A DNA stretch of 64,000 nucleotides from assembly GCF_932294415.1 (NCBI RefSeq), contig NC_065541.1:53484290-53548289 (forward strand), written 5' to 3'. Of the stretch, positions 1-64,000 are shown in pieces (within the stretch, counting starts at the first letter, position 1; each line of letters opens with the position of its first letter). The notes below the pieces were generated by a model. The model saw only the letters and a list, made by a program, of their open reading frames with translations, was not told where the DNA came from and did not search any database. The translations under genes were made by a program, and so were the position numbers. This DNA is from Quercus robur. Taxonomy: Eukaryota; Streptophyta; Magnoliopsida; Fagales; Fagaceae.

Positions 1-402
1 GTTTTTGCAACAAACAACACATGATCTCCTCATGGTTGCTTGCATGGCTTCAGATTGTATAAAATCCTGAAAAAAACCTCAAGATCCTACTTTCATAATA
101 AACAACTTTGAATTGTCGATGAGTCAGAGGCCTATTATGAAAACCCAAAATGCTATTCTAATGAAAATTCAATATTCCTGGATAGTGTTCACTAGAGTTG
201 AGGACGTATTTTATGCTAAAACAAAATGCCATAAATCTTAGGATGTAAAAGTACATAAGTAACATATGCATCATATTCAAGTTAAAGAAAGCATATATAT
301 GCATGAATGGGACACAATTACGCACACACACAAAAATACAAATACATATACATATGCTTACACAAATACACATGAATAAAGCATGTGCATTTTGGAACTA
401 AC

Positions 403-964
403 CTTTTCAATGGCCAGCACAAAAGCACCGGCATTCAAAAGAACATTAGTCAAGGAGCCAGTTCCAGGCCCAATTTCTAGCACCACGTCGCCTTCTTCAA
501 CACGGGCGGCACTCGCCAGCTGCTCATTGATGTCAGAATTCAACATATAATGCTGCAAATCACAACAACATTCATTCATTGAGGCATTTCATCGAACACC
601 CAACAGAATATACAACTGGCTTCAAGTATATATCTCAACGAAACTAAATTTATAAACTTTTTAAGTGAACTGAGTGTGGGGATATATGGACCTGGCCGAG
701 GGATTTTCTTGGGACGCGGCCTTTGGAGTTGAGAGCTTGGAGAGTGGACTGGTAATCGTCTGGGCTTCTGTTTCTGCTTCTGCTTCTGCTTCTGCTTCCA
801 TTGGTGGCGCAAGCTATATATAGTGGTGTGCCTGCGGTGCTATTGTGCGCCGGGAGTGTAGGTTTGAGGGTTGTTTGACTTCGTGGTGGTGTAGTAGGAG
901 ATACTGGCGGGAGAGATTGAAGTGAGAGAGGTCTGGTACCCGTACACATCTTTCTATCTTTCAA
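403..964 (-). CDS. PFC1: Chloroplast 16S rRNA dimethyladenosine transferase, first two exons (partial)
   Basis: Exon 1 is 964-692 and ends ...KSLGQ at CAG|GTCCAT. Exon 2 is 552-403, opens HYMLNSDINEQL after TTTGCAG and closes at AAG|GTTAGT; both junctions are phase 0. The rest of the gene lies beyond position 1. The joined exons give about 141 residues: a Ser/Thr/Pro/Arg-rich N-terminus typical of a plastid transit peptide, the KSLGQHYMLN motif, and SAM-binding motif I (EIGPGTGSLT) followed by AIEK. This is the KsgA/Dim1 family, which dimethylates two adjacent adenosines near the 3' end of small-subunit rRNA. The plastid member in Arabidopsis is PALEFACE1. Assignment to PFC1 rather than the mitochondrial or nucleolar paralogues rests on the residues around KSLGQHYMLN and is from memory. 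A CTGCTT-type microsatellite at about 768-800 encodes an Arg/Ser run. The start could be Met1 (964) or Met6 (949). Confidence 0.88.
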
Positions 965-1173
965 AATGCAATGCTAAGTAAAATGTACTTCATGCATTTG
1001 ATATCTTGGGAATGGCAATGTGACGGGTTTTCTTTTCTCCAATCTTGTCTTAGCGGGTAACCGCTGGTACCTGTCTCCCATCACACTTAATTTCGTTTAT
1101 ATATAAATAATAAATAAATAAATTTTAGTTAAAAATATATATTATCATTCACTAAGTTTAAACTCATAAAACA

Positions 1174-1940
1174 GGATTTTTTAAAAAACTAACTACAAAA
1201 CCCAAACAATATCATTAGTTAGCAAACGTTTCAAACTAATTTCGTTTATAACAATTCGAGTTCAGTAGACTCGATTTAGGAAAAATTGATGTGGACAAAA
1301 CAAGGAAATCGAGTTCAACGAACTCGGTTTCCATGTACAGAAATCAAGTTCATTGAACTCGGTTTCCATGTACAGGAACCGAGTTCAATGAACTCGATTT
1401 CCATGTATGGAAAACGAGTTCATTGAACTTGTTTTCATTGAACTCGGAAGATGGACCTTCATTGAACTCGGAAGATGGACCTTCATTGAACTCGTTTGGC
1501 TGCGTCTGCTTGTTGTTGGGTTTGCTTGATCAGATAACGAAGTCTAGTGCCATCTAATGTTTGGCTGCGTCTGCAGAAGATGGACTTTATCAGATCGTCT
1601 TCTTATCAGATTGTGCTCAGAGAGCTTGTTGTTGGCAAATCAATTTCTTGTGGGTACATGATCGCTTTCCATGTATGGAAAACGAGTTCAATGAACTGGT
1701 TTTCCATGTATGGAAATCGAGTTCATTGAACTCGGTTTCTGTACATGGAAACCGAGTTCAATGAACTCGATTTCTGTACATGGAAACCGAGTTCGTTGAA
1801 CTCGATTTCCATGTTTTCTCCACATCAGTTTTTCCTAAATCGAGTCCACTGAGCTCGAATTGTTATAAACGAAATTAGTTTGAAACGTTTGCTAACTAAT
1901 GATATTGTTTGGGTTTTGTAGTTAGTTTTTTAAAAAATCC
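1174..1940. mobile_element. Non-autonomous Mutator-like element with palindromic subterminal array
   Basis: The element starts GGATTTTTTAAAAAACTAAC and ends with the inverted equivalent (GTTAGTTTTTTAAAAAATCC). It is flanked by a perfect 9-bp direct repeat, CATAAAACA, at 1165-1173 and 1941-1949. A 9-bp target-site duplication with long terminal inverted repeats is the hallmark of Mutator-like elements. The arms stay complementary for more than 150 bp. Inside them are repeated 16-17 bp palindromes of the form CGAGTTCAATGAACTCG, separated by TTTCCATGTA-type spacers (about 1310-1450 and 1680-1810). The centre (about 1440-1680) is unique and contains the duplicated phrase TTTGGCTGCGTCTGC. No transposase is present. 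Confidence 0.85.
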
Positions 1941-2515
1941 CATAAAACATCTACAAAAACCTTCTCAAAGTATAGCTATAACAATCATAAATTTAAAGTT
2001 TAAAGTTTAAACAAATATATCTGCGTGATTAAAATTTTTTTTTTAATCTATAAATATAAACGAGGCAAGTTCAGGGAAAAAGTTAACCCCGATCCTCACC
2101 CTATTTACTTGTGGGATGGGTAAAAGTAAAACCCACTCATTAAGGGTCAGTGAGGCAAGTTTAAATTGTCATTCTATACTAAGCTATTTTATAATTTCTA
2201 AGACTTTTATTTGTTACTTATTTAGCAAATATACATACATACATATATATATATATATACCTTTATTTGTTTTGTACTCTCAATAGTATACCATCTTCGT
2301 ATCTTGCCTTAAATGTGAACATTTTTAAAAATGTGAACACCATTGGTATGTGTTTGGCATCAATTATTTAACTTTTTGTTAAAAGTGTGCTAATATACTT
2401 ATACTTGAAAAAAATAAGAGAAAGTATAAAAAAAAAAAAAAGGTTTTAAAAAATTGTACATAAAAACTAAAAGCTAACCAAATAAGCTGAACACAACCAA
2501 ACAACAAATGTGAAA

Positions 2516-2559
2516 GGAAGAACATTGTGTTTTTTTTTGAGGGGGAAGAACATTGTGTT
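2516..2559 (-). mobile_element. Ultra-short poly(A) insertion with 16-bp target-site duplication
   Basis: GGAAGAACATTGTGTT occurs perfectly at 2516-2531 and 2544-2559. Between the copies is only a 12-base insert, TTTTTTTGAGGG. Read on the minus strand this is CCCTC followed by a poly(A) tail. The arrangement fits an almost completely 5'-truncated retroposon integrated by a LINE machinery; simple slippage would not give a 16-bp flanking repeat. Confidence 0.65.
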
Positions 2560-2867
2560 AGATAAATGAGTGTGAAACAATATTTTCCCCTTATTAAGTT
2601 ATCATTAATTCATTATGATATATACTTTATTTTGTGCATGCCAGTGTGAGTGTGTGCACTATTACCAAGTTACCCTTGGCCTTTGGCATGCTTTCCATAA
2701 AATGTATGTGTACGTGCAGTTGTGTGTAAAAAACGACACCCTTTTACAAACTACACCATTATCATGATCAAAGCATGATTCAAGTGGATTTTGGTTCTAT
2801 TCTTACTTTAAAAGAAAAAACAATGGGTTTGCTTTTATTTCAAGCAAAGGGGAAGGTGTTTATTTTT

Positions 2868-2985
2868 TAGTGAGTTTCAACCTATAACATTTGTTCTTGA
2901 TGATAGTTCTTTATTATCAAACCAAGACATCAATCAATTTTTGGTATAGGCTGGGATTGAACAAGGGGAATGTGATTTGGTTTAT
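2868..2985 (-). mobile_element. Degraded tRNA-derived SINE fragment
   Basis: The stretch matches, with many changes, the same family as the SINEs at 22303-22466 and 36299-36474. Shared landmarks are TTTCAACCTATAACAT, the TTTATTATCAAACCAAGACATC block and a following TTGGT-TA segment. Orientation is minus. The 5' (tRNA-like) end is too diverged to delimit. Confidence 0.55.
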
Positions 2986-3164
2986 TTATTTGAGTAATAA
3001 ATTAATGTAATGCATCTTTTTGTCTATAATTGGTTCGTGCATTATATAATAGGACTCCTGTGAATGGATGTCTTAATGCATGAATGGACTCCAGCACTAA
3101 TGTAACAAATAAGTCAAGAGAGTCAAATTTGCTGCCAGATCTACATTCTTAATAGAATCTTCAA

Positions 3165-3220
3165 CTTTAAAATGATATATTTCTCTCCAAAAAAAAAAAA
3201 AAAAAAAAACCTTTAAAATG
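3165..3220 (+). mobile_element. Ultra-short poly(A) insertion with 10-bp direct repeats
   Basis: CTTTAAAATG at 3165-3174 recurs at 3211-3220. The 36-base insert is ATATATTTCTCTCC followed by about 21 A and a C. It has the same architecture as the other short A-tailed insertions in this window. The shorter repeat makes it weaker than the 13-18 bp cases. Confidence 0.45.
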
Positions 3221-3538
3221 GAAGAAACTTATGCTTGTTTGTTCGCTTGAGACCAATTTTGTTACTTTTTCTAGTTTATGAGGACTAAAAATGAACATAA
3301 TGATCCACAGGGGAATAAGAGGAGAAAATGGGATAAATATATCAAAATTCATGGGTAAACGCAATATCTTTTCAGTTGATTCAAGATCAATGGATAGCAA
3401 AGTGGTTTGTACTTTGTATTTAAAAGGATTACATAACTACATAGAGCAAAAAATTCGTTTTACTACAGGAATTAAATACAAGAAAAGTACGAATGAACCT
3501 TCATGTTTTGTTTGTTACAAAATTGCATGACTTGAAAA

Positions 3539-6086
3539 TTAAATGTCCTCTTCGGAGATTAAATTGTCAAAATCACTGCTTAGAAACAGTTGAATAATCT
3601 CTTCTGGAAAATCAATATCTTCATTGGCCCCAAAACTGTATGATTCATCTTGTAGCAGTGATGGAAGTGGTGGAGGTGGAGGTGGAGGCAGAGAATGTTG
3701 CTGCTGTGGAATGGAGTTCATGAACATTGAAGGGTACCGGTTCATAGTCTCGTGACCGGAATTTTGGGACATGGACGGAGTCATACTTCTAATTTCATTG
3801 GCATCTATAAGATTCCCTTCGTCATGCCCAACATACTTCCCATCACTGGTCATCTTGATTCCACCAACACAAGGGTTACTGGTGAATAAACGTGGATGTT
3901 CATTGGCATTGCTTTGTGATTCAGTGCTTAACATGCTTATTAGACTGTTAATGTTAACTTGGTCATCTTGGAAATGAGTTGAACCCACCTGAGTCAAGCC
4001 CTTATGAGTACCATGTTCTGCAATCCCAAAATATGATCCACTGTTGTTGTTTAGAGGAGCTGCATCAATTTTAGATGCCTTCCCATGGTTATGTTCATAT
4101 GCTTTGGGTTCAAGCATATGAGCATAACTATAGGAAGGCACGGTAATGTTGCCATTGCATACTGGTTGAGTCAGTGTCCTGTTGGGTAACTTAATGGAGA
4201 ACTGAGAATTTAGCTGTTGTATATTAAGAGGAGAACCGCCAAATAGCTGTTGTATATCATGCACAGAACGTGTAGACTGCTTTCCTTCCTGAACTTGCTT
4301 TAAGTTCCGACGGTATTTCTGCAAAAAAGACACATCCTTCATCACCAAATATATATATATATATATATATATATGAAAGCCTCCAGTATATAATCCAAGA
4401 GCATATCAAGTAATTCTGCAACACAAACTCATACTTGGATGAGTCTGAAATTAATTGGAATTTCTTTAAATTTGATTTGTCTTCCATTGCAAGATTTGGT
4501 GATGCAAGGCGGAGAGATTGCATAATATCTTTGGACAACAGAAATGTGCATAAGAGTTTGCTTCCTATTTTCAGAAAGTAGAGATTTGGGTATATTATCC
4601 AGGTAGATATTCTACTGGATCGTTATTTTCACACAACAAAACATTCATGAACTTGCACCTTGTTTTTCTTTTCTTATAAAACAAGCTATCTGTTATAGTA
4701 TGAGCAAAGACAAGTAATTTCTTGTTTCCTTAATTAAAAAGGAAATATGTGATACTATTGCAAGGCATATGTAAAGCAGACCAAGGAACATACCTGCAAG
4801 TGGCTTGCAACATGACGTCTAGTTAATCCAGGCACATTCATAAACTCAGATACTCTCTTAGGGACAGCCCCTACATTTAAATAATGGGAAAAAAATCAAG
4901 AAAAATGAGAGAGAGAGAGAGAGAGAATAATAGTTAAAATTTGAAGATGGAGAAAAAAAATAAAAACAAAAGGAGAATGACAACCATATCTGATAGAAAG
5001 CATGCATAAGGTCTCTTACTTTCAAGTCCCAAGTGGTTGATAGCTTCCAAAAAATTTTCTTGCAACTCATTAGTCCACCGAACCTTATGCCTTTTTTGTG
5101 GGGTGGAATCATCTTTATCTACTTCTTTTTGTTCTCTTCTCCTCCGTGGTTCTGGTCTATTAGCGTCTTGATGTACCCAAGTTGCTTCACTAACAGATGT
5201 GCTCGCCATTGTTTTACTTGCTTTCTGTGCAAGGAGATGTTGCCAGAGGTTTTGAACTTCATTTGAGTTTGAAGGCTTCATGATATATAGTGAAATGCCA
5301 CATTCAAGATCTTGTGATACGAATTTCTCCATAAAATTGGCAGACATCACTAAATAGACAATGAAAAAAAAATTAAAATCAATAACAGAGAAAGAAAGAA
5401 AAACCTTAATGCTCCAACTAATTGCTGAGATGTCAGAAGAAAAAATTTCAAAGTTTCACTTATGTTCAATTCTTCTCAGCAATTAACCTATGTAATATAT
5501 GTATGCAAATGAAAAGTTATACTTACAGATAACAGGAAAGTTGAATTCCTTCTCAAGGCAATTCAGGAATTGAAACCTGTTCATTTCTGGCATATAGACG
5601 TCTGTCAGAACAAGGTCGAGTCTGGCCTTCCTCTCTTGAATAGCCTCTAATGCTTCAGTTGGCTTATCATAATGAATAACTGATAGAGAGACAAAGAAAA
5701 AAGTCATGACCATGTAATCAAATGTTGGCAACCTTTTATAACTAAGATTAAGGTTGACATGTTTTTACTGTTATCATTTTTAACCATCTAATTCTATCAA
5801 ACTGTCATTTATTAAAAGCTATGGAGAATATTTGGAATGAATTTATAGCATACACAAGTCGGAAGAAAAATATTTCCAAATATCTCAAAAGGAAAATTCA
5901 TAAGAGAGATTTAGACGTATGGACACATCATTTTAATGCAGTACCTTCATAATTGCCTTCTTTAAGCATCGTGGTTGCAATGTGATGACATGTAGAACTA
6001 CCTTCTTGTACCAGAATGCAGATTTCTGAAGGAAAGTTGTCAGTTTTGTTCCACTCAATTGTGCTAGAATGAGTAGAATCCATCAT
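3539..6086 (-). CDS. Type-B response regulator-like transcription factor RR-A (atypical receiver)
   Basis: The five exons are 6086-5945, 5679-5527, 5349-5020, 4870-4794 and 4318-3539. All junctions are GT/AG and the sum is 1482 nt, 493 residues plus TAA. The receiver domain spans about residues 20-140 and the GARP/Myb B-motif about 185-240, with the intact VASHLQKYR signature. The C-terminus is long, Gln/Asn/Ser-rich with a proline run, and ends in the acidic EEDI. Type-B regulators normally take a phosphate from His-phosphotransfer proteins in cytokinin signalling and then bind DNA in the nucleus. Here the phospho-acceptor Asp74 (LTDVYMPEM) and Lys123 (MKP) are kept. The Mg-binding acidic pair at the end of strand 1 (normally VDDD) reads VQEG (Gln27, Glu28), so normal phosphorylation is doubtful. 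The start is the first of two adjacent Met codons. A (TA)n tract sits in intron 4 near 4348-4374. Confidence 0.88.
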
Positions 6087-6710
6087 TGAAAACTTACGTA
6101 GTCTATTTCCAAATGTCTTGATTTATATCTATGATCATGGACCGTCAAAGCCGAAACGCATACATGATAGTTTTCCATTCAATCTCTTCAATTTATAGTT
6201 TGTTATTAATAGGACAGGCAAGGATTTCAACTATCTAGGAGCAAGAAAAACGTGTTGTAGGCATTGAATTTACCGCACATAATCAGTAGTAATTATAAAG
6301 GGAAAAAGAAATGCGTAAGGAGAGTATGATGTGTATTTTTGCCAGAGTGGTAATAAAATAATTGAGATACCTGTCTTTGTTTACAGTATGTTCCTTCTTA
6401 TTTATTTATTTTTCTTTCTATTTTTGAGTTTATTCTTGTTGTGTGGTGCATTGGTTACTAACTAAAAACATTTGTAATGTATTAATGGTATTTGTCATAA
6501 AATACAAAGGAAAAGGGATTATAGTAGAATAAAGAATGTTTAAACGATGAATTTACTTCCTTTCACATTGTCATGTGTTTGTTGTGAACTAAGCTTATTG
6601 TAAAATGAAGTTCATAGCAACAAGATAATATTGCAACCTAGAAAGCATGTATTGATATATTAATTAAGGGGACATTTGACATACTGTAATAGACATTGTA
6701 ATAAAATTAT

Positions 6711-6937
6711 GGGGGTTTTTTCCCCGCACACTCAGCTCATTGTCCTCTTTGGAGAGCCAATACTCCAAGGGCTTATAAGGCATGCGTGGGGCGCTTCTCT
6801 AACCGATGTGGGATTAAGGGTGTCAAGCCTCAAAGAGGTGAAAATCCCAAAGACCACACTTGGGGACGATGACAAATCCTTGGGGGCTTGGCTCCCCAAA
6901 GAGGACAATGAGCTGAGTGTGCGGGGAAAAAACCCCC
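6711..6937. mobile_element. Foldback/MITE-like element with perfect 42-bp inverted arms
   Basis: The left arm begins GGGGGTTTTTTCCCCGCACA at 6711 and runs to about 6752. The right arm (6896-6937) is its exact reverse complement over 42 bases, and weaker complementarity continues inward. The 227-bp element is markedly GC-richer than its surroundings. An open frame crosses it (6676-6975), but that frame is simply the inverted repeat read through. No convincing target-site duplication was found, so the superfamily is unassigned. Confidence 0.7.
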
Positions 6938-7413
6938 ACAGTACTTATTTAGGTAATATGTTAGTAATTGAATGAGAGGTTAGTAACTTAATAATTGTTT
7001 GGTTGTGTACATTAAAAAAGATGTAACTGATAATATTGATGGTGAAACTATCATATCACGCAATGATTTCAAAATATGAAAACTTGTGAAAGGAAATTTT
7101 AAAATTTTATGTATTTGCGTATGTTTTTATTTTGTGAGGTTAATATATTCAAGTTTTATTATTATTAAATTTTTTAAATTTAATTGTTTTTAATAACCAC
7201 CCTGAAAAGAATTTATGGAACTACAACTAACAGGAATAACCATTCAATTGTTTGGTTATATTTTTATTACAAGTAATAGTTATTCCTTAAAATGAAGAAT
7301 AGTTATTCCTTATCAATATGAATGTAATTGTCATTCCTTATCCTACATAATTAACTACTATTAAAAGAAAGTTACCAAAATACCCAAAGCTACTGCTGCT
7401 ATTCTCTTTCTCC

Positions 7414-7461
7414 ATTAAGGGTAAATTGTTTCTAAAAAAAAAAAAAAATTAAGGGTAAATT
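7414..7461 (+). mobile_element. Ultra-short poly(A) insertion with 14-bp target-site duplication
   Basis: ATTAAGGGTAAATT is perfectly repeated at 7414-7427 and 7448-7461. The 20-base insert reads GTTTCT followed by 14 A. It is a plus-strand member of the short A-tailed insertions described in the findings. Confidence 0.65.
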
Positions 7462-9885
7462 TTTTAAATCATAGTCATAAATACATACCTATATCATGAG
7501 TTTCTATCATTAAAAACACTGTGATCCTGCAGATAGAGCATTTAGTACTCATCTTGTCAGGATTGTTTGAATTTATGTGACCTTTTTATACATTGTTTAA
7601 AGTAATCTCTGTCTGTAAGTTTATTGAGTCCCATTTTACATATTCCTTCTAGGAGAGAGATTTATTACTTGACCATAAATGTGGCTAGTACCATTTAATA
7701 TAAACTTAAAACCTTACCATCAAGGTTTTAACAAACACAGGTATTAATTAAGAGTAATGATTATCTTTTTTTTTTTTTTTTTCATTACACTCACATTTTT
7801 TAATACAAATTCTTTGTACCACTTTTTGTGTACCACTTTATATTCCACCAATCACTACTTGTCATGTTTTGATTTTATTTTCCTTATAAAATAATTGAAG
7901 TTTAAAATGGAAAACAATCATAGACATAGCAAGTAATGATTGATGAAACATAGAGTAATACACAAAACGTGATATAGAGAATTTGTATTCCACATTTTTG
8001 CCCACGCCATGTTACTGTTGTAAACTTTGACACCATTAATCCTGCAATATTTGGATTCCGGGATTTAATTACATGATTGTTGGTGATTAGGATGCTACTA
8101 TAACAAATTTGACAACATCCACATGCTTGAAGATTGCTTGTGCATATATATTGTTATGGCTACCTCAATGCAATAATTTGGAGAAGAATTGGTTAAAAGA
8201 ATAATTTTATTTCTGTTAATTGGACATTGTCTTCTGAACAAAAAACAATGCATGATTAGAAGTGAAATTAGCTAGATGGAAGAGTGCAACAAATCAGCTT
8301 GTGAAGATAACAGGGCATAGACGGCATTTTAAAATTTTATTTAGTGACAATTCTAAACAGTATCGTTACCAAAAGATCTCTTATGAGGCGAAGACACAAT
8401 TGTAAGGGTGACATAGATGGCCACCAGGTCACCACGCAGAGCTATTTGCCTCTCCAACATAGTTCTTAAGGTGCAAATTATTAGTGGTAAATAAAAAAGT
8501 GATATTAATAGTATGCTTAGATGAGAACCAGTGCAAGCTTGCCAACTCAAACGTTTTCAATTTTTTTGCACAAGTACCATTGCTCTTACTGCTTGTTTCA
8601 TGTTTTTCTAGTTGGTGTTATTGTTTGGAGAGCAACAAGCATAATATTTGCATATTATGTGTAGTTTTTTAAAACTTCAATTTTTTTTTTTTTTTTTTTT
8701 TTTTTAAGATACAATGATACTTTTACCCAACTAATTTTTTATGAAATAACCAGTCTGAAAATTTCAGATTTTTGAAAATTATTTGTTAGAGATGTTTTTA
8801 TTTATTTTTCATTTCATATAATATTTTGAGATTTATGTAATGACAAATGGCGGGAGACGGCCTTTTCACTTTATCAGTGCCATATTCAAAAGCACATTAA
8901 TCAACATAATGGGAAAACATCCTCATATTAAGATGATGCATAAAATAATACCTATACGTTTACTGGTAACAAAGATCAAATTTCCATGTGCGTACTTATA
9001 ATAAGCGAGTCTCATTATTTTTTATGCAAACTCAAATGACTAGATTTGAATAGAAGCCTTAAAACTTAATACTATGCAACTAGAAAATGGCTTTTGTTTA
9101 AGGTTGAAAACATATATCTAGCTTTTAGTTGTTTAAAATAAAATAATGGCATTATAACCTCAGAAATTAGAGTTTTAAGGATTGAAGTATCACTAGAACT
9201 AACAGAGCTGTATGGCTTGATGCAGATCTCATAGAAAAGAAAGACAGTGTAAAACAAATTGTCATAACAGACTGAATAGTGAATAGACAAAGATATCCGT
9301 CTGACAGTATTTTATTGTAATGCACGAAAGAAATAGCAACCAAACAAAACATCATCAAATTCAAGTACTTCCTCCTAACCACTATCCATCAAACAGTGCT
9401 TTATTGTAATGCTAATAAGAAATAGCAACAAAACAAAAACAACATCATCAAATTCAAGTACTTCCTCCAAACCACTAACTGTAAACTCAAACCATCAGAC
9501 TCAAATTGGAAAACAAATGATAAGTTTTACACTTTTCTTGCTTGGATTCCAAACTTTCACCCATGGCTGAAGTCATATTTCTGGAATCTCACTGTCCATG
9601 TAAAAAGCAATATTAATGTCCAAGAACATGGCCTCTTCTCGCCCTTGTGGCGCCCAAATGTTGAAACACTTGGCTTATAAGTGCGAAGAATTTTCAAAAT
9701 TCCAGGACAAAGAAAGACGGTACATAAAGGTCTGTGTTAAGTAGCATTAATATACCTGGACACAAAATTCATCTATTACCAGAGATCATCAAGTTCCTCA
9801 TCATGCATGATTAGGGTCTTTAGAAAGATCAAATAATTCTTCTATTTCTCCTCGTTAAGACCCAAAAAAAGTCATGTTATTTTGG

Positions 9886-12800
9886 CTACTGTGGTGGTTG
9901 TGATGGTGGAGGTAGTGGCTGATATGGTTGCTGCAGAAATGGTTGCTGCTGCCGCAGAAATGGTTGTTGCTGCTGCAGAAATTGTTGTTGTTGCTGCTGC
10001 AGAAATGGTTGTTGCTGCTGCAGAAATTGTTGTTGCTGCTGCAGGTGTTCTTGTTGTGTGTTATCACTCAGAAAGACAATATTATGCACACCAAAAGGAT
10101 CCATGTTCCTGCTGACGGTCTCTTCACCACTAGAATTTCTGATCTGGACAAAGCCTGCTAACTCATTGCTAATGATCCAACTTCCAACATGACTAGAATT
10201 AGGAAAAGTATAACCTAGCTGACTGACTGGTGGAGTCAATTGCCCATACATAGGATTGGATGGATTACTACAACTTGAGTCTATGTAATTAGGAACATGT
10301 GTGGAACCAACAAAGGGCATGTAGATGTGACCACTTAAATTCCTCTGCAAACCATTTCCAAGCACTGGTTGATATGATGTTGATGCGGATTGCTGATTTG
10401 AAAATCGAAGTCCATGAAAATTGAATGCTGATGAAGGATAGTATGATCCAAGGCTTGAGTCTACATAATTAGGAAAATGTGCAGAACCAAGGAAGGGCAT
10501 GTACATGTGACTACTTAAATTCCTCTGCAAATCATTTCCAAACTCTGGTTGATATGATGTCGATGCGGCTTGCTGATTTGGAAATTGAAGAAGTCCATGT
10601 AAATTGAATGCTGGTGAAGGATAGTGTGATCCAAGGCTTGAGTTTACATAATTAGGAAAATGTGCAGAACCAAGAAAGGGCGTGTACATGTGACTACTTA
10701 AATTTCTCCGCAAATCATTTCCAAACTCTGGTTGATATGATGTTGATACAGATTGCTGATTTGAAAATTGATGAAGTCCATGTAAATTGACTGCTGATGA
10801 AGGATAGTATGGTCCAAGGCTTGATCCAGTAGATTTTCCAATCATGGTCTTTTGAATTGCATCTTGTTGACATTTCAAGGGGAGATGATTTTTCTGCAAT
10901 GGTAACATTTATGGTAAGTTCCTTTGAGTCACAACTGACACCATTGTGCCATTACCAGATCTGTACACATCTACCGAAAAAATTGGAGTATAGAGCAAAA
11001 CATTTCTTGATACCTATCTAAAACAAAAGATGGAATTCAGGAAATTCAGAAGTCACTGTGAAAAAGTAACTATGCTGCAACTAAGTTTCATTTAGAAATT
11101 TAGGATATTTTTTCCTTTTTTTGCTCAGCATGGCAAATTGGGATTCAATTATTACTATTTCTTGCCAAATTGAAATACCAGCGTATGTCCAAAGGGTGCT
11201 TACATATTTTCATAGAGATACCTCTCAATTCAAGAACAAAATTTGAAAAGATTGCACTTCCTTTCAAAATACAAACCTGTAAATGCCTTGAAATATTTTC
11301 CCTTTTCAGTCCCGGGGCATTCATTTGCTGAATTATCTTCTTTGGATGAGCTGCTAAATCAAGACAGGAATCATGTACCATAATTATGAAGAGTGGAGAC
11401 AGTACCAAATAGGATAAATTTTCACCAGCAAACTATAATTATGAAAATGCTTACTGTCAATGCCTAATACATTAAAAGCTTGTGGGAATCTGTTGTGTAA
11501 CTCATTATTCCAAACTAGATTTGGCTTCTTTAGGACTGATGAATCATAATTCTCTTCCTCCTCATCTTTGTTCATCTCTTCTGGTGCTTTTCTTTTGGCC
11601 TTTTGGTGGCTTTGCTCCTTTTTATTCTCAAATGGCTGATTCACTGATTCCTCAGATAATGCCCGTTGACCACTGCTTATTCTATCAGCAGCTAAGGTTT
11701 TGTCACTTTTCTTCATGAGTGCAAACTGCCAAATGTTTTTCATGTCATTCAAAGTGATTGGTTTCACGAGATGCAACACAGCACCTTTAAACAGGCTGCC
11801 TAACATGGCTTTCTCACTATCATCAGCTGACATAACTGCATTAGGAATAAAAGACAGAAAGTGTCAGAGAGAAGAAACCGCCCATTGAGAACATTTTGTG
11901 GTAAAAGAAAACAAAAGAAAAAACCGAATCTGGAGTGATACTTACTAATGACTGGCAATTTAGACATTTCTTGCATTCTCTCTAGGAACTCATATTTATC
12001 CATGTCAGGCAAATGAGCCTCTGTCACAACAAGCTGAAGATCATCTTTCTCCCGTGCAATTGCCAATGCATCAGAGCCTTGCTTAGCAGTCACAACTGGT
12101 GGTGAAATGATTAGGAACATTCAGAAAATAATTCTAGTGAAATGTTAGTCCCGGATGCTAACAAAGAAGACATAGGAAAAGACAAGATAAAGAAAGTTTC
12201 AAAAGTTCTGAGGAGCTTGTGGTTGAAACGATTGCAATCTCCAACAACTACATTGAGCATATTAGTCCTGAAGGATATAATACATATCTGTCTCTCTAAA
12301 TTATGAGAATATATGATGTTTTCTTCAAATAGGGCTGTAACATGTCAATGTTCATCACAATAGCAAAAGGGAAGCAATGAAAACATCATAATTGCAGGGT
12401 TGGCTTTGGGCCTAGGCTTAAGACACCCCATTAGAGGAAAAAAGCCCTAATACTCCAAATTTTGAGATAATTGGTCTTCCAAAGAGGGAGAAAAAAAACA
12501 TAATTGGCTTGTATGCTTTCTCCCCCACCCAAAGAAAGCTCACAAAATTTTCAGCCATTAGAAATCCAACCCAATTGAAACCCTAGTTGTTTCACACACA
12601 CAAAAAAAATGTTGATCAATTTTCCTAACAGCTTGAGACTTCAATTTTTCTAAACTAGTTTCTCACAAGGTAAATTATTAACATTACCCCCTCAATCTCC
12701 CACATAACCATGCATCAAACACTCTCTCTCTCTCTCTCTCTCAACACCATTATCAAAATTGGAAATTAAATTTCAGCTTTCCTTCACCATGTATCGCCTC

Positions 12801-13819
12801 TACCTAAGATAAAGTAAAACTTACTTTTTTTTAAATAAAAATAATAAAATTTGCTATTTTTGTTAAATTCTACGTCTGAACCATAAAATTTGATTCTTTA
12901 TACAAAATTAATCTTGATTTAGTTAGTTCTAATTCATCGATGTGTGTCTAATTCGTTTTTGGTTGGGCAGATTGAGGTTATTAGGTGATTCTATACTCTA
13001 TAGTTAGCTAAAGTTGTGATAGTGCCTTTGATCACTTAGATTCTATTGATCTATGTCTTAAATTTATTTTATTCTTGTCAAATTATAATTTAACATTGTA
13101 GATAGTGATCTTCTTATTTGAAAATATTTTTCAATAATAAATGACTACTAGAAAATATCAATTTAGATATGAGAAACTTTTGAAATGAAAAGTGGGATTG
13201 AAAGAAAAATATAGAAAAACTAATTGAATCTCAGATAGAAAATTTCATTTAAAAAAATACCTAGTCCAAAAACTAAATTATTAATTTTGTTTATCAAATA
13301 GCACGAAGAATTTTTAAATAAACAATTTGCAAGAAGAATGAATTTTAAATAAAAAAATTTATAATAGAAAAAGTGAAATAAATATTATTAAAATATTATT
13401 TAATTAAAAAAAAAAAAAAAGATCCCACTGAAAATTGTCACCTTAGGTTTCAAACAGTGTCGAGTCAGCCTTGCATATTTGCTATAAATTTTTCATTAAT
13501 TAGTGAATATTGATTATAAATCAACTGGAAAGAGAGAGAGACCCAAAAAAAAAAAAAAAAAAACCACTGTTATATCTTAATTAGGATCTTAGAAAAACAA
13601 GAAAAATCCCAAAAGCATATAAAAATAACAACAAAAAGAAAGAATTGTTTCTTCCTATTCTAATCTCTATTGCTTACCTTTGTAACCAAATCTATAGAGC
13701 ATTTTTGATATGAAGGTGAGACAGGTAGAATCACCGTCCACAACCAAAACGCTGACATCTCTAGGCAATGAACTGGAATTGTGGACAGGTTCAACTGAGA
13801 TGCTCTTCTCACGGTTCAT
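9886..13819 (-). CDS. Type-B response regulator-like protein RR-B, with Glu at the phospho-site and a shortened C-terminus
   Basis: The five exons are 13819-13678, 12095-11946, 11835-11455, 11353-11277 and 10893-9886. They total 1758 nt, 585 residues plus TAG. The receiver is about residues 20-140: Asp28 is kept, position 29 is Gly instead of Asp, the phospho-acceptor is Glu73 (VTEAHLPDM) and Lys122 is kept. The GARP/Myb region is about 202-255. Its hallmark SHLQKYR reads RHLQKNH, and the helix start reads VWNNELHNRF, so DNA binding may be impaired. The C-terminal region has three tandem 61-residue modules and a long Gln tract. It stops at TAG (9888-9886), where the paralogue RR-C continues for about 50 residues. 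The downstream homologous DNA has further stops and indels. It may be an expressed diverged regulator or an early pseudogene; the long open frames and clean splice sites favour some constraint. Confidence 0.82.
9928..10046 (-). repeat. CAG-type codon repeat encoding poly-Gln in RR-B
   Basis: The stretch is an imperfect array of TTGCTGCTGCAGAAATGG-type units on the plus strand. On the coding strand it gives Gln runs broken by Phe-Leu or Pro-Phe-Leu pairs. RR-C has only a single short counterpart (LQQPYQP), so the expansion is specific to RR-B. Repeats of this kind are prone to length polymorphism. Confidence 0.85.
10267..10815 (-). repeat. Three tandem 183-bp coding modules in exon 5 of RR-B
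   Basis: The phrase CCAAGGCTTGA recurs at about 10448, 10631 and 10814, exactly 183 bp apart. Each module encodes about 61 residues with the landmarks YYPSSAFN, STSYQPEFGN, LQRNLSSHMYMPF and FPNY. The third module is one codon shorter and more diverged. RR-C carries one copy, so the array arose after the gene duplication. Because 183 is a multiple of 3 the frame is kept. Confidence 0.9.
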
Positions 13820-13927
13820 GCTGGTTACGCTATAAAAGACAAAATGAAGCTCCGAGATGGGGAAAATATTTGGTTAGAGCACTAACAAAGTCAAGAGAGA
13901 AAGAAAGAGAGATGCTTATACCACATG

Positions 13928-13935
13928 CTTATATA
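13928..13935 (-). promoter_or_regulatory. Probable TATA box of RR-B
   Basis: TATATAAG on the minus strand lies about 110 bp upstream of the RR-B start codon. It is embedded in a context (CACTATATAAG) conserved at the same distance upstream of RR-C. Confidence 0.55.
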
Positions 13936-14995
13936 GTGTATATTGAGATTCATACAATTCTAACTCAAAAGGAAGTCTCTGACAAAACTATTTATTTTTA
14001 CAATTGGCTAGTGCTAGTGTTATTGCAGGGCGCTTATATTGGCCAGCAATTGCAATTATAAACTAGAAACTCATTAGTCAAGCAATATTTCTTCTGTAAT
14101 GTAAATTTGCAAAGCAACAAAGTAAAAGAGTTGGTAATTGATTTGAGCACCCTAAGCTTTTCAACTCTTTTGAAAAGTTGGGAGCAGGAGCACACAGTAA
14201 AGTCCAGAGAATATTTAGCATGTCATTTATCAAAATCAAATTTGCCACGTATAAAGAGGGAGTCAAGTTCAATACTGAGCTTCCTTGTAAAAAATTTAGG
14301 AATTTTGTACATGCCACATATATTAAAAATATATTAATACGGTTAATTACTTTCACAGATTTATTGTGCTACATTTATATAAAAGCCTTAATAAGGCTAC
14401 CTTCTTTAAAAGATTTATTTCATTTAATATTATAATCTCGACTTGTTCAATTAGAGTAATTCATGTTGCTCTTAGTTGTTAGAGGTCTCAAAACCTATTT
14501 GACTGTCATAGACTTGATAAAGTAAGTAAATTTAGCTAACTTATTATTAAATCCAATTTAAGTTTCACAGTTTAGTCTGGGAGGCTCCACACCTAGCATA
14601 TCAAGGGCCATTGCAAAGATACATGACTCCATGATTTTCCCATTAGTATTTTTTAAACTCTGCAGATGATCACTTGACTGTTGCATGCATCAATATCAAA
14701 CACATATACTAGGATCTCCAATAACCACAGGATTTACTTATGGTCTCATATTTGGAGCCCAACATACCATAAGTTTCTCAAAATAAATTCTTATAATATT
14801 CCTGAATATCCTAGTTAGTTTGTCTGGTGTCAATTTCCGGAACAAGCTGCTGTTCATTTGTTACATGATTTATTTAAAACTGCCTGCATTCCTTTCATAG
14901 TTGAGTTATCAACAGCAGATAGGAATATAATTGAGAATGGGTGGATGAATGAAAAAGGCTACATTTTATGATCTGGCAGATAACTTCATGCCTAA

Positions 14996-16560
14996 TCAAT
15001 CTCAAAGTGCTTGTATAAAATCTTCATATTTGATTTTCCAATTTCTACTACATCAATTATGATTGATTAGGCTCTGACACAAACGGATACCATAATAAAA
15101 GAATTCTTGTTTGTATTCCTGTACAAATTTTCAACTTTTGAAAATTTATTTAGTGACACATCAAAACTATATCGTTACGAAAAGATATTACTGAGGCGTA
15201 GATGTAGTTGCAAGGGTGACAGATGGTCACCATGCAGAGCCATTGGCCTTGACAACAGAGTTGTTACCAAAAATGTGTTGTTATGGCATAAAAACATTTT
15301 ATAAAATAATTTTATTGCTCATTTCATGTTTTCCTAGTCTGCATCATTATTTTGAGAATGACAGTATTGCCTTGAAAGTTTTGAATAGATTCCAGATTTG
15401 TCAAAATTTTGGAAATTATTTGTTTGAGATGATTTTTATAGTAATTTTCATGTCATATAATGTTTTGAGATTAACATGATGACAAATTGTAGAAGACAAA
15501 TTTTCACTTTATCAATATCATATTCAAAAACATTAATCAACGAAATGGGAGAACATCCTCACATAATTAATATGATGCATAATTAATACCTAGATGTTTT
15601 CTTGTAATAAAGATCAAATTTCTATATGCATAATAATAATAAGTAAGCCTCATTAATTTTAAATTAGACTCAAATGACTAACTTTGAGTACCACTTCAAG
15701 CTTCAGAAAACAACTTTTGTTTAAGCAATAAAGAATATATCTAGCTTAGAATTATGGCTAAATGATTAATCACGCCTAATCAATCTCAAAGTGCTTGTAT
15801 AAAATCTTCATATTTGATTTTCCAATTTCTACAACGTCAATTATGATTGATTAGGCTCTGACACAAACAGATACCGTAATAAAAGAATGCTTGTTTGTAT
15901 CCCTGTACAAATTTTCAACTTTTGAAAATATATTTAGTAACACGTCAAAACTATATCGTTACGAAAAGATATAACTGAGATGTAGAGGCAGTTGCAAGGG
16001 TGACAGATGGTCACCATGCAGAGCCATTGGCCTTGGCAACAGAGTTGTTACCAAAAATGTGTTGTGATGGGATAAAAACATTTCATAAAATGATTATATT
16101 GCTCATTTCATGTATGCCTAGTCTGCATTATTATTTGGGGAAATGACAGTACTGCCTTGAAAGTTTTGAAAATATTCCAGATTTGTCAAAATTTTGGAAA
16201 TTATTTGTTTGAGATTGTTTTTAAAGTAATTTTCATGTCATCTAATGTTTTGAGATTAACATGATGACAAACTGCAGAAGGCAATTTTTCACTTTATCAA
16301 ATCATATTCAAAAGCATTAATCAACAAAATGGGAGAACATCCTCACATAATTAATATGATGCATAATATAATACCTAGATGTTATCTTGTAATAAAGATC
16401 AAATTTCTATATGTGTAATTATAATAAGTGAGCCTCATTAATTTTAAATTAGACTCAAATGACTAACTTTGAATAACACTTCAAGCGTTAGAACCTACAA
16501 ACCTTGCAACTAGAAAACAACTTTTGTTTAAGCTTTAAAGAATATATCTAGCTTGTTAGA
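14996..16560. repeat. Tandem repeat of about 780 bp, two copies
   Basis: The phrase AATCAATCTCAAAGTGCTTG begins both copies, at about 14996 and 15777. Colinearity runs through TTGATTTTCCAATTTCTAC, the TATCGTTACGAAAAGATAT block and the ATTATGGCTAAATGATTAA phrase. A single related copy lies near 8340-9060 in the other duplication unit. The function is unknown. Confidence 0.8.
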
Positions 16561-17201
16561 ATTATGGCTAAATGATTAAATTCACCATTTTCTAACAAGT
16601 TAAGCTTTTAGGACAAAGATAGGAGATCCCATTTGGCCCCACTAATTAAGGGGGAGTTTAGGCCCATGCATGAGGCGAAGTGTTAGAATTACAGTAGAAA
16701 ATGAAGACAGTCTAACCCAAATTGTCATGATAGACTGAATAGTGAATAGACAAAGATATTCATCAAACAGTGTTTTATTGCAATGCAAGTAAGATATAGC
16801 AACCAAAGAAAAACAACATCATCAAATTCAACTACTTCCTCCAAACCACTATCCATCAAACAGTGTTTTATTATAATGCAACTAAGAAATAACAACTAAA
16901 CAAAAACAACATCATCAAATTCAAGTACTTCCTCCAAACCACTAAGAGTGGACTCAAACCTTCAGACTAAAATTGAAAAACAAATGTAAGTTTTACACCT
17001 TTTGTGCTTGGATTCCAAACTTTCACCCAATGCTTAAGCCATAAATCTGGAAGCTCACTGGTCCAAATAAATAGTGATGTCAATGTCCATGTACATGGCC
17101 TCTTCTCACCCTTGATGCCTAAACATTTAAAAACATGGCTTATAAGTGTGAAGAATTTTCAAAATGCCAGGAAAAAGAAAAAAGGTACATAAACTTCAAC
17201 A

Positions 17202-19864
17202 TTAAGTAGCACCAATATACCTGGACACAAAACTTGTCGATTGCCAAAGATCGTCAAGGTCCTCATCATTGAACATATTATTAGGGTCTTTCAAAAGATC
17301 AAATAATTCATCAATTTCTCCTCTTTCAACCCCAAAAATGTCAGGTTCTTCTGGCTCCTGTGGTGGTTGTGGTGGTGGAGGAAGTGGCTGATATGGTTGC
17401 TGCAGCTGTTCTTGTTGTGTGGTATCACTCAGAAAACCAATATGATCCACACCAAAAGGATCCATGTTCCCGCTGAGGGTCTCTTCACCACTAGAATTTC
17501 CTATCTGGAAAAAGCCTGCTAACTCATTGCTAGTGATCCAGCTTCCAACATAACTAGAATCAGGATAAGTAGAATCTAGCTGATTCACTGGAGGAGTCAA
17601 TTGCCCATACATAGGATTGGATGGATCACTACAACTTGAGTCTATGTAATTAGGAAAATCTGCAGAGCCATGAAAGGGCATGTGCATTTGACTACTTAAA
17701 TTTCTCTGTAAATCATTTCCTAATTCTGGTTGATTTGATGTGGCTGAGGATTGCTGATTTGAAACTTGAAGAAGTCCTTGTAAATTGAATGTTGATGAAG
17801 GATAGTATGATGTAAGGCTTGATCCAGTAGGATCTCTTGTCATTGTCTTTTGGATTGCATCTTGCTCCCGTTTCAAGGAGAGACGATATTTCTGCAACAG
17901 TAACATTTATGACAAGTTCTTTTCAGTCACAATTGACATCATTATGCCATTACAAGATTGGTACATCTACAGAAAAAAAAAATTTGGAGTATGGAGCAAA
18001 ATATTTCTTGATACCTCTCTAAAACAAAAGCTGGAATTCAGGAAAATTCAGAAGTCATGGTGAAAAAGTAATTGTGCTTCAGCTAAGTTTCATTTGGAAA
18101 ATTAATATATTTTTTTCCCTTTTTTGCTTGGCATTGCAAATTGATTTTCAAGTATTACTACTTCTTGCCATATGGGAACCCCAGCTCATATCAAAAGGGT
18201 GCTTTTAGATTTTTATAAAGATACCAATTACATCAAGAACAGACTATTGAAAAGATTGCACTTCCTTATATAAGACATACCTGTAAATGGCTTGAAATAT
18301 TCTCCTTTTTCAGTCCTGGCGTATTCATATACTTAAGTATCTTCTTTGGATGAGCTCCTAAATCAAGACAGGAATCAGCCACCGTAATTATGAAGAGTAG
18401 AAACGGTATTAAATAGGATAAACTTCCACCATCAAACTAGAATTAAGAAATGCTTACTGTCAATGCCTAGTACTTTTATAGCTTGCAGGAATCTGTCATG
18501 TAGCTCATTAGTCCAAGTTAGCTTTGGCTTCTTTAGGACTGATGAATCATAATTCTCTTCCTCCTCGTCTTTTTCCGTCTCTTCCAGTGCTATTCTTTTG
18601 GCCTTTTGGAGGCTTTGCTTCCTTTTATTCTCAAATGATTGACTCTCTGTATCCTCATCTGATGCACTCTCCTCAGATGATTCCCCTTGAACACTGCTTA
18701 CTCCGTCAGCAACTAGTGTTTTCTCACTATTCTTCATGAATGCAAACTGCCATAGGTTTTTCACGTCGTTCAAAGTAATTGGTTTTATAAGATATAATGC
18801 AGCACCTTTAAACAAGCTGCCTAACACGGTATTTTCATTATCATCAGCTGACATAACTACATTAGGAATAAAAGATCAATACTGTCAGACAGATGGAACC
18901 ACGCCTTTGATAACATTTTATGGTCAAAGAAAACAAGAGAAAAAGCTTAATCTGAAGTGAGACTTACTAACAACGGGCAATTTGGACATTTCTCCCATTC
19001 TCTCCAGGAACTCATATTTATCCATGTCAGGCAAATGAGCTTCTGCCAGAACAAGTTGAAGATCATCTTCCTCCCGTGCAATTGCCAAAGCATCAGAGGC
19101 TCGCTTAGCGGTCACAACTGGAGGTAAAATTGATTAGGATTATTTAGAAAATAACTCTAGTGAAATGTTAGTCCCAGATGCTACATAAGTTTGATAGTGC
19201 TTTGTGCTAATTTGGGAGATCTTATTTTCATTGGTTTATTGGGCTTAAAAAATAAGTTGGCAAAAGTACAGTTTTACCTTGAAAAATAGAATTTTAAAAA
19301 ATTGTACATAAACTAAATAAGCCAAATAAGCTGGAAACAAGCTTTGACAAAATGAGAGGTTACAAAGAAGACAGAGGAAAAGATGAGATAAATAACATCT
19401 TAAAGTTATGAGGAACTTGTGGTAGAAATGGTTGTAAATTCCTTGGGAGCCAAATTGAGCATATTAGCCTAGAAGGATATAATACATATTTGTCTCTCAG
19501 AATTATGAAAAGATATGATGTTTTCTTTAGGCAGTGATGTAACATCTCGATGTTCATCACCATTACAAAAAAAGGAGCAACAAATACATATATTTGGAGG
19601 GCCAACTTTAGGCCTAGGCCTGAGGCACCTCATTAGAAAAAGGCCCCAAAATTTTTAAATTGGGGGATAATTGGTTTTCCATGGGGATTGGGAGAAACAT
19701 TGATTGTTTCGCAAAAGAAAAAAAAAAAATGATGCAAATGTGCTGAATGCCGAATCATCATTAATGATCAATTTCCCCCAATGGCTTGAAACTTCAATTT
19801 TTGAAAATCAATTCATGGTAGATTTAACATTAGTCACCTAATTTCCTACATAACCACACATCAA

Positions 19865-19926
<62 letters not shown>

Positions 19927-21052
19927 CACCAATATTGTAATTGAAAATCAGATTCAGTTTTCCTTCACCATGCATTGCCTTACCCAAGATATAATAAATT
20001 TTCGTCTGTTTTTGTTAAATTTTAGTCTTGAATCTTGATATTTGATTTTCTATATGAAATTAATCTTGGTTTGGTTAGTATTAATTCATCAAGTTATGTG
20101 TTTAATTTGTTTTTGCTAGGACAGTTTAAAGTTACTGGGTGATTCCATTGTTAACTGAAGTTGCAATAGCACCTTTCATAAATTAGATTCTATTTTTTTA
20201 TGCTTTAAAATTTATTTAATTCTTGTCATATTGTAATTTTATATTGTAGATAGTGTTTCCTTTATTTCTAGATATTTTTTAATTATAAATGTCTACTATA
20301 AATATCAATTTGTTTTTTATAATAAATAAATATTAAAAAAACAAACAAACAAACAAAGCCTTAGATCCAAATTTTTAGGGGCTGGCTATGGGGTCCTCAA
20401 CAAATTAGTTAAAGTCGGCCACATGTATTCTTTTCCTCTATTCTATTTGATTCAAAATTATACTCTATGTTACTTCCACATTTCCCAAATTTGGATATAA
20501 AAGAATTATTTTTATAAGTGAGGGGTAGAGAGAAGAATAGAAAATTTAATTAAATCCCGAAGAAATTTCAATCAATAAAAACATAATTAGTAATTTGGCA
20601 TCTCAAAAAGCAAGGAGCATGGATGTTATAGAAAGTGATATAAATATTATTTTATTTATATTGAAAGATAAAAAGATCCCACTTAAAAATTTGTTGTCTT
20701 AGATCTCAAACAGTGTTGGGCTGGCCCTGCATACCTATGCATTTTTCTTTGTTTAGTCTAAAAACTGATACTACTAAACGAAATATATCTACTCGTCCCT
20801 CCTCCCTCCAACCCAAAAAAAACAAACAATTTAAGATAATCCCACAAACATATAAAAATAACAACAAAAAGAAATATTTGTCTCTTTCTATTATAATCTC
20901 TACTGATTACCTTTGTAACCAAATCTACAGAGCATTTCGGATATGATGGTGAGACATGTAGGATCACAATCCACAACCAAAATGCTGACGCCTTTAGGCA
21001 ATGAACTGGAATTTCTGATAGATTCAATTGAGATGCTCTTCTCACTGTTCAT
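17202..21052 (-). CDS. Type-B response regulator-like transcription factor RR-C, with Glu at the phospho-site
   Basis: The five exons are 21052-20911, 19117-18968, 18856-18458, 18357-18281 and 17891-17202. They total 1458 nt, 485 residues plus stop. The receiver covers about residues 20-140: Asp28, Cys29 in place of the second Asp, Glu73 at the phospho-acceptor position (LAEAHLPDM) and Lys122. The GARP/Myb domain is about 208-262 with an intact SHLQKYR, so DNA binding looks feasible. The C-terminal tail has a short Gln/Pro segment and an acidic, Leu/Asp-rich end (EIDELFDLL, DEDLDDLW) that could activate transcription. Glu at the acceptor site is known in pseudo-response regulators and may mimic phosphorylation. 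An in-frame Met at 21115 would add 21 residues; 21052 was chosen because it matches RR-B. A possible splice donor (CCAG|GTATAT) near the end leaves open a further 3' exon. Confidence 0.87.
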
Positions 21053-21156
21053 GCTGGTTATGCTATAAGACAAGGTAAAACTCAGAGATGAAGAAGATAT
21101 TTGTTTTGAGCACAAACAATGTCAAGAGAGAGAGAGAGAGATGCTTATACTGTATT

Positions 21157-21164
21157 CTTATATA
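21157..21164 (-). promoter_or_regulatory. Probable TATA box of RR-C
   Basis: TATATAAG on the minus strand lies about 105 bp upstream of the RR-C start. It is the positional counterpart of the RR-B TATA box, with the same CACTATATAAG context. Confidence 0.55.
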
Positions 21165-21539
21165 GTGTATACTGCGATGCATACTACATTTAAAGGAAAT
21201 TTATGTCAAACTCACATACTTTTTACCGTTTGCTAGTGCTAGTGCTAGTGCTATCACGTGGTGATTATATTGTCCAGCAACCGCAATTGTAAACGAGAAA
21301 CTCATCATCAATCAAGATTTCTTCTGTAAAGTAATTTTGCCAAGCAACAAAGTAAAAGAGTTGGTAATTGATTTGAGCAACCATAGCTTTTCAACTCTTC
21401 TAAAATGTTGGAAGTGTACAGGAAGGTCAAAAGAATATTTAGCATGTCATTTATCAAATTAAAAACTGCCATATATAAAGAGGGAGTCAAGATCATTAAT
21501 GAGCTTCCATATAAGAAAATTGTAGAAATTTTGGACATA

Positions 21540-21825
21540 CAACAACAAGAAGCTGTAATCCCAAATTTTTGGGGTTGGCTATGAATCCTTAATGGATTAG
21601 TTAGAATTGGCTACACGTATTAGGGAATGCCCCAATGAGTATCTGTATTGAATTCATTCATACTAAAGAGAGAAAATTTTACGCTAGCCTTCAACCTACC
21701 ACAACCCCTCTCCTTTTCTTGGGCTTGGGACTAGCAGTGAACAAATATAGAAACACTAAGCACAGACACATACAGAGTTAAGGATAGCAACCTACAAAGA
21801 GAAAAAATTGCTTTATAGAGTGACT
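21540..21825 (-). mobile_element. Short non-LTR retroposon with perfect 14-bp target-site duplication
   Basis: AAATTTTGGACATA is perfectly duplicated at 21526-21539 and 21826-21839. The 286-bp insert is absent at the corresponding place in the other duplication unit (about 14296-14310). On the minus strand it ends in CTTCTTGTTGTTG, after a GCCAACCCCAAAAATTTGGG-like phrase. A related fragment with a CAAACAAACAAAG end lies at about 20337-20430. A (TTG)n-like 3' end suggests an RTE-type LINE remnant, but that is inference. Confidence 0.7.
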
Positions 21826-22302
21826 AAATTTTGGACATATAATATAACCTTAATAAGGTTACCTTATTTATAAAGGTTTGTTTTGTTTACATATATTAAA
21901 AAACCATAATCAGGTTACCTTAGTTTTAAAGATGTGTTTCATTTAATATTACAACCTTGACTTGGTCAACTAGAGTTAATTCAGGATGCTCTTAGTTGTT
22001 TCAAAACCTAATTGAGAGTCAAAGACTTGAAAAAGAACAGTAAATTTAGCTAACCTTATTATTAAATCCAATTTAACTTCCATATTTTAATCCATGGGGT
22101 TCCTCACATAGCGTATCAAGCGCCATTGCAAGTAAATTTGTACTTTTTAAAATATGCTGATGATCACATGAGTGTTGCATGCATTGATTTAAAACACATA
22201 TGCTAGGATCTACCATAATCACAGGATTTATTAATGTTCTCATATTTGGAGCCCAAAACACCTTAAATTTCTCGAAACACTTTCTTATAATATTCCTAAA
22301 TA

Positions 22303-22466
22303 ATTTTTTCTTTTTTGAGGTAGAGTTTCAACTTATAGCATCCGCTCTTGATAATTACCCTTTATCATCAAACCAAGACATCAATTGGTTTTTGATGTAA
22401 GCGGAAATAAAACCTCAAATCTCTTATTCGACTATAAGAAACGGATAAGAGACTTTACCGGTTAAA
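22303..22466 (-). mobile_element. tRNA-derived SINE with 7-bp target-site duplication
   Basis: Read on the minus strand it begins with TTTAACCGGTAAAGTCTC (box-A-like). A box-B-like AGATTTGAGGTTTTA region and the AACCAATTGATGTCTTGGTT segment follow, and it ends CTCTACCTCAAAAAA. CTAAATA flanks it at 22296-22302 and 22467-22473. The equivalent locus in the other unit (about 14800-14825) has an uninterrupted single site. It is the same family as 36299-36474. Confidence 0.75.
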
Positions 22467-24506
22467 CTAAATATCATTTTTAGTTTTTCCAGTGTCAATT
22501 TCCAGAACAAGGTGCTGTTCATTTAATGGCTGTCTGCATTCCTTTGCATAGTAATCAATAAGACAACAACAAAGAGTTATATAATAGAGATGGGGTGGAT
22601 GAATGAAGGAGGCTACATTTTATGATCTAGCATGTATCTCAATGCCCAAGTTTAGGTAGAAGTTTGATTGCTATGTGATTTACCATGTTTTGTTTTTTAA
22701 TATTTCCTTTATAGAACAAAAGGTGAAGAAATTCTGCTCCTATGTAATCAAAATTCTATTTCAACATTTGAATTGAACAACTAACATACATCTCCTTTAC
22801 TAAATTCAAAAACAATGAAAAATAACAAATCCATACCAAATAGAACTTTTGTAGATGACATCATAAAAATAAAAATAAATAAATATTAATAATAAATAAA
22901 TAATACAGAGCTAACTTCCTGGTGATAATCAACCTTAAAGTGCTCTTATAAAATCTTGAAATTTGATTTTCCAATTTTCACTACATCAATTGATTGGTGT
23001 AGTAATAAGAGCACTTTGAATGCTTCTTTGTATTTAGGTAAAAAAATTTGTACAACTTAATTAAAAGCTGAAACTGATAAAAATAAAAATAAAAATAAAA
23101 AGTGTCATATTAGGTAAAACATCCACAGATGATTTACTAGGCACAGAAACTAACAGGCTTAGCAAACACCAAAAATAAAAAAGTAAAGAAGTATAGATAT
23201 TGCCAGATATACTTATCCAAGAAAAGAAAAGGACAGATACTTTAAAAAATTGTTTTCCTAAAACTATAAATAGAATTTATAATGTCACCTGAAAATTCCA
23301 GGGTGCTGAAGTCTTGTCAAGCTCATTTACTTCATGAACGACATTTCATGCATATAATCAAGCAGCTGAGGTAATCTTTGGCATCACAGTAACCTTGCCC
23401 TTGCACAGTGTGGAAGTGTGGTGGCATCAATACTGAATGCAGAATCAATATTATCTACCATGGCAGCTCAACCCAACCTATTTAGGACAAAATTTTGATT
23501 GTAAAGCAAAGCTTGATTTAAAATCAGAATGAAGACTGAGTCCAACCTTTCATTTGACTTGATTCTAATTAGGTTAGATTCAGTTTGGCGGTTTCTGAGC
23601 AGAAGCCTTATTTTGATTATGAAATGGTCCTTAGCTCAAGGTGAAGGCATTGAACAAAGATCACCCTGCGTAGATATCAAACTGAGGTTTTCATTTTCTC
23701 CAGTTACATCAGTCCCTAAATCTAGACCATCTCCACTCCAATCCATTGAATTGATGACAACCAAGTGATTGATGGCTCAGGCTGAAAATCCACACGTCCA
23801 ACCCTGGGATCATTCCCACCCCCCCCCCCCCTCCCCCCCCCTCCAAACCCCAAAAAAAAATAACAACAACAACAATAATCTCTATGGCCATACTTACACT
23901 GTTGATTTCCACAGAAATATTTTTCAGGAACTGAAATTGACCCCAAAACATTTTCACTCAAGTGGCTCACATGGAGAATCATTAGTATTTTTTGTCGGCA
24001 CAATAGTGGTGATTGCCTGATTGGGGCAGAGTTGGGAGGCGCAACAATGGCAATGAAGGAGATGTGGCAGTAGTGGAGGTGCTGTGACAACAGTGATGGC
24101 AGTAGTGGTGGTGGTGACATAAAGGAATGGAGGCATTTTCAGCAGAAAACATTTTTCACCTCTTTTGGGTTATTTTCCATTGACTTGTCAAATGTTTCCC
24201 GCTGATAAAGATTCTCAACCACACCAAACACCAAGCAAAAACATTACTGAAACAAACGAGTCATTTGAAAGATTAATTACCGACTGAATTGTTTCAGAGG
24301 ACTAAAGTAGTTCATGGTATGGTTTTTGATAAATTGCCGACTGCTTTTTTAAATGGGGTCATACACGTGGGAATTTTTAAAAATAGAAAGTAAGATGTAG
24401 AGACTGTAGACAGAGTTTTATCCCAGGACCTCTTGCTTTGATACCATGATATATTACCAATTGTCCCAAAAGCTTAAGTTGATGAGAATTGGTGAATTTA
24501 CTCTAC

Positions 24507-25213
24507 GTTTGTTTTGTTGTAAAATGTTTTTTCTGGTGAAAACATTTTCTTTTTCAGTGTTTGGTTGAGTTATTGAAAATGCTCTGAAAATCAATTTTGG
24601 TGTTTGGTTGTGTTCCTAAAAATGTTCCGGAAAAAATCAAAATAACACCCAAGATCAAAATAAAATTACACATCAAAAACGGATCTGAAAATCACACCCA
24701 AAAGAGATCTGAAAAATCTCAAGCGTCAATCTGAAAATCGCAAAGATGACAACCACTGTGAGATCCACCTGTGAGAAAGCCAAATACCCACAAGGTTGAT
24801 GCCAGAGAATTCACGATGAATCCCACCACCCATTGCCAACAAACTCTATTATCACGGAAGGCCTAGGCCAGTCACCAATAAACCCCAGTGCCATGAAATT
24901 CCTCCAATTTTCAGCCTGAGACCAACGCTAGAGACTGTCAACCGCCACCATTAACATCAATGTCTCTACAAGAGAGAAGGGAAGAGAGGATGGGGATTTG
25001 TGCAAGAGAGATGAAGAGTGAGGGGGGTTTGTAGGTGAGTGAATTTTGGAAAATGTTTTACTAAAAAATTTGAAATAAAACATTTTACAAATTTCTATAG
25101 AGTCTTCTTGTCAACGGAAAAGATTTTCAAGTTTGACCAAATTTTACAATAAAACAAACACTCAAAAATGTAAAAAAAAAAAAGTGGAAAATATTTTACA
25201 AGCAAACAGTCGG
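24507..25213. mobile_element. Candidate non-autonomous DNA transposon with imperfect inverted ends
   Basis: The left end has GTTTGTTTTGTTGTAAAATG followed by AACATTTTC and a GTGTTTGGTTG phrase. The right end, reverse-complemented, has GTTTGCTTGTAAAATATTTTC followed by GAGTGTTTGTTTTATTGT. The interior is CAC/GAG-rich with no coding sequence. Target-site duplication was not established. Confidence 0.45.
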
Positions 25214-25545
25214 AGGGTTAATCACTTAATCTAACAGCTTCAATGATAGTTGTGTCATTGCATAAAATTGATGCAAAGACAAGCACTTACCCCTAGTTCA
25301 AACACTAACACAATATCACCTGGATTTCAATAAGATCTATAGTTGGAAAAACAAACCATTTACATTTGAGAAGGATAGCAACTTAAAAAGAGAAAAATGT
25401 TTACTTTATACAAACTCAAAAGAAGCAACATTGTTTTGCTTGGAGAAAACATTGAGAGCCATCCTACAATACGTAAACCTAGATACTTACAAAAATATCC
25501 CTCAGCCTAGCTTAAAAGCAAGGGGACCCTAAATCTTAAATTATC

Positions 25546-28500
25546 CTACTTGAACAAAAGGCGACGCCTAACAGACTTGGAAAGATTTGGATTTGACACT
25601 TTTCTCTTCTCTTTTGAGGTCCCATCACCCTGACTATCAGAAACCCTCGGTAGATCTTCTCCTGGTTTTAACTGAATTTGAACTTTGGTTGAACGGTAGA
25701 ATTCAGTAATACTTAGTTGGACACCTCGTGAACTTTTTAATTCTGACTTTTCATTTGTCCCTTCAGATCTTAAGCTTGAACTCTTTTTTCGTTTGGATTC
25801 TTTTAATTCCTGCAAAATTTCAAGCACACAGAAATAATCATGTGGCAGCTCCAAAATTAATAAATAACTTTTTAGTTCAAACTTTTTTTTTTTTGGGTTG
25901 TAAATCCTATAGTTCCAGGAATCCGCCTCTCTAAAAAAATGGGGGTAAGGCTACCTACCAATCACCTCTCCCAGACCCCACAAAAGAGGGAGCTTTGGGC
26001 ACAAAGTATGGCCTTTTTTGTAAATTCTGAAGTTTGCCAAACCATTTGCAGAAAACCCCAACGAATACAAAGGGAATACCTTCATAGCACATCAAGCAAC
26101 TTCCCTAAAAGATCTCTTTTCTAGCTAACAACACTCATTGTATATATTATAAAAGGTAGGTTTAATTACCATTTTGGTCCCTAACATTTGTCCTGTGTCA
26201 AAATGGTTCCTACCCGTTTCAAATGTGTCAATTTGGTCCCTAAACTTTTGATATTGTGTCAAAATAGTTCCTAAACTTTTATGTGATAGATAGAAAATGC
26301 TAACATGACCAATAACAATATTAAAACATTAATTTTTTTTATGCCATCTAGGCTTTCATTTGGACTGCCACATGGCCTTAATTTAAAAATAAAATAAGTA
26401 AAAGTCTCAATGGTATCCTTCAGCCACCAACACCATGGTATCACAACACAAATCTATAGGCCACTGCAAATACCGCTGCCTCAATTGTCTCTCAAGATTG
26501 ACTCCCATCGCAAAGTGACTACCCGTATCTCTCTCTCTCTCAAAATAAATTGATATGTTGTGGGCTGTGGTTGCTGAACCTTACCTCAAAACCCTAACCC
26601 CACCACCACAATAAAAGGTCTCTCGGTCTATCTTTCTATTTATTTTTTAAAATTTTTGTTTAAGAAGAAAGTAATGGTTGATATGCCTTGTCATTTTTCT
26701 CAAGGAAGATCATAGGGAAAAGTGAACAAGCACCTTTAGTTCAGCTTACCAGGTAAGTTTTCCGATTGTGCTTTCTCTGTTTAGGTCAGTTTTATTTTTA
26801 TTCTTTTGTAGTCAGGGAGGAAGAAGCAAGAGTGGCTGCGGTGACCCATAGATTTGCATTGTGGTGGCACAGTGTTGATGGCTGAAGGGGTTGGGTCTTC
26901 TGATGGCAGCAGGGGTGCAAGAGAGAGTGTATAGTTGAGAGTTTTAAAAAAAAAATAAGGCCAGGTGACATTAAAAAAAATATATATATATTTTAAAAGT
27001 TTTGTTAGCCACGTTAGCTTGTTTTTTTTTTGATAAGTAATAAGATATATTGATAAAAAGGAACACCCAAGTGCACCGGAAGTGAACAGCCACGTTAGCT
27101 TGTTCTATCCATCACTTAACATTAGGGACTATTTTCAATATTTTGACACATTTGAACCATTATAAACCATTTTGACACATAGGGCAAACATTAGGGACCA
27201 AAATGGTAATTAAACCTACAAGGTATTATCACCAACTTCTTGCACATTCATCAATGCCTTCCTTTTATTTAGTTTCTTGTCTTGCCATCCATTAATCTCT
27301 ACAACCTTGTATAAGAAACTGAACAACAGTACTTTCTAGGCATTTCAGCTCTTGATAGTCCTGAATTTTGGACTGTAAGCACAATTGCCAGTAAATCCAC
27401 TCTCATTTTCTTCCTTAAATTTGATAAATTAATAGTGATGCATCTTTTTTAAATTATTTTTCAAAAGAATTTCTCTTAACCTATACTGCTCTAATTATAC
27501 TAATATATTATTCTAGCCTTGTCCAGACCTCCACCTTAGCACCTCCTTTCACAATTAACCAAATAAATATAACAGAAAGTCATCTCTATTTTTCTAGGCT
27601 GTCAATATTCACTATCTCTTGTTACAACTTACAACTCCTAGCTTGAATAATCCAATATAGCAGATATTCAACAAATGCCAAATCCAACAACTAACCAGAA
27701 TTCTTGACATTAACATCCTCATTTAACAATAACTAAATTAAATTATAACCATGACAAAATCCAGATAAGAGGGGATAAAAAGGAATAAGAAATGGCCAAG
27801 ATATAAAAAATATATATTTAAAAAAAAAAAAAAAAAAGAGAGAGAACACACCTTTTCATGCAAAAATCTGTCAACTTCTTCTGGAAAAGCAGCCCGAACA
27901 ATGTCCATATTTTCATCTGTCAAAAGGTAGCAGCTACCCTCCTCAACATGAATCCTGGGGCCCTCAGACTCATCCCCTAAATCAAGAGATTCATCAACAT
28001 CCACAACATCTTGTTGCATATCAGACTCCTCAGAAAGGATTGAATTCATAATACTGCCCAGGGCAGGCACAGCTTTTTTCCACTTGACCACATAGAATTG
28101 ATGCCCATGTCTTATCTTCAGACGCTGTATAGAGTCAAACTCATACTGCCCATGTAACAAAGTTTTTACAGGATTTATTGCCATTTCTCGTAAGAACACG
28201 GTGGACAACATAGGAAGCATCATCCGCCGAATGTAGGATGGCTCCCAGTGCTGATGAAAAGCTAAGAAATCAACAAGCATTTCAGTATTCGGGCTTCCCC
28301 ATGATATGCAAGGACCAACTTCTTCTGTACAAAAATTCAAGAATCACAGTTACAGAGCATGGCATTCTATAATCCAAAAAATGTATACAAAATTATAATA
28401 AGAAGCAAAACATCTTAATACAACAAACTTTCAAAATATTGATCTTGTAGTTTTTCATTTAGCTTTTCCCAGGGCCTGAATACTGGCCTGAACAACGGAG

Positions 28501-29173
28501 AACATTGAAAAGGATCATGAGTAAAGGGCAGCCTTCCCCTACTAAATGAGCATCCCCCCTACCCCTTTTCACACCCACAAAGAAGAAACAAAAGATTCAA
28601 GCAAATTTTTAACTGAGAGCAGCCATTGGTTGATTAGTTTTTCATTTAGCTTTTCCCAGGGCCTGAATACTGGGCTGAACAACAGAGAACATTGAAAAGG
28701 ATCATGAGTAAAGGGCAGCCTTCCCCTACTAAATGAGCATCCCCCCTAACCCTTTTCACTCCCACAAAGAAGAAACAAAAGATTCAAGCAAATTTTTAAC
28801 TGAGAGCAGCCATTGGTAGATTTGGATGGAAATATTTAAAGAGAAGTGTTTGAATTTCAGTTCTTGAATCTAAACAACTTGAGTAAATAAGAAAAAGCCA
28901 AAAATTTTACATTGATGAAATTCATGAACAGAATTCAATATGTGGATTTGAAACAATTAGGTGTAATTAAATCCACAACAGCACAAGTATTTTTGTTAAA
29001 GCAACATCCTCAAAATCCAAATCCGTAATGTGTAGTTAAAATTCATACTCAGCAAGTTATGCTATCAATTGTTCTTCATATCCCTTTAAATCCTCAAATC
29101 TAGTTGCAACCTATATTTTAGATGCAGGAACATACAGTCTAAGGAGAAATGTCCAAGAGTGTTTCCTTTTGTT

Positions 29174-29212
<39 letters not shown>

Positions 29213-32200
29213 AAGAGAGAGAGATTTACTAAAAATAAGTAACTACTTTTTGCATATGGGAAACATTTAATTTAATTGACTATTTAAGCATCCTAAATTA
29301 TATTCAATGCATGCCAAAAAGGAAGTTCATGTCAATATCACTGCACTAATTTACTTAAGTACCAATTAGTTCTTTCTAGCAAAGACTCATGAATCCAAAC
29401 AAACAAACGTACCACTAAAATCACCATGGTTGCTGCACAAATACATTTTAATAATCTCATCATTGGGGAAATTTGACTCCATAGCTATCTTGTTGCAAAC
29501 TTTTATTCTCCAATTTTCTTGCTTCTTCTGTTCCTTTTCTCTCCGATCCTGCCATTTAGACACCATTTAATGCTTTTAATAAGAATTGAATAAAACACAC
29601 ATCGCACAGAGACAGGAGAAAAGTGATCGCAACTCTTTGACTATAAGTATATAAGAAGGTATCCCAAATTGTCACTGCAACAATTATGAAAAGAATAATA
29701 AAGTAATGGCAACGACTAAGGCCATACCATATCACAGGAGGAGCAATCACATTTAAACCCCTCCGGTTTTTTCATGCAACCCTCACCATTACTAGTACTG
29801 CAGTATTCACAAGAAGACTTAAGATGAGCTCTCTTGCTGCCAGGATGTCCACAGAGGGAACAATGAGAACATTTTATCTTCAGTGAGCTCTCACTCGAGA
29901 CAGGTACACAATCATCTAAAGATTTTATAGCACCTTGAAATATTGGACTATCTCCAGTGCCTATTTCATGTAACCTGCAAGAAAGTATCAATCTCAACAT
30001 AACATCATCACCAAGTATTTGTTTAGAATTTTAAGAACACATTAAACCAGTTAAGGAGCACACCTATTCAATATCTCATCTTCAGAAAAAGCTTGTACAA
30101 AACGTAGAGCAGTATCAAGCCCAATGCCTTGCACCCCATTTAAATCATGGTCATTTCCAACCAAAAGAGAGATGGCTATCAAGTGTTTCCTCTTTAACCC
30201 AAGACCGGCTTCAATATCTGACATATGGTAGCATTCAAATGGTTCCTGCATACAATGAGATTCTCAAACTTGCCAAAAAAGGATGCTATGGCAGGACAAA
30301 TTTGTAAACAACAAAAACTATATAGCCAAACTCAAAAAGTCAAAATATAAAGGTACATCAACTGATAAGGGCATGTCAATTTCCACATTAAAAAATGTAA
30401 TTGCTGTAAATCAATTGATACGAGCACAAAGAAATCTTTGAACTACAAATACCACATAGATGTAATTGCCTTATGAAAAAAGTGATTGGATAGCAATTCA
30501 AAATGGAACCTAATGCACAAATGGGGCACAAATAACCTACTAACGCACTTGAGATGTGTTTGGATACCGCTTATTTTACTGAAAACTGAAAACACTATAG
30601 CAAAATAATTTTTAAATGTGTAAATAGTGCCGTGGGACCTATTTTTAATAAAATTTTTGTTGAAAAAGAGGTTTGTGAGTCTCGTTAACAGTGCACAGGA
30701 CCTACTGGAAAAGCCACCATAGCTACAAAATGCGCTTCTGAAAAAAATAAATAAATAAATAAAATGCAGACGCAAACATTATAATCAGTATCCAAACGGG
30801 TACTTGTACTTACTTTGGAATTGGGCCGAACAAATTTTATCACACATTTAGCCCCAAAGAGGAATGCATCACTGTCAGCTGTGACACATGCATCTACGTA
30901 ACCCTCACTGTCCAACTGTGCACACAGTGCTTCAGCCTCTCCTTTTGCTTTTACTACAGGCATACCAAATAGCTCAAGCAGTTCCTATCAAGACACAATT
31001 AGTTAATAAGTAAAATAGGGTTCAAAAGTATCATCAACAAATCAAAAGAAACTGTATAAGCAACAACCATCTGGCAGGTAGTAGAAAGAGTTCTAACATG
31101 AGATATAAAATAAACTGATGATAAGAAGAGCTAAAGTGATCTCACACTTTGATTTACAAGACACAAATGAAGCAAACAAGGATGAAAGCTCTTATTTGAA
31201 TCTTTTAACATCATTCAGTTTCTTCATCACAAACAAACTGCATGATCATAAGGTATTTTACTAGACTTTAGTTCATAACGTAAAGGTTTTTTTATTTATT
31301 TATTTTTTTTCCTAAGATCATATGGGGGACTCTTCCCTAGTTCACATAAGCCCTCCTCTGGACATTAAAATATAGACATAAACATAACTAAGATTATTAA
31401 ATTTTTTAACTTCATTGCGTTTCTCAATTTCCTCAGCAAGCAAGAGGAGAATTATCACTGAAAGCATGCAACACTGCTGATTGAAGCACAAAACAGAAAG
31501 ACCATAATTCCTACACATCTGAAAGCTGGATGGAAAGCATGATAAAGAGACAACCCACCACACACTCTTGAACACACTTTGAAAATGCTGTATTCCTCTC
31601 AATTGAAACACCCTCTTCAGCCACAGGCAAATCTGACAAATCAATGCCAGAAGCATGAAAGAATCTTGCAATCCTTGCCCGCGATTTCAGTGGTGATGGA
31701 GTTCCATCAGTGACAAAGACTGGAAATGCTCCAAACTGCAAAAATCTCAATGCAGTTATTATCAAAATATAAAAATAAAAAATAAAAAAATTATAATGAT
31801 TCTTTGTAATAAAAACTAGAAAATAAAACAAAGTGATTGTTTTAAAAGTTGGAGATTTCATTGTTAGAGTCATAAAGAATGACCCTCCATTTTAATAAGC
31901 CTAACATAATCATTCAGCTAACATTGCCGTCTGACAAAGAAAGGAGGGTCACGATAGTTTGACCGCTGATGTAGTAGATCAAAGTTGTTTTTTCTTCGAT
32001 TGGTAATTTACTCACACATACAAAGAGACGTGAAGTCATGACCACCCCCTTCCCCCCCAAACCTCACCTGTAACCCCATACTTTTATTGGGTGAAGCTCC
32101 CATTTGGCCCAAAGAACATTAGCAACATAGAACATTACTTGCAATCATTATATTGAGAGAGGTTTCATGGAGCGGACCCTATAAGTAGGACTAATGCTTA

Positions 32201-32843
32201 GTGGAGTTGAGGGTTTTAATATATATATATATATATATATATTATTTCAAATAGCATAATGCTCCTTTTGGTTTCTGAGATTATTTAAGAAACAACTAGC
32301 AATTACAATGTTAATATCTATCACTTTAATTATCATAAACCTAAGAACCACCCCCCCCCTCCATAATTTGCTACCTCAAAACACAAATAACAGACCCAAA
32401 AAAAAAAAAAAAAACCAAATTCTACTTTCACATTGTTATCAGTCTCTTTTCTAAGCATCCAAAGAGAAAAATAAATGAATAAATAAAACAAGACAATATC
32501 GGCCACAAGATAAAATTAAAGAACTTTTTTCAAGAGAATAGAAAAAGGGCCAAAAGGGTCTCTGTAAAAAGCTATAGTAAACCAAAACATACACCACAGA
32601 GCCCAAAATCGTATTTTTCTTGGAAACCAAACAGGGAAACAAAAAATGTACCTTGGAGAAAAGATTGATGGTACGGAAGAAAATGAGCCTCAGGTGTGGG
32701 TTCCTGACACGGGCTTTGATAGCGGTTTCGTGCTGGACGATCCAGAAGGAGAGGTCCACGGCGACCCGTTTGTTAACCAGGAAATCTGGGCCTTCGAGTC
32801 GGGCATAGGGTTTAAGCAAGTCCCATAAACCTCCAACCCCCAT
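25546..32843 (-). CDS. SEND1: XPG/FEN-family structure-specific nuclease, SEND1 (flap endonuclease GEN-like 2) type
   Basis: The eight exons are 32843-32652, 31735-31559, 30984-30814, 30245-30064, 29974-29728, 29548-29413, 28324-27852 and 25809-25546. They total 1842 nt, 613 residues plus TAG, with GT/AG borders and phases that close. The N-terminus is MGVGGLWDLL. Active-site acids are visible at Asp30 (VAVDLSFW), Asp74 (VTDGTPSP), Glu139/Glu141 (GEAEA), Asp160/Asp162 (ADSDAF) and Asp212 (GNDHD); a helix-hairpin-helix-like VQGIG follows. Residues 241-323 hold a Cys-rich segment (several CxxC pairs) typical of plant SEND1 proteins. A chromodomain-like region is at about 410-470 and the C-terminus ends SVRRRLLFK. 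The family cuts flaps and Holliday-junction-like DNA in the nucleus. SEND1 rather than GEN1 is chosen from the Cys-rich insert and C-terminus, from memory. Confidence 0.9.
26159..27216. mobile_element. Mutator-like element in intron 7 of the SEND1-type gene
   Basis: The element begins GGTTTAATTACCATTTTGGT and ends with its complement (ACCAAAATGGTAATTAAACC). The flanks are TAAAAGGTA (26150-26158) and TACAAGGTA (27217-27225), a 9-bp duplication with one mismatch. The inverted arms extend about 280 bp imperfectly, including the CCTTCAGCCACCAACACCAT region against its counterpart near 26880. No transposase was found. A retroposon fragment is nested inside it. Confidence 0.8.
27007..27104 (-). mobile_element. 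5'-truncated LINE-like tail nested in the intron-7 Mutator-like element
   Basis: AGCCACGTTAGCTTGTT is perfectly repeated at 27007-27023 and 27088-27104 (17 bp). The 64-base insert begins with a T run and contains GATAAGTAATAAGATATATT. Read on the minus strand it is a short unique segment ending in TTATTACTTATC and poly(A). This is the classic footprint of a strongly truncated L1-type insertion. Confidence 0.75.
28451..28816. repeat. Tandem duplication of about 187 bp in intron 6 of the SEND1-type gene
   Basis: The phrase TTTTTCATTTAGCTTTTCCC starts both copies (about 28451 and 28638), and each ends near GAGAGCAGCCATTGGT. Only scattered substitutions separate them, so the event is recent. It lies wholly within the intron. 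Confidence 0.85.
30553..30802. mobile_element. MITE abutting the 5' splice site of SEND1 exon 3
   Basis: The element has GTGTTTGGATACCG on the left and GTATCCAAACGGG on the right as inverted ends. Its body contains AAAACTGAAAACACTATAGC, AAATAGTGCCGTGGGACC and GTTAACAGTGCACAGGACC, shared with the copy at 46544-46860. The right end is only about 10 bp from the donor GTAAGTAC at 30813. Confidence 0.7.
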
Positions 32844-33279
32844 TGCTTTTTTTCGAAGTGGGTTTAAGAGAGTATAGGGGACTAGAGGGTTAGTGATGGT
32901 ACGGACAAAGACTGAGAAAGAAGTAGTGGCTGAAGCTATTCACTATTGAGGTTTCATTGGTTCAGACTTCGGAGAAGAAGAGGAAGAGGAAGAGAGATTT
33001 TGGTTTTTGTACCGTTGCGTTATTTAACGGGTCAAAAAATTGTGAGTTTTGGGCTATGTTTTTGGGCTCCATATGTTTCTGCCCATTTAAGGAGGTTGGA
33101 AAGACTATTAATCAAAGCCCACATTTGGTTTCAATATTTATGAGAATTTTTTTTATTTTTGGGAAACAAAAATAATTGGTGAGAGTTTTTTGTTTTTTAA
33201 TATATTGATAGTTGGGGTAGGAACCAATTGAAGTACATAGCAAAATTGGCGAGAGTTAATATTTAACTCACAATCAACA

Positions 33280-33319
<40 letters not shown>

Positions 33320-34362
33320 CATATAGTATTAGCTTATTTGTTAAAATCACATAATTAAATCAATAAGTTAAGGGTATCCCATGTATAAATAATAATAATA
33401 CTACATTAACAGTAAATAAAATTGCCAAAAAACACATAATTTTGGTATAATTCATAAATAAGTCGAAAACATATTGAATTTTACTACCAATTGTTGGGTA
33501 TTATTCTTTTTGCGAATACAAGTAAGAGATTTTAGTTTTTGGGCTATGAGTGAGTATGGACTATAGAGTGGATTTGGGATTTGGCAAGGGAGAGGACTAC
33601 CCCTATTATGTAGTCCAACATTGATAATGTCTAACATTACTCCAAACCATAAGGATAATTTTTGTATTTTTCTTTTTTCTTTTTTTTAAACAAAGATTTA
33701 GGACCCAAAAGAAGATGTGAAAAAAAAAAATACAACGAGTATTGATTAGGGAAGTTAGTAAGTTACCCAACCACAAAAAGATAGTGGAATTATAAATAAA
33801 ATGACCATTTCAAAATAAAAAATAAAAAAATGGAAAACTCAAATTGAGGGGAAAATAAATCAAAATTAAAATATATTGCGATCATTTTCCGACTAAAATC
33901 CATGATCTATCTTAGTACAATTGAAAACTACTATGGTATGGCTGGTATTTAAATCGGCACAAAATAACTGTGTTTTTGTTCTGGCTTGAACACTAATACA
34001 GAAAAATATAGACCATACTGGCCGATATGGTACAAAATTGACTCCACAATTTAAATTCAATTAAAATATATATTAAAATAGTGATGGGTATTTTACCAAG
34101 GACAACATGAAAGATGAAAGTAGTGGGTAACAGATCTGTTGGATACTTGGATTGGAATTAACTAAATAAAGACTAACAATCGAATTAATTCTAACAAATA
34201 AGAAAAACACATGTAGAAAAAAATCTAATCCAAAATATAATCTTTGATATTTGGGAATATAAATTACTTTTTATGTAATAGGGGCATAATTATGATTTAA
34301 GATCAAATATTTTTTCTATTCTCTTATCTTTTTTCACCTCAACTAAAAAAAGAATTTTATAT

Positions 34363-35406
34363 GGTTAAATTGCATAAATTGTCTTAACCTTGGCATCTTG
34401 TGTTAACTTTGTCCTAACCATTCGATATTGTGTCATTTTGGTCCTTGCTCATGTGTTTAACGGATTAGATAAAAATTTATTTATTTGCCATGTAAGCAGA
34501 CACTTGAAATGCCACATCATATTAATTTTAATAAATGAAAAAAAAAAACAAAAAAAAACAAAGAACAAAATAGAAGCATGCATTTACCTCTAGTGCAAGT
34601 TTTATTTGGGATAGAAGATTCAAAACCCCTAACTATTTCGTTAGCTATTCAAACCATCCTTCATCACTCCAAACCGTTATACATGGTAGCCTCTTCACAT
34701 TTTGGTCAATAACGAAGGTTGCATATGGCGAAGACTAACGGTTTCGGAAAGAACTCTCTCTCTCTCTCTCTCTCTGAAATGGGTCATGAGTTTTGCTTAT
34801 TTTGGATATTGGCATATGTTGTGGTACACACATTCTCTCTCTTTGTTTCTATTTTTTGCTATGGTTGTTTTGTTTTGGATATTTTTGATGTGGGGTTTTG
34901 CTGAATTGGCACAAAGATGGGGGATTTTCATACTTGGGTTAAATTGGGTAATGGTTGAAAATTGTGATTGGAGGATACTCTTTGAGTTTTTGTGTTATGT
35001 GTGTTGCAATGTGTTGATATGATTGTTTATTTTGAATTTGTAATCTAGAGTTTGTGTTGGGCTTGGATTTGGTTTTGTTTGTTGATTGGAATATACACTT
35101 TTGAGCATTTGTTTGTTTTATCAGTGTGTGCATTACGATGATTTGGATTTGTGATTTTGGGGTTTGGTTTGATTTGTTGAGGTAGAGGCATGTTTCCATT
35201 TTGTACTTCATGTTTTTTTTTAGTAATGTAATATGATGTGGCATTCGAGGTGTTAAGTATTTGCTTACGTGTCAGAGAAATAATTTCTTATTTAAACCGT
35301 TAGACACGTCAATAATTTCTATCTAAGAGTTAACATCAAGGAAAAAATTGGCACAAAGTCAAAAAGTTGGAGATCAAATTGACTGGACTATTTATATAAT
35401 TTATCC
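34363..35406. mobile_element. Mutator-like element upstream of the ankyrin gene
   Basis: A perfect 9-bp repeat ATTTTATAT flanks it at 34354-34362 and 35407-35415. The left end is GGTTAAATTGCATAAATTGT; the right end is the diverged complement, ending AATTTATCC. Inside, TGAAATGCCACATCATATTA (near 34505) is mirrored by TAATATGATGTGGCATTCGA (near 35228), with CGTTAGACACGTC-type phrases around them. The low arm identity indicates age. A CT microsatellite sits inside; no transposase is evident. Confidence 0.75.
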
Positions 35407-35475
35407 ATTTTATATTTATTCTGTTTGCTTTTTTTTTTTCTTTTTTTTTCTTTTTTTTCATCATATGTATGAGCA

Positions 35476-35525
35476 ACAGAAATATTTTTTCTTCCCAAAA
35501 AAAAAAAAAAAAACAGAAATATTTT
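35476..35525 (+). mobile_element. Ultra-short poly(A) insertion in the ankyrin-gene 5' region
   Basis: ACAGAAATATTTT is perfectly repeated at 35476-35488 and 35513-35525. The 24-base insert is TTCTTCCC followed by 16 A. It lies about 175 bp upstream of the ankyrin start codon, probably in the promoter or 5' UTR. Confidence 0.65.
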
Positions 35526-35699
35526 CCATTTCTCTTTTACATATTCTATCATCTCGCTTTTGGGGTTCTATTGCGTTGTGGGAGTGACTGTCCGTGTGAG
35601 TGTGTCCTCTTAAAAACCCTATAGAGAGAGAAACAGAGAAAGGAAATTATCAGAAGAATTTAGAGAGAATCAAAAGTAAAAGATATCATCATATTCATC

Positions 35700-38600
35700 A
35701 TGGGTAAGGGCAAGGATCGTGGGAGCGGCACTGGCGAGACCGAGAATCTTCTTCACTCGGCTGCTCGGTCGGGTGACCTGAATGCGGTGCAGTCCATCTT
35801 GAGCACCAACAACCCTTTGTCCATCATCGTCAATTCTAGAGATAAGCACTCTAGAACTCCGTATCCTATTCCTATTCCTATTCCTATTCCTCCTCAACTC
35901 TTTTTTTATCAGTTATTTTTGCATTCTTCTTAGTAAAACTTTTGTTGGGTCTTATTGAATTTACAGAAACAAACAAACCCAGTTCCAGTTTAATGATGAT
36001 ATAGTAGAAAACTGTCTAACTTCTTCTGGGTCTTTTGTGTTTTACAATAACATGGATGAAATAGAAATAAATTATTGCTTATTTGCTTTGTCTTCGGGAT
36101 TTGAAATGGTTTTGCTCATTTTGGTTTATTGGAGAATATACTGAACACATGCCTAGTCTACCTGTGCAATTTTATATATGCCCATCTGATGAAAACATTT
36201 ATACCATGTTGTGATGCTAATATTGTGCATTTTGAAAAGTTAATAGACCAATTTTAATAACTGTACTCACATTTTATTTTATTTGAAAATTCAATTCCTG
36301 TGTGTTCATGTTTGCTCAACTGGTAAAGTCGCTTGTAGTTGAATAAGAGATTTGGGGTTCAAAACACCCCGTCTACTCTAAAAACCAATTGGTGTATTTG
36401 CCTGATGATAAAGAGGAATCATTATGAAGTGGACGCATAGGTTGAAATTCTATCATATCTATTAAAAAGAAATTTTCAATTCCCTTTTCACTTTGCTTTA
36501 TTTGAGTTTAAATTAAGGATGGTAGTTTTAGATAGACAACTAATTAAATAATATCCCCTTATAAAAGTTGAATCTTCTAAACATGACCAACAATATTGGT
36601 TGGAGGAAGTAATTTTCAAAATCATATTTTTCTGGTGTTGGTTATCTAGCAAATAAAATTACTTTGTAAGGTTGAGTACCCTTCAGACTTGCCATGTTTA
36701 TTACTGTGGCTTTTGTATTTTTAAGAGACAATTCTTGTTATTGAGTGATTTATGGATGTCTCATGTTTTTTACCAACTTGTTTGTTGAAAACAGTGTAAA
36801 TCACTTTTCTTGTTTTTCAACTATTTATCGGTGTCCATTGTACTCCCAAACAGCACTTTATTGTAGAAACCAGGACGAAATACATTAATTTTCTTGTAAA
36901 ATTCACACTCTGAAGGCCCAAATTCTCTCTTTTGAATGTTCGCATTTCTTCTTGTATGCTATCACCAACACTAACAAGTAATCCTGTGATAAGAACCCCT
37001 ATATAGGTAATAATTGTTGTAATATTGCATTTAGTTAATTAGTTGGTTAGTTAGTTACAATTCCAAGCATGTTAATCACATTTAACACATGTTGGAATTA
37101 TTAATACACATGGGGAATAATAGGACCATTAGGATAAGGCCATGTGGGATAATAGAATAGTTTTATGGTTCCATAAATGCCTACTTGTAATCACATTTTC
37201 ATAATTAAAGAATAAACAAACTCATTGCTTAGTGCATTTCCTCTCTCTCTCTCTCTCTCTCTTCATATTTCTCTATGAAGGGTGATTACCTCAAATTAAG
37301 TCAATTTCCTTATAATTCCCATCAATTCTCCTATAATTCCTATCCATCCCCATTAGGAACCACCGGGTTCCTAACATCCTGCCTTATTCAAGTTCCATCT
37401 TATTTTTTTGGTTTTGAGAGTGGACTCTCAACTTCGAATGTTACTTTTGTCTTTCGCATGTAACTTGAGTATTGCCAAATTAGCACGTCAATGTTGGTGT
37501 TTATTCAGCTAAAAAAAATGTAAATGTTGGTGTCCCATACTCCCTTAGCCTATTCTTTTTTTTTTTTTTTCTTTTTTTGAGAGTGTGGACTCTCAACTTC
37601 AAATGTTACTTTTGTCTTTCACATGTAACTTGAATATTGCCAAATTAGCATGTCAATGTTGGTGCTTATTCAGCTAAAAAAATGTAAATGTTGGTGTCCC
37701 ATACTCCCTTAGCCTGTTCTTTTTTTCTTCCTTTTTTTTATAGAACAAAAAAAAAAAAATTTTAATGCTCAGTTAGTCTATATGCTAATCCAGCTTGATC
37801 CTCTCTATCCCAATATCTTCCACTGGCCATTGAATTTCTTTCCTTCTCAGCATTGTGAACTTATAAATGAACTTTAGTGGCTGCTATTAGAATAATGGGA
37901 AACAATTTACCTATCTTTGGTCAACTCCATTGGTTAGCAGAGAGTCTTGTATATCAACTTGTTGGTGTCTGCAGAGGCTTACCTATTCCTGGGTAGAAAA
38001 ACTTCTAATACAAGACATGTATGTCCTATAGGACTTGTTTTATTTTCCAGGCACCTTAGAAGATGAGTAGTCACCATGGCATCTTTGTTAATCCTGTATT
38101 CCTGATGGATATTGGACTTTATCATTCTATTTCCCTTTTTAATGATTCACTATTTTCTTCTAGGTGTGAGCTTTGTTTGTGCCTATAGTTGGCTCAGTTA
38201 GTTAGTTCTATTATGCTCTTTTCCATTTTCTAGTGCGACATGTATCTATTTTCAGCAATCTTGTGTTCGGATTTTGTTTCTTTGACACAAACAACTTGGA
38301 CCATAGACTACATTTAGCTGCATGGTCTGGCCAAGCAGAGGTGGTGAGTTATCTCTGTAAGCACAAGGCTGATGTTGGTGCAGCCGCCATGGATGATATG
38401 GGTGCAATTCACTTTGCTGCACAGAAGGGACATTTAGAAGTCATACGAACTCTGCTTTCATCTGGAGCCTCCATTAATGCTTTTACTCGCAAGGGCTTGA
38501 CTCCTCTACACTATGCTGTCCAAGGATCCCACCTGGAACTTGTTAAGTACTTGGTTAAAAAAGGTGCAAGTCTGAGTGCCAAGACAAAAGCAGGGAAGAC

Positions 38601-38916
38601 TCCAGTTGATCTTGCTAACAATGAAGAAATTCTCTCCTTTCTGGAGGAATACGAAAGGTCATCTAAGAAAAGAGATCTTCATGGTAGACAGAAGGCTGGA
38701 GAATCTAATTCAAAGCCATCTATGCAGGAAAAGGAAGAGAATACTGGTGATAAATCTCCTTCAGTTGTACATGATGAACTAGAGAATGAAAAGGTGGAGA
38801 TGAAGGATGATGAAGATGATAGGAAGGAGGCCTCGTCAGAGCCAAAAAAGGCACGAATTGCACTCAATCACCTTCTAACTGCAGATGACGATCTAGAAGA
38901 TGAAGAAAACTTGTGA
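35700..38916 (+). CDS. Ankyrin-repeat protein with acidic C-terminus
   Basis: Exon 1 is 35700-35860, ending ACTCC|GTATCC. Exon 2 is 38307-38916, after CCATAG. The junction completes a Pro codon and gives RTPLHLAAWSGQ, a textbook ankyrin turn. The CDS is 771 nt, 256 residues plus TGA. Residues about 14-170 form four to five ankyrin repeats (LLHSAARSGDLNAV, PLHLAAWSGQAEVV, AIHFAAQKGHLEVI, PLHYAVQGSHLELV, TPVDLANNEEILSF). The last third is Lys/Glu/Asp-rich and ends in an acidic tail, DDDLEDEENL. Ankyrin repeats bind other proteins; the partner is unknown and no signal or membrane segment is visible. The single 2.4-kb intron carries a SINE and a tandem duplication. Confidence 0.88.
36299..36474 (+). 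mobile_element. tRNA-derived SINE in the ankyrin-gene intron, with 9-bp target-site duplication
   Basis: TTCAATTCC flanks it at 36290-36298 and 36475-36483. It has a box-A-like TTGCTCAACTGGTAAAGTCG and a box-B-like GGGGTTCAAAACACCCC, then AACCAATTGGTGTATTTGCC and GTTGAAATTCTAT, with an A-rich end. It shares this order with the reverse-oriented copies at 22303-22466 and about 2868-2985. No tRNA acceptor stem can be closed, so it is not a tRNA gene. Confidence 0.75.
37415..37725. repeat. Tandem duplication of about 170 bp in the ankyrin-gene intron
   Basis: The phrase GTGGACTCTCAACTTC begins both copies (about 37415 and 37586). They stay colinear through CATGTAACTTGA, TATTGCCAAATTAGCA and GGTGTCCCATACTCCC. 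A T-rich tract separates the copies. Confidence 0.85.
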
Positions 38917-40651
38917 GGCTATACAACAATTGTGGTAGAGTGACTATATAACAACATTATGAATTTTGCTTTGTACAACATTATGAATTGCTTCATTGTA
39001 TTACTTTCTGTAATAGGTTTTTCTTCTTAATTTCATTGTTATATTATGGTTTTCTTCCCACCAATGGCCTTGTATGATAATTTCAAAGTACTGTTAGGGG
39101 CTTATTGCTGAGCAACGTTTGTCCGTGTAGGAAGATGTGATTTCACAGGGGAGAATTGTTGTGGTTGGATTGGAGTCATTGGACTACCAACTTATGAGAT
39201 AAATTTTCACGGCTTGGTGTGATTAGAAATGCAGATGGACAGAAGTTTTATATTGCAGAGGGCATGGGAGGTGGACGGAAAATTTTAAGTGATGGAAGTT
39301 CGAAGAGGTAGAGAAGGAAAACAGAAAACATGAATTGGGTCAATGTTACATGAGTCACTTAAGTGCTGTGCTGTGTTACCTTGTGCATATACTAAGGAGG
39401 CAAGGCTGTGTTGTTCTTGTGAAGACTACTAGTGCAACAGCTCACAGACCATCAACAATACACATATATGCATGCAAGTAAGTCGTGTGCGTGTCTTGTG
39501 CAATTCTAGTGCAAAGAGTAATGGAAATGAATTGAAATAACTAGGTTGCTTAGAAGCACCAGAAAAATTTACAACTCTTCAAGAGCAGTCTGTTGGAATC
39601 TATTACTGAGGCTAAATCTGTATCAACATTCAAAACTAAGTTTGTACAGCTTGGGGCTGTATATAAATGCCATGCTTGAGTGCTAGTTATCCTATAATTA
39701 ACTAGCTACTGATATTTTCCTGAAAAGGAAATTAGTAAGCATAGTCCTATGTGATCTACGTAACTTGTTGCTTGTTTGAAATTGCAAAGTAGTTTGTTAA
39801 CATAAATAGAAATTTCTGACTGGTGGGATATTAGAGCCGACATGTCTCAATCTTTTGCAAAATCAACATCGGATACCTTCTAGCAATGGGGTCCACATAT
39901 CGCTGAAAATAGCAGCTGCACCTGTTCAAAGCTAATCAAGATTGACCACGTGCAATGCCCCCAGTGACCTGGCAAGGAGCTAGTAGACAAACTGAAAAAT
40001 TGGGAAAATCTTTCGAGTTCATCGTTCATGCACTAGTTGATTGCAAAACTCCCAAGTCGCAAGCCTACAGAACTATCAAGTATCAAAACGGACCCCATCG
40101 TATCAATTGTACAATGGGGGTACAATTGAAAATAGAACGTGAAAAAAAAGGACCCCATGCAAGACTTGCAAGTCAATATCTATAATATTGCAGACAGATC
40201 AGAGGCAGGCTTATGATTTTTTATTCGGAAGTGGTTAATTAGATAGCTAATTAAATGAGTAAAATGTGACTATAATATTTTCTTAATGTGTACCATTATA
40301 GATGTTCGGTTTTGTTTTAGCTTTTTATTATTATTTTTATTTGTAAAGAAACTTGAGTTGAAATGAGCTACACAATAGAAATAAGTAAGTAAGAAAAATA
40401 TTTTTCAAGTATTGGTTCCACAATACTTGAAAGCACTTTGATAAAGCAATTGAAACTGTTATTTTCATCAAGATTCTAGAGTTTTATTCAAAATTTTATT
40501 TGAAATGGATAAATAATTAAATATGATAACCCTAAAATCATTACAATATACAGTATTACAAAAATCATTATAAGTCATCTTACTAGTTATTATACAAAAT
40601 CTTAGTTGATATATACAGTATTTACCACATTCCTAGAATAATCTAACGACT

Positions 40652-40712
<61 letters not shown>

Positions 40713-41324
40713 GGCAAAGTAGAGAAAAAATTCAATTAGATTTCAAATTGAAATTCAAGTAGAGTCTAATTTTGTGCCACGTCTCATTTAATCTAAGTTT
40801 TAAAATTTTGTGTGCCAAGTTATTTAATTCAGTGTAAAAAATGGGAATTTAATTAGAGTTTAATTTTACATCACGTATCTCATTTAATGTAAGTTTTTTT
40901 AATTTTTGTGTCAAGAGAGTTTAATTCTATGTAGAAAAATAGGAGTTCAATATAAATAAACCATAAAAAAACCTTTATATATATAACCAATGCTTAAAGA
41001 AAATCTAATTAGATTCAAAATTGAATTTTGTTTTAGTTAGTTTTCCATACAAATTAAATTATTTAGATATTTGTTGTTATTTTTTTTCTCTAAACTAATT
41101 AGCATATTTTTTATACTATTTCTATTTAGATATTTTGTATGTCAGGATCTTGAATATAACAAATTGTAATTGAGTAGAATGATCCCATGCACTTATATAT
41201 CCTCATTCAATTTAGAAGATACTATTAAAACAATTTTGTGTGTGTGTGTGTGTGTGTTTAAAACAATTTTGTGTGTGTGTGTGTGTTGTATTTAGTAGAA
41301 TTTTACGGATCGTGATTGTGAATT

Positions 41325-41665
41325 TGATGTAGGGGATGTGATGGGCTGTTTGTGTATAGTTTAGAAACAGTGAAGGGTTGAGTTACTTAGAACAAATTGA
41401 TAGGTGGATAAGTACCTCTGCAAGAACACTTAGTTCCAAATAGAACACAAAGGCTAACAATTCATTCAATTACCAAAATTGATTTACAAAAAGCTTACAT
41501 TCTCCAACTTATACTAGTTGTTTGGCATTGACAGTCTCTAGATGGTTGACAAGTGTCTAAATCCTATAGGCTAATGCTTAAGAAATTGTCTAACTAACTA
41601 CCTACCTAATTAGTTACAAGTGGATTAGGATATAGGCATATTGTTTCTTGAAATGCCCTGCATTA
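41325..41665 (-). repeat. 3' LTR of the non-autonomous retrotransposon
   Basis: This is the left-hand copy, which is 3' because the element reads minus. It aligns colinearly with 43543-43888 with scattered substitutions and one short length difference (ACTACCTACC against ACTAATTAACT). Confidence 0.85.
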
Positions 41666-41981
41666 GGACTCTCCCTCTTAAGAAGCACTTGACCTCAAGT
41701 GCTCTTGGTTGCCACAAGATTTATATGAAGTTATAGGATGATACATTTACCTTGTATGATGAGTTTGCTATTGTTGTAGCACATCAAAGGCTACTGCTTC
41801 TACATAGCCAAGTCCCACATAAATGAAACACCAATGTAGATGCATCTACATTAAGGGGGCTCCCTTTCTTGAAAGCAAACTTGTCCTCAAGTTTGGTTGA
41901 CTTTTCAATTGTAAAACATGTACACCAAATTGAACATTAAGTGTTTTGCCTCACTAATGATCAATCATGCATATTTTGATA

Positions 41982-42494
41982 CTAAAAGGCTTTATTCTTC
42001 ATTGGTGAATCAATCTTCTTCATCTTGACCATTTGCTTGTGGCTTGCCTTCCCTTTCTTTGGTTGCAAGGAGTGTAGATGCACTAGCTTGTACATGCTGT
42101 GTGAGTTGCACCTTCTGCCCATGATAGTTTCATATGATTTTTCACATCTATGTAAAAGATGGAACCTGTTCATGGCTACCTCCTCACAAAGAACATAACA
42201 TTTATGTTGTCTATCATCATCCACTTCTTGTTTTAGAACTTGCATAACCCTTATTACTAATGGAGAGTCATTTGCTTCCTTAACAATAACATTTGCTCGT
42301 TCTTCCACATATTGACCATGCACAAATTCTACCATACTTATTATGCATTTAGTCAATTCTTGTCCTCCCTCACCAATATGTTCTTCAATGTAGCTATTAA
42401 ACACAAGACGTCCAATGTCTTGGTCTTCTAACTCTTTAACCAGAAAGTTTTGATCTTCTATCTCTTCAACAACCAAGGTTTCACCATTTGACAA
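41982..42494 (-). CDS. Unrecognised 170-residue open frame inside the LTR element
   Basis: The frame begins MSNGETLVVEEIEDQNF and ends in a Lys-rich tail (KMKKIDSPMKNKAF). It is rich in Glu and His/Cys. I cannot assign it to gag, pol or a captured host gene. It is the longest frame in the element and lies next to the 3' LTR, where some plant elements carry extra or captured sequence. It may be a decayed piece of gag-pol. Confidence 0.35.
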   Translation of the reverse strand: MSNGETLVVEEIEDQNFLVKELEDQDIGRLVFNSYIEEHIGEGGQELTKCIISMVEFVHGQYVEERANVIVKEANDSPLVIRVMQVLKQEVDDDRQHKCYVLCEEVAMNRFHLLHRCEKSYETIMGRRCNSHSMYKLVHLHSLQPKKGKASHKQMVKMKKIDSPMKNKAF

Positions 42495-42777
42495 AACAGA
42501 TTGATTCTTGGCTGGTCCCTTGGAAGCCTTACTTGATTTAGCAACATTTCATCCATTTTCAACCTTCGTGGTGAAATTGGATGTTGCATCACCACTTCAA
42601 GCACTGATTTTAGAACTGAAAGGAACTGATTGTGCCCCCTTGACTTGATGATTCTCAATCAGCACTGCCCTATTGAAAGCTTCTGAAATAGTTTAGCTGT
42701 TTTGGAGGAAATGGACATCTTGGATTTGCACTTTGCTATAAAGGGTGTGGCTGAAGTTGTAAGCCAAGAATTGCTCT

Positions 42778-43363
42778 CTAAGCTTCTGTTTCATCTTCTC
42801 CCAAGTATGAATCTTGGTTTTTCCTTTTTCTCAATCTTTGAATCTTCAACTGCTCCCACCAAGATCTTGCCTTGCCTCTCAAATTAGTTGCTGCCAATTT
42901 AAATTTCTTGGATTCTGGAATATCATAACAAGCAAAGATCTTTTCAACTTGGCTAAGCCAATTCACAAACTCCTCATGATCCAAGTTGCCATCAAATTCA
43001 AGGAATTTAATCTCAAATCTTGATTCTCAATTTTGGTTTGGCATCTTTGGTTGAACCATCAAAGGATTGTGGCCATACTTCTCATCTCCACCTAGGAATA
43101 TGAACAAAAGTTTGTTCATAATCCTCCTTATATAAAGCTACACTTCCAGCAATATCATGTTGGTAGTATTGCTGTAGTATCTTCTTATCTTTTTTCAACT
43201 GTTCAGTCAAGGCTTGTAGTTGCCTCCTCAATAATTCCGCTTCAGCTTCTAAGCCATTTTGAACCTTTTTACACCTTGGTCTATTGGCTACAATATCATC
43301 TTCCTCTACTACAAGAACAACTTGCTTCTTGCCCTTATCCTTCCTTATCTTCTCAAAAACCAT
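42778..43363 (-). pseudogene. Degenerate Ty3/Gypsy-type gag
   Basis: The upstream part (43363-43082) encodes a basic N-terminus and a coiled-coil-like Glu/Leu/Gln stretch. Downstream (about 43030-42778) is the retrotransposon gag signature: DHEEFVNWLSQVEKIF, then KFKLAATNLRGKARSWWEQL. Stops and a frame change separate the two parts, so no intact Gag can be made. Confidence 0.75.
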
Positions 43364-43523
43364 TGCTTCTTGCTACTACAAACCAATTGCTAGCACATAT
43401 GAAGGCTTTGGTTTTGGTAAGAGAGGTATTTTAGGCTAGGAAAAGCAATCAAGACTAAATCTTGATAGGTTCTTAGACAGAAAATGAAGAAACAAATTGC
43501 AAACGAACTTGAATCCTTAGGAT

Positions 43524-43539
43524 CTCAGCTTTAATACCA
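43524..43539 (-). other. Degenerate primer-binding site of the LTR element
   Basis: On the minus strand this reads TGGTATTAAAGCTGAG, starting four bases inside the 5' LTR. The usual plant initiator-Met tRNA site starts TGGTATCAGAGC. Confidence 0.65.
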
Positions 43540-43542
43540 AAT

Positions 43543-43888
43543 TGATGTAGGGGATGTGATGAATTGTTTGTGTATGGTTTAGAAATAATGAAAGGGTTGA
43601 GTTACTTGGAACAAATTAATAGGTGGATAAGTACCTCTGTAAGAACACTTAATTCCAAATAGCACACAAAAGCTAATAATTTATTCAATTACCAAAACCG
43701 ATTTACAAAGAGCTTACATTCTCCTACTTATACTAGTTGTTTAGCATTGGTAGTCTCTAAATGATTCGCAAGTGTATGTCTAAATCCTATAGGCTAATGT
43801 TTAAGAAATTGTCTAACTAACTAATTAACTAATTAGTTACAAGTGGATTAGGATATAGGTATATAATTGCTTGAAATGCCTTGCATCA
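43543..43888 (-). repeat. 5' LTR of the non-autonomous retrotransposon
   Basis: This is the right-hand copy, 346 bp, with TG...CA ends on the minus strand (TGATGCAAGG to CCCCTACATCA). It is the pair of 41325-41665. Confidence 0.85.
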
Positions 43889-44871
43889 AAATTGATATTG
43901 TATATATAATATTCAATAGTGATTTTCAAAATTAAATACATAATAGCAGTATAATAAAAAACTTAGTATAACTGACATTATGGAAATTGAAAGAAAAAAT
44001 TATTTTAGTACCTTCAAATGTCACTATCGAGCTAATATCTTATATGTTTCATAACTTAAGTTATCATCAATAACACTATTACAATTTATTCTTTTCGTGT
44101 GCAAATATGAGTTACACACTAGTTATTGATATTTTAGCCTAAATTACATCTTTTTAATTCATTTTCTGTTTAAAATGCTACAGTGAAATTACTGCCAACA
44201 AATATAGCATATACTTGGATATAGACCCACCCTCCCTGACATCATTGTTAATTACAAACTGAAGGACACAATTAATATAGATCACAAAAAATCAAACTGC
44301 AGGTACTATTCAAATAAATGCATGTGAAGGGACACAAATGACAGTTAATAGTACTAGGGGAGTCAAGTCATATTCCCCGTACGACATGCTTCATATCTTA
44401 CTCCAAAATCCTAAAATACTAGAAATTTATATATATATACAATCTCCACATCTGACTCTTCCTTTACATAGTAAAGAAAACCTGTAAAGTGAAACATCCA
44501 CGCTTCTACCTTAGTTTGTCATCTTCCTCAATTTTAATTTTTCATTGTCTCTCTCACCCGCACGAGCTTCTTGCCTGGAGATCTCCACCTAGAAGCTACC
44601 TCTCACTTTCTTCTTCACCCTTCTTCACCCCTTTATATTGACATATCACATCACTACACATCTCACTCTCACTCTCAATTTCCATTTCATTCTCTGTCTT
44701 CTCAAACCAAACCATCTCTCACTTTCTTTTACCCTACATTACATTTCTCATATTCAGCACAGACAATTGAGTTCTCATTGGATTAGATAGGTGAGTGAGG
44801 CTATACCCTTTTCTCTATACCATACTAAACTGTCACAACCACGTAAAAATATTCTATCCACCCTTCAAACC

Positions 44872-47800
44872 ATGGCTTCATATTCAAAGACCAAAGTAGT
44901 AATGCAACAAAGAAAACCACTTCCAAATGATGGTATTGGTAGGCCTAGAATGCTTAAAGATTTCCTCAATGACACATCAAATTCATGCACTTCAACCGGA
45001 TTCAAATCACTCCCTAGACAACCCTGCAATCCCAATGCACAAGTTTTCACCAACAATACAAATACCAAGTTACTTAGATGCCAATCAAAAGCTGCATCAA
45101 CAGCAATTTCAGCCCTCCAAGCCATGATCAACGCAGTCAAAAATTTTCCGTTGAAAAATTCCCCTTCAATTTTGCCAAGAAGCCTTTCAAGGAGACTGTC
45201 AAGAAAGAAACCAAGTGAAGTCAAAATTACAGTCAGAGTCAAAGACATCATACGGTGGACATCGTTTCGGGACTTGGTGGAGGAGAAATCTCAGCCCTTG
45301 GATTTCAATTCCTCGCCTAATCGCTGCACCACAACTACTATTACAACGGGGTCCACAAATACCACGTGTAGTAGCAACAGCTCAAGTTGGTGTGAAAGTG
45401 ATTTTACCTCGGAGCATCTACCGTCGTGGGGCGGTAATACTCAGGACAACGTTGTAAACGAGGTTGATGTAGGTAAAAAGTATTTACCACGTGTCGGCGA
45501 GGATTGTCAGAAAACGACAACAGGGACAGAAACTTATGCTGACGTGGGACCCAAGGTAAGCAATTATTTACTGCATCGCATCTATAAAATATATTGTATG
45601 TGTCTGCTAGTGAGGGTTCCTTGGATGATTATAAAAGTTTTATTTTATTTATTTATGGCATTGTCATTGTGTTTTTCTTGGTCAGATTCGGTTTGACTAA
45701 ATAAAATAAAAAGGCTGTGACAAATTTGATAATATATGATATAATTTGTGTATATATTTTATTAAAGTTGGTTTTGTCTCATTGTGACAATTGCACATAG
45801 TATATTATTATTATTTTTTGATGAACAAAAAAGGGTCTCACATAGTTTATTATTATTTGATTGGCACATAGTTTATATTATCACATCAAACAAAAGAGAA
45901 GTTACAAGGAACTGAGGATGTTGCTCCTCAAAAAAAAAAAAGAAGGGAACTGAGGATGTTAGTTTCTACAATATACTATTATACATTCTTAGTTTAAGAG
46001 TTTAGACTCTTTGCTTTCAGTGTTATATTTGTCGGATTCTACATTAATTATATGGTTTATATATATTTTGCATTTGCACAACTTGCTACGCAACACAGTT
46101 CAAACAGCTGGAGATTAGTGTTACAAATTATTAATTAAAAATTCGTATATCCTATTTTACTTTACAACATTAGCATGAATCTTAATTTAGTGATAATTTG
46201 TAGATAATGCATTATTTAGTGAAGTGAACCTTAAACTAGTGTTAGAAACTTAATTGTATGGGCATTAAAGTTTAAAATCAACTTTCTCCTTTGAATTCAA
46301 CACAATGATACATCTAGTGTACATCCTTAAAATATAAAATATCACAGAAAAATTGAGAAAATAAAATAAAATAAAATATCTAAGTTTGTTCAAAAAGTAG
46401 GTTATAAGAAATTGTTCTTTAATTTTTTTACTATATTCAGTTAGCTCCAAATTATGTGTAGGTTTACATTAATTATATGTTTCTCAACATAGATTCTTCC
46501 CTATGAAAAAAATCAAACGATATTATTGAACCACGATACTCTTAGGGTCTGTTTGGATAGAACTTATTTTGCTGAAACTGAAAACTTAAAACTGAAAACA
46601 CTGTAGCAAAATAATTTTTAAATGTGTAAATAGTGCTGTGGGACCCATTTTTAATGAAAAAATTGATAAAAAATGAAATTTGTGGGTCCATGAACAGTGC
46701 ACGGACCCACTGATTGACAGAAAAGTAAAAAAAAAGGGCCAAACAGTACTCTACTGTTCGCTTGTCCCCTGAAAGTCTGAAACGCGTGTAGGAAAAAAAA
46801 AAAAAAAAAAAAAAAGCAAAACGCAAAACGCAAAAGTAAACGTGAATCCAAACTTACACTTAATCACTCGAACACATTTTGATATTATGTGTAGGAGTGA
46901 CTTCTTTTCTAATAAATAATTTTATTATTATTTTTTTATTTTTTATAATGAGAATCGTTTGATAAGTAACTTTAACTTGCATCTAAATTTTTGAATGCCA
47001 AGAATGTGTACTAACATTTAAAGTTGCTTGATTCTCAAAAAAATAAAATAAAAATTATAGTTGCTTCGCACATAATTAATGGATCGTGATCCAATGAAAG
47101 GCAATGTTGAGAAACTCTCGATCTATGCTAAAATATCTTGATTTAAGGCACATATAATTTGAAGATTTTGACTATCAAACTTTCAAAATAGCTAGTGGGA
47201 AAATGCTTTAAAAAATATTTTTTTCCCAATCCCACATCTCTTTAGTCTTTTCTGTAGTCTTCAGTATGGTGATTGGTGCATAAATATTTTTCTATTGGTT
47301 TTTAATTTTTACTGATTTTGATTGGCCTAAAATATAAATTCTGACAGGGAGAATTATGGTGCGATGAGAAAGAACAGCAAAGCCCAGTTTCGGTGCTTAA
47401 TTTTCAAGTTGGAGAGGGTGAAGAGCCATTCTCATCTTTTACTCGAAGCCTTGCCAACATGGAGAGTATGTTCTTGTCTTTCCCTCGTCATTTTTTGGTA
47501 CACAAGTCTTCATGCACTATGGCCAGTATATAGGGCCTCACTTAGTTATAGGTTTTCATTTTTAATTCCAATGAATGTAGGGGCACAAAATTTTTTAAGG
47601 GTTAATGCGATTGACTTTGATTGGTGTCTAATAATAGTGGTATCACTTGTCAGAGTGAGTCCATAAAAAAAATGATGTTATTCCAATAACAACTTATTAT
47701 CTTAACAAATTATAAAAAAATTTGTGAAAAATTTTGTATCTCTAATATTACTTTTTTATTTGTGTGTGTAATTGGACTTTTAGGGGTATGATGCTTTTAA

Positions 47801-48512
47801 AAAAAAAAATTTGTGTATGCTTGTGGGTTTGTAATCTCTTCAATGTAGGAGGTATGCAAATTAGTGGGCATAAACAGCAATCCTTACTTTTGTTTTGGGG
47901 TGCAAATGGAAATTTTAAAGGCAAAAATTAAGAACAACACTTAGTTTAGCATTGCACAACTATAGATATAGGTCATGAGAACAAATGCTAACAAACCATG
48001 ATTTTCTATCAGGGACAAGACAAAACCTTATGCAAAAGATCCAGCTCTTTGAGATTCTTGCTAAACTGGAGCCTTTTAACCAAGAGGAATGCATGTCCAT
48101 GGAAGAAAATACCAAATTCGATGAAGAAGAACCGGATGAATTTGAAAAGAAGGTCTCGGAGCTGTTTGTCAAAACAGCAAGTACAGTAGATATTGGCAGT
48201 GCCGGAGTGGAACTATTATTGTTGGATTTCTTTAGGGATGAATTGACTACAAAGAGATGCCAAACTAAAATGGATGATGATGAGTTTGATAGCGAGGTGG
48301 TGAGCAAGGCAAAAGCATGGGTGAGAGGGGAACAAAATGGACTACATGAATGGGGTATAGAGCATAAGAGGGAGGCTTATATTAGTGACATGTATAGAAG
48401 AGAGAGGTGGAGCAACTTTGAAAAGGAGCAAGAGGAGCTAGCTTTTGAATTTGAGACTGGGATTCTGGGGGATTTGTTGGATGAGGTTCTGGTTGATCTC
48501 TTCTTACACTGA
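44872..48512 (+). CDS. Plant-specific DUF4378/TRM28-like protein
   Basis: The three exons are 44872-45555 (AAG|GTAAGC), 47348-47465 (after CTGACAG) and 48013-48512 (after TATCAG). They total 1302 nt, 433 residues plus TGA, with phases that close. Landmarks are RPRMLKDFLNDTSNSC near the N-terminus, a basic segment with LLRCQSKAASTAISALQAM and SRRLSRKK (about 65-120), VKDIIRWTSFRDLVEEKSQP, a Ser/Thr-rich linker with SSSWCESDFTSE, and a C-terminal block with KAWVRGEQNGLHEWGIEHKRE, WSNFEKEQEELAFEFETGIL and DEVLVDLFL. This resembles, from memory, uncharacterised plant proteins with a C-terminal DUF4378-like region, including TON1-recruiting-motif proteins such as TRM28, which may link to microtubule arrays. 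Family membership is inference. The first upstream in-frame start-like codon is GTG, so ATG at 44872 was used. Confidence 0.75.
45908..45960 (+). mobile_element. Ultra-short poly(A) insertion with 15-bp target-site duplication (intron 1 of the TRM28-like gene)
   Basis: GGAACTGAGGATGTT is perfect at 45908-45922 and 45946-45960. The 23-base insert is GCTCCTC, then 12 A, then GAAG. The CCTC-A(n) junction matches the 3' end of the SINE family in this window. A weaker similar case lies just upstream: CACATAGTATATTATTATT at 45794 and CACATAGTTTATTATTATT at 45839. Confidence 0.65.
46544..46860. mobile_element. MITE in intron 1 of the TRM28-like gene
   Basis: It begins AGGGTCTGTTTGGATAG and ends ATCCAAACTTACACT, imperfect inverted ends. 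The body has AAAACTGAAAACACTGTAGC, AAATAGTGCTGTGGGACCC and ATGAACAGTGCACGGACCC, colinear with 30553-30802. A poly(A) run interrupts the right half. Confidence 0.7.
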
Positions 48513-48664
48513 GAAGAATGGTTAATTGTGTTGGAAGAAAAGTAATGCTAAAGATGCAAAAATTTTCACAACTGTTGACATAGCTAGTTGTGATTGGAGC
48601 AAAACATTACTTTCACCTGACTTTACCATTGTTGACATTATTTTTATCATGCATCAATCGCAAC

Positions 48665-48929
48665 AGGCCATATTAAAAGTTGTGTCGGTAAATTTCTTGA
48701 AGAAAGTTTTACCCAATGGCTGTTGGCCTTTGCTACTCAACCAGACATTATGGTATGGGTACAGTGGCTTCAGATTCAATTTTGCACTCAACATGGCTTT
48801 GGACCTTTGGAGAAGCGGTCATGCCCATCAGATTACCAACATTACTTTGATGCCTGGCTACGAATGAGAAAAATGTGGCAATGGGGAAAATATCAATATT
48901 TGGCCTTTTTGGCTAAGATGGAGAGGTAA
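48665..48929 (+). pseudogene. Unrecognised coding-looking fragment
   Basis: One frame reads without a stop for more than 80 codons to TAA at 48927-48929. Segments include GKFLEESFTQWLLAFATQPD, VWVQWLQIQFCTQHGFGP and YFDAWLRMRKMWQWGKYQYL. It is rich in Trp, Gln and aromatic residues, unlike the random frames nearby. A TGA closes the frame just upstream and no good start exists. It could be a decayed exon or a piece of a mobile-element protein; I do not recognise it. Confidence 0.35.
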
Positions 48930-49893
48930 ATAGCTGAGTGTTGGCTTTTAAGTTAGTACAGCTTGGTGAGCATTTCAATTTTGGAATGTAAAGATGGGAG
49001 AAGAAACTCTTGTAGGGCAAAACTCATGCCTGGCATGTAAAAATTGGTTTCGCATAACAACAGAGCCTTTTTATTGTAGCGAGATGAAGCTTAACATTTG
49101 TAAAATAAATAAGAAAAGTCCATTTTTAATTTAACTTTTACTAGATAAGGATGATCCTATGATATTACTTCAATTCAATATCATATATATGTAGCTTATA
49201 TTTCAAAATCAAAGCATTTGCAGATAGCAATTGTTTTGATGAATGAGTAATTTTTTAAGAAGCAACAAATCATAGCTGACAACAACCTGTTACAAACAAG
49301 CAGCAAGTTGCAACAGGCTTAAAGCCATACCAAAACAACATTAGATACAACAAAAAGACACAAAGACAGAACAAACTCTAACAGGCAAGCAACAGGCTTA
49401 TGTAAATCCAAAACAACACAAGAACTACTATTAGGTTAATGTATCAGATCGATGAAAATTTCCATAGACAGCAGAGGGAGTTCAGCTTTGATTGGAATTC
49501 TTGACACCCTTGAAGCTAGGCTATCTGTGTCTGACATCAAACCTTATTGCCTTTCAAGGTTAATTTGGACTATATAAGCAATTACGAGAAAAATTAAACA
49601 TGACTTGACTAGTTCTTTTGGGATTGCATAAATTTGAATTTGATTAACCCTCTCCTTAACAAAGGCTATCAAAGCCAAGTAATCCCATATAGCTCAAGGT
49701 AAATGGAAGCTTGTGAAACTTCTGAGCGTGTTGGATACAAAAGCTATCAAAACCAACCTAGTAATCCCATATAGCGTAGAGTACTATGAAGGATTATGTT
49801 GTATTGGATGAGTGGTAGACACAGCTTAAAAAAGGATTTGTTTTTTTTGGCCAGAGAATTCAAAGGAATTGGAGCTGTGGGATACGATGAAGG

Positions 49894-50045
49894 CCCAGTG
49901 GCGGAGTTAGGAAATTTTTTTGGGGGCAGTAAATACATTTTTGTGTAATTTTTAAATTTATTACCAAATTTAAAAGAATATTAATTGAAAATTTCAAAAG
50001 CTAAAGGAGGCCATGGCCCCCTTGGCACCCCCTAGCGCAGCCTAT
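49894..50045. mobile_element. Small hAT-like MITE with G/C-rich ends
   Basis: The left end is GGCGGAGTTAGGAAATTTTT followed by a G run. The right end has GGCCATGGCCCCCTTGGCAC and CCCTAGCGCAGCC. These are roughly complementary ends around an AT-rich 70-base centre. The target-site duplication is unclear. Confidence 0.5.
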
Positions 50046-50310
50046 TGAAGCATGAATAAATCTTGTACCATTCCATCGGCTTTGAGATGTCCAGCTTGTT
50101 ATACAATTATTCAATAATATTTGCATTATGGACTGGAGTGTGGGCTGTCATAAAACGTTATGCTTTCAAGCAGTTGAGAAAAAAGGTTCACATGGCCCTT
50201 TCAACCGGGCATCAACCTTCATGGATCATGGCAAAGCAGTGGCCTGACGTTAAGCCCAATAATAGTTTCATCTCCGGCCCTTAACTCAATGTTGCATCCG
50301 CACCCCCATT

Positions 50311-50969
50311 GGATTTTTTTTTATAAAATAATTATAAAAGTCAATCTATATTATTAGTTAGCGAAGGTTTGAAACAATTTTGGTATCTAACGACTCGAGT
50401 CTTTGACACTCGATTTTACTGTAGCAAACTGAGTTTAAGATACTCGATTTCTGTGTGCATCTTCTTCCTCCGTTCTTTTTTCTCTATTTCAGGTCCTGTT
50501 CACCATCTTCTTCCCTTCTTCCAAGCCCCCAAAAATTCATTTCATCTAAATCCCTTCTTCCTTCTCCATCTAAATCCATTTCTCAAAATCCCAAACCCAA
50601 ATCAACAATCTCAATCGGAGCAAAAATCCAAACACAAAAATCACAATTTCTTCCTGCGTTGGTGTTTTTTGGGCTGCGTTGCTGTGATGCAATTTTTGGG
50701 TTTCTACACTGCTCACGATTTCTTCTTGCGTTGGTGTTTTCTGGGTTGTGTTGCTGTGATTTCTGGGTTGCTGTGATTTCTGGGTGTTGTTTATTGGAGG
50801 GAAATCGAGTATGAGAGAGTGGAGTTCCAATGGAAATCGAGTCTTTCAAACTCGATTTGCTACAGTAAAATCGAGTCTCTCATGCTCGAGTCGTTAGATA
50901 TTAAATTAGTTTCAAACCTTGGCTAACTAATAATATAGTTTGACTTTTATAGTTATTTTAAAAAAATCC
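50311..50969. mobile_element. Non-autonomous Mutator-like element, sister of the element at 1174-1940
   Basis: A perfect 9-bp duplication ACCCCCATT flanks it at 50302-50310 and 50970-50978. Ends are GGATTTTTTT and AAAAAAATCC. Subterminal ATTATTAGTTAGC and GGTTTGAAAC match the terminal block of 1174-1940 (ATCATTAGTTAGC, CGTTTCAAAC). Just inside are TCGAGT-type palindromes (GAGTCTTTGACACTCGA, GAGTCTTTCAAACTCGA) and TTTACTGTAGCAAA. The 350-bp centre differs from the sister element and reads in frames full of Ser/Phe/Pro, possibly captured or just CT-rich. Confidence 0.85.
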
Positions 50970-51041
50970 ACCCCCATTTGCCAAGCTTTGTTATATTAAA
51001 GGAATGTTTGGTAGACTACTGTAAGTATGATTTAGCTATTT

Positions 51042-51096
51042 AGTAATTTGGTTATATTTATTTTTCAAAAAAAAAAAAAGTAACTTGGTTATATTT
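51042..51096 (+). mobile_element. Ultra-short poly(A) insertion with 18-bp direct repeats
   Basis: AGTAATTTGGTTATATTT (51042-51059) and AGTAACTTGGTTATATTT (51079-51096) differ at one base. The 19-base insert is ATTTTTC followed by 12 A. Confidence 0.6.
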
Positions 51097-51367
51097 TAAT
51101 TACAAGGAATGAATTGTTCTTTATGAATAACTATTTTTTAAAATAAGGAATAACTATTCTTCTATAAAAGAGGTGTAATAATTTCTAAAATTAATATATT
51201 TCCAAATAAACAAACTTTTTATATGCATATAATAATTATATATAAAAAAAAACTAATCTCTCTCTCAAATTTTTAAAAATATATATTGTTTTTTACGAAA
51301 TATAATTGTATTTTCTAAAATATATCTTAAGTTTTATTGTAATGTCAAAGAGCTTACAACCAAACTT

Positions 51368-51374
51368 ATGAATA

Positions 51375-51416
<42 letters not shown>

Positions 51417-51429
51417 ATGAATAGGTTTA
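51368..51429 (-). mobile_element. Ultra-short poly(A) insertion with 13-bp target-site duplication
   Basis: ATGAATAGGTTTA is perfect at 51368-51380 and 51417-51429. The 36-base insert is a G, about 30 T, then GAGGG. On the minus strand it is CCCTC plus a long poly(A) tail, the same junction as the insertion at 2516-2559. Confidence 0.65.
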
Positions 51430-52143
51430 ATTATTCTATTACAACACGTTTTATTCATAGTAATAAAAATTATTATTTATGTTGTAATTCACATTCAGTG
51501 TACCAGACGTGCTCTAACACACTTTTGGGATTTAAGTCATAGCCTAGTAATAAATTTATATTTTGTGGTATCCTGTGACTAATTTTTTGTTTTTAATAGG
51601 AAGACTAAGAATTTTATTCAAATAGAGAAATAGAAAGTTAGAAACTACATTAAGGAGAAAGCTTTTAATCCAAGTAGAAAACTCAACTCTATGAATACTT
51701 AAAACATGGTTTGCTAACAAATGGAATAAACAATAAAGCATGTTGATAATTACATAATCAACGCTAGAGTTTGATATTTTTTTAAGCTAAGCTCCAGATT
51801 TTCAAGAACATACATGTTTCACAAATCACAATACAATTTTAAATTATTGCAATTTAAAAACTTTATGAGTCTATATTAATCGAAATAAAATAAATTTTAT
51901 TTAAGATGTACTTGGTATTATCTAATTACTAAAAAAAAAATTCATCCATGAGTCAAATATTGACTTAATTTTTTTTTTTTTTTTTTTGAGAGAAGACTTA
52001 AAAAAATTGAAAAATAAATTATTCACGTAAAAAAAAAATTATAATAGATAAATTGTTAAATACGATATAATATTCACATGGAGGTATGTACGTAAATGCA
52101 CGTATCACAGATTCACATATTTGTCCCGCAACCATGGCTTTGC

Positions 52144-52201
52144 GATTGCCAAGTAAACTTTTTTTTTTTTTTTTGGTTGATGAGATTGCCAAGTAAACTT
52201 T
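52144..52201 (-). mobile_element. Ultra-short poly(A) insertion with 18-bp target-site duplication
   Basis: GATTGCCAAGTAAACTTT is perfect at 52144-52161 and 52184-52201. The 22-base insert is a T run followed by GGTTGATGA; on the minus strand it is TCATCAACC plus poly(A). Confidence 0.7.
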
Positions 52202-53140
52202 GATATACAATTATAATATTACAGATTCACTTCAATCGAAAAGTCTATGATAATCTGTGATAATCTTAATAGATAATTATCCTTAAGTAAATGATGATTC
52301 AGTCTAATCTTAATAGATAATTAAGCCATTTGCATGTGCTCTTGTACAGCAACTCCAAGGTAAGCTACTAAGCTTGGTGATACTCAAAGTTTCCAGTACT
52401 TAATTATTACTTACAACGTGTGACAAGTGCTGGGTTTATTCCTTAAAACCTTCGGAAATTAGGTTCAATTTGATGTGTGTAATTAAAATCTTATTTGTCT
52501 AATTACAAATTTTAGACCTAAAATATTATTAGCATCCTATACCGTGCTGTATTGTACGCCATCTATATACTACGAGCACACTCCATATATTGTGGTCTTG
52601 TATATACGTTTCCAAACGACCACAATTGTCTTTGATAAAATATAATTTGAAGCCTTTGGTGCTACAAATGGGCCATGTATTTAGAAGGATGTATTGTTAC
52701 ATAGGAATTCTTGTTTGTATCTTAAGTATGATTACACTTTATGTACATCAGAAGAGTACATGAGCTATCCCCATAGTTCTAGGTCAATGAGTGTGAGCTG
52801 ATTATTTAATAAAAAAAAGATTGTAAAAACCTTGTATTAATCATCGTATTTTTGTTTCTTTTAGTTGTCTCTTTGATTAGATCTAGCAGTGTATACTCAA
52901 AACCTTAAAATACCTAAAATAATATTTTTCACAATTATAAGTTTTTTTAAAAGAAATAATAAACATAATCTTTTAAAGGGGCAAGAGATCATGGATTCGT
53001 CACATAGCTAATTCCAAAGTCAAATTTCAAAATCTAGGATTCAATGAGAACAAATATGCGAGAAGCCCATTGCTAACCTTTCAAGCAACATTTTGTAGTC
53101 AACTCGGGTATTTATAATATTTGTCACAAAACAGAGTCAT

Positions 53141-53186
53141 AGTCTTTAGCATTATTCAAGCAAAAAAATAAAAAGTCTTTAGCATT
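53141..53186 (+). mobile_element. Ultra-short poly(A) insertion with 13-bp target-site duplication
   Basis: AGTCTTTAGCATT is perfect at 53141-53153 and 53174-53186. The 20-base insert is ATTCAAGCAAAAAAATAAAA. Confidence 0.65.
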
Positions 53187-55871
53187 TTAAATTGAGGCCC
53201 AGTTATCTAAGCTACGGCACAGAGAAAGATATATTATACTAGTTAATCAGCAACCAATTGGTACAATTTGTTTGGTCCATCGATTAACTAATTAAGTACG
53301 CTCATTATTCGTGCCATAATTTTCTATCAAGGAGGAAAAATTCTTTTCCTAATACACACCAATCTTGTGTGATTAACATGCAGGTGTAGTTTTATTGGAA
53401 TAGTCACATTTGAATTGCGTGATTGTTAAACATTTGGGTAATAATAAAAGAAATGAGTAATTAATATAATATAGTTAAGTTTATATCTATAGGCTTAAGC
53501 TTTTGAGTCAAATGATGTCTTTATACAATATATTAACCTCTCAATTGAAATCTCATTAAAGTATTCTCACCTACAAGTGGTATCAAGGCCAATGATTTGA
53601 GGGCAAGTATTCATTAGTAGATTATACCAAGTAGAATGAGATTGAGCTCAAATTCGCTCACCCAAAGTTGAGTAAATGTTATATTAGGTGCGTATTGGTG
53701 ACTCTCATAATTGTGCAAGAAAAAACTCTCCTAGCCATAACATTATAACAGTTCAAATTAGAAATTTAGAATATATCCCGTATCCATGTATATTTGCTTA
53801 ACTACTTTCAATTTAAATTCAATTAAAAGGACCTTATATGTGCCATGAAATATTGAATTTTCCATCTGATTCATATAATTTTTGTTGGTCCTTTGTTTAT
53901 TCCTGCATATATATAAGAACATGCACAACTTGTACAAATCGTACATCTCAAAATCTTGCCAATAGATTGCGAACTCTCAGAGTCTCAACAGCAACAATAA
54001 ATCTCGTGCCTAAAATGATATTTGGCATAACCGAGGATCAAAGGAAGGACCACTTTGCTCTTTGGGACCAACTCCAAAACTATAAATAATTAAAGGACCA
54101 CTTTGCTCATTGCTGGGACTGTGTGGAACCCAATTATACGATATTTTACACAAATGGATATTCTCAAATCTCAATACATATATTATATATTCTACATATA
54201 TGCATGTGTAGTTTGCAACGGTTAAATAGAAAGCGATATCAGATAAAGAGGGAATAGGATGAGAGGCATGAGAAAAACAGAATTTTCAACGTGTGTATAT
54301 ATATCGTTGCAATTACGTACACATGCAGTGCAATTTTGCGCAAGTTGTGTTTTGTTGAGTTGCATATATAGTATGCACTATGATTACGAAACTTTGTTTG
54401 ATTCTTTGGATTTGACGAGGAGCTAATGAACTTATTATGCTTCAGTCAAAAAATGAAAAGGACCACTTAGGCTAAGAGCAAGAGTTTAATTAAGAAGAAG
54501 CCATACGAGTTAGTTGTATGTTAATTTTATTTATTCAATGTGATTGATCCGCTAAAGAAGGATGCTCTATCCATTTATCTCTAAAAAAACCTCTTGTTAT
54601 CCTTTTGGTGTGATTCTGAGATATATATATATATATATATACTTGATTTGTTTGATGGGATTAACATATAGGTCGATTAATAACATATATCTTGATAAGA
54701 GATTTCCATTAATTTATCTCAACATTTTTTTTTCTTTTTGATTTTTTTGGTGAATAAGGGAATTGAATCTAGGTTTAATCGTATCGATATAATCTTTTTG
54801 ATTTTTTTTTTTTTGGTCAACTCTTGAAAACATCCTGTGATGATATGATTTGAAAAGGTAAGTAAATTGTTCATCAATAAAAAAAGTTTGTTATTTAATT
54901 TATATACTTAAAATTTACTTCTTAATGTGTCATTTTTATTATTGTGATGCAAATAATGACTCTGAGGTTAACTAATTTTTACATTAACTTTTCAAATCAA
55001 TTATGAAATCAACCTGCAGGGTGCAACACGTGGAAAGGCATTTCACTATAAATTAACCATATACGATATAAACACTTAGTTCTTTGTTTCTCAATGCAAG
55101 TAAGATTTATAATTTGGGTCTTTTAGCCGGTTTGCATTAAAAATCGATTAACATCTTTAATTACACAAATATAAAATGGTGAACTTTATCCGGCTACCAT
55201 TAGGAAAGGAAAATAGATTTCTTTCACACACAAACTCAGTTTTAAATAATAAAAGGATTTTTTTTTTGGCAATTATAACATTTCAACTATTAGTGCATTC
55301 ATCTTCGTTGTCAGTTCTTACCACAAAAGTTTGGCCATATTAGTTATGTGATTATATCACTGAGTGGTTTCTGATTTTTTTTAGTAAGTAAAATGTTATT
55401 AAGTTAAGAATGTTGTAGTTCAATTGAATTTTAAACGTAGTCATTCAGAACTTAAATCCATTGGTCCCAAACTATTAAAACCCCATTAAAACGAGAGCAA
55501 CAAAAATTAAATGCCATTAAAGATGGCCTCCACGACCCTACTGACTAGGAAAGAAGGATGACCAAATATCTTAACATAGCCATTTACATGAGCACAACCA
55601 GCTAGCAAGTGAACCCTTCTGTTCCTCTATCTATTCACCCAACCAAAAACAAAATTAATAGCAGGATACTATAATGAATTAATACAACAGACATCTGTCA
55701 GGATAAGCTATAAAATATGATAGTTGCATACTTAATCGTGTACAGTATACAAATCTTTGATTTTTCACAAAAGGGTTTGGTTGGTTTAAAAGATTTGTTC
55801 AACAATAATTACCTTTTAATTTCTTCCATGCCAGGGTTGCATTGTATATTTAATTATCTTGTTTTCATAAA

Positions 55872-56065
55872 AAGTGTTAAGTCCACAATTTTTTTACAAT
55901 ATTTTTATAACAAATTATAGGTAGTAAGTTCTTATTAGTTCTAATAACTTACTTAGTTCTAATTTGAACTTATAATTGAAATTACATTTTTTGCCCACCA
56001 ACAAATACCTATAACAACCTGACATTTAAAGTTTATTGTGAAAATATCGGTTACATAACATTTCT
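55872..56065. mobile_element. Palindromic MITE, same family as 62728-62900
   Basis: The left end has AGTCCACAATTTTTTTACAA and AACAAATTATAGGTAGTAAG. The right end, reverse-complemented, has TTTTCACAATAAACTTTAAA followed by CAGGTTG. The internal order (tract near AGTTCTAAT, then CCTATAACAAC) matches the better-preserved copy at 62728. Confidence 0.55.
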
Positions 56066-56110
56066 CTATTTATATAAGTTGTCAAATGGGACAAAGTCCA
56101 GTTTCATTGT

Positions 56111-56451
56111 GCCCTTCTTTCTGGCCTGTGGTCTATGGACCATAGTTACTAATTTAACGCATGGAATATACTTTGATAAGTACATGCTTTAGTATATAGT
56201 TTTCCCTTTTTCTTTTCTTTAAAATTTTGGATGTATTTTCAAGAAAATTGTTATAATTTTTAAATATACATGTAATATATATGACAAAAAATATATAATA
56301 TATAATTGTTTGTATGACATTAAAATCTAATTATCCAAATTATATTAAAAGCTTATGATCAAATAAAAATATGAAAATGTTAATTTTCAATATAAATTAT
56401 AAAATATGAAATTAAGAAATATTGATTTTGATAGTTGTATTGTCATATTTA
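56111..56451. repeat. Duplicated segment X, copy 1 (paired with 58798-59150)
   Basis: The copies share CTATGGAC-ATAGTTACTAA, TTAGTATATAGTTTTCCCTT, AAATGTTAATTTTCAATATA and ATTGTCATATTTA in order over about 340 bp. Both end exactly where a MITE begins. Confidence 0.85.
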
Positions 56452-56655
56452 GGGTCTGTTTAAGATTTGCTTATTTTGCTGAAACTGAAATTTTTTTTTG
56501 CTGAAAGTACTGTAAATAAAGGTAAAGGTTGGATGAAATAGTATAGTGGGAGCTATGAATAGTACCAAAAAGTATAATAGGACCCACAAATAGTAGCAAA
56601 AATAAGCTGAATAGTAAAATAAGTTGGCAAAAAAAAGCTATCCAAATGGACACTT
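56452..56655 (+). mobile_element. MITE at the end of segment X, copy 1
   Basis: It starts GGGTCTGTTTAAGATTTGC and ends AGCTATCCAAATGGACACTTA. The body contains TGCTGAAAGTACTGTAAAT, a GGACCCACAAATAGTAGC phrase and AATAAGCTGAATAGTAAAAT. It is related to the MITEs at 30553 and 46544. Confidence 0.65.
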
Positions 56656-57329
56656 AGATATTGTTTCAGCTGAATTTGATGTAATTTTGATATTGTTCCC
56701 CTACATTTAAAATTTTATATATAGATCCTTACATTTGAGGCCAATTGCAATTTTTCCCTTTTATCCATTATCATTGAGAGTTGAGACGTTGATTATCAAA
56801 TGCCACATAAGCTCAAAGGTCAAAACAATATAATTTTAGTTACTAAAATTAGGCTAAAGTCCAAAAAACACCTCTAAAAATTGAAGGATTTTTGAATTTT
56901 ACACTATAAAGTTCATAATTTGAATTTACTTCCTAATATTATATGTCGTTTTGACTATTTTACTCCCTAACGTTTAAATGTCATTTTGATTAACAACTTC
57001 TCCTTTAAATTTTTTGCTGATGTGTGATGTGTCCATTGAGTGACACGTGGATTTAACTATTCCACATCATATAAATGACTTAAAAAAACTTTAAATAATC
57101 AAAATAAAAATTCTTTATTTTAATTAAATAAAAAATTAAAAACAAAAAAAAATAATGCAATTTTTCTTAGACATTTTTTGGATAAGCAAGAAAAATTTAA
57201 AAGAAAAAAAAAAATCTCAACAATCAACCCCTCAAACAGTCAAACTTCACTTAAATTACAAATCGTGCGATTTTAAATACCCTTTTAGTTGTCTCAGCCA
57301 TCACAAGAATCCTTGCCTTGCTAGTTTTT

Positions 57330-57440
57330 GATATGAAAAAAGAAAAGGTAATTTTGCTTTGCCTTCTTAAGTCACGTAATAGCTTGATATGAAAAAAGGA
57401 AGGTAATTTTGCTTTGCCTTCTTAAGTCACATAATAGCTT
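57330..57440. repeat. Two tandem copies of about 53 bp
   Basis: GATATGAAAAAAGAAAAGG is followed by TAATTTTGCTTTGCCTTCTT and AAGTCACGTAATAGCTT. The block then repeats almost exactly. No coding frame uses it. Confidence 0.8.
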
Positions 57441-57442
57441 TA

Positions 57443-57992
57443 AAAAGTAAAAAATTCCCAAAGATCATTGTTTGTTATGTCGGTAATACTGTAAGGTTAA
57501 TCTTTTCAATAAAAGTAACATTTTTTTTATAAGATAATAAAAGTAACATTTATAATTGTTGATTATAATATTTTAATTTAAAACTTTAACAAGAATAGGT
57601 TTAACTTCATAAAAAAAAAGTATAGGTTTAACCAAAATATATATATATATATATATATAGGTTTAACCAATTTACATCAAGGCACAAAAAAGTAAAAAAT
57701 TCTCAAATATCATTGTTTGTTATGTCGGTAATAGTGTAAGGTTAATCTTTTCAATAAAAGTAACATATTTTTGTAAGATAATAGAAGTAACATTTATAAT
57801 TATTGATTATAATATTTTAATTTAAAACTTTAACAAGTATAGGCTTAACTTCATTAAAAAAAAAAAGTATAGGTTTAACCAAAAAAAAAGTATAGGTTTA
57901 GCCAATTTACATCAGGGCACAAAATTTAGTTTAAAAAATTACAAACTCAATTTTTTTTGATATATTAATTTAATTTTTTATATATGTATCAA
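57443..57992. repeat. Two tandem copies of an AT-rich unit of about 230 bp
   Basis: The units start at about 57443 and 57686. Each contains TTGTTTGTTATGTCGGTAAT, GGTTAATCTTTTCAATAAAA and TATAGGTTTAACCA. A third unit is at 60492-60803, and copies 2 and 3 share a further 75 bp of right flank. Each unit carries the direct repeat AATAAAAGTAACATT around a short T-rich insert, so that insert predates the amplification. Confidence 0.8.
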
Positions 57993-58192
57993 CAAGCATC
58001 AAATTTTTTAACAAAAAAATTAATTCAATCCAATTTGATACAGACAATCCCATTTGAGTAACAAAAAATTGGAAAAACTCCACTGCATCAAATTGGTCTC
58101 CCCAGGAATACGTGCTAACAAAAGCTGCAAAAGATTGGAAACAACTAGGTAACCTAATTAGAATTTATTTAAAAAAAAAAGTTATAAAAAAG

Positions 58193-58566
58193 TTAAAGAG
58201 ATTGGAAACAACTGGGTAAAAATTCATAAAGGTCGACCGGTGAAAATACATCAACTTGGTCATCTTGGATTGCATCCAACAATGGTCGAAGCAGACAAGG
58301 CAAACAAAATCCCTTAGACCGACACCTATTCTGTGCTACTATCTCTCTAATTTCTTGCATTTGAGCAACCATTTGCAATGTTGCCCCCATAAAGCAAGAA
58401 TTTCCCATGTTTTGAATGCCTACAACCTGAAAAGATAGCAAGTCTACACGCTGTTAAAAACAGAGCCAACTCCTTTGCCAAAAACAACAAAGAACTATAC
58501 TAAGAACAATCTTCGTAAAGGAGATGGATGGTGTGGAACGACTAAACTTACATTGGGTATCGCCAT
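58193..58566 (-). pseudogene. Truncated ubiquitin-specific protease fragment with Cys box
   Basis: Exon 1 (58566-58552, MAIPN) ends at AAT|GTAAGT. Exon 2 (58426-58193) follows TTTTCAG, giving 82 residues to TAA. GIQNMGNSCFMGATLQ is the catalytic Cys box of the USP/UBP family (canonical form GLxNxGNTCYxNxxLQ), with the nucleophile at Cys16. A CLPCLL pair follows. A full USP catalytic domain is several hundred residues and needs a distant His box; none is present here. It is either a truncated pseudogene or the 5' end of a gene whose later exons I could not find. It lies between two arms of a local duplication. Confidence 0.6.
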
Positions 58567-58797
58567 CTTAGTTTGAGCATAGGAGCTTTCCACGTTCAGG
58601 TAGAGGAGGAGTTGGAAATTCCATTTTTTAGATGTTTGGGAGTGAGCTTACAAAAGAGAAAGGGGAAAGTAGTTATAGGTGAATTGTGTTCTTTAGGGTT
58701 TTTGGTCCCATTTGGTCCATTTTGGACTAATTGGGACTTAAATTGAATTATACATACTTAATACTTTTGATGATGTTCCTATTATTTGAGTTTCCTT

Positions 58798-59150
58798 GTG
58801 TCCTTCTTTTTGGCCTGTTATTCTATGGACAATAGTTACTAAAATTTAACACATGGAATATACTCTGATAAGTACGTGCTTTAGTATATAGTTTTCCCTT
58901 TTTCTTTTCTTTAAATTTTTGGATGTATTTTCAAGAAAATTGTTATAATTTTTAAATATATATATAATATATATGACAAAAAATATATAATATTTAATTG
59001 TTTGTATGACATTAAAATCTAATTATCCAAATTATATTAAAAGCTTACGATCGAATAAAAATTTGAAAATGTTAATTTTCAATATAAATTATAGATTATA
59101 AAATATGAAATTAAGAAATATTGATTTTGATAGTTGTATTGTCATATTTA
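58798..59150. repeat. Duplicated segment X, copy 2 (paired with 56111-56451)
   Basis: It is colinear with copy 1 to the terminal GTCATATTTA. It differs by scattered substitutions and a short insertion (AATTATAGATTATAAAATAT). Confidence 0.85.
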
Positions 59151-59345
59151 ATGTGTGTTTGGTAAAAATTATTTTTACCAACTTATTTTACTATTCAGCT
59201 TATTTTTACTACCATTTATGGGCCTCACTGCACTTTTTTATATTATTCATGGGTCCCACCATATTATTTCAACTAACTTTTACATTTATCTATAGTACTT
59301 TCAGCAAAAAGTTTTCAGTTTCAATAAAATAAGCGAATTCTAAAT
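59151..59345 (-). mobile_element. MITE in the opposite orientation at the end of segment X, copy 2
   Basis: Its reverse complement is colinear with 56452-56655: TTATTTTATTGAAACTGAAA, GCTGAAAGTACTATAGATAA, GTGGGACCCATGAATAAT and AATAAGCTGAATAGTAAAAT. It starts at the same base of the duplicated flank as the other copy but reads the other way. Confidence 0.7.
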
Positions 59346-59664
59346 AGACTAATAATAACATGTTTTAATACGGGAAACAATTATAGTTCTCATAAGACCA
59401 TTAAAAATTTAAAATTGGGGAAAATTATAGTATTTTCATAAAATATAATGCGCAAGATATTTTATTTTATTTTTTTACTTTTAATTATAAATATCGCATA
59501 TTTTTAATAGTATTATTGTTTCATCAAGTAAACGGAAGTTATTATAACATGTATGTTTTACACTTTTACTAATTATTCTACAGCTATACGTTGTTGTGGT
59601 CAAATTATTGGCAAAATATACACAATTTTACAATCTATTGAAACTGACCCATTGGTCTGATCTC

Positions 59665-59704
<40 letters not shown>

Positions 59705-60491
59705 CAAAACTTAAAAAAAGTTCAATTAGAATTATGGTGCTACCCTTCCCATTAATATATATATTTCTTGCATTTTTTGTTTCAGCGTAATTTTGTCCGT
59801 ATAAGATTCTAATTATGGTGCTACCCTTCCCATTCATTTCTACACAAAACAAACACAAATGTTGGAAAAAGAAGGAAGAAAAAAAAAATGATTCAACCAA
59901 ACAAGAAAAACAACAATGAAAAAGAAGAAGAAAAAAAGAAAAAGTTAACAAGATACCAGTCTTTGTGGTTTTGCTCTCAGTTGGACGAGCGGTTTTTCGA
60001 AGACATCATGTTGTAGCAGCCACACGGGTGTGTCTCCTCATCCTTGAGACACTTATAGCAAACAATGATTAGAAGAAAAGAAAAATGAGAGAAGAGAATG
60101 ATAGAAAAGAGAATACGACTAAAATGAGAGAAAGCTTGCTTTGTTTTATAGAGACAATGAGAGGGAGCGAAAAAAGGCGAATAACTGAGGAAAAAGAGAG
60201 AGAGAGAGAAAGAAAGAAAGAGAGAGTAGTGTAACTAACAAAAAAATGAAGAGAAGAAAAGAAATATGGAGACAACTAAGGGGAGCGGAAAAAAAGGAAC
60301 AACTAACCACAAAAAGAGAGAGTAGTATAAACCCCAGTGACGTAAGCTCGCTTTGTTTTATAGAGACAATGCGCAAAAAAAAAAGGTGAACAACCGAAAA
60401 AAAAAAGTAGAGAGAGTGAAAATATCACCCGGTGACGTCATAATAGAATTTCTACTCCTAATATAGGTTTATCCAATTTACATCAAGGGCA

Positions 60492-60803
60492 CAAAAAAGT
60501 AAAATTTTCCGAATATCATTGTTTGTTATGTCGGTAATAGTGTAAGATTAATCTTTTCAATAAAAGTAACATTTTTTTTTATAAGATAATAAAAGTAACA
60601 TTTATAATTATTGATTATAATATTTTAATTTAAAACTTTAACAAGTATAGGCTTAACTTCATAAAAAAAAAGTATAGGTTTAACCAAAAAAAAAAAGTAT
60701 AGGTTTAACCAATTTACATCAAGGCACAAAATTTAGTTTAAAAAAGTACAAACTCAATTTTTTTTTGATATATTAATTTAATTTTTTATATATGTATCAA
60801 CTT
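60492..60803. repeat. Third copy of the AT-rich unit, with right flank
   Basis: It is colinear with 57686-57992, including the GATATATTAATTTAATTTTT flank. The offset from copy 2 is about 2.8 kb, close to the 2.7 kb offset of segment X, which suggests one larger duplicated block. Confidence 0.8.
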
Positions 60804-61299
60804 TTTTTTAATGAAACATGTATTTTTAACTAAAAAAAAGTAAGCTTGTTTTATGTATCATCATTTTATTTAACCAAATGATTTTTTTATTTCATTTATT
60901 AGAATTTAATATCTAGGGTAGATACTGTCATTATTATTATTTAAAATCTTTTTTAACATTTATGGGTATAGTAATCTTGAGCCAATAACAATTATATTAA
61001 TCATAAAATTATTTTATTTATACATAATTGAATGATACACCATACTCAAACTATGAAATACAAATTCAAGGTTTTAAGCACTATGTTATCACCAAACAAA
61101 AGAATATGAGTAGTTATTTAGAATTTTTTTTTTTTTTTTTAACTTGTGATATTTAAAAGAAACTAATGAGAAAATGACCATTGAAGTTATGAATTTTAAA
61201 ATATATTCATCACAAATCCAATTAGGGTTGTAAACAGCTAAGCTCAGTACTCAAATTAATTGTAGGGGTGGTAGGTTTAGTAATGCGTATCTATATATA

Positions 61300-62058
61300 T
61301 GTTGGGTCGGGGGCCCAATCTGAGGACATTGGGTTATCCGAGGATGGGGAAACACTATTAAGGGAGTTTGTGTTAGTGAATGAAGAGGTGAGGTATGATC
61401 ATGAGAGTCCAAGAAAGTGATCCGAGGAGGGATGCCACCTCGGCTGATCAAAGCTGAGGTCCGCCATCCAGGGCAACATTCCAGGAAATTCTACTAGTAA
61501 GGATACATATCTAAGAGGTACGAGACATATATGGACTAAGAAATCTAAGAGAAAACTACTACCACCGTATTGAATGCTCTGTAGCTAACTCTTTGGCCAC
61601 ATTAATGAGGAAGTGATACTTGAATAGTAATTTTTAGCCTTACAGCTACTACTAGAGGCTTCAGGAAAGTGCTGATGGGACAAAGATCAACACCAGTAAT
61701 CCACTCTACATGTGGAGGGTAGAGATGAAAGGAGGAAGATGGTATAAAACAAAGAGGAGACCCTAAAGATGAAGGATGGGAGAATTAAGAGAGAATCATT
61801 GTAGCAATAAGAACAATATTTGTAACCAACTTCAAGAGATATATACAAGAACTGATTTTCTTGGACTGTGCTGAGGACAATTTTCATTAGATACAACTAG
61901 TCCATTTTTACTTTATGGTCATTTGAATCAACTGTAATTGCTACACAACTCATTAGAACCTAGATTTCCAATCCACTTTCTACAAATTCATTGTATTGGG
62001 CTCTTTGAGTTTAAGTTCAACCATTCTTTGGGTTTGGGAGCTAAATTGTGTCCTTACA
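61300..62058. mobile_element. Probable solo or degenerate LTR
   Basis: The 759-bp stretch begins TGTTGGGTCGGGGGCCCAAT and ends TGTGTCCTTACA, giving TGT...ACA ends. It is GC-richer than its surroundings and has a CACCTCGGCTGATCAAAGCT-type block common in plant LTRs. No second LTR, primer site or clear 5-bp target duplication is visible, so limits and class are tentative. Confidence 0.45.
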
Positions 62059-62068
62059 TTAATGATTA

Positions 62069-62109
<41 letters not shown>

Positions 62110-62727
62110 AATATCCAATATAAGGAATATAAATTTTTTTGAAGCAATATAAAAATTAAACAATTCAAGCTTGACTTTTTTTTTTTTGGTTTTTCTTTCT
62201 TTTATAGTAAGGAGTAAATTGTCATACAACAAGCTATGCTCTATTATACCATATGTTGGGCTATTAAAAAACAACATATTCATAAAATGAGTATAGTTTA
62301 ATGAGAATGTTAAGATGGATAAGTAGATATATACAAAAAGATAGGATTAGAAATGATGAAATTAACTTAAAGATAAGGGTGACCCCCTATTGATGGAAAA
62401 AAGAAGAAGGAAGAGTACTTAAGATAGTTTGATCATATTTATAGAATATAGATTAAGGTATCGATAAGAAGGAGTGAATTGATTCAAGTTATTATTATTA
62501 TTTTTTTTGAGAAACAAAAAAGGTAGAGAAAAACAAAAAACAACAATAGTAGAAATAATTAAAAAGACATGTCAATTAAGAAAGTAACAAATAATATGAT
62601 TTCAAATATCATAGAATGAAAGGAAAAAAATACATGTAACCGATTTTGACTAATTGGATAAGAATCCATAATCAACCTAAAAGAAAAAATTTGGGATTAA
62701 GGTTCTAAAGAATATTTTTTAAGAAAT

Positions 62728-62900
62728 GATGTGTCTACAATATTTTTACAACAAATCCTAAGTAACAGGTTGTTACTAGTTATTACTTATTATTGTTGAG
62801 GCAAAAAAGTAATTTTAGTGTTATGTTCAAATTTAAACCTATAACAACAAACTACCTGTGATTTGTTGTGAAAATGTTGTAAAAATATTGTGGATGTCTC
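62728..62900. mobile_element. Palindromic MITE
   Basis: The left end has GTGTCTACAATATTTTTACA then ACAAATCCTAAGTAACAGG. The right end mirrors it: CCTGTGATTTGTTGTGAAAA, TGTTGTAAAAATATTGTGGA. The centre is AT-rich. It belongs to the same family as 55872-56065. Confidence 0.65.
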
Positions 62901-63793
62901 TCATATTTTTTTCTCTAGCCCATAACTTTAACAAACATGATGACTTTAAAATAAAAAAAGATTTAACTTTTAAGAGGTTTCTACTTACCAAAATGGGTTG
63001 AGTTACATATCCCACTCCTATTGGATTTACCTTTTAATTTTTGAGGATCTTATACGATTTATGTTTAAGATTACCATACATGACAAGAATCTCAAGAGCC
63101 CCAATCGGGTGTGTCAATCTCCATATGACCAATAACTCCACATCATCATGTCAACGTATTCTGACCATTGATAAAAGTCATCATGTATGAGGTAAACTCC
63201 AAATCACAGGTTGAAATCAAGAGATGGTGAGTTTTGTGTGGACCCCACTTCCATAACAAATGGGCCACAGTCATCTGATCCAAAGAGGTACAGAAAAAGC
63301 CAAATGTACGATACACATTCTAACAATCCTTCCATGGTTCCAAAGTCCAAACCATAAATTTTCCATAGGAAACGTACATTGAAAAAGGCTTTCCTCATTT
63401 AACTCTCTCTCTCTCTACAGGCGAAGCTAGAGCCTAGAGCAGAGCAGAGAATGTGACTCTTCCTCTTCCTCTTAAGTTTTTTTCCCTCTAAAAAAGACTA
63501 TTTTTTCTCACAAAATCTTCTCTATTACTCATGCTTTATACGTGGTTAGTATAATCAAACAGATATAATTTTTCTATTTGAACCGTCTCTCTTTTTCTGT
63601 CTCTGTCTCTGAGAGTCACAGTAACATGCAAATGCCACCATAAACGAAGTTGGTATATTAACACTCTTTGAACAAACTTTGCTATCGATTCTTTTATTGA
63701 TTTTACAACTTTGATTGATACCCAAAAGCCAATAGGAGGGAAAGTGTGTCTGTGGAGTGTGTGATTGTTTGAAAAAGAAAGGGAAAAAAAGCA

Positions 63794-63919
63794 ATGAAGA
63801 ACGAGGAACAAGAACGGTCTTTGTTTGGGATTTCGCTCTCAACCAGACCCAAATGGCAACAGTTCCTCATTTGCTCATCTGGTTTCTTCTTTGGCTATCT
63901 TGTCAATGGTATCTGCGAG
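63794..63919 (+). CDS. UDP-galactose/UDP-glucose transporter (UTR2/UTR4-like), first exon
   Basis: ATG at 63794 opens 42 codons ending GGTATCTGCGAG|GTATTC, a phase-0 splice donor. The residues include [20 protein letters not shown], then [15 protein letters not shown], the start of the first membrane span. From memory this is the N-terminus of plant nucleotide-sugar transporters of the UTR2/UTR4 branch (SLC35B family), which exchange UDP-sugars or related donors across Golgi or ER membranes. The remaining exons lie beyond the window. Another open frame (ATG at 63853, hydrophobic, secretory-looking) overlaps and is longer to the window end, but it ignores the splice site and lacks the family motifs. 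Confidence 0.8.
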
Positions 63920-64000
63920 GTATTCACTCTCTCTGGTATTTGGAGCTATCTTTGGTTTCTCTGAGAAAAAAAATATAAAGAATGGTTTTTGAACTTCTTG

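Follow-up and report, generated by a model that had tools for sequence, protein, structure and literature searches.

The window, a 64,000-nucleotide stretch of Quercus robur DNA (contig NC_065541.1), contains many instances of one small arrangement, in which a direct repeat encloses little more than a run of A or T, and it raises the question of what process put them there. An earlier note on this DNA had listed nine main sites of this kind, and all nine are present as it described, each with a repeat, a short body, a tract and the repeat again. With the A-tail placed at the right, all nine sites run from repeat through short body and A-tract to repeat; the A-tract touches the 3′ repeat copy or comes very close to it (a T-tract the 5′ copy), with 1-4 additional bases between tract and repeat copy at 3165, 45908 and 51368. 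We call these structures stubs and their repeats target-site duplications (TSDs); the stubs and related features of the window are as follows.

2516-2559, minus strand: stub with a 16-bp TSD, body CCCTC (5 nt) and A9 as read on the minus strand.
3165-3220, plus strand: stub with a 10-bp TSD CTTTAAAATG, body ATATATTTCTCTCC (14 nt) and A21 followed by C.
7414-7461, plus strand: stub with a 14-bp TSD, body GTTTCT (6 nt) and A15.
35475-35525, plus strand: stub with a 14-bp TSD, body TTCTTCCC (8 nt) and A17, of which two A's are common to the TSD.
45908-45960, plus strand: stub with a 15-bp TSD, body GCTCCTC (7 nt) and A12 followed by GAAG.
51042-51096, plus strand: stub with an 18-bp TSD with one mismatch, body ATTTTTC (7 nt) and A13.
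51368-51429, minus strand: stub with a 13-bp TSD, body CCCTC (5 nt) and A30, within a dispersed repeat.
52144-52201, minus strand: stub with an 18-bp TSD, body TCATCAACC (9 nt) and A16.
53141-53186, plus strand: stub with a 13-bp TSD, body ATTCAAGC (8 nt) and tail A7TA4.
57508-57551, minus strand: stub with a 16-bp TSD, body ATCTTAT (7 nt) and A8.
60559-60603, minus strand: copy of the 57508 stub, taken as a product of local duplication and not as an independent event.
27007-27104, minus strand: longer relative, with a 17-bp TSD around a 56-nt LINE-type 3′ end, ...TTATTACTTATC-A10.

The two weaker cases in the earlier note fared differently. That at 57508-57550 is genuine, with its 16-bp repeat and its body ATCTTAT, whereas 45794-45857 is of a different kind, its spacer having no A-tract and its CACATAGT repeat being present three times. 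At 7414, looser scoring lengthens the TSD and leaves a 2-nt body, and the exact repeat gives 6 nt. The TSD at 3165 is the shortest among the nine, and this site is absent from the listed rows of the wider scan described below and from the body-length set. Short-spaced direct repeats without A-tracts also occur in the window, at 4211, 7275, 38951 and 54045. The open reading frames of the window look plant-like, and we take some of them, by recognition, to be type-B response regulators; an Rfam search at gathering scores gave no match, and a tRNA scan in the bacterial setting found no tRNA.

The abundance of these structures is not what chance repeats would give. With a repeat of at least 12 bp, a period of up to 80 and a tract of at least 7, the window holds 11 loci, a figure that includes 57508 and 60559 (one event, doubled by local duplication) and 58132 (a 52-base spacer of another architecture) and excludes 3165 with its 10-bp repeat. 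The comparison with shuffled sequence that the earlier note had proposed came out clearly on the side of a real class: the mean was 0.02 loci in 100 dinucleotide shuffles (maximum 1) and 0.11 in 100 shuffles with A/T tracts (runs of at least 7) left in place (maximum 2). With repeats of at least 10 bp, the window holds 16, against shuffle means of 0.46 and 1.13. A search anchored on the A-tail was run over 264 kb, which is the window plus 100 kb on either side; it missed 3165, 53141 (whose tail is under the 8-A threshold of the scan) and, at the A9 threshold, the 57508 copy. At a score of at least 12 the 5-9 nt class had 12 members, the duplicated stub being counted twice, against none in a reversed-sequence control, which gave 3 bodies of 0-4 nt and 5 of 100-400 nt; at a score of at least 10 the 5-9 nt class numbered 17 against 1. 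Across thresholds the control contained 3 to 4 bodies of 0-4 nt and several above 100 nt, and bodies above 100 nt at score 10 numbered 17 in the real sequence and 10 in the control, so that the long rows are mostly noise.

A further control used 60 TC-A12 tracts elsewhere in the one assembly analysed (785.7 Mb, 42 contigs). These are plus-strand tracts taken sequentially from 430454 to 2499207 on contig C1, among the 100 matches listed, with six skipped that had been fetched previously (L030, L069 and L134, all stubs) or that lay less than about 1 kb from a chosen one. A score of at least 10 was reached by 24 of the 60 real tracts and by 1 of 180 with swapped downstream flanks. The shuffles, the reversed sequence and the swapped flanks together rule out chance repeats as the explanation.

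The state of these sites before insertion can be read from paralogues within the same genome. A genome search with window positions 50950-53350 places the stub at 51368-51429 in a dispersed repeat, and 15 of 15 fetched paralogues of this host repeat, chosen among copies whose matches passed the site on both sides, have no body, no tail and a single copy of the target, which is sometimes substituted. Two sites in the downstream flank behave in the same way: 101321, with a 16-nt body, has one paralogue without the insert and with a single repeat copy, and 78849, with a 21-nt body, has two. Support from empty sites thus comes from three sites with bodies of 5, 16 and 21 nt, one of which has a body in the 5-9 nt class. 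Single-copy paralogues without the insert count against slippage or tandem duplication at 51368, 101321 and 78849, where body and tail are foreign sequence relative to the pre-insertion state. Within the 264 kb, no paralogue spans any of the nine sites; in the genome search with 50950-53350 paralogues were found at 51368 only, and a search with 2400-3400 returned SINE copies lying outside both sites and no empty site for 2516 or 3165.

The length of the body is the most distinctive property of the stubs. The rows of the 264-kb scan and of 40 TC-A12 tracts, some of them doubtful, were combined after eight 264-kb rows were dropped (five in a tandem array at 57.6-60.7 kb, the mirror row of 78849, and the tandem rows 93565 and 37570). 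The resulting 38 bodies comprise 2 of 0-4 nt, 21 of 5-9, 2 of 10-14, 7 of 15-30, 2 of 31-60 and 4 of 61-150, with a mode of 7 nt; one of the two in the 0-4 nt bin is 7414, which has 6 nt by its exact repeat. Under equal density the excess of 5-9 over 0-4 and 10-14 nt has a p of 2.6e-7, with bins that were picked after the data had been seen. Because the bins had been set in this way, 20 further tracts were fetched with the excess of 5-9 nt over 0-4 and 10-14 nt predicted beforehand. Eleven of them scored at least 10, with bodies of 0, 6, 6, 7, 7, 7, 7, 7, 10, 103 and 115 nt, so that 7 of the 11 are of 6-7 nt and five are of exactly 7. Bodies longer than about 145 nt are invisible in the short stretches fetched, and comparison with long copies is to that extent incomplete.

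Body length does not follow tail length (Spearman 0.06 over 21 rows, with tails of 9-30). As the body stays near 7 nt while the tail ranges from 9 to 30, the position of the body/tail boundary, and not a count of nucleotides added, seems to fix the stop, an argument weakened by the possibility that tails change in length later. The 7-nt rule has exceptions. Two unrelated sites carry the 15-nt body TCTACCATTTCAGTC, one of them well supported (L106) and the other with an 8-bp repeat only (L127), and bodies resembling it, of 15 and 16 nt, occur at two further sites.

The duplications and their surroundings point to the endonuclease of a LINE. Among 50 stubs from four samples, with bodies of 2-16 nt, the duplications measure 10-23 bp and 43 are of 13-19 bp, with a score threshold that itself favours longer ones; L1-type TPRT insertions (target-primed reverse transcription) usually have duplications of about 7-20 bp. 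The TSD starts with AA in 29 of the 50, against 5.3 expected, and is preceded by C or T in 42. Leftward extension of the TSD into the A's of the tail builds in an A at +1 and a non-A at -1 in many rows, and the weight is therefore placed only on the excess of AA and on that of C or T over G. The target, Y|AA, fits a LINE endonuclease, for which the known target is TT|AAAA. The earlier note had seen in these sites retroposons almost entirely truncated at the 5′ end, with only the tail left. The extreme truncation is borne out by the empty sites, by the 10-23 bp duplications and by Y|AA, but a body usually remains, most often of 7 nt.

The body ACTTATC is identical to the last 7 nt of LINE-type copies and is found twice in the 264 kb, both times in the downstream flank. 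Genome-wide, ACTTATC-A10 occurs 1,952 times against 87 in the reversed control, TACTTATC-A10 1,587 times against 24, and CTTATC-A10 2,611 times against 223. In 20 ACTTATC-A10 sites (about every fifth among the 100 matches listed), scored at 9 or more, there were 4 bodies of exactly 7 nt, none of 8-14, 3 of 20-24, and 2 of 87 and 114 nt; 11 sites had no scored duplication, several of these being longer copies, and two under the threshold had bodies of 8 nt (L038) and 15 nt (L037). Two follow-up sets, in which the base before the motif is unlike that of the LINE, gave bodies of 6-8 nt at the same score in 9 of 16 (L049-L064) and 7 of 20 (L069-L088); being stub-enriched by design, they were kept out of the length distribution. 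Upstream of one ACTTATC-A end (L131) there is a match to zf-RVT, the LINE zinc-binding domain (PF13966, E 1.8e-5), with a score of 25.7, just below the Pfam cut-off of 27.5. A piece of L131 that reads like RT had no Pfam match, and the three protein pieces other than the zf-RVT one gave nothing credible.

A second recurrent body, GTTTCTC, matches the end of longer copies that also carry poly(A), and a source in the 3′ end of a LINE or another polyadenylated RNA is plausible. GYTYCTC-A10 occurs 4,385 times genome-wide against 95 in the reversed control. Among 20 sites fetched, 7 had bodies of 5-9 nt; another had a 13-nt body and a low-complexity duplication, a body of about 10 nt fell short of the threshold, and some sites are part of longer copies with a poly(A) end. 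Because the pattern demanded the motif, with first letters within the duplication, GYTYCTC bodies of 5-6 nt do not separate a length of 7 from one of 5-6. The broad pattern TC-A12 occurs 47,324 times, against a high figure of 33,748 in the reversed control.

We conclude, with a probability of roughly 80%, that the stubs are products of target-primed reverse transcription (TPRT) by a plant L1-type LINE enzyme that ended some 7 nt beyond the poly(A) junction. Direct support for TPRT comes from the Y|AA target, TSDs that are mostly of 13-19 bp, the A-tail at one end, precise insertion at three sites, and the one class of bodies identical to a LINE-type 3′ end. After a bottom-strand nick by the endonuclease, a T-rich primer would pair with the poly(A) tail of an RNA, whether from a LINE or from another polyadenylated source; the enzyme would copy this tail and about 7 nt of body before synthesis stopped, and the short cDNA would be joined to the staggered nick in the top strand. 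It is apparently from the body/tail boundary, and not from the primer, that the distance to the stop is measured. As to the cause of the 7-nt stop, we suggest that the enzyme may grip the rA:dT hybrid and let go of it once the final A:T pair has moved out of a contact region some 7 bp behind the active site. In HIV-1 RT, a binding track lies behind the active site. The enzyme is described as contacting the template-primer through a minor groove binding track (PMC3185545). To carry the idea of such a track over to LINE enzymes is to argue by analogy, and the same contacts might operate there. It may further be that the LINE RT of this plant has an early checkpoint built in, at which many events abort about 7 nt past the junction and are sealed into the genome, and that the stubs, which may number tens of thousands, form a fossil record of TPRT that aborted and may outnumber the longer tailed LINE copies; we advance this tentatively, at somewhat less than even odds. 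The behaviour would be akin to abortive initiation by RNA polymerase and to the template boundary in telomerase.

Other routes to the same structure deserve consideration. The template could already have been short: while trimming the 3′ end of a LINE or an mRNA, a 5′-3′ exonuclease could have been halted at the edge of an RT or poly(A)-binding protein sitting on the RNA, some 7 nt before the tail, and the whole remnant would then have been copied. A protected edge would equally fix body length at the tail junction, independently of tail length; however, trimming has left no particular sign among the data seen and would require a second protected edge for bodies of 15-24 nt, and we think it rather unlikely, if well worth keeping in mind. 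The enzyme could instead be blocked by a fixed RNA structure lying immediately before the final 7 nt, and some copies ending in ACTTATC do have a predicted hairpin several tens of nucleotides upstream of the tail, which could explain the 15-24 nt class. When 9 ACTTATC and 7 GTTTCTC-type copies were folded singly, though, no hairpin ending at -7 was common to these 16, and a hairpin at that position is rejected; unrelated bodies, moreover, show similar lengths, and a structural block in general has a slim chance of being correct.

The remaining alternatives concern where the inserted sequence came from. The earlier note had suggested SINE copies cut down to the tail and had given ACCTC-A(n) as the end of the SINE family. 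SINEs with A-tails are indeed present, and a 30-nt SINE remnant near 95513 is flanked by a TSD as judged by eye. The five SINE copies, however, share GTTGAAACTC and then diverge, one running into a TC repeat and the other four ending in ACTCTCTCTT-A, ACTCTCT-A, ACTCTACCTC-A and ACTCACT-A, and because their ends differ ACCTC is the end of one copy and not of the family. ACTTATC is LINE-type, and the 28 bodies of 5-9 nt (21 plus 7) include none that equals the end of any of the five SINE copies, which are few for defining a family end. The SINE tail is thus not supported as the general source, and we hold it to be improbable in that role; CCCTC differs from ACCTC by one letter, and the two CCCTC stubs may on that ground be of SINE origin. 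Break repair or replication slippage would give a local tandem duplication with filler and involve no RNA, and the short-spaced repeats without A-tracts at 4211, 7275, 38951 and 54045 are what such repair is expected to leave. Against it stand the paralogues at three sites, which carry the repeat once and lack both body and tail, the same orientation of the A-tail at all nine sites, the 1 in 180 of the swapped-flank control and the recurrence of the bodies ACTTATC and GTTTCTC, and we would be very surprised if it accounted for the stubs.

The 14 scored bodies of 5-9 nt per 264 kb correspond to about 42,000 in 785.7 Mb, and bodies of at most 15 nt in 21 of the 60 TC-A12 tracts, all within the first 2.5 Mb of contig C1, correspond by extrapolation to about 16,600 of the 47,324 in this one class; we put the abundance at roughly 40,000, as extrapolated from one region. 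The 5′ truncation of LINEs is usually noticed only in copies that are long enough to be recognized. A class too short for repeat maskers and with a preferred end would read out the first-strand stop in the genome, and, given such a class, the question of why LINEs truncate becomes testable by sequence alone. Stubs could account for many short A/T-tract indels and for new A-microsatellites, and each is a marker with a known ancestral state.

Several known systems resemble parts of this picture. Our literature search, with most subscription journals outside its coverage, found no description of a fixed-length ultra-short LINE stub, and the available part of a review of human retrotransposons mentions truncation and A-tails and no fixed-length class (PMC4859970). 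A poly(T) insertion in exon 25 of human NF1, for which a severely truncated Alu, a severely truncated L1 or a processed pseudogene is considered as a possible origin (PMC3219598), likewise consists of an A/T tract and next to nothing of an element; it is a single disease insertion, whereas the stubs are numerous in a plant genome and favour a particular body length. The passages available from a review of retroposons report a poly(A) end in almost all flowering-plant L1-clade LINEs, which the stubs share together with 5′ truncation and LINE 3′ ends, but give truncated members as 100-1,000 bp, whereas most scored bodies here are of 5-9 nt and few are of 10-14 (PMC3747384). Retroposed pieces of truncated small RNAs are also known as tailless retropseudogenes, which, as far as the sections available describe them, have no poly(A) tail, in contrast to the present stubs, which are mostly tail (PMC5322556; described in PMC3747384). 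For human LINE-1 TPRT, an early switch to second-strand synthesis is proposed as a cause of truncation, by way of a step, nicking of the top strand before the first strand is complete, that gives truncated copies; the excerpt available predicts no fixed length, whereas the stubs have a preferred one (PMC7617806). Severe 5′ truncation and the class of mechanism are therefore known, and it is the preferred length and the abundance of the oak stubs that are unexpected.

The LINE-type copies L029, L033, L039, L046, L034, L040 and L045, all from elsewhere in the same genome, share the final nine bases before the tail, TTACTTATC. In some of them the upstream sequence differs, and in several a hairpin is predicted some tens of nucleotides upstream.

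Bodies (the non-A letters between the 5′ repeat copy and the A-tract) of 15–16 nt begin with TCTA(C/T)C or TTCTATC at four mutually unrelated sites (loci L106, L127 and L117, and site 101321 in the flank downstream of the window), and these may mark a further favoured stopping point, one that belongs to a different family. The body is absent from the following pair, in which the repeat directly adjoins the A-tract; this is the clearest candidate for a tail-only insertion, or else an older event.

Contig C1, near 2.29 Mb: L174 and L175, two near-identical copies 3.5 kb apart

Several other repeats lie within the window.

4211–4257, 7275–7312, 38951–38989, 54045–54108: direct repeats, spacer without an A-tract
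51079–51517: dispersed repeat, host of the short insertion at 51368–51429 (−)
1174–1494, 1662–1940, 50318–50969: palindrome-rich repeats of ~35 bp and related copies
8327–15065 and 15136–22996: tandem duplication

At the first four loci, direct repeats of 14–16 bp enclose spacers of 8–32 bases. These may be break-repair duplications with filler, and if so they constitute a second origin of short insertions. The dispersed repeat is present in tens of copies by genome search, with 66–79% identity among the longer matches. The related copies lie 49 kb from the palindrome-rich repeats. The two arms of the tandem duplication are about 69–90% identical, piecewise, and contain open frames that resemble type-B response regulators, a name given by recognition.
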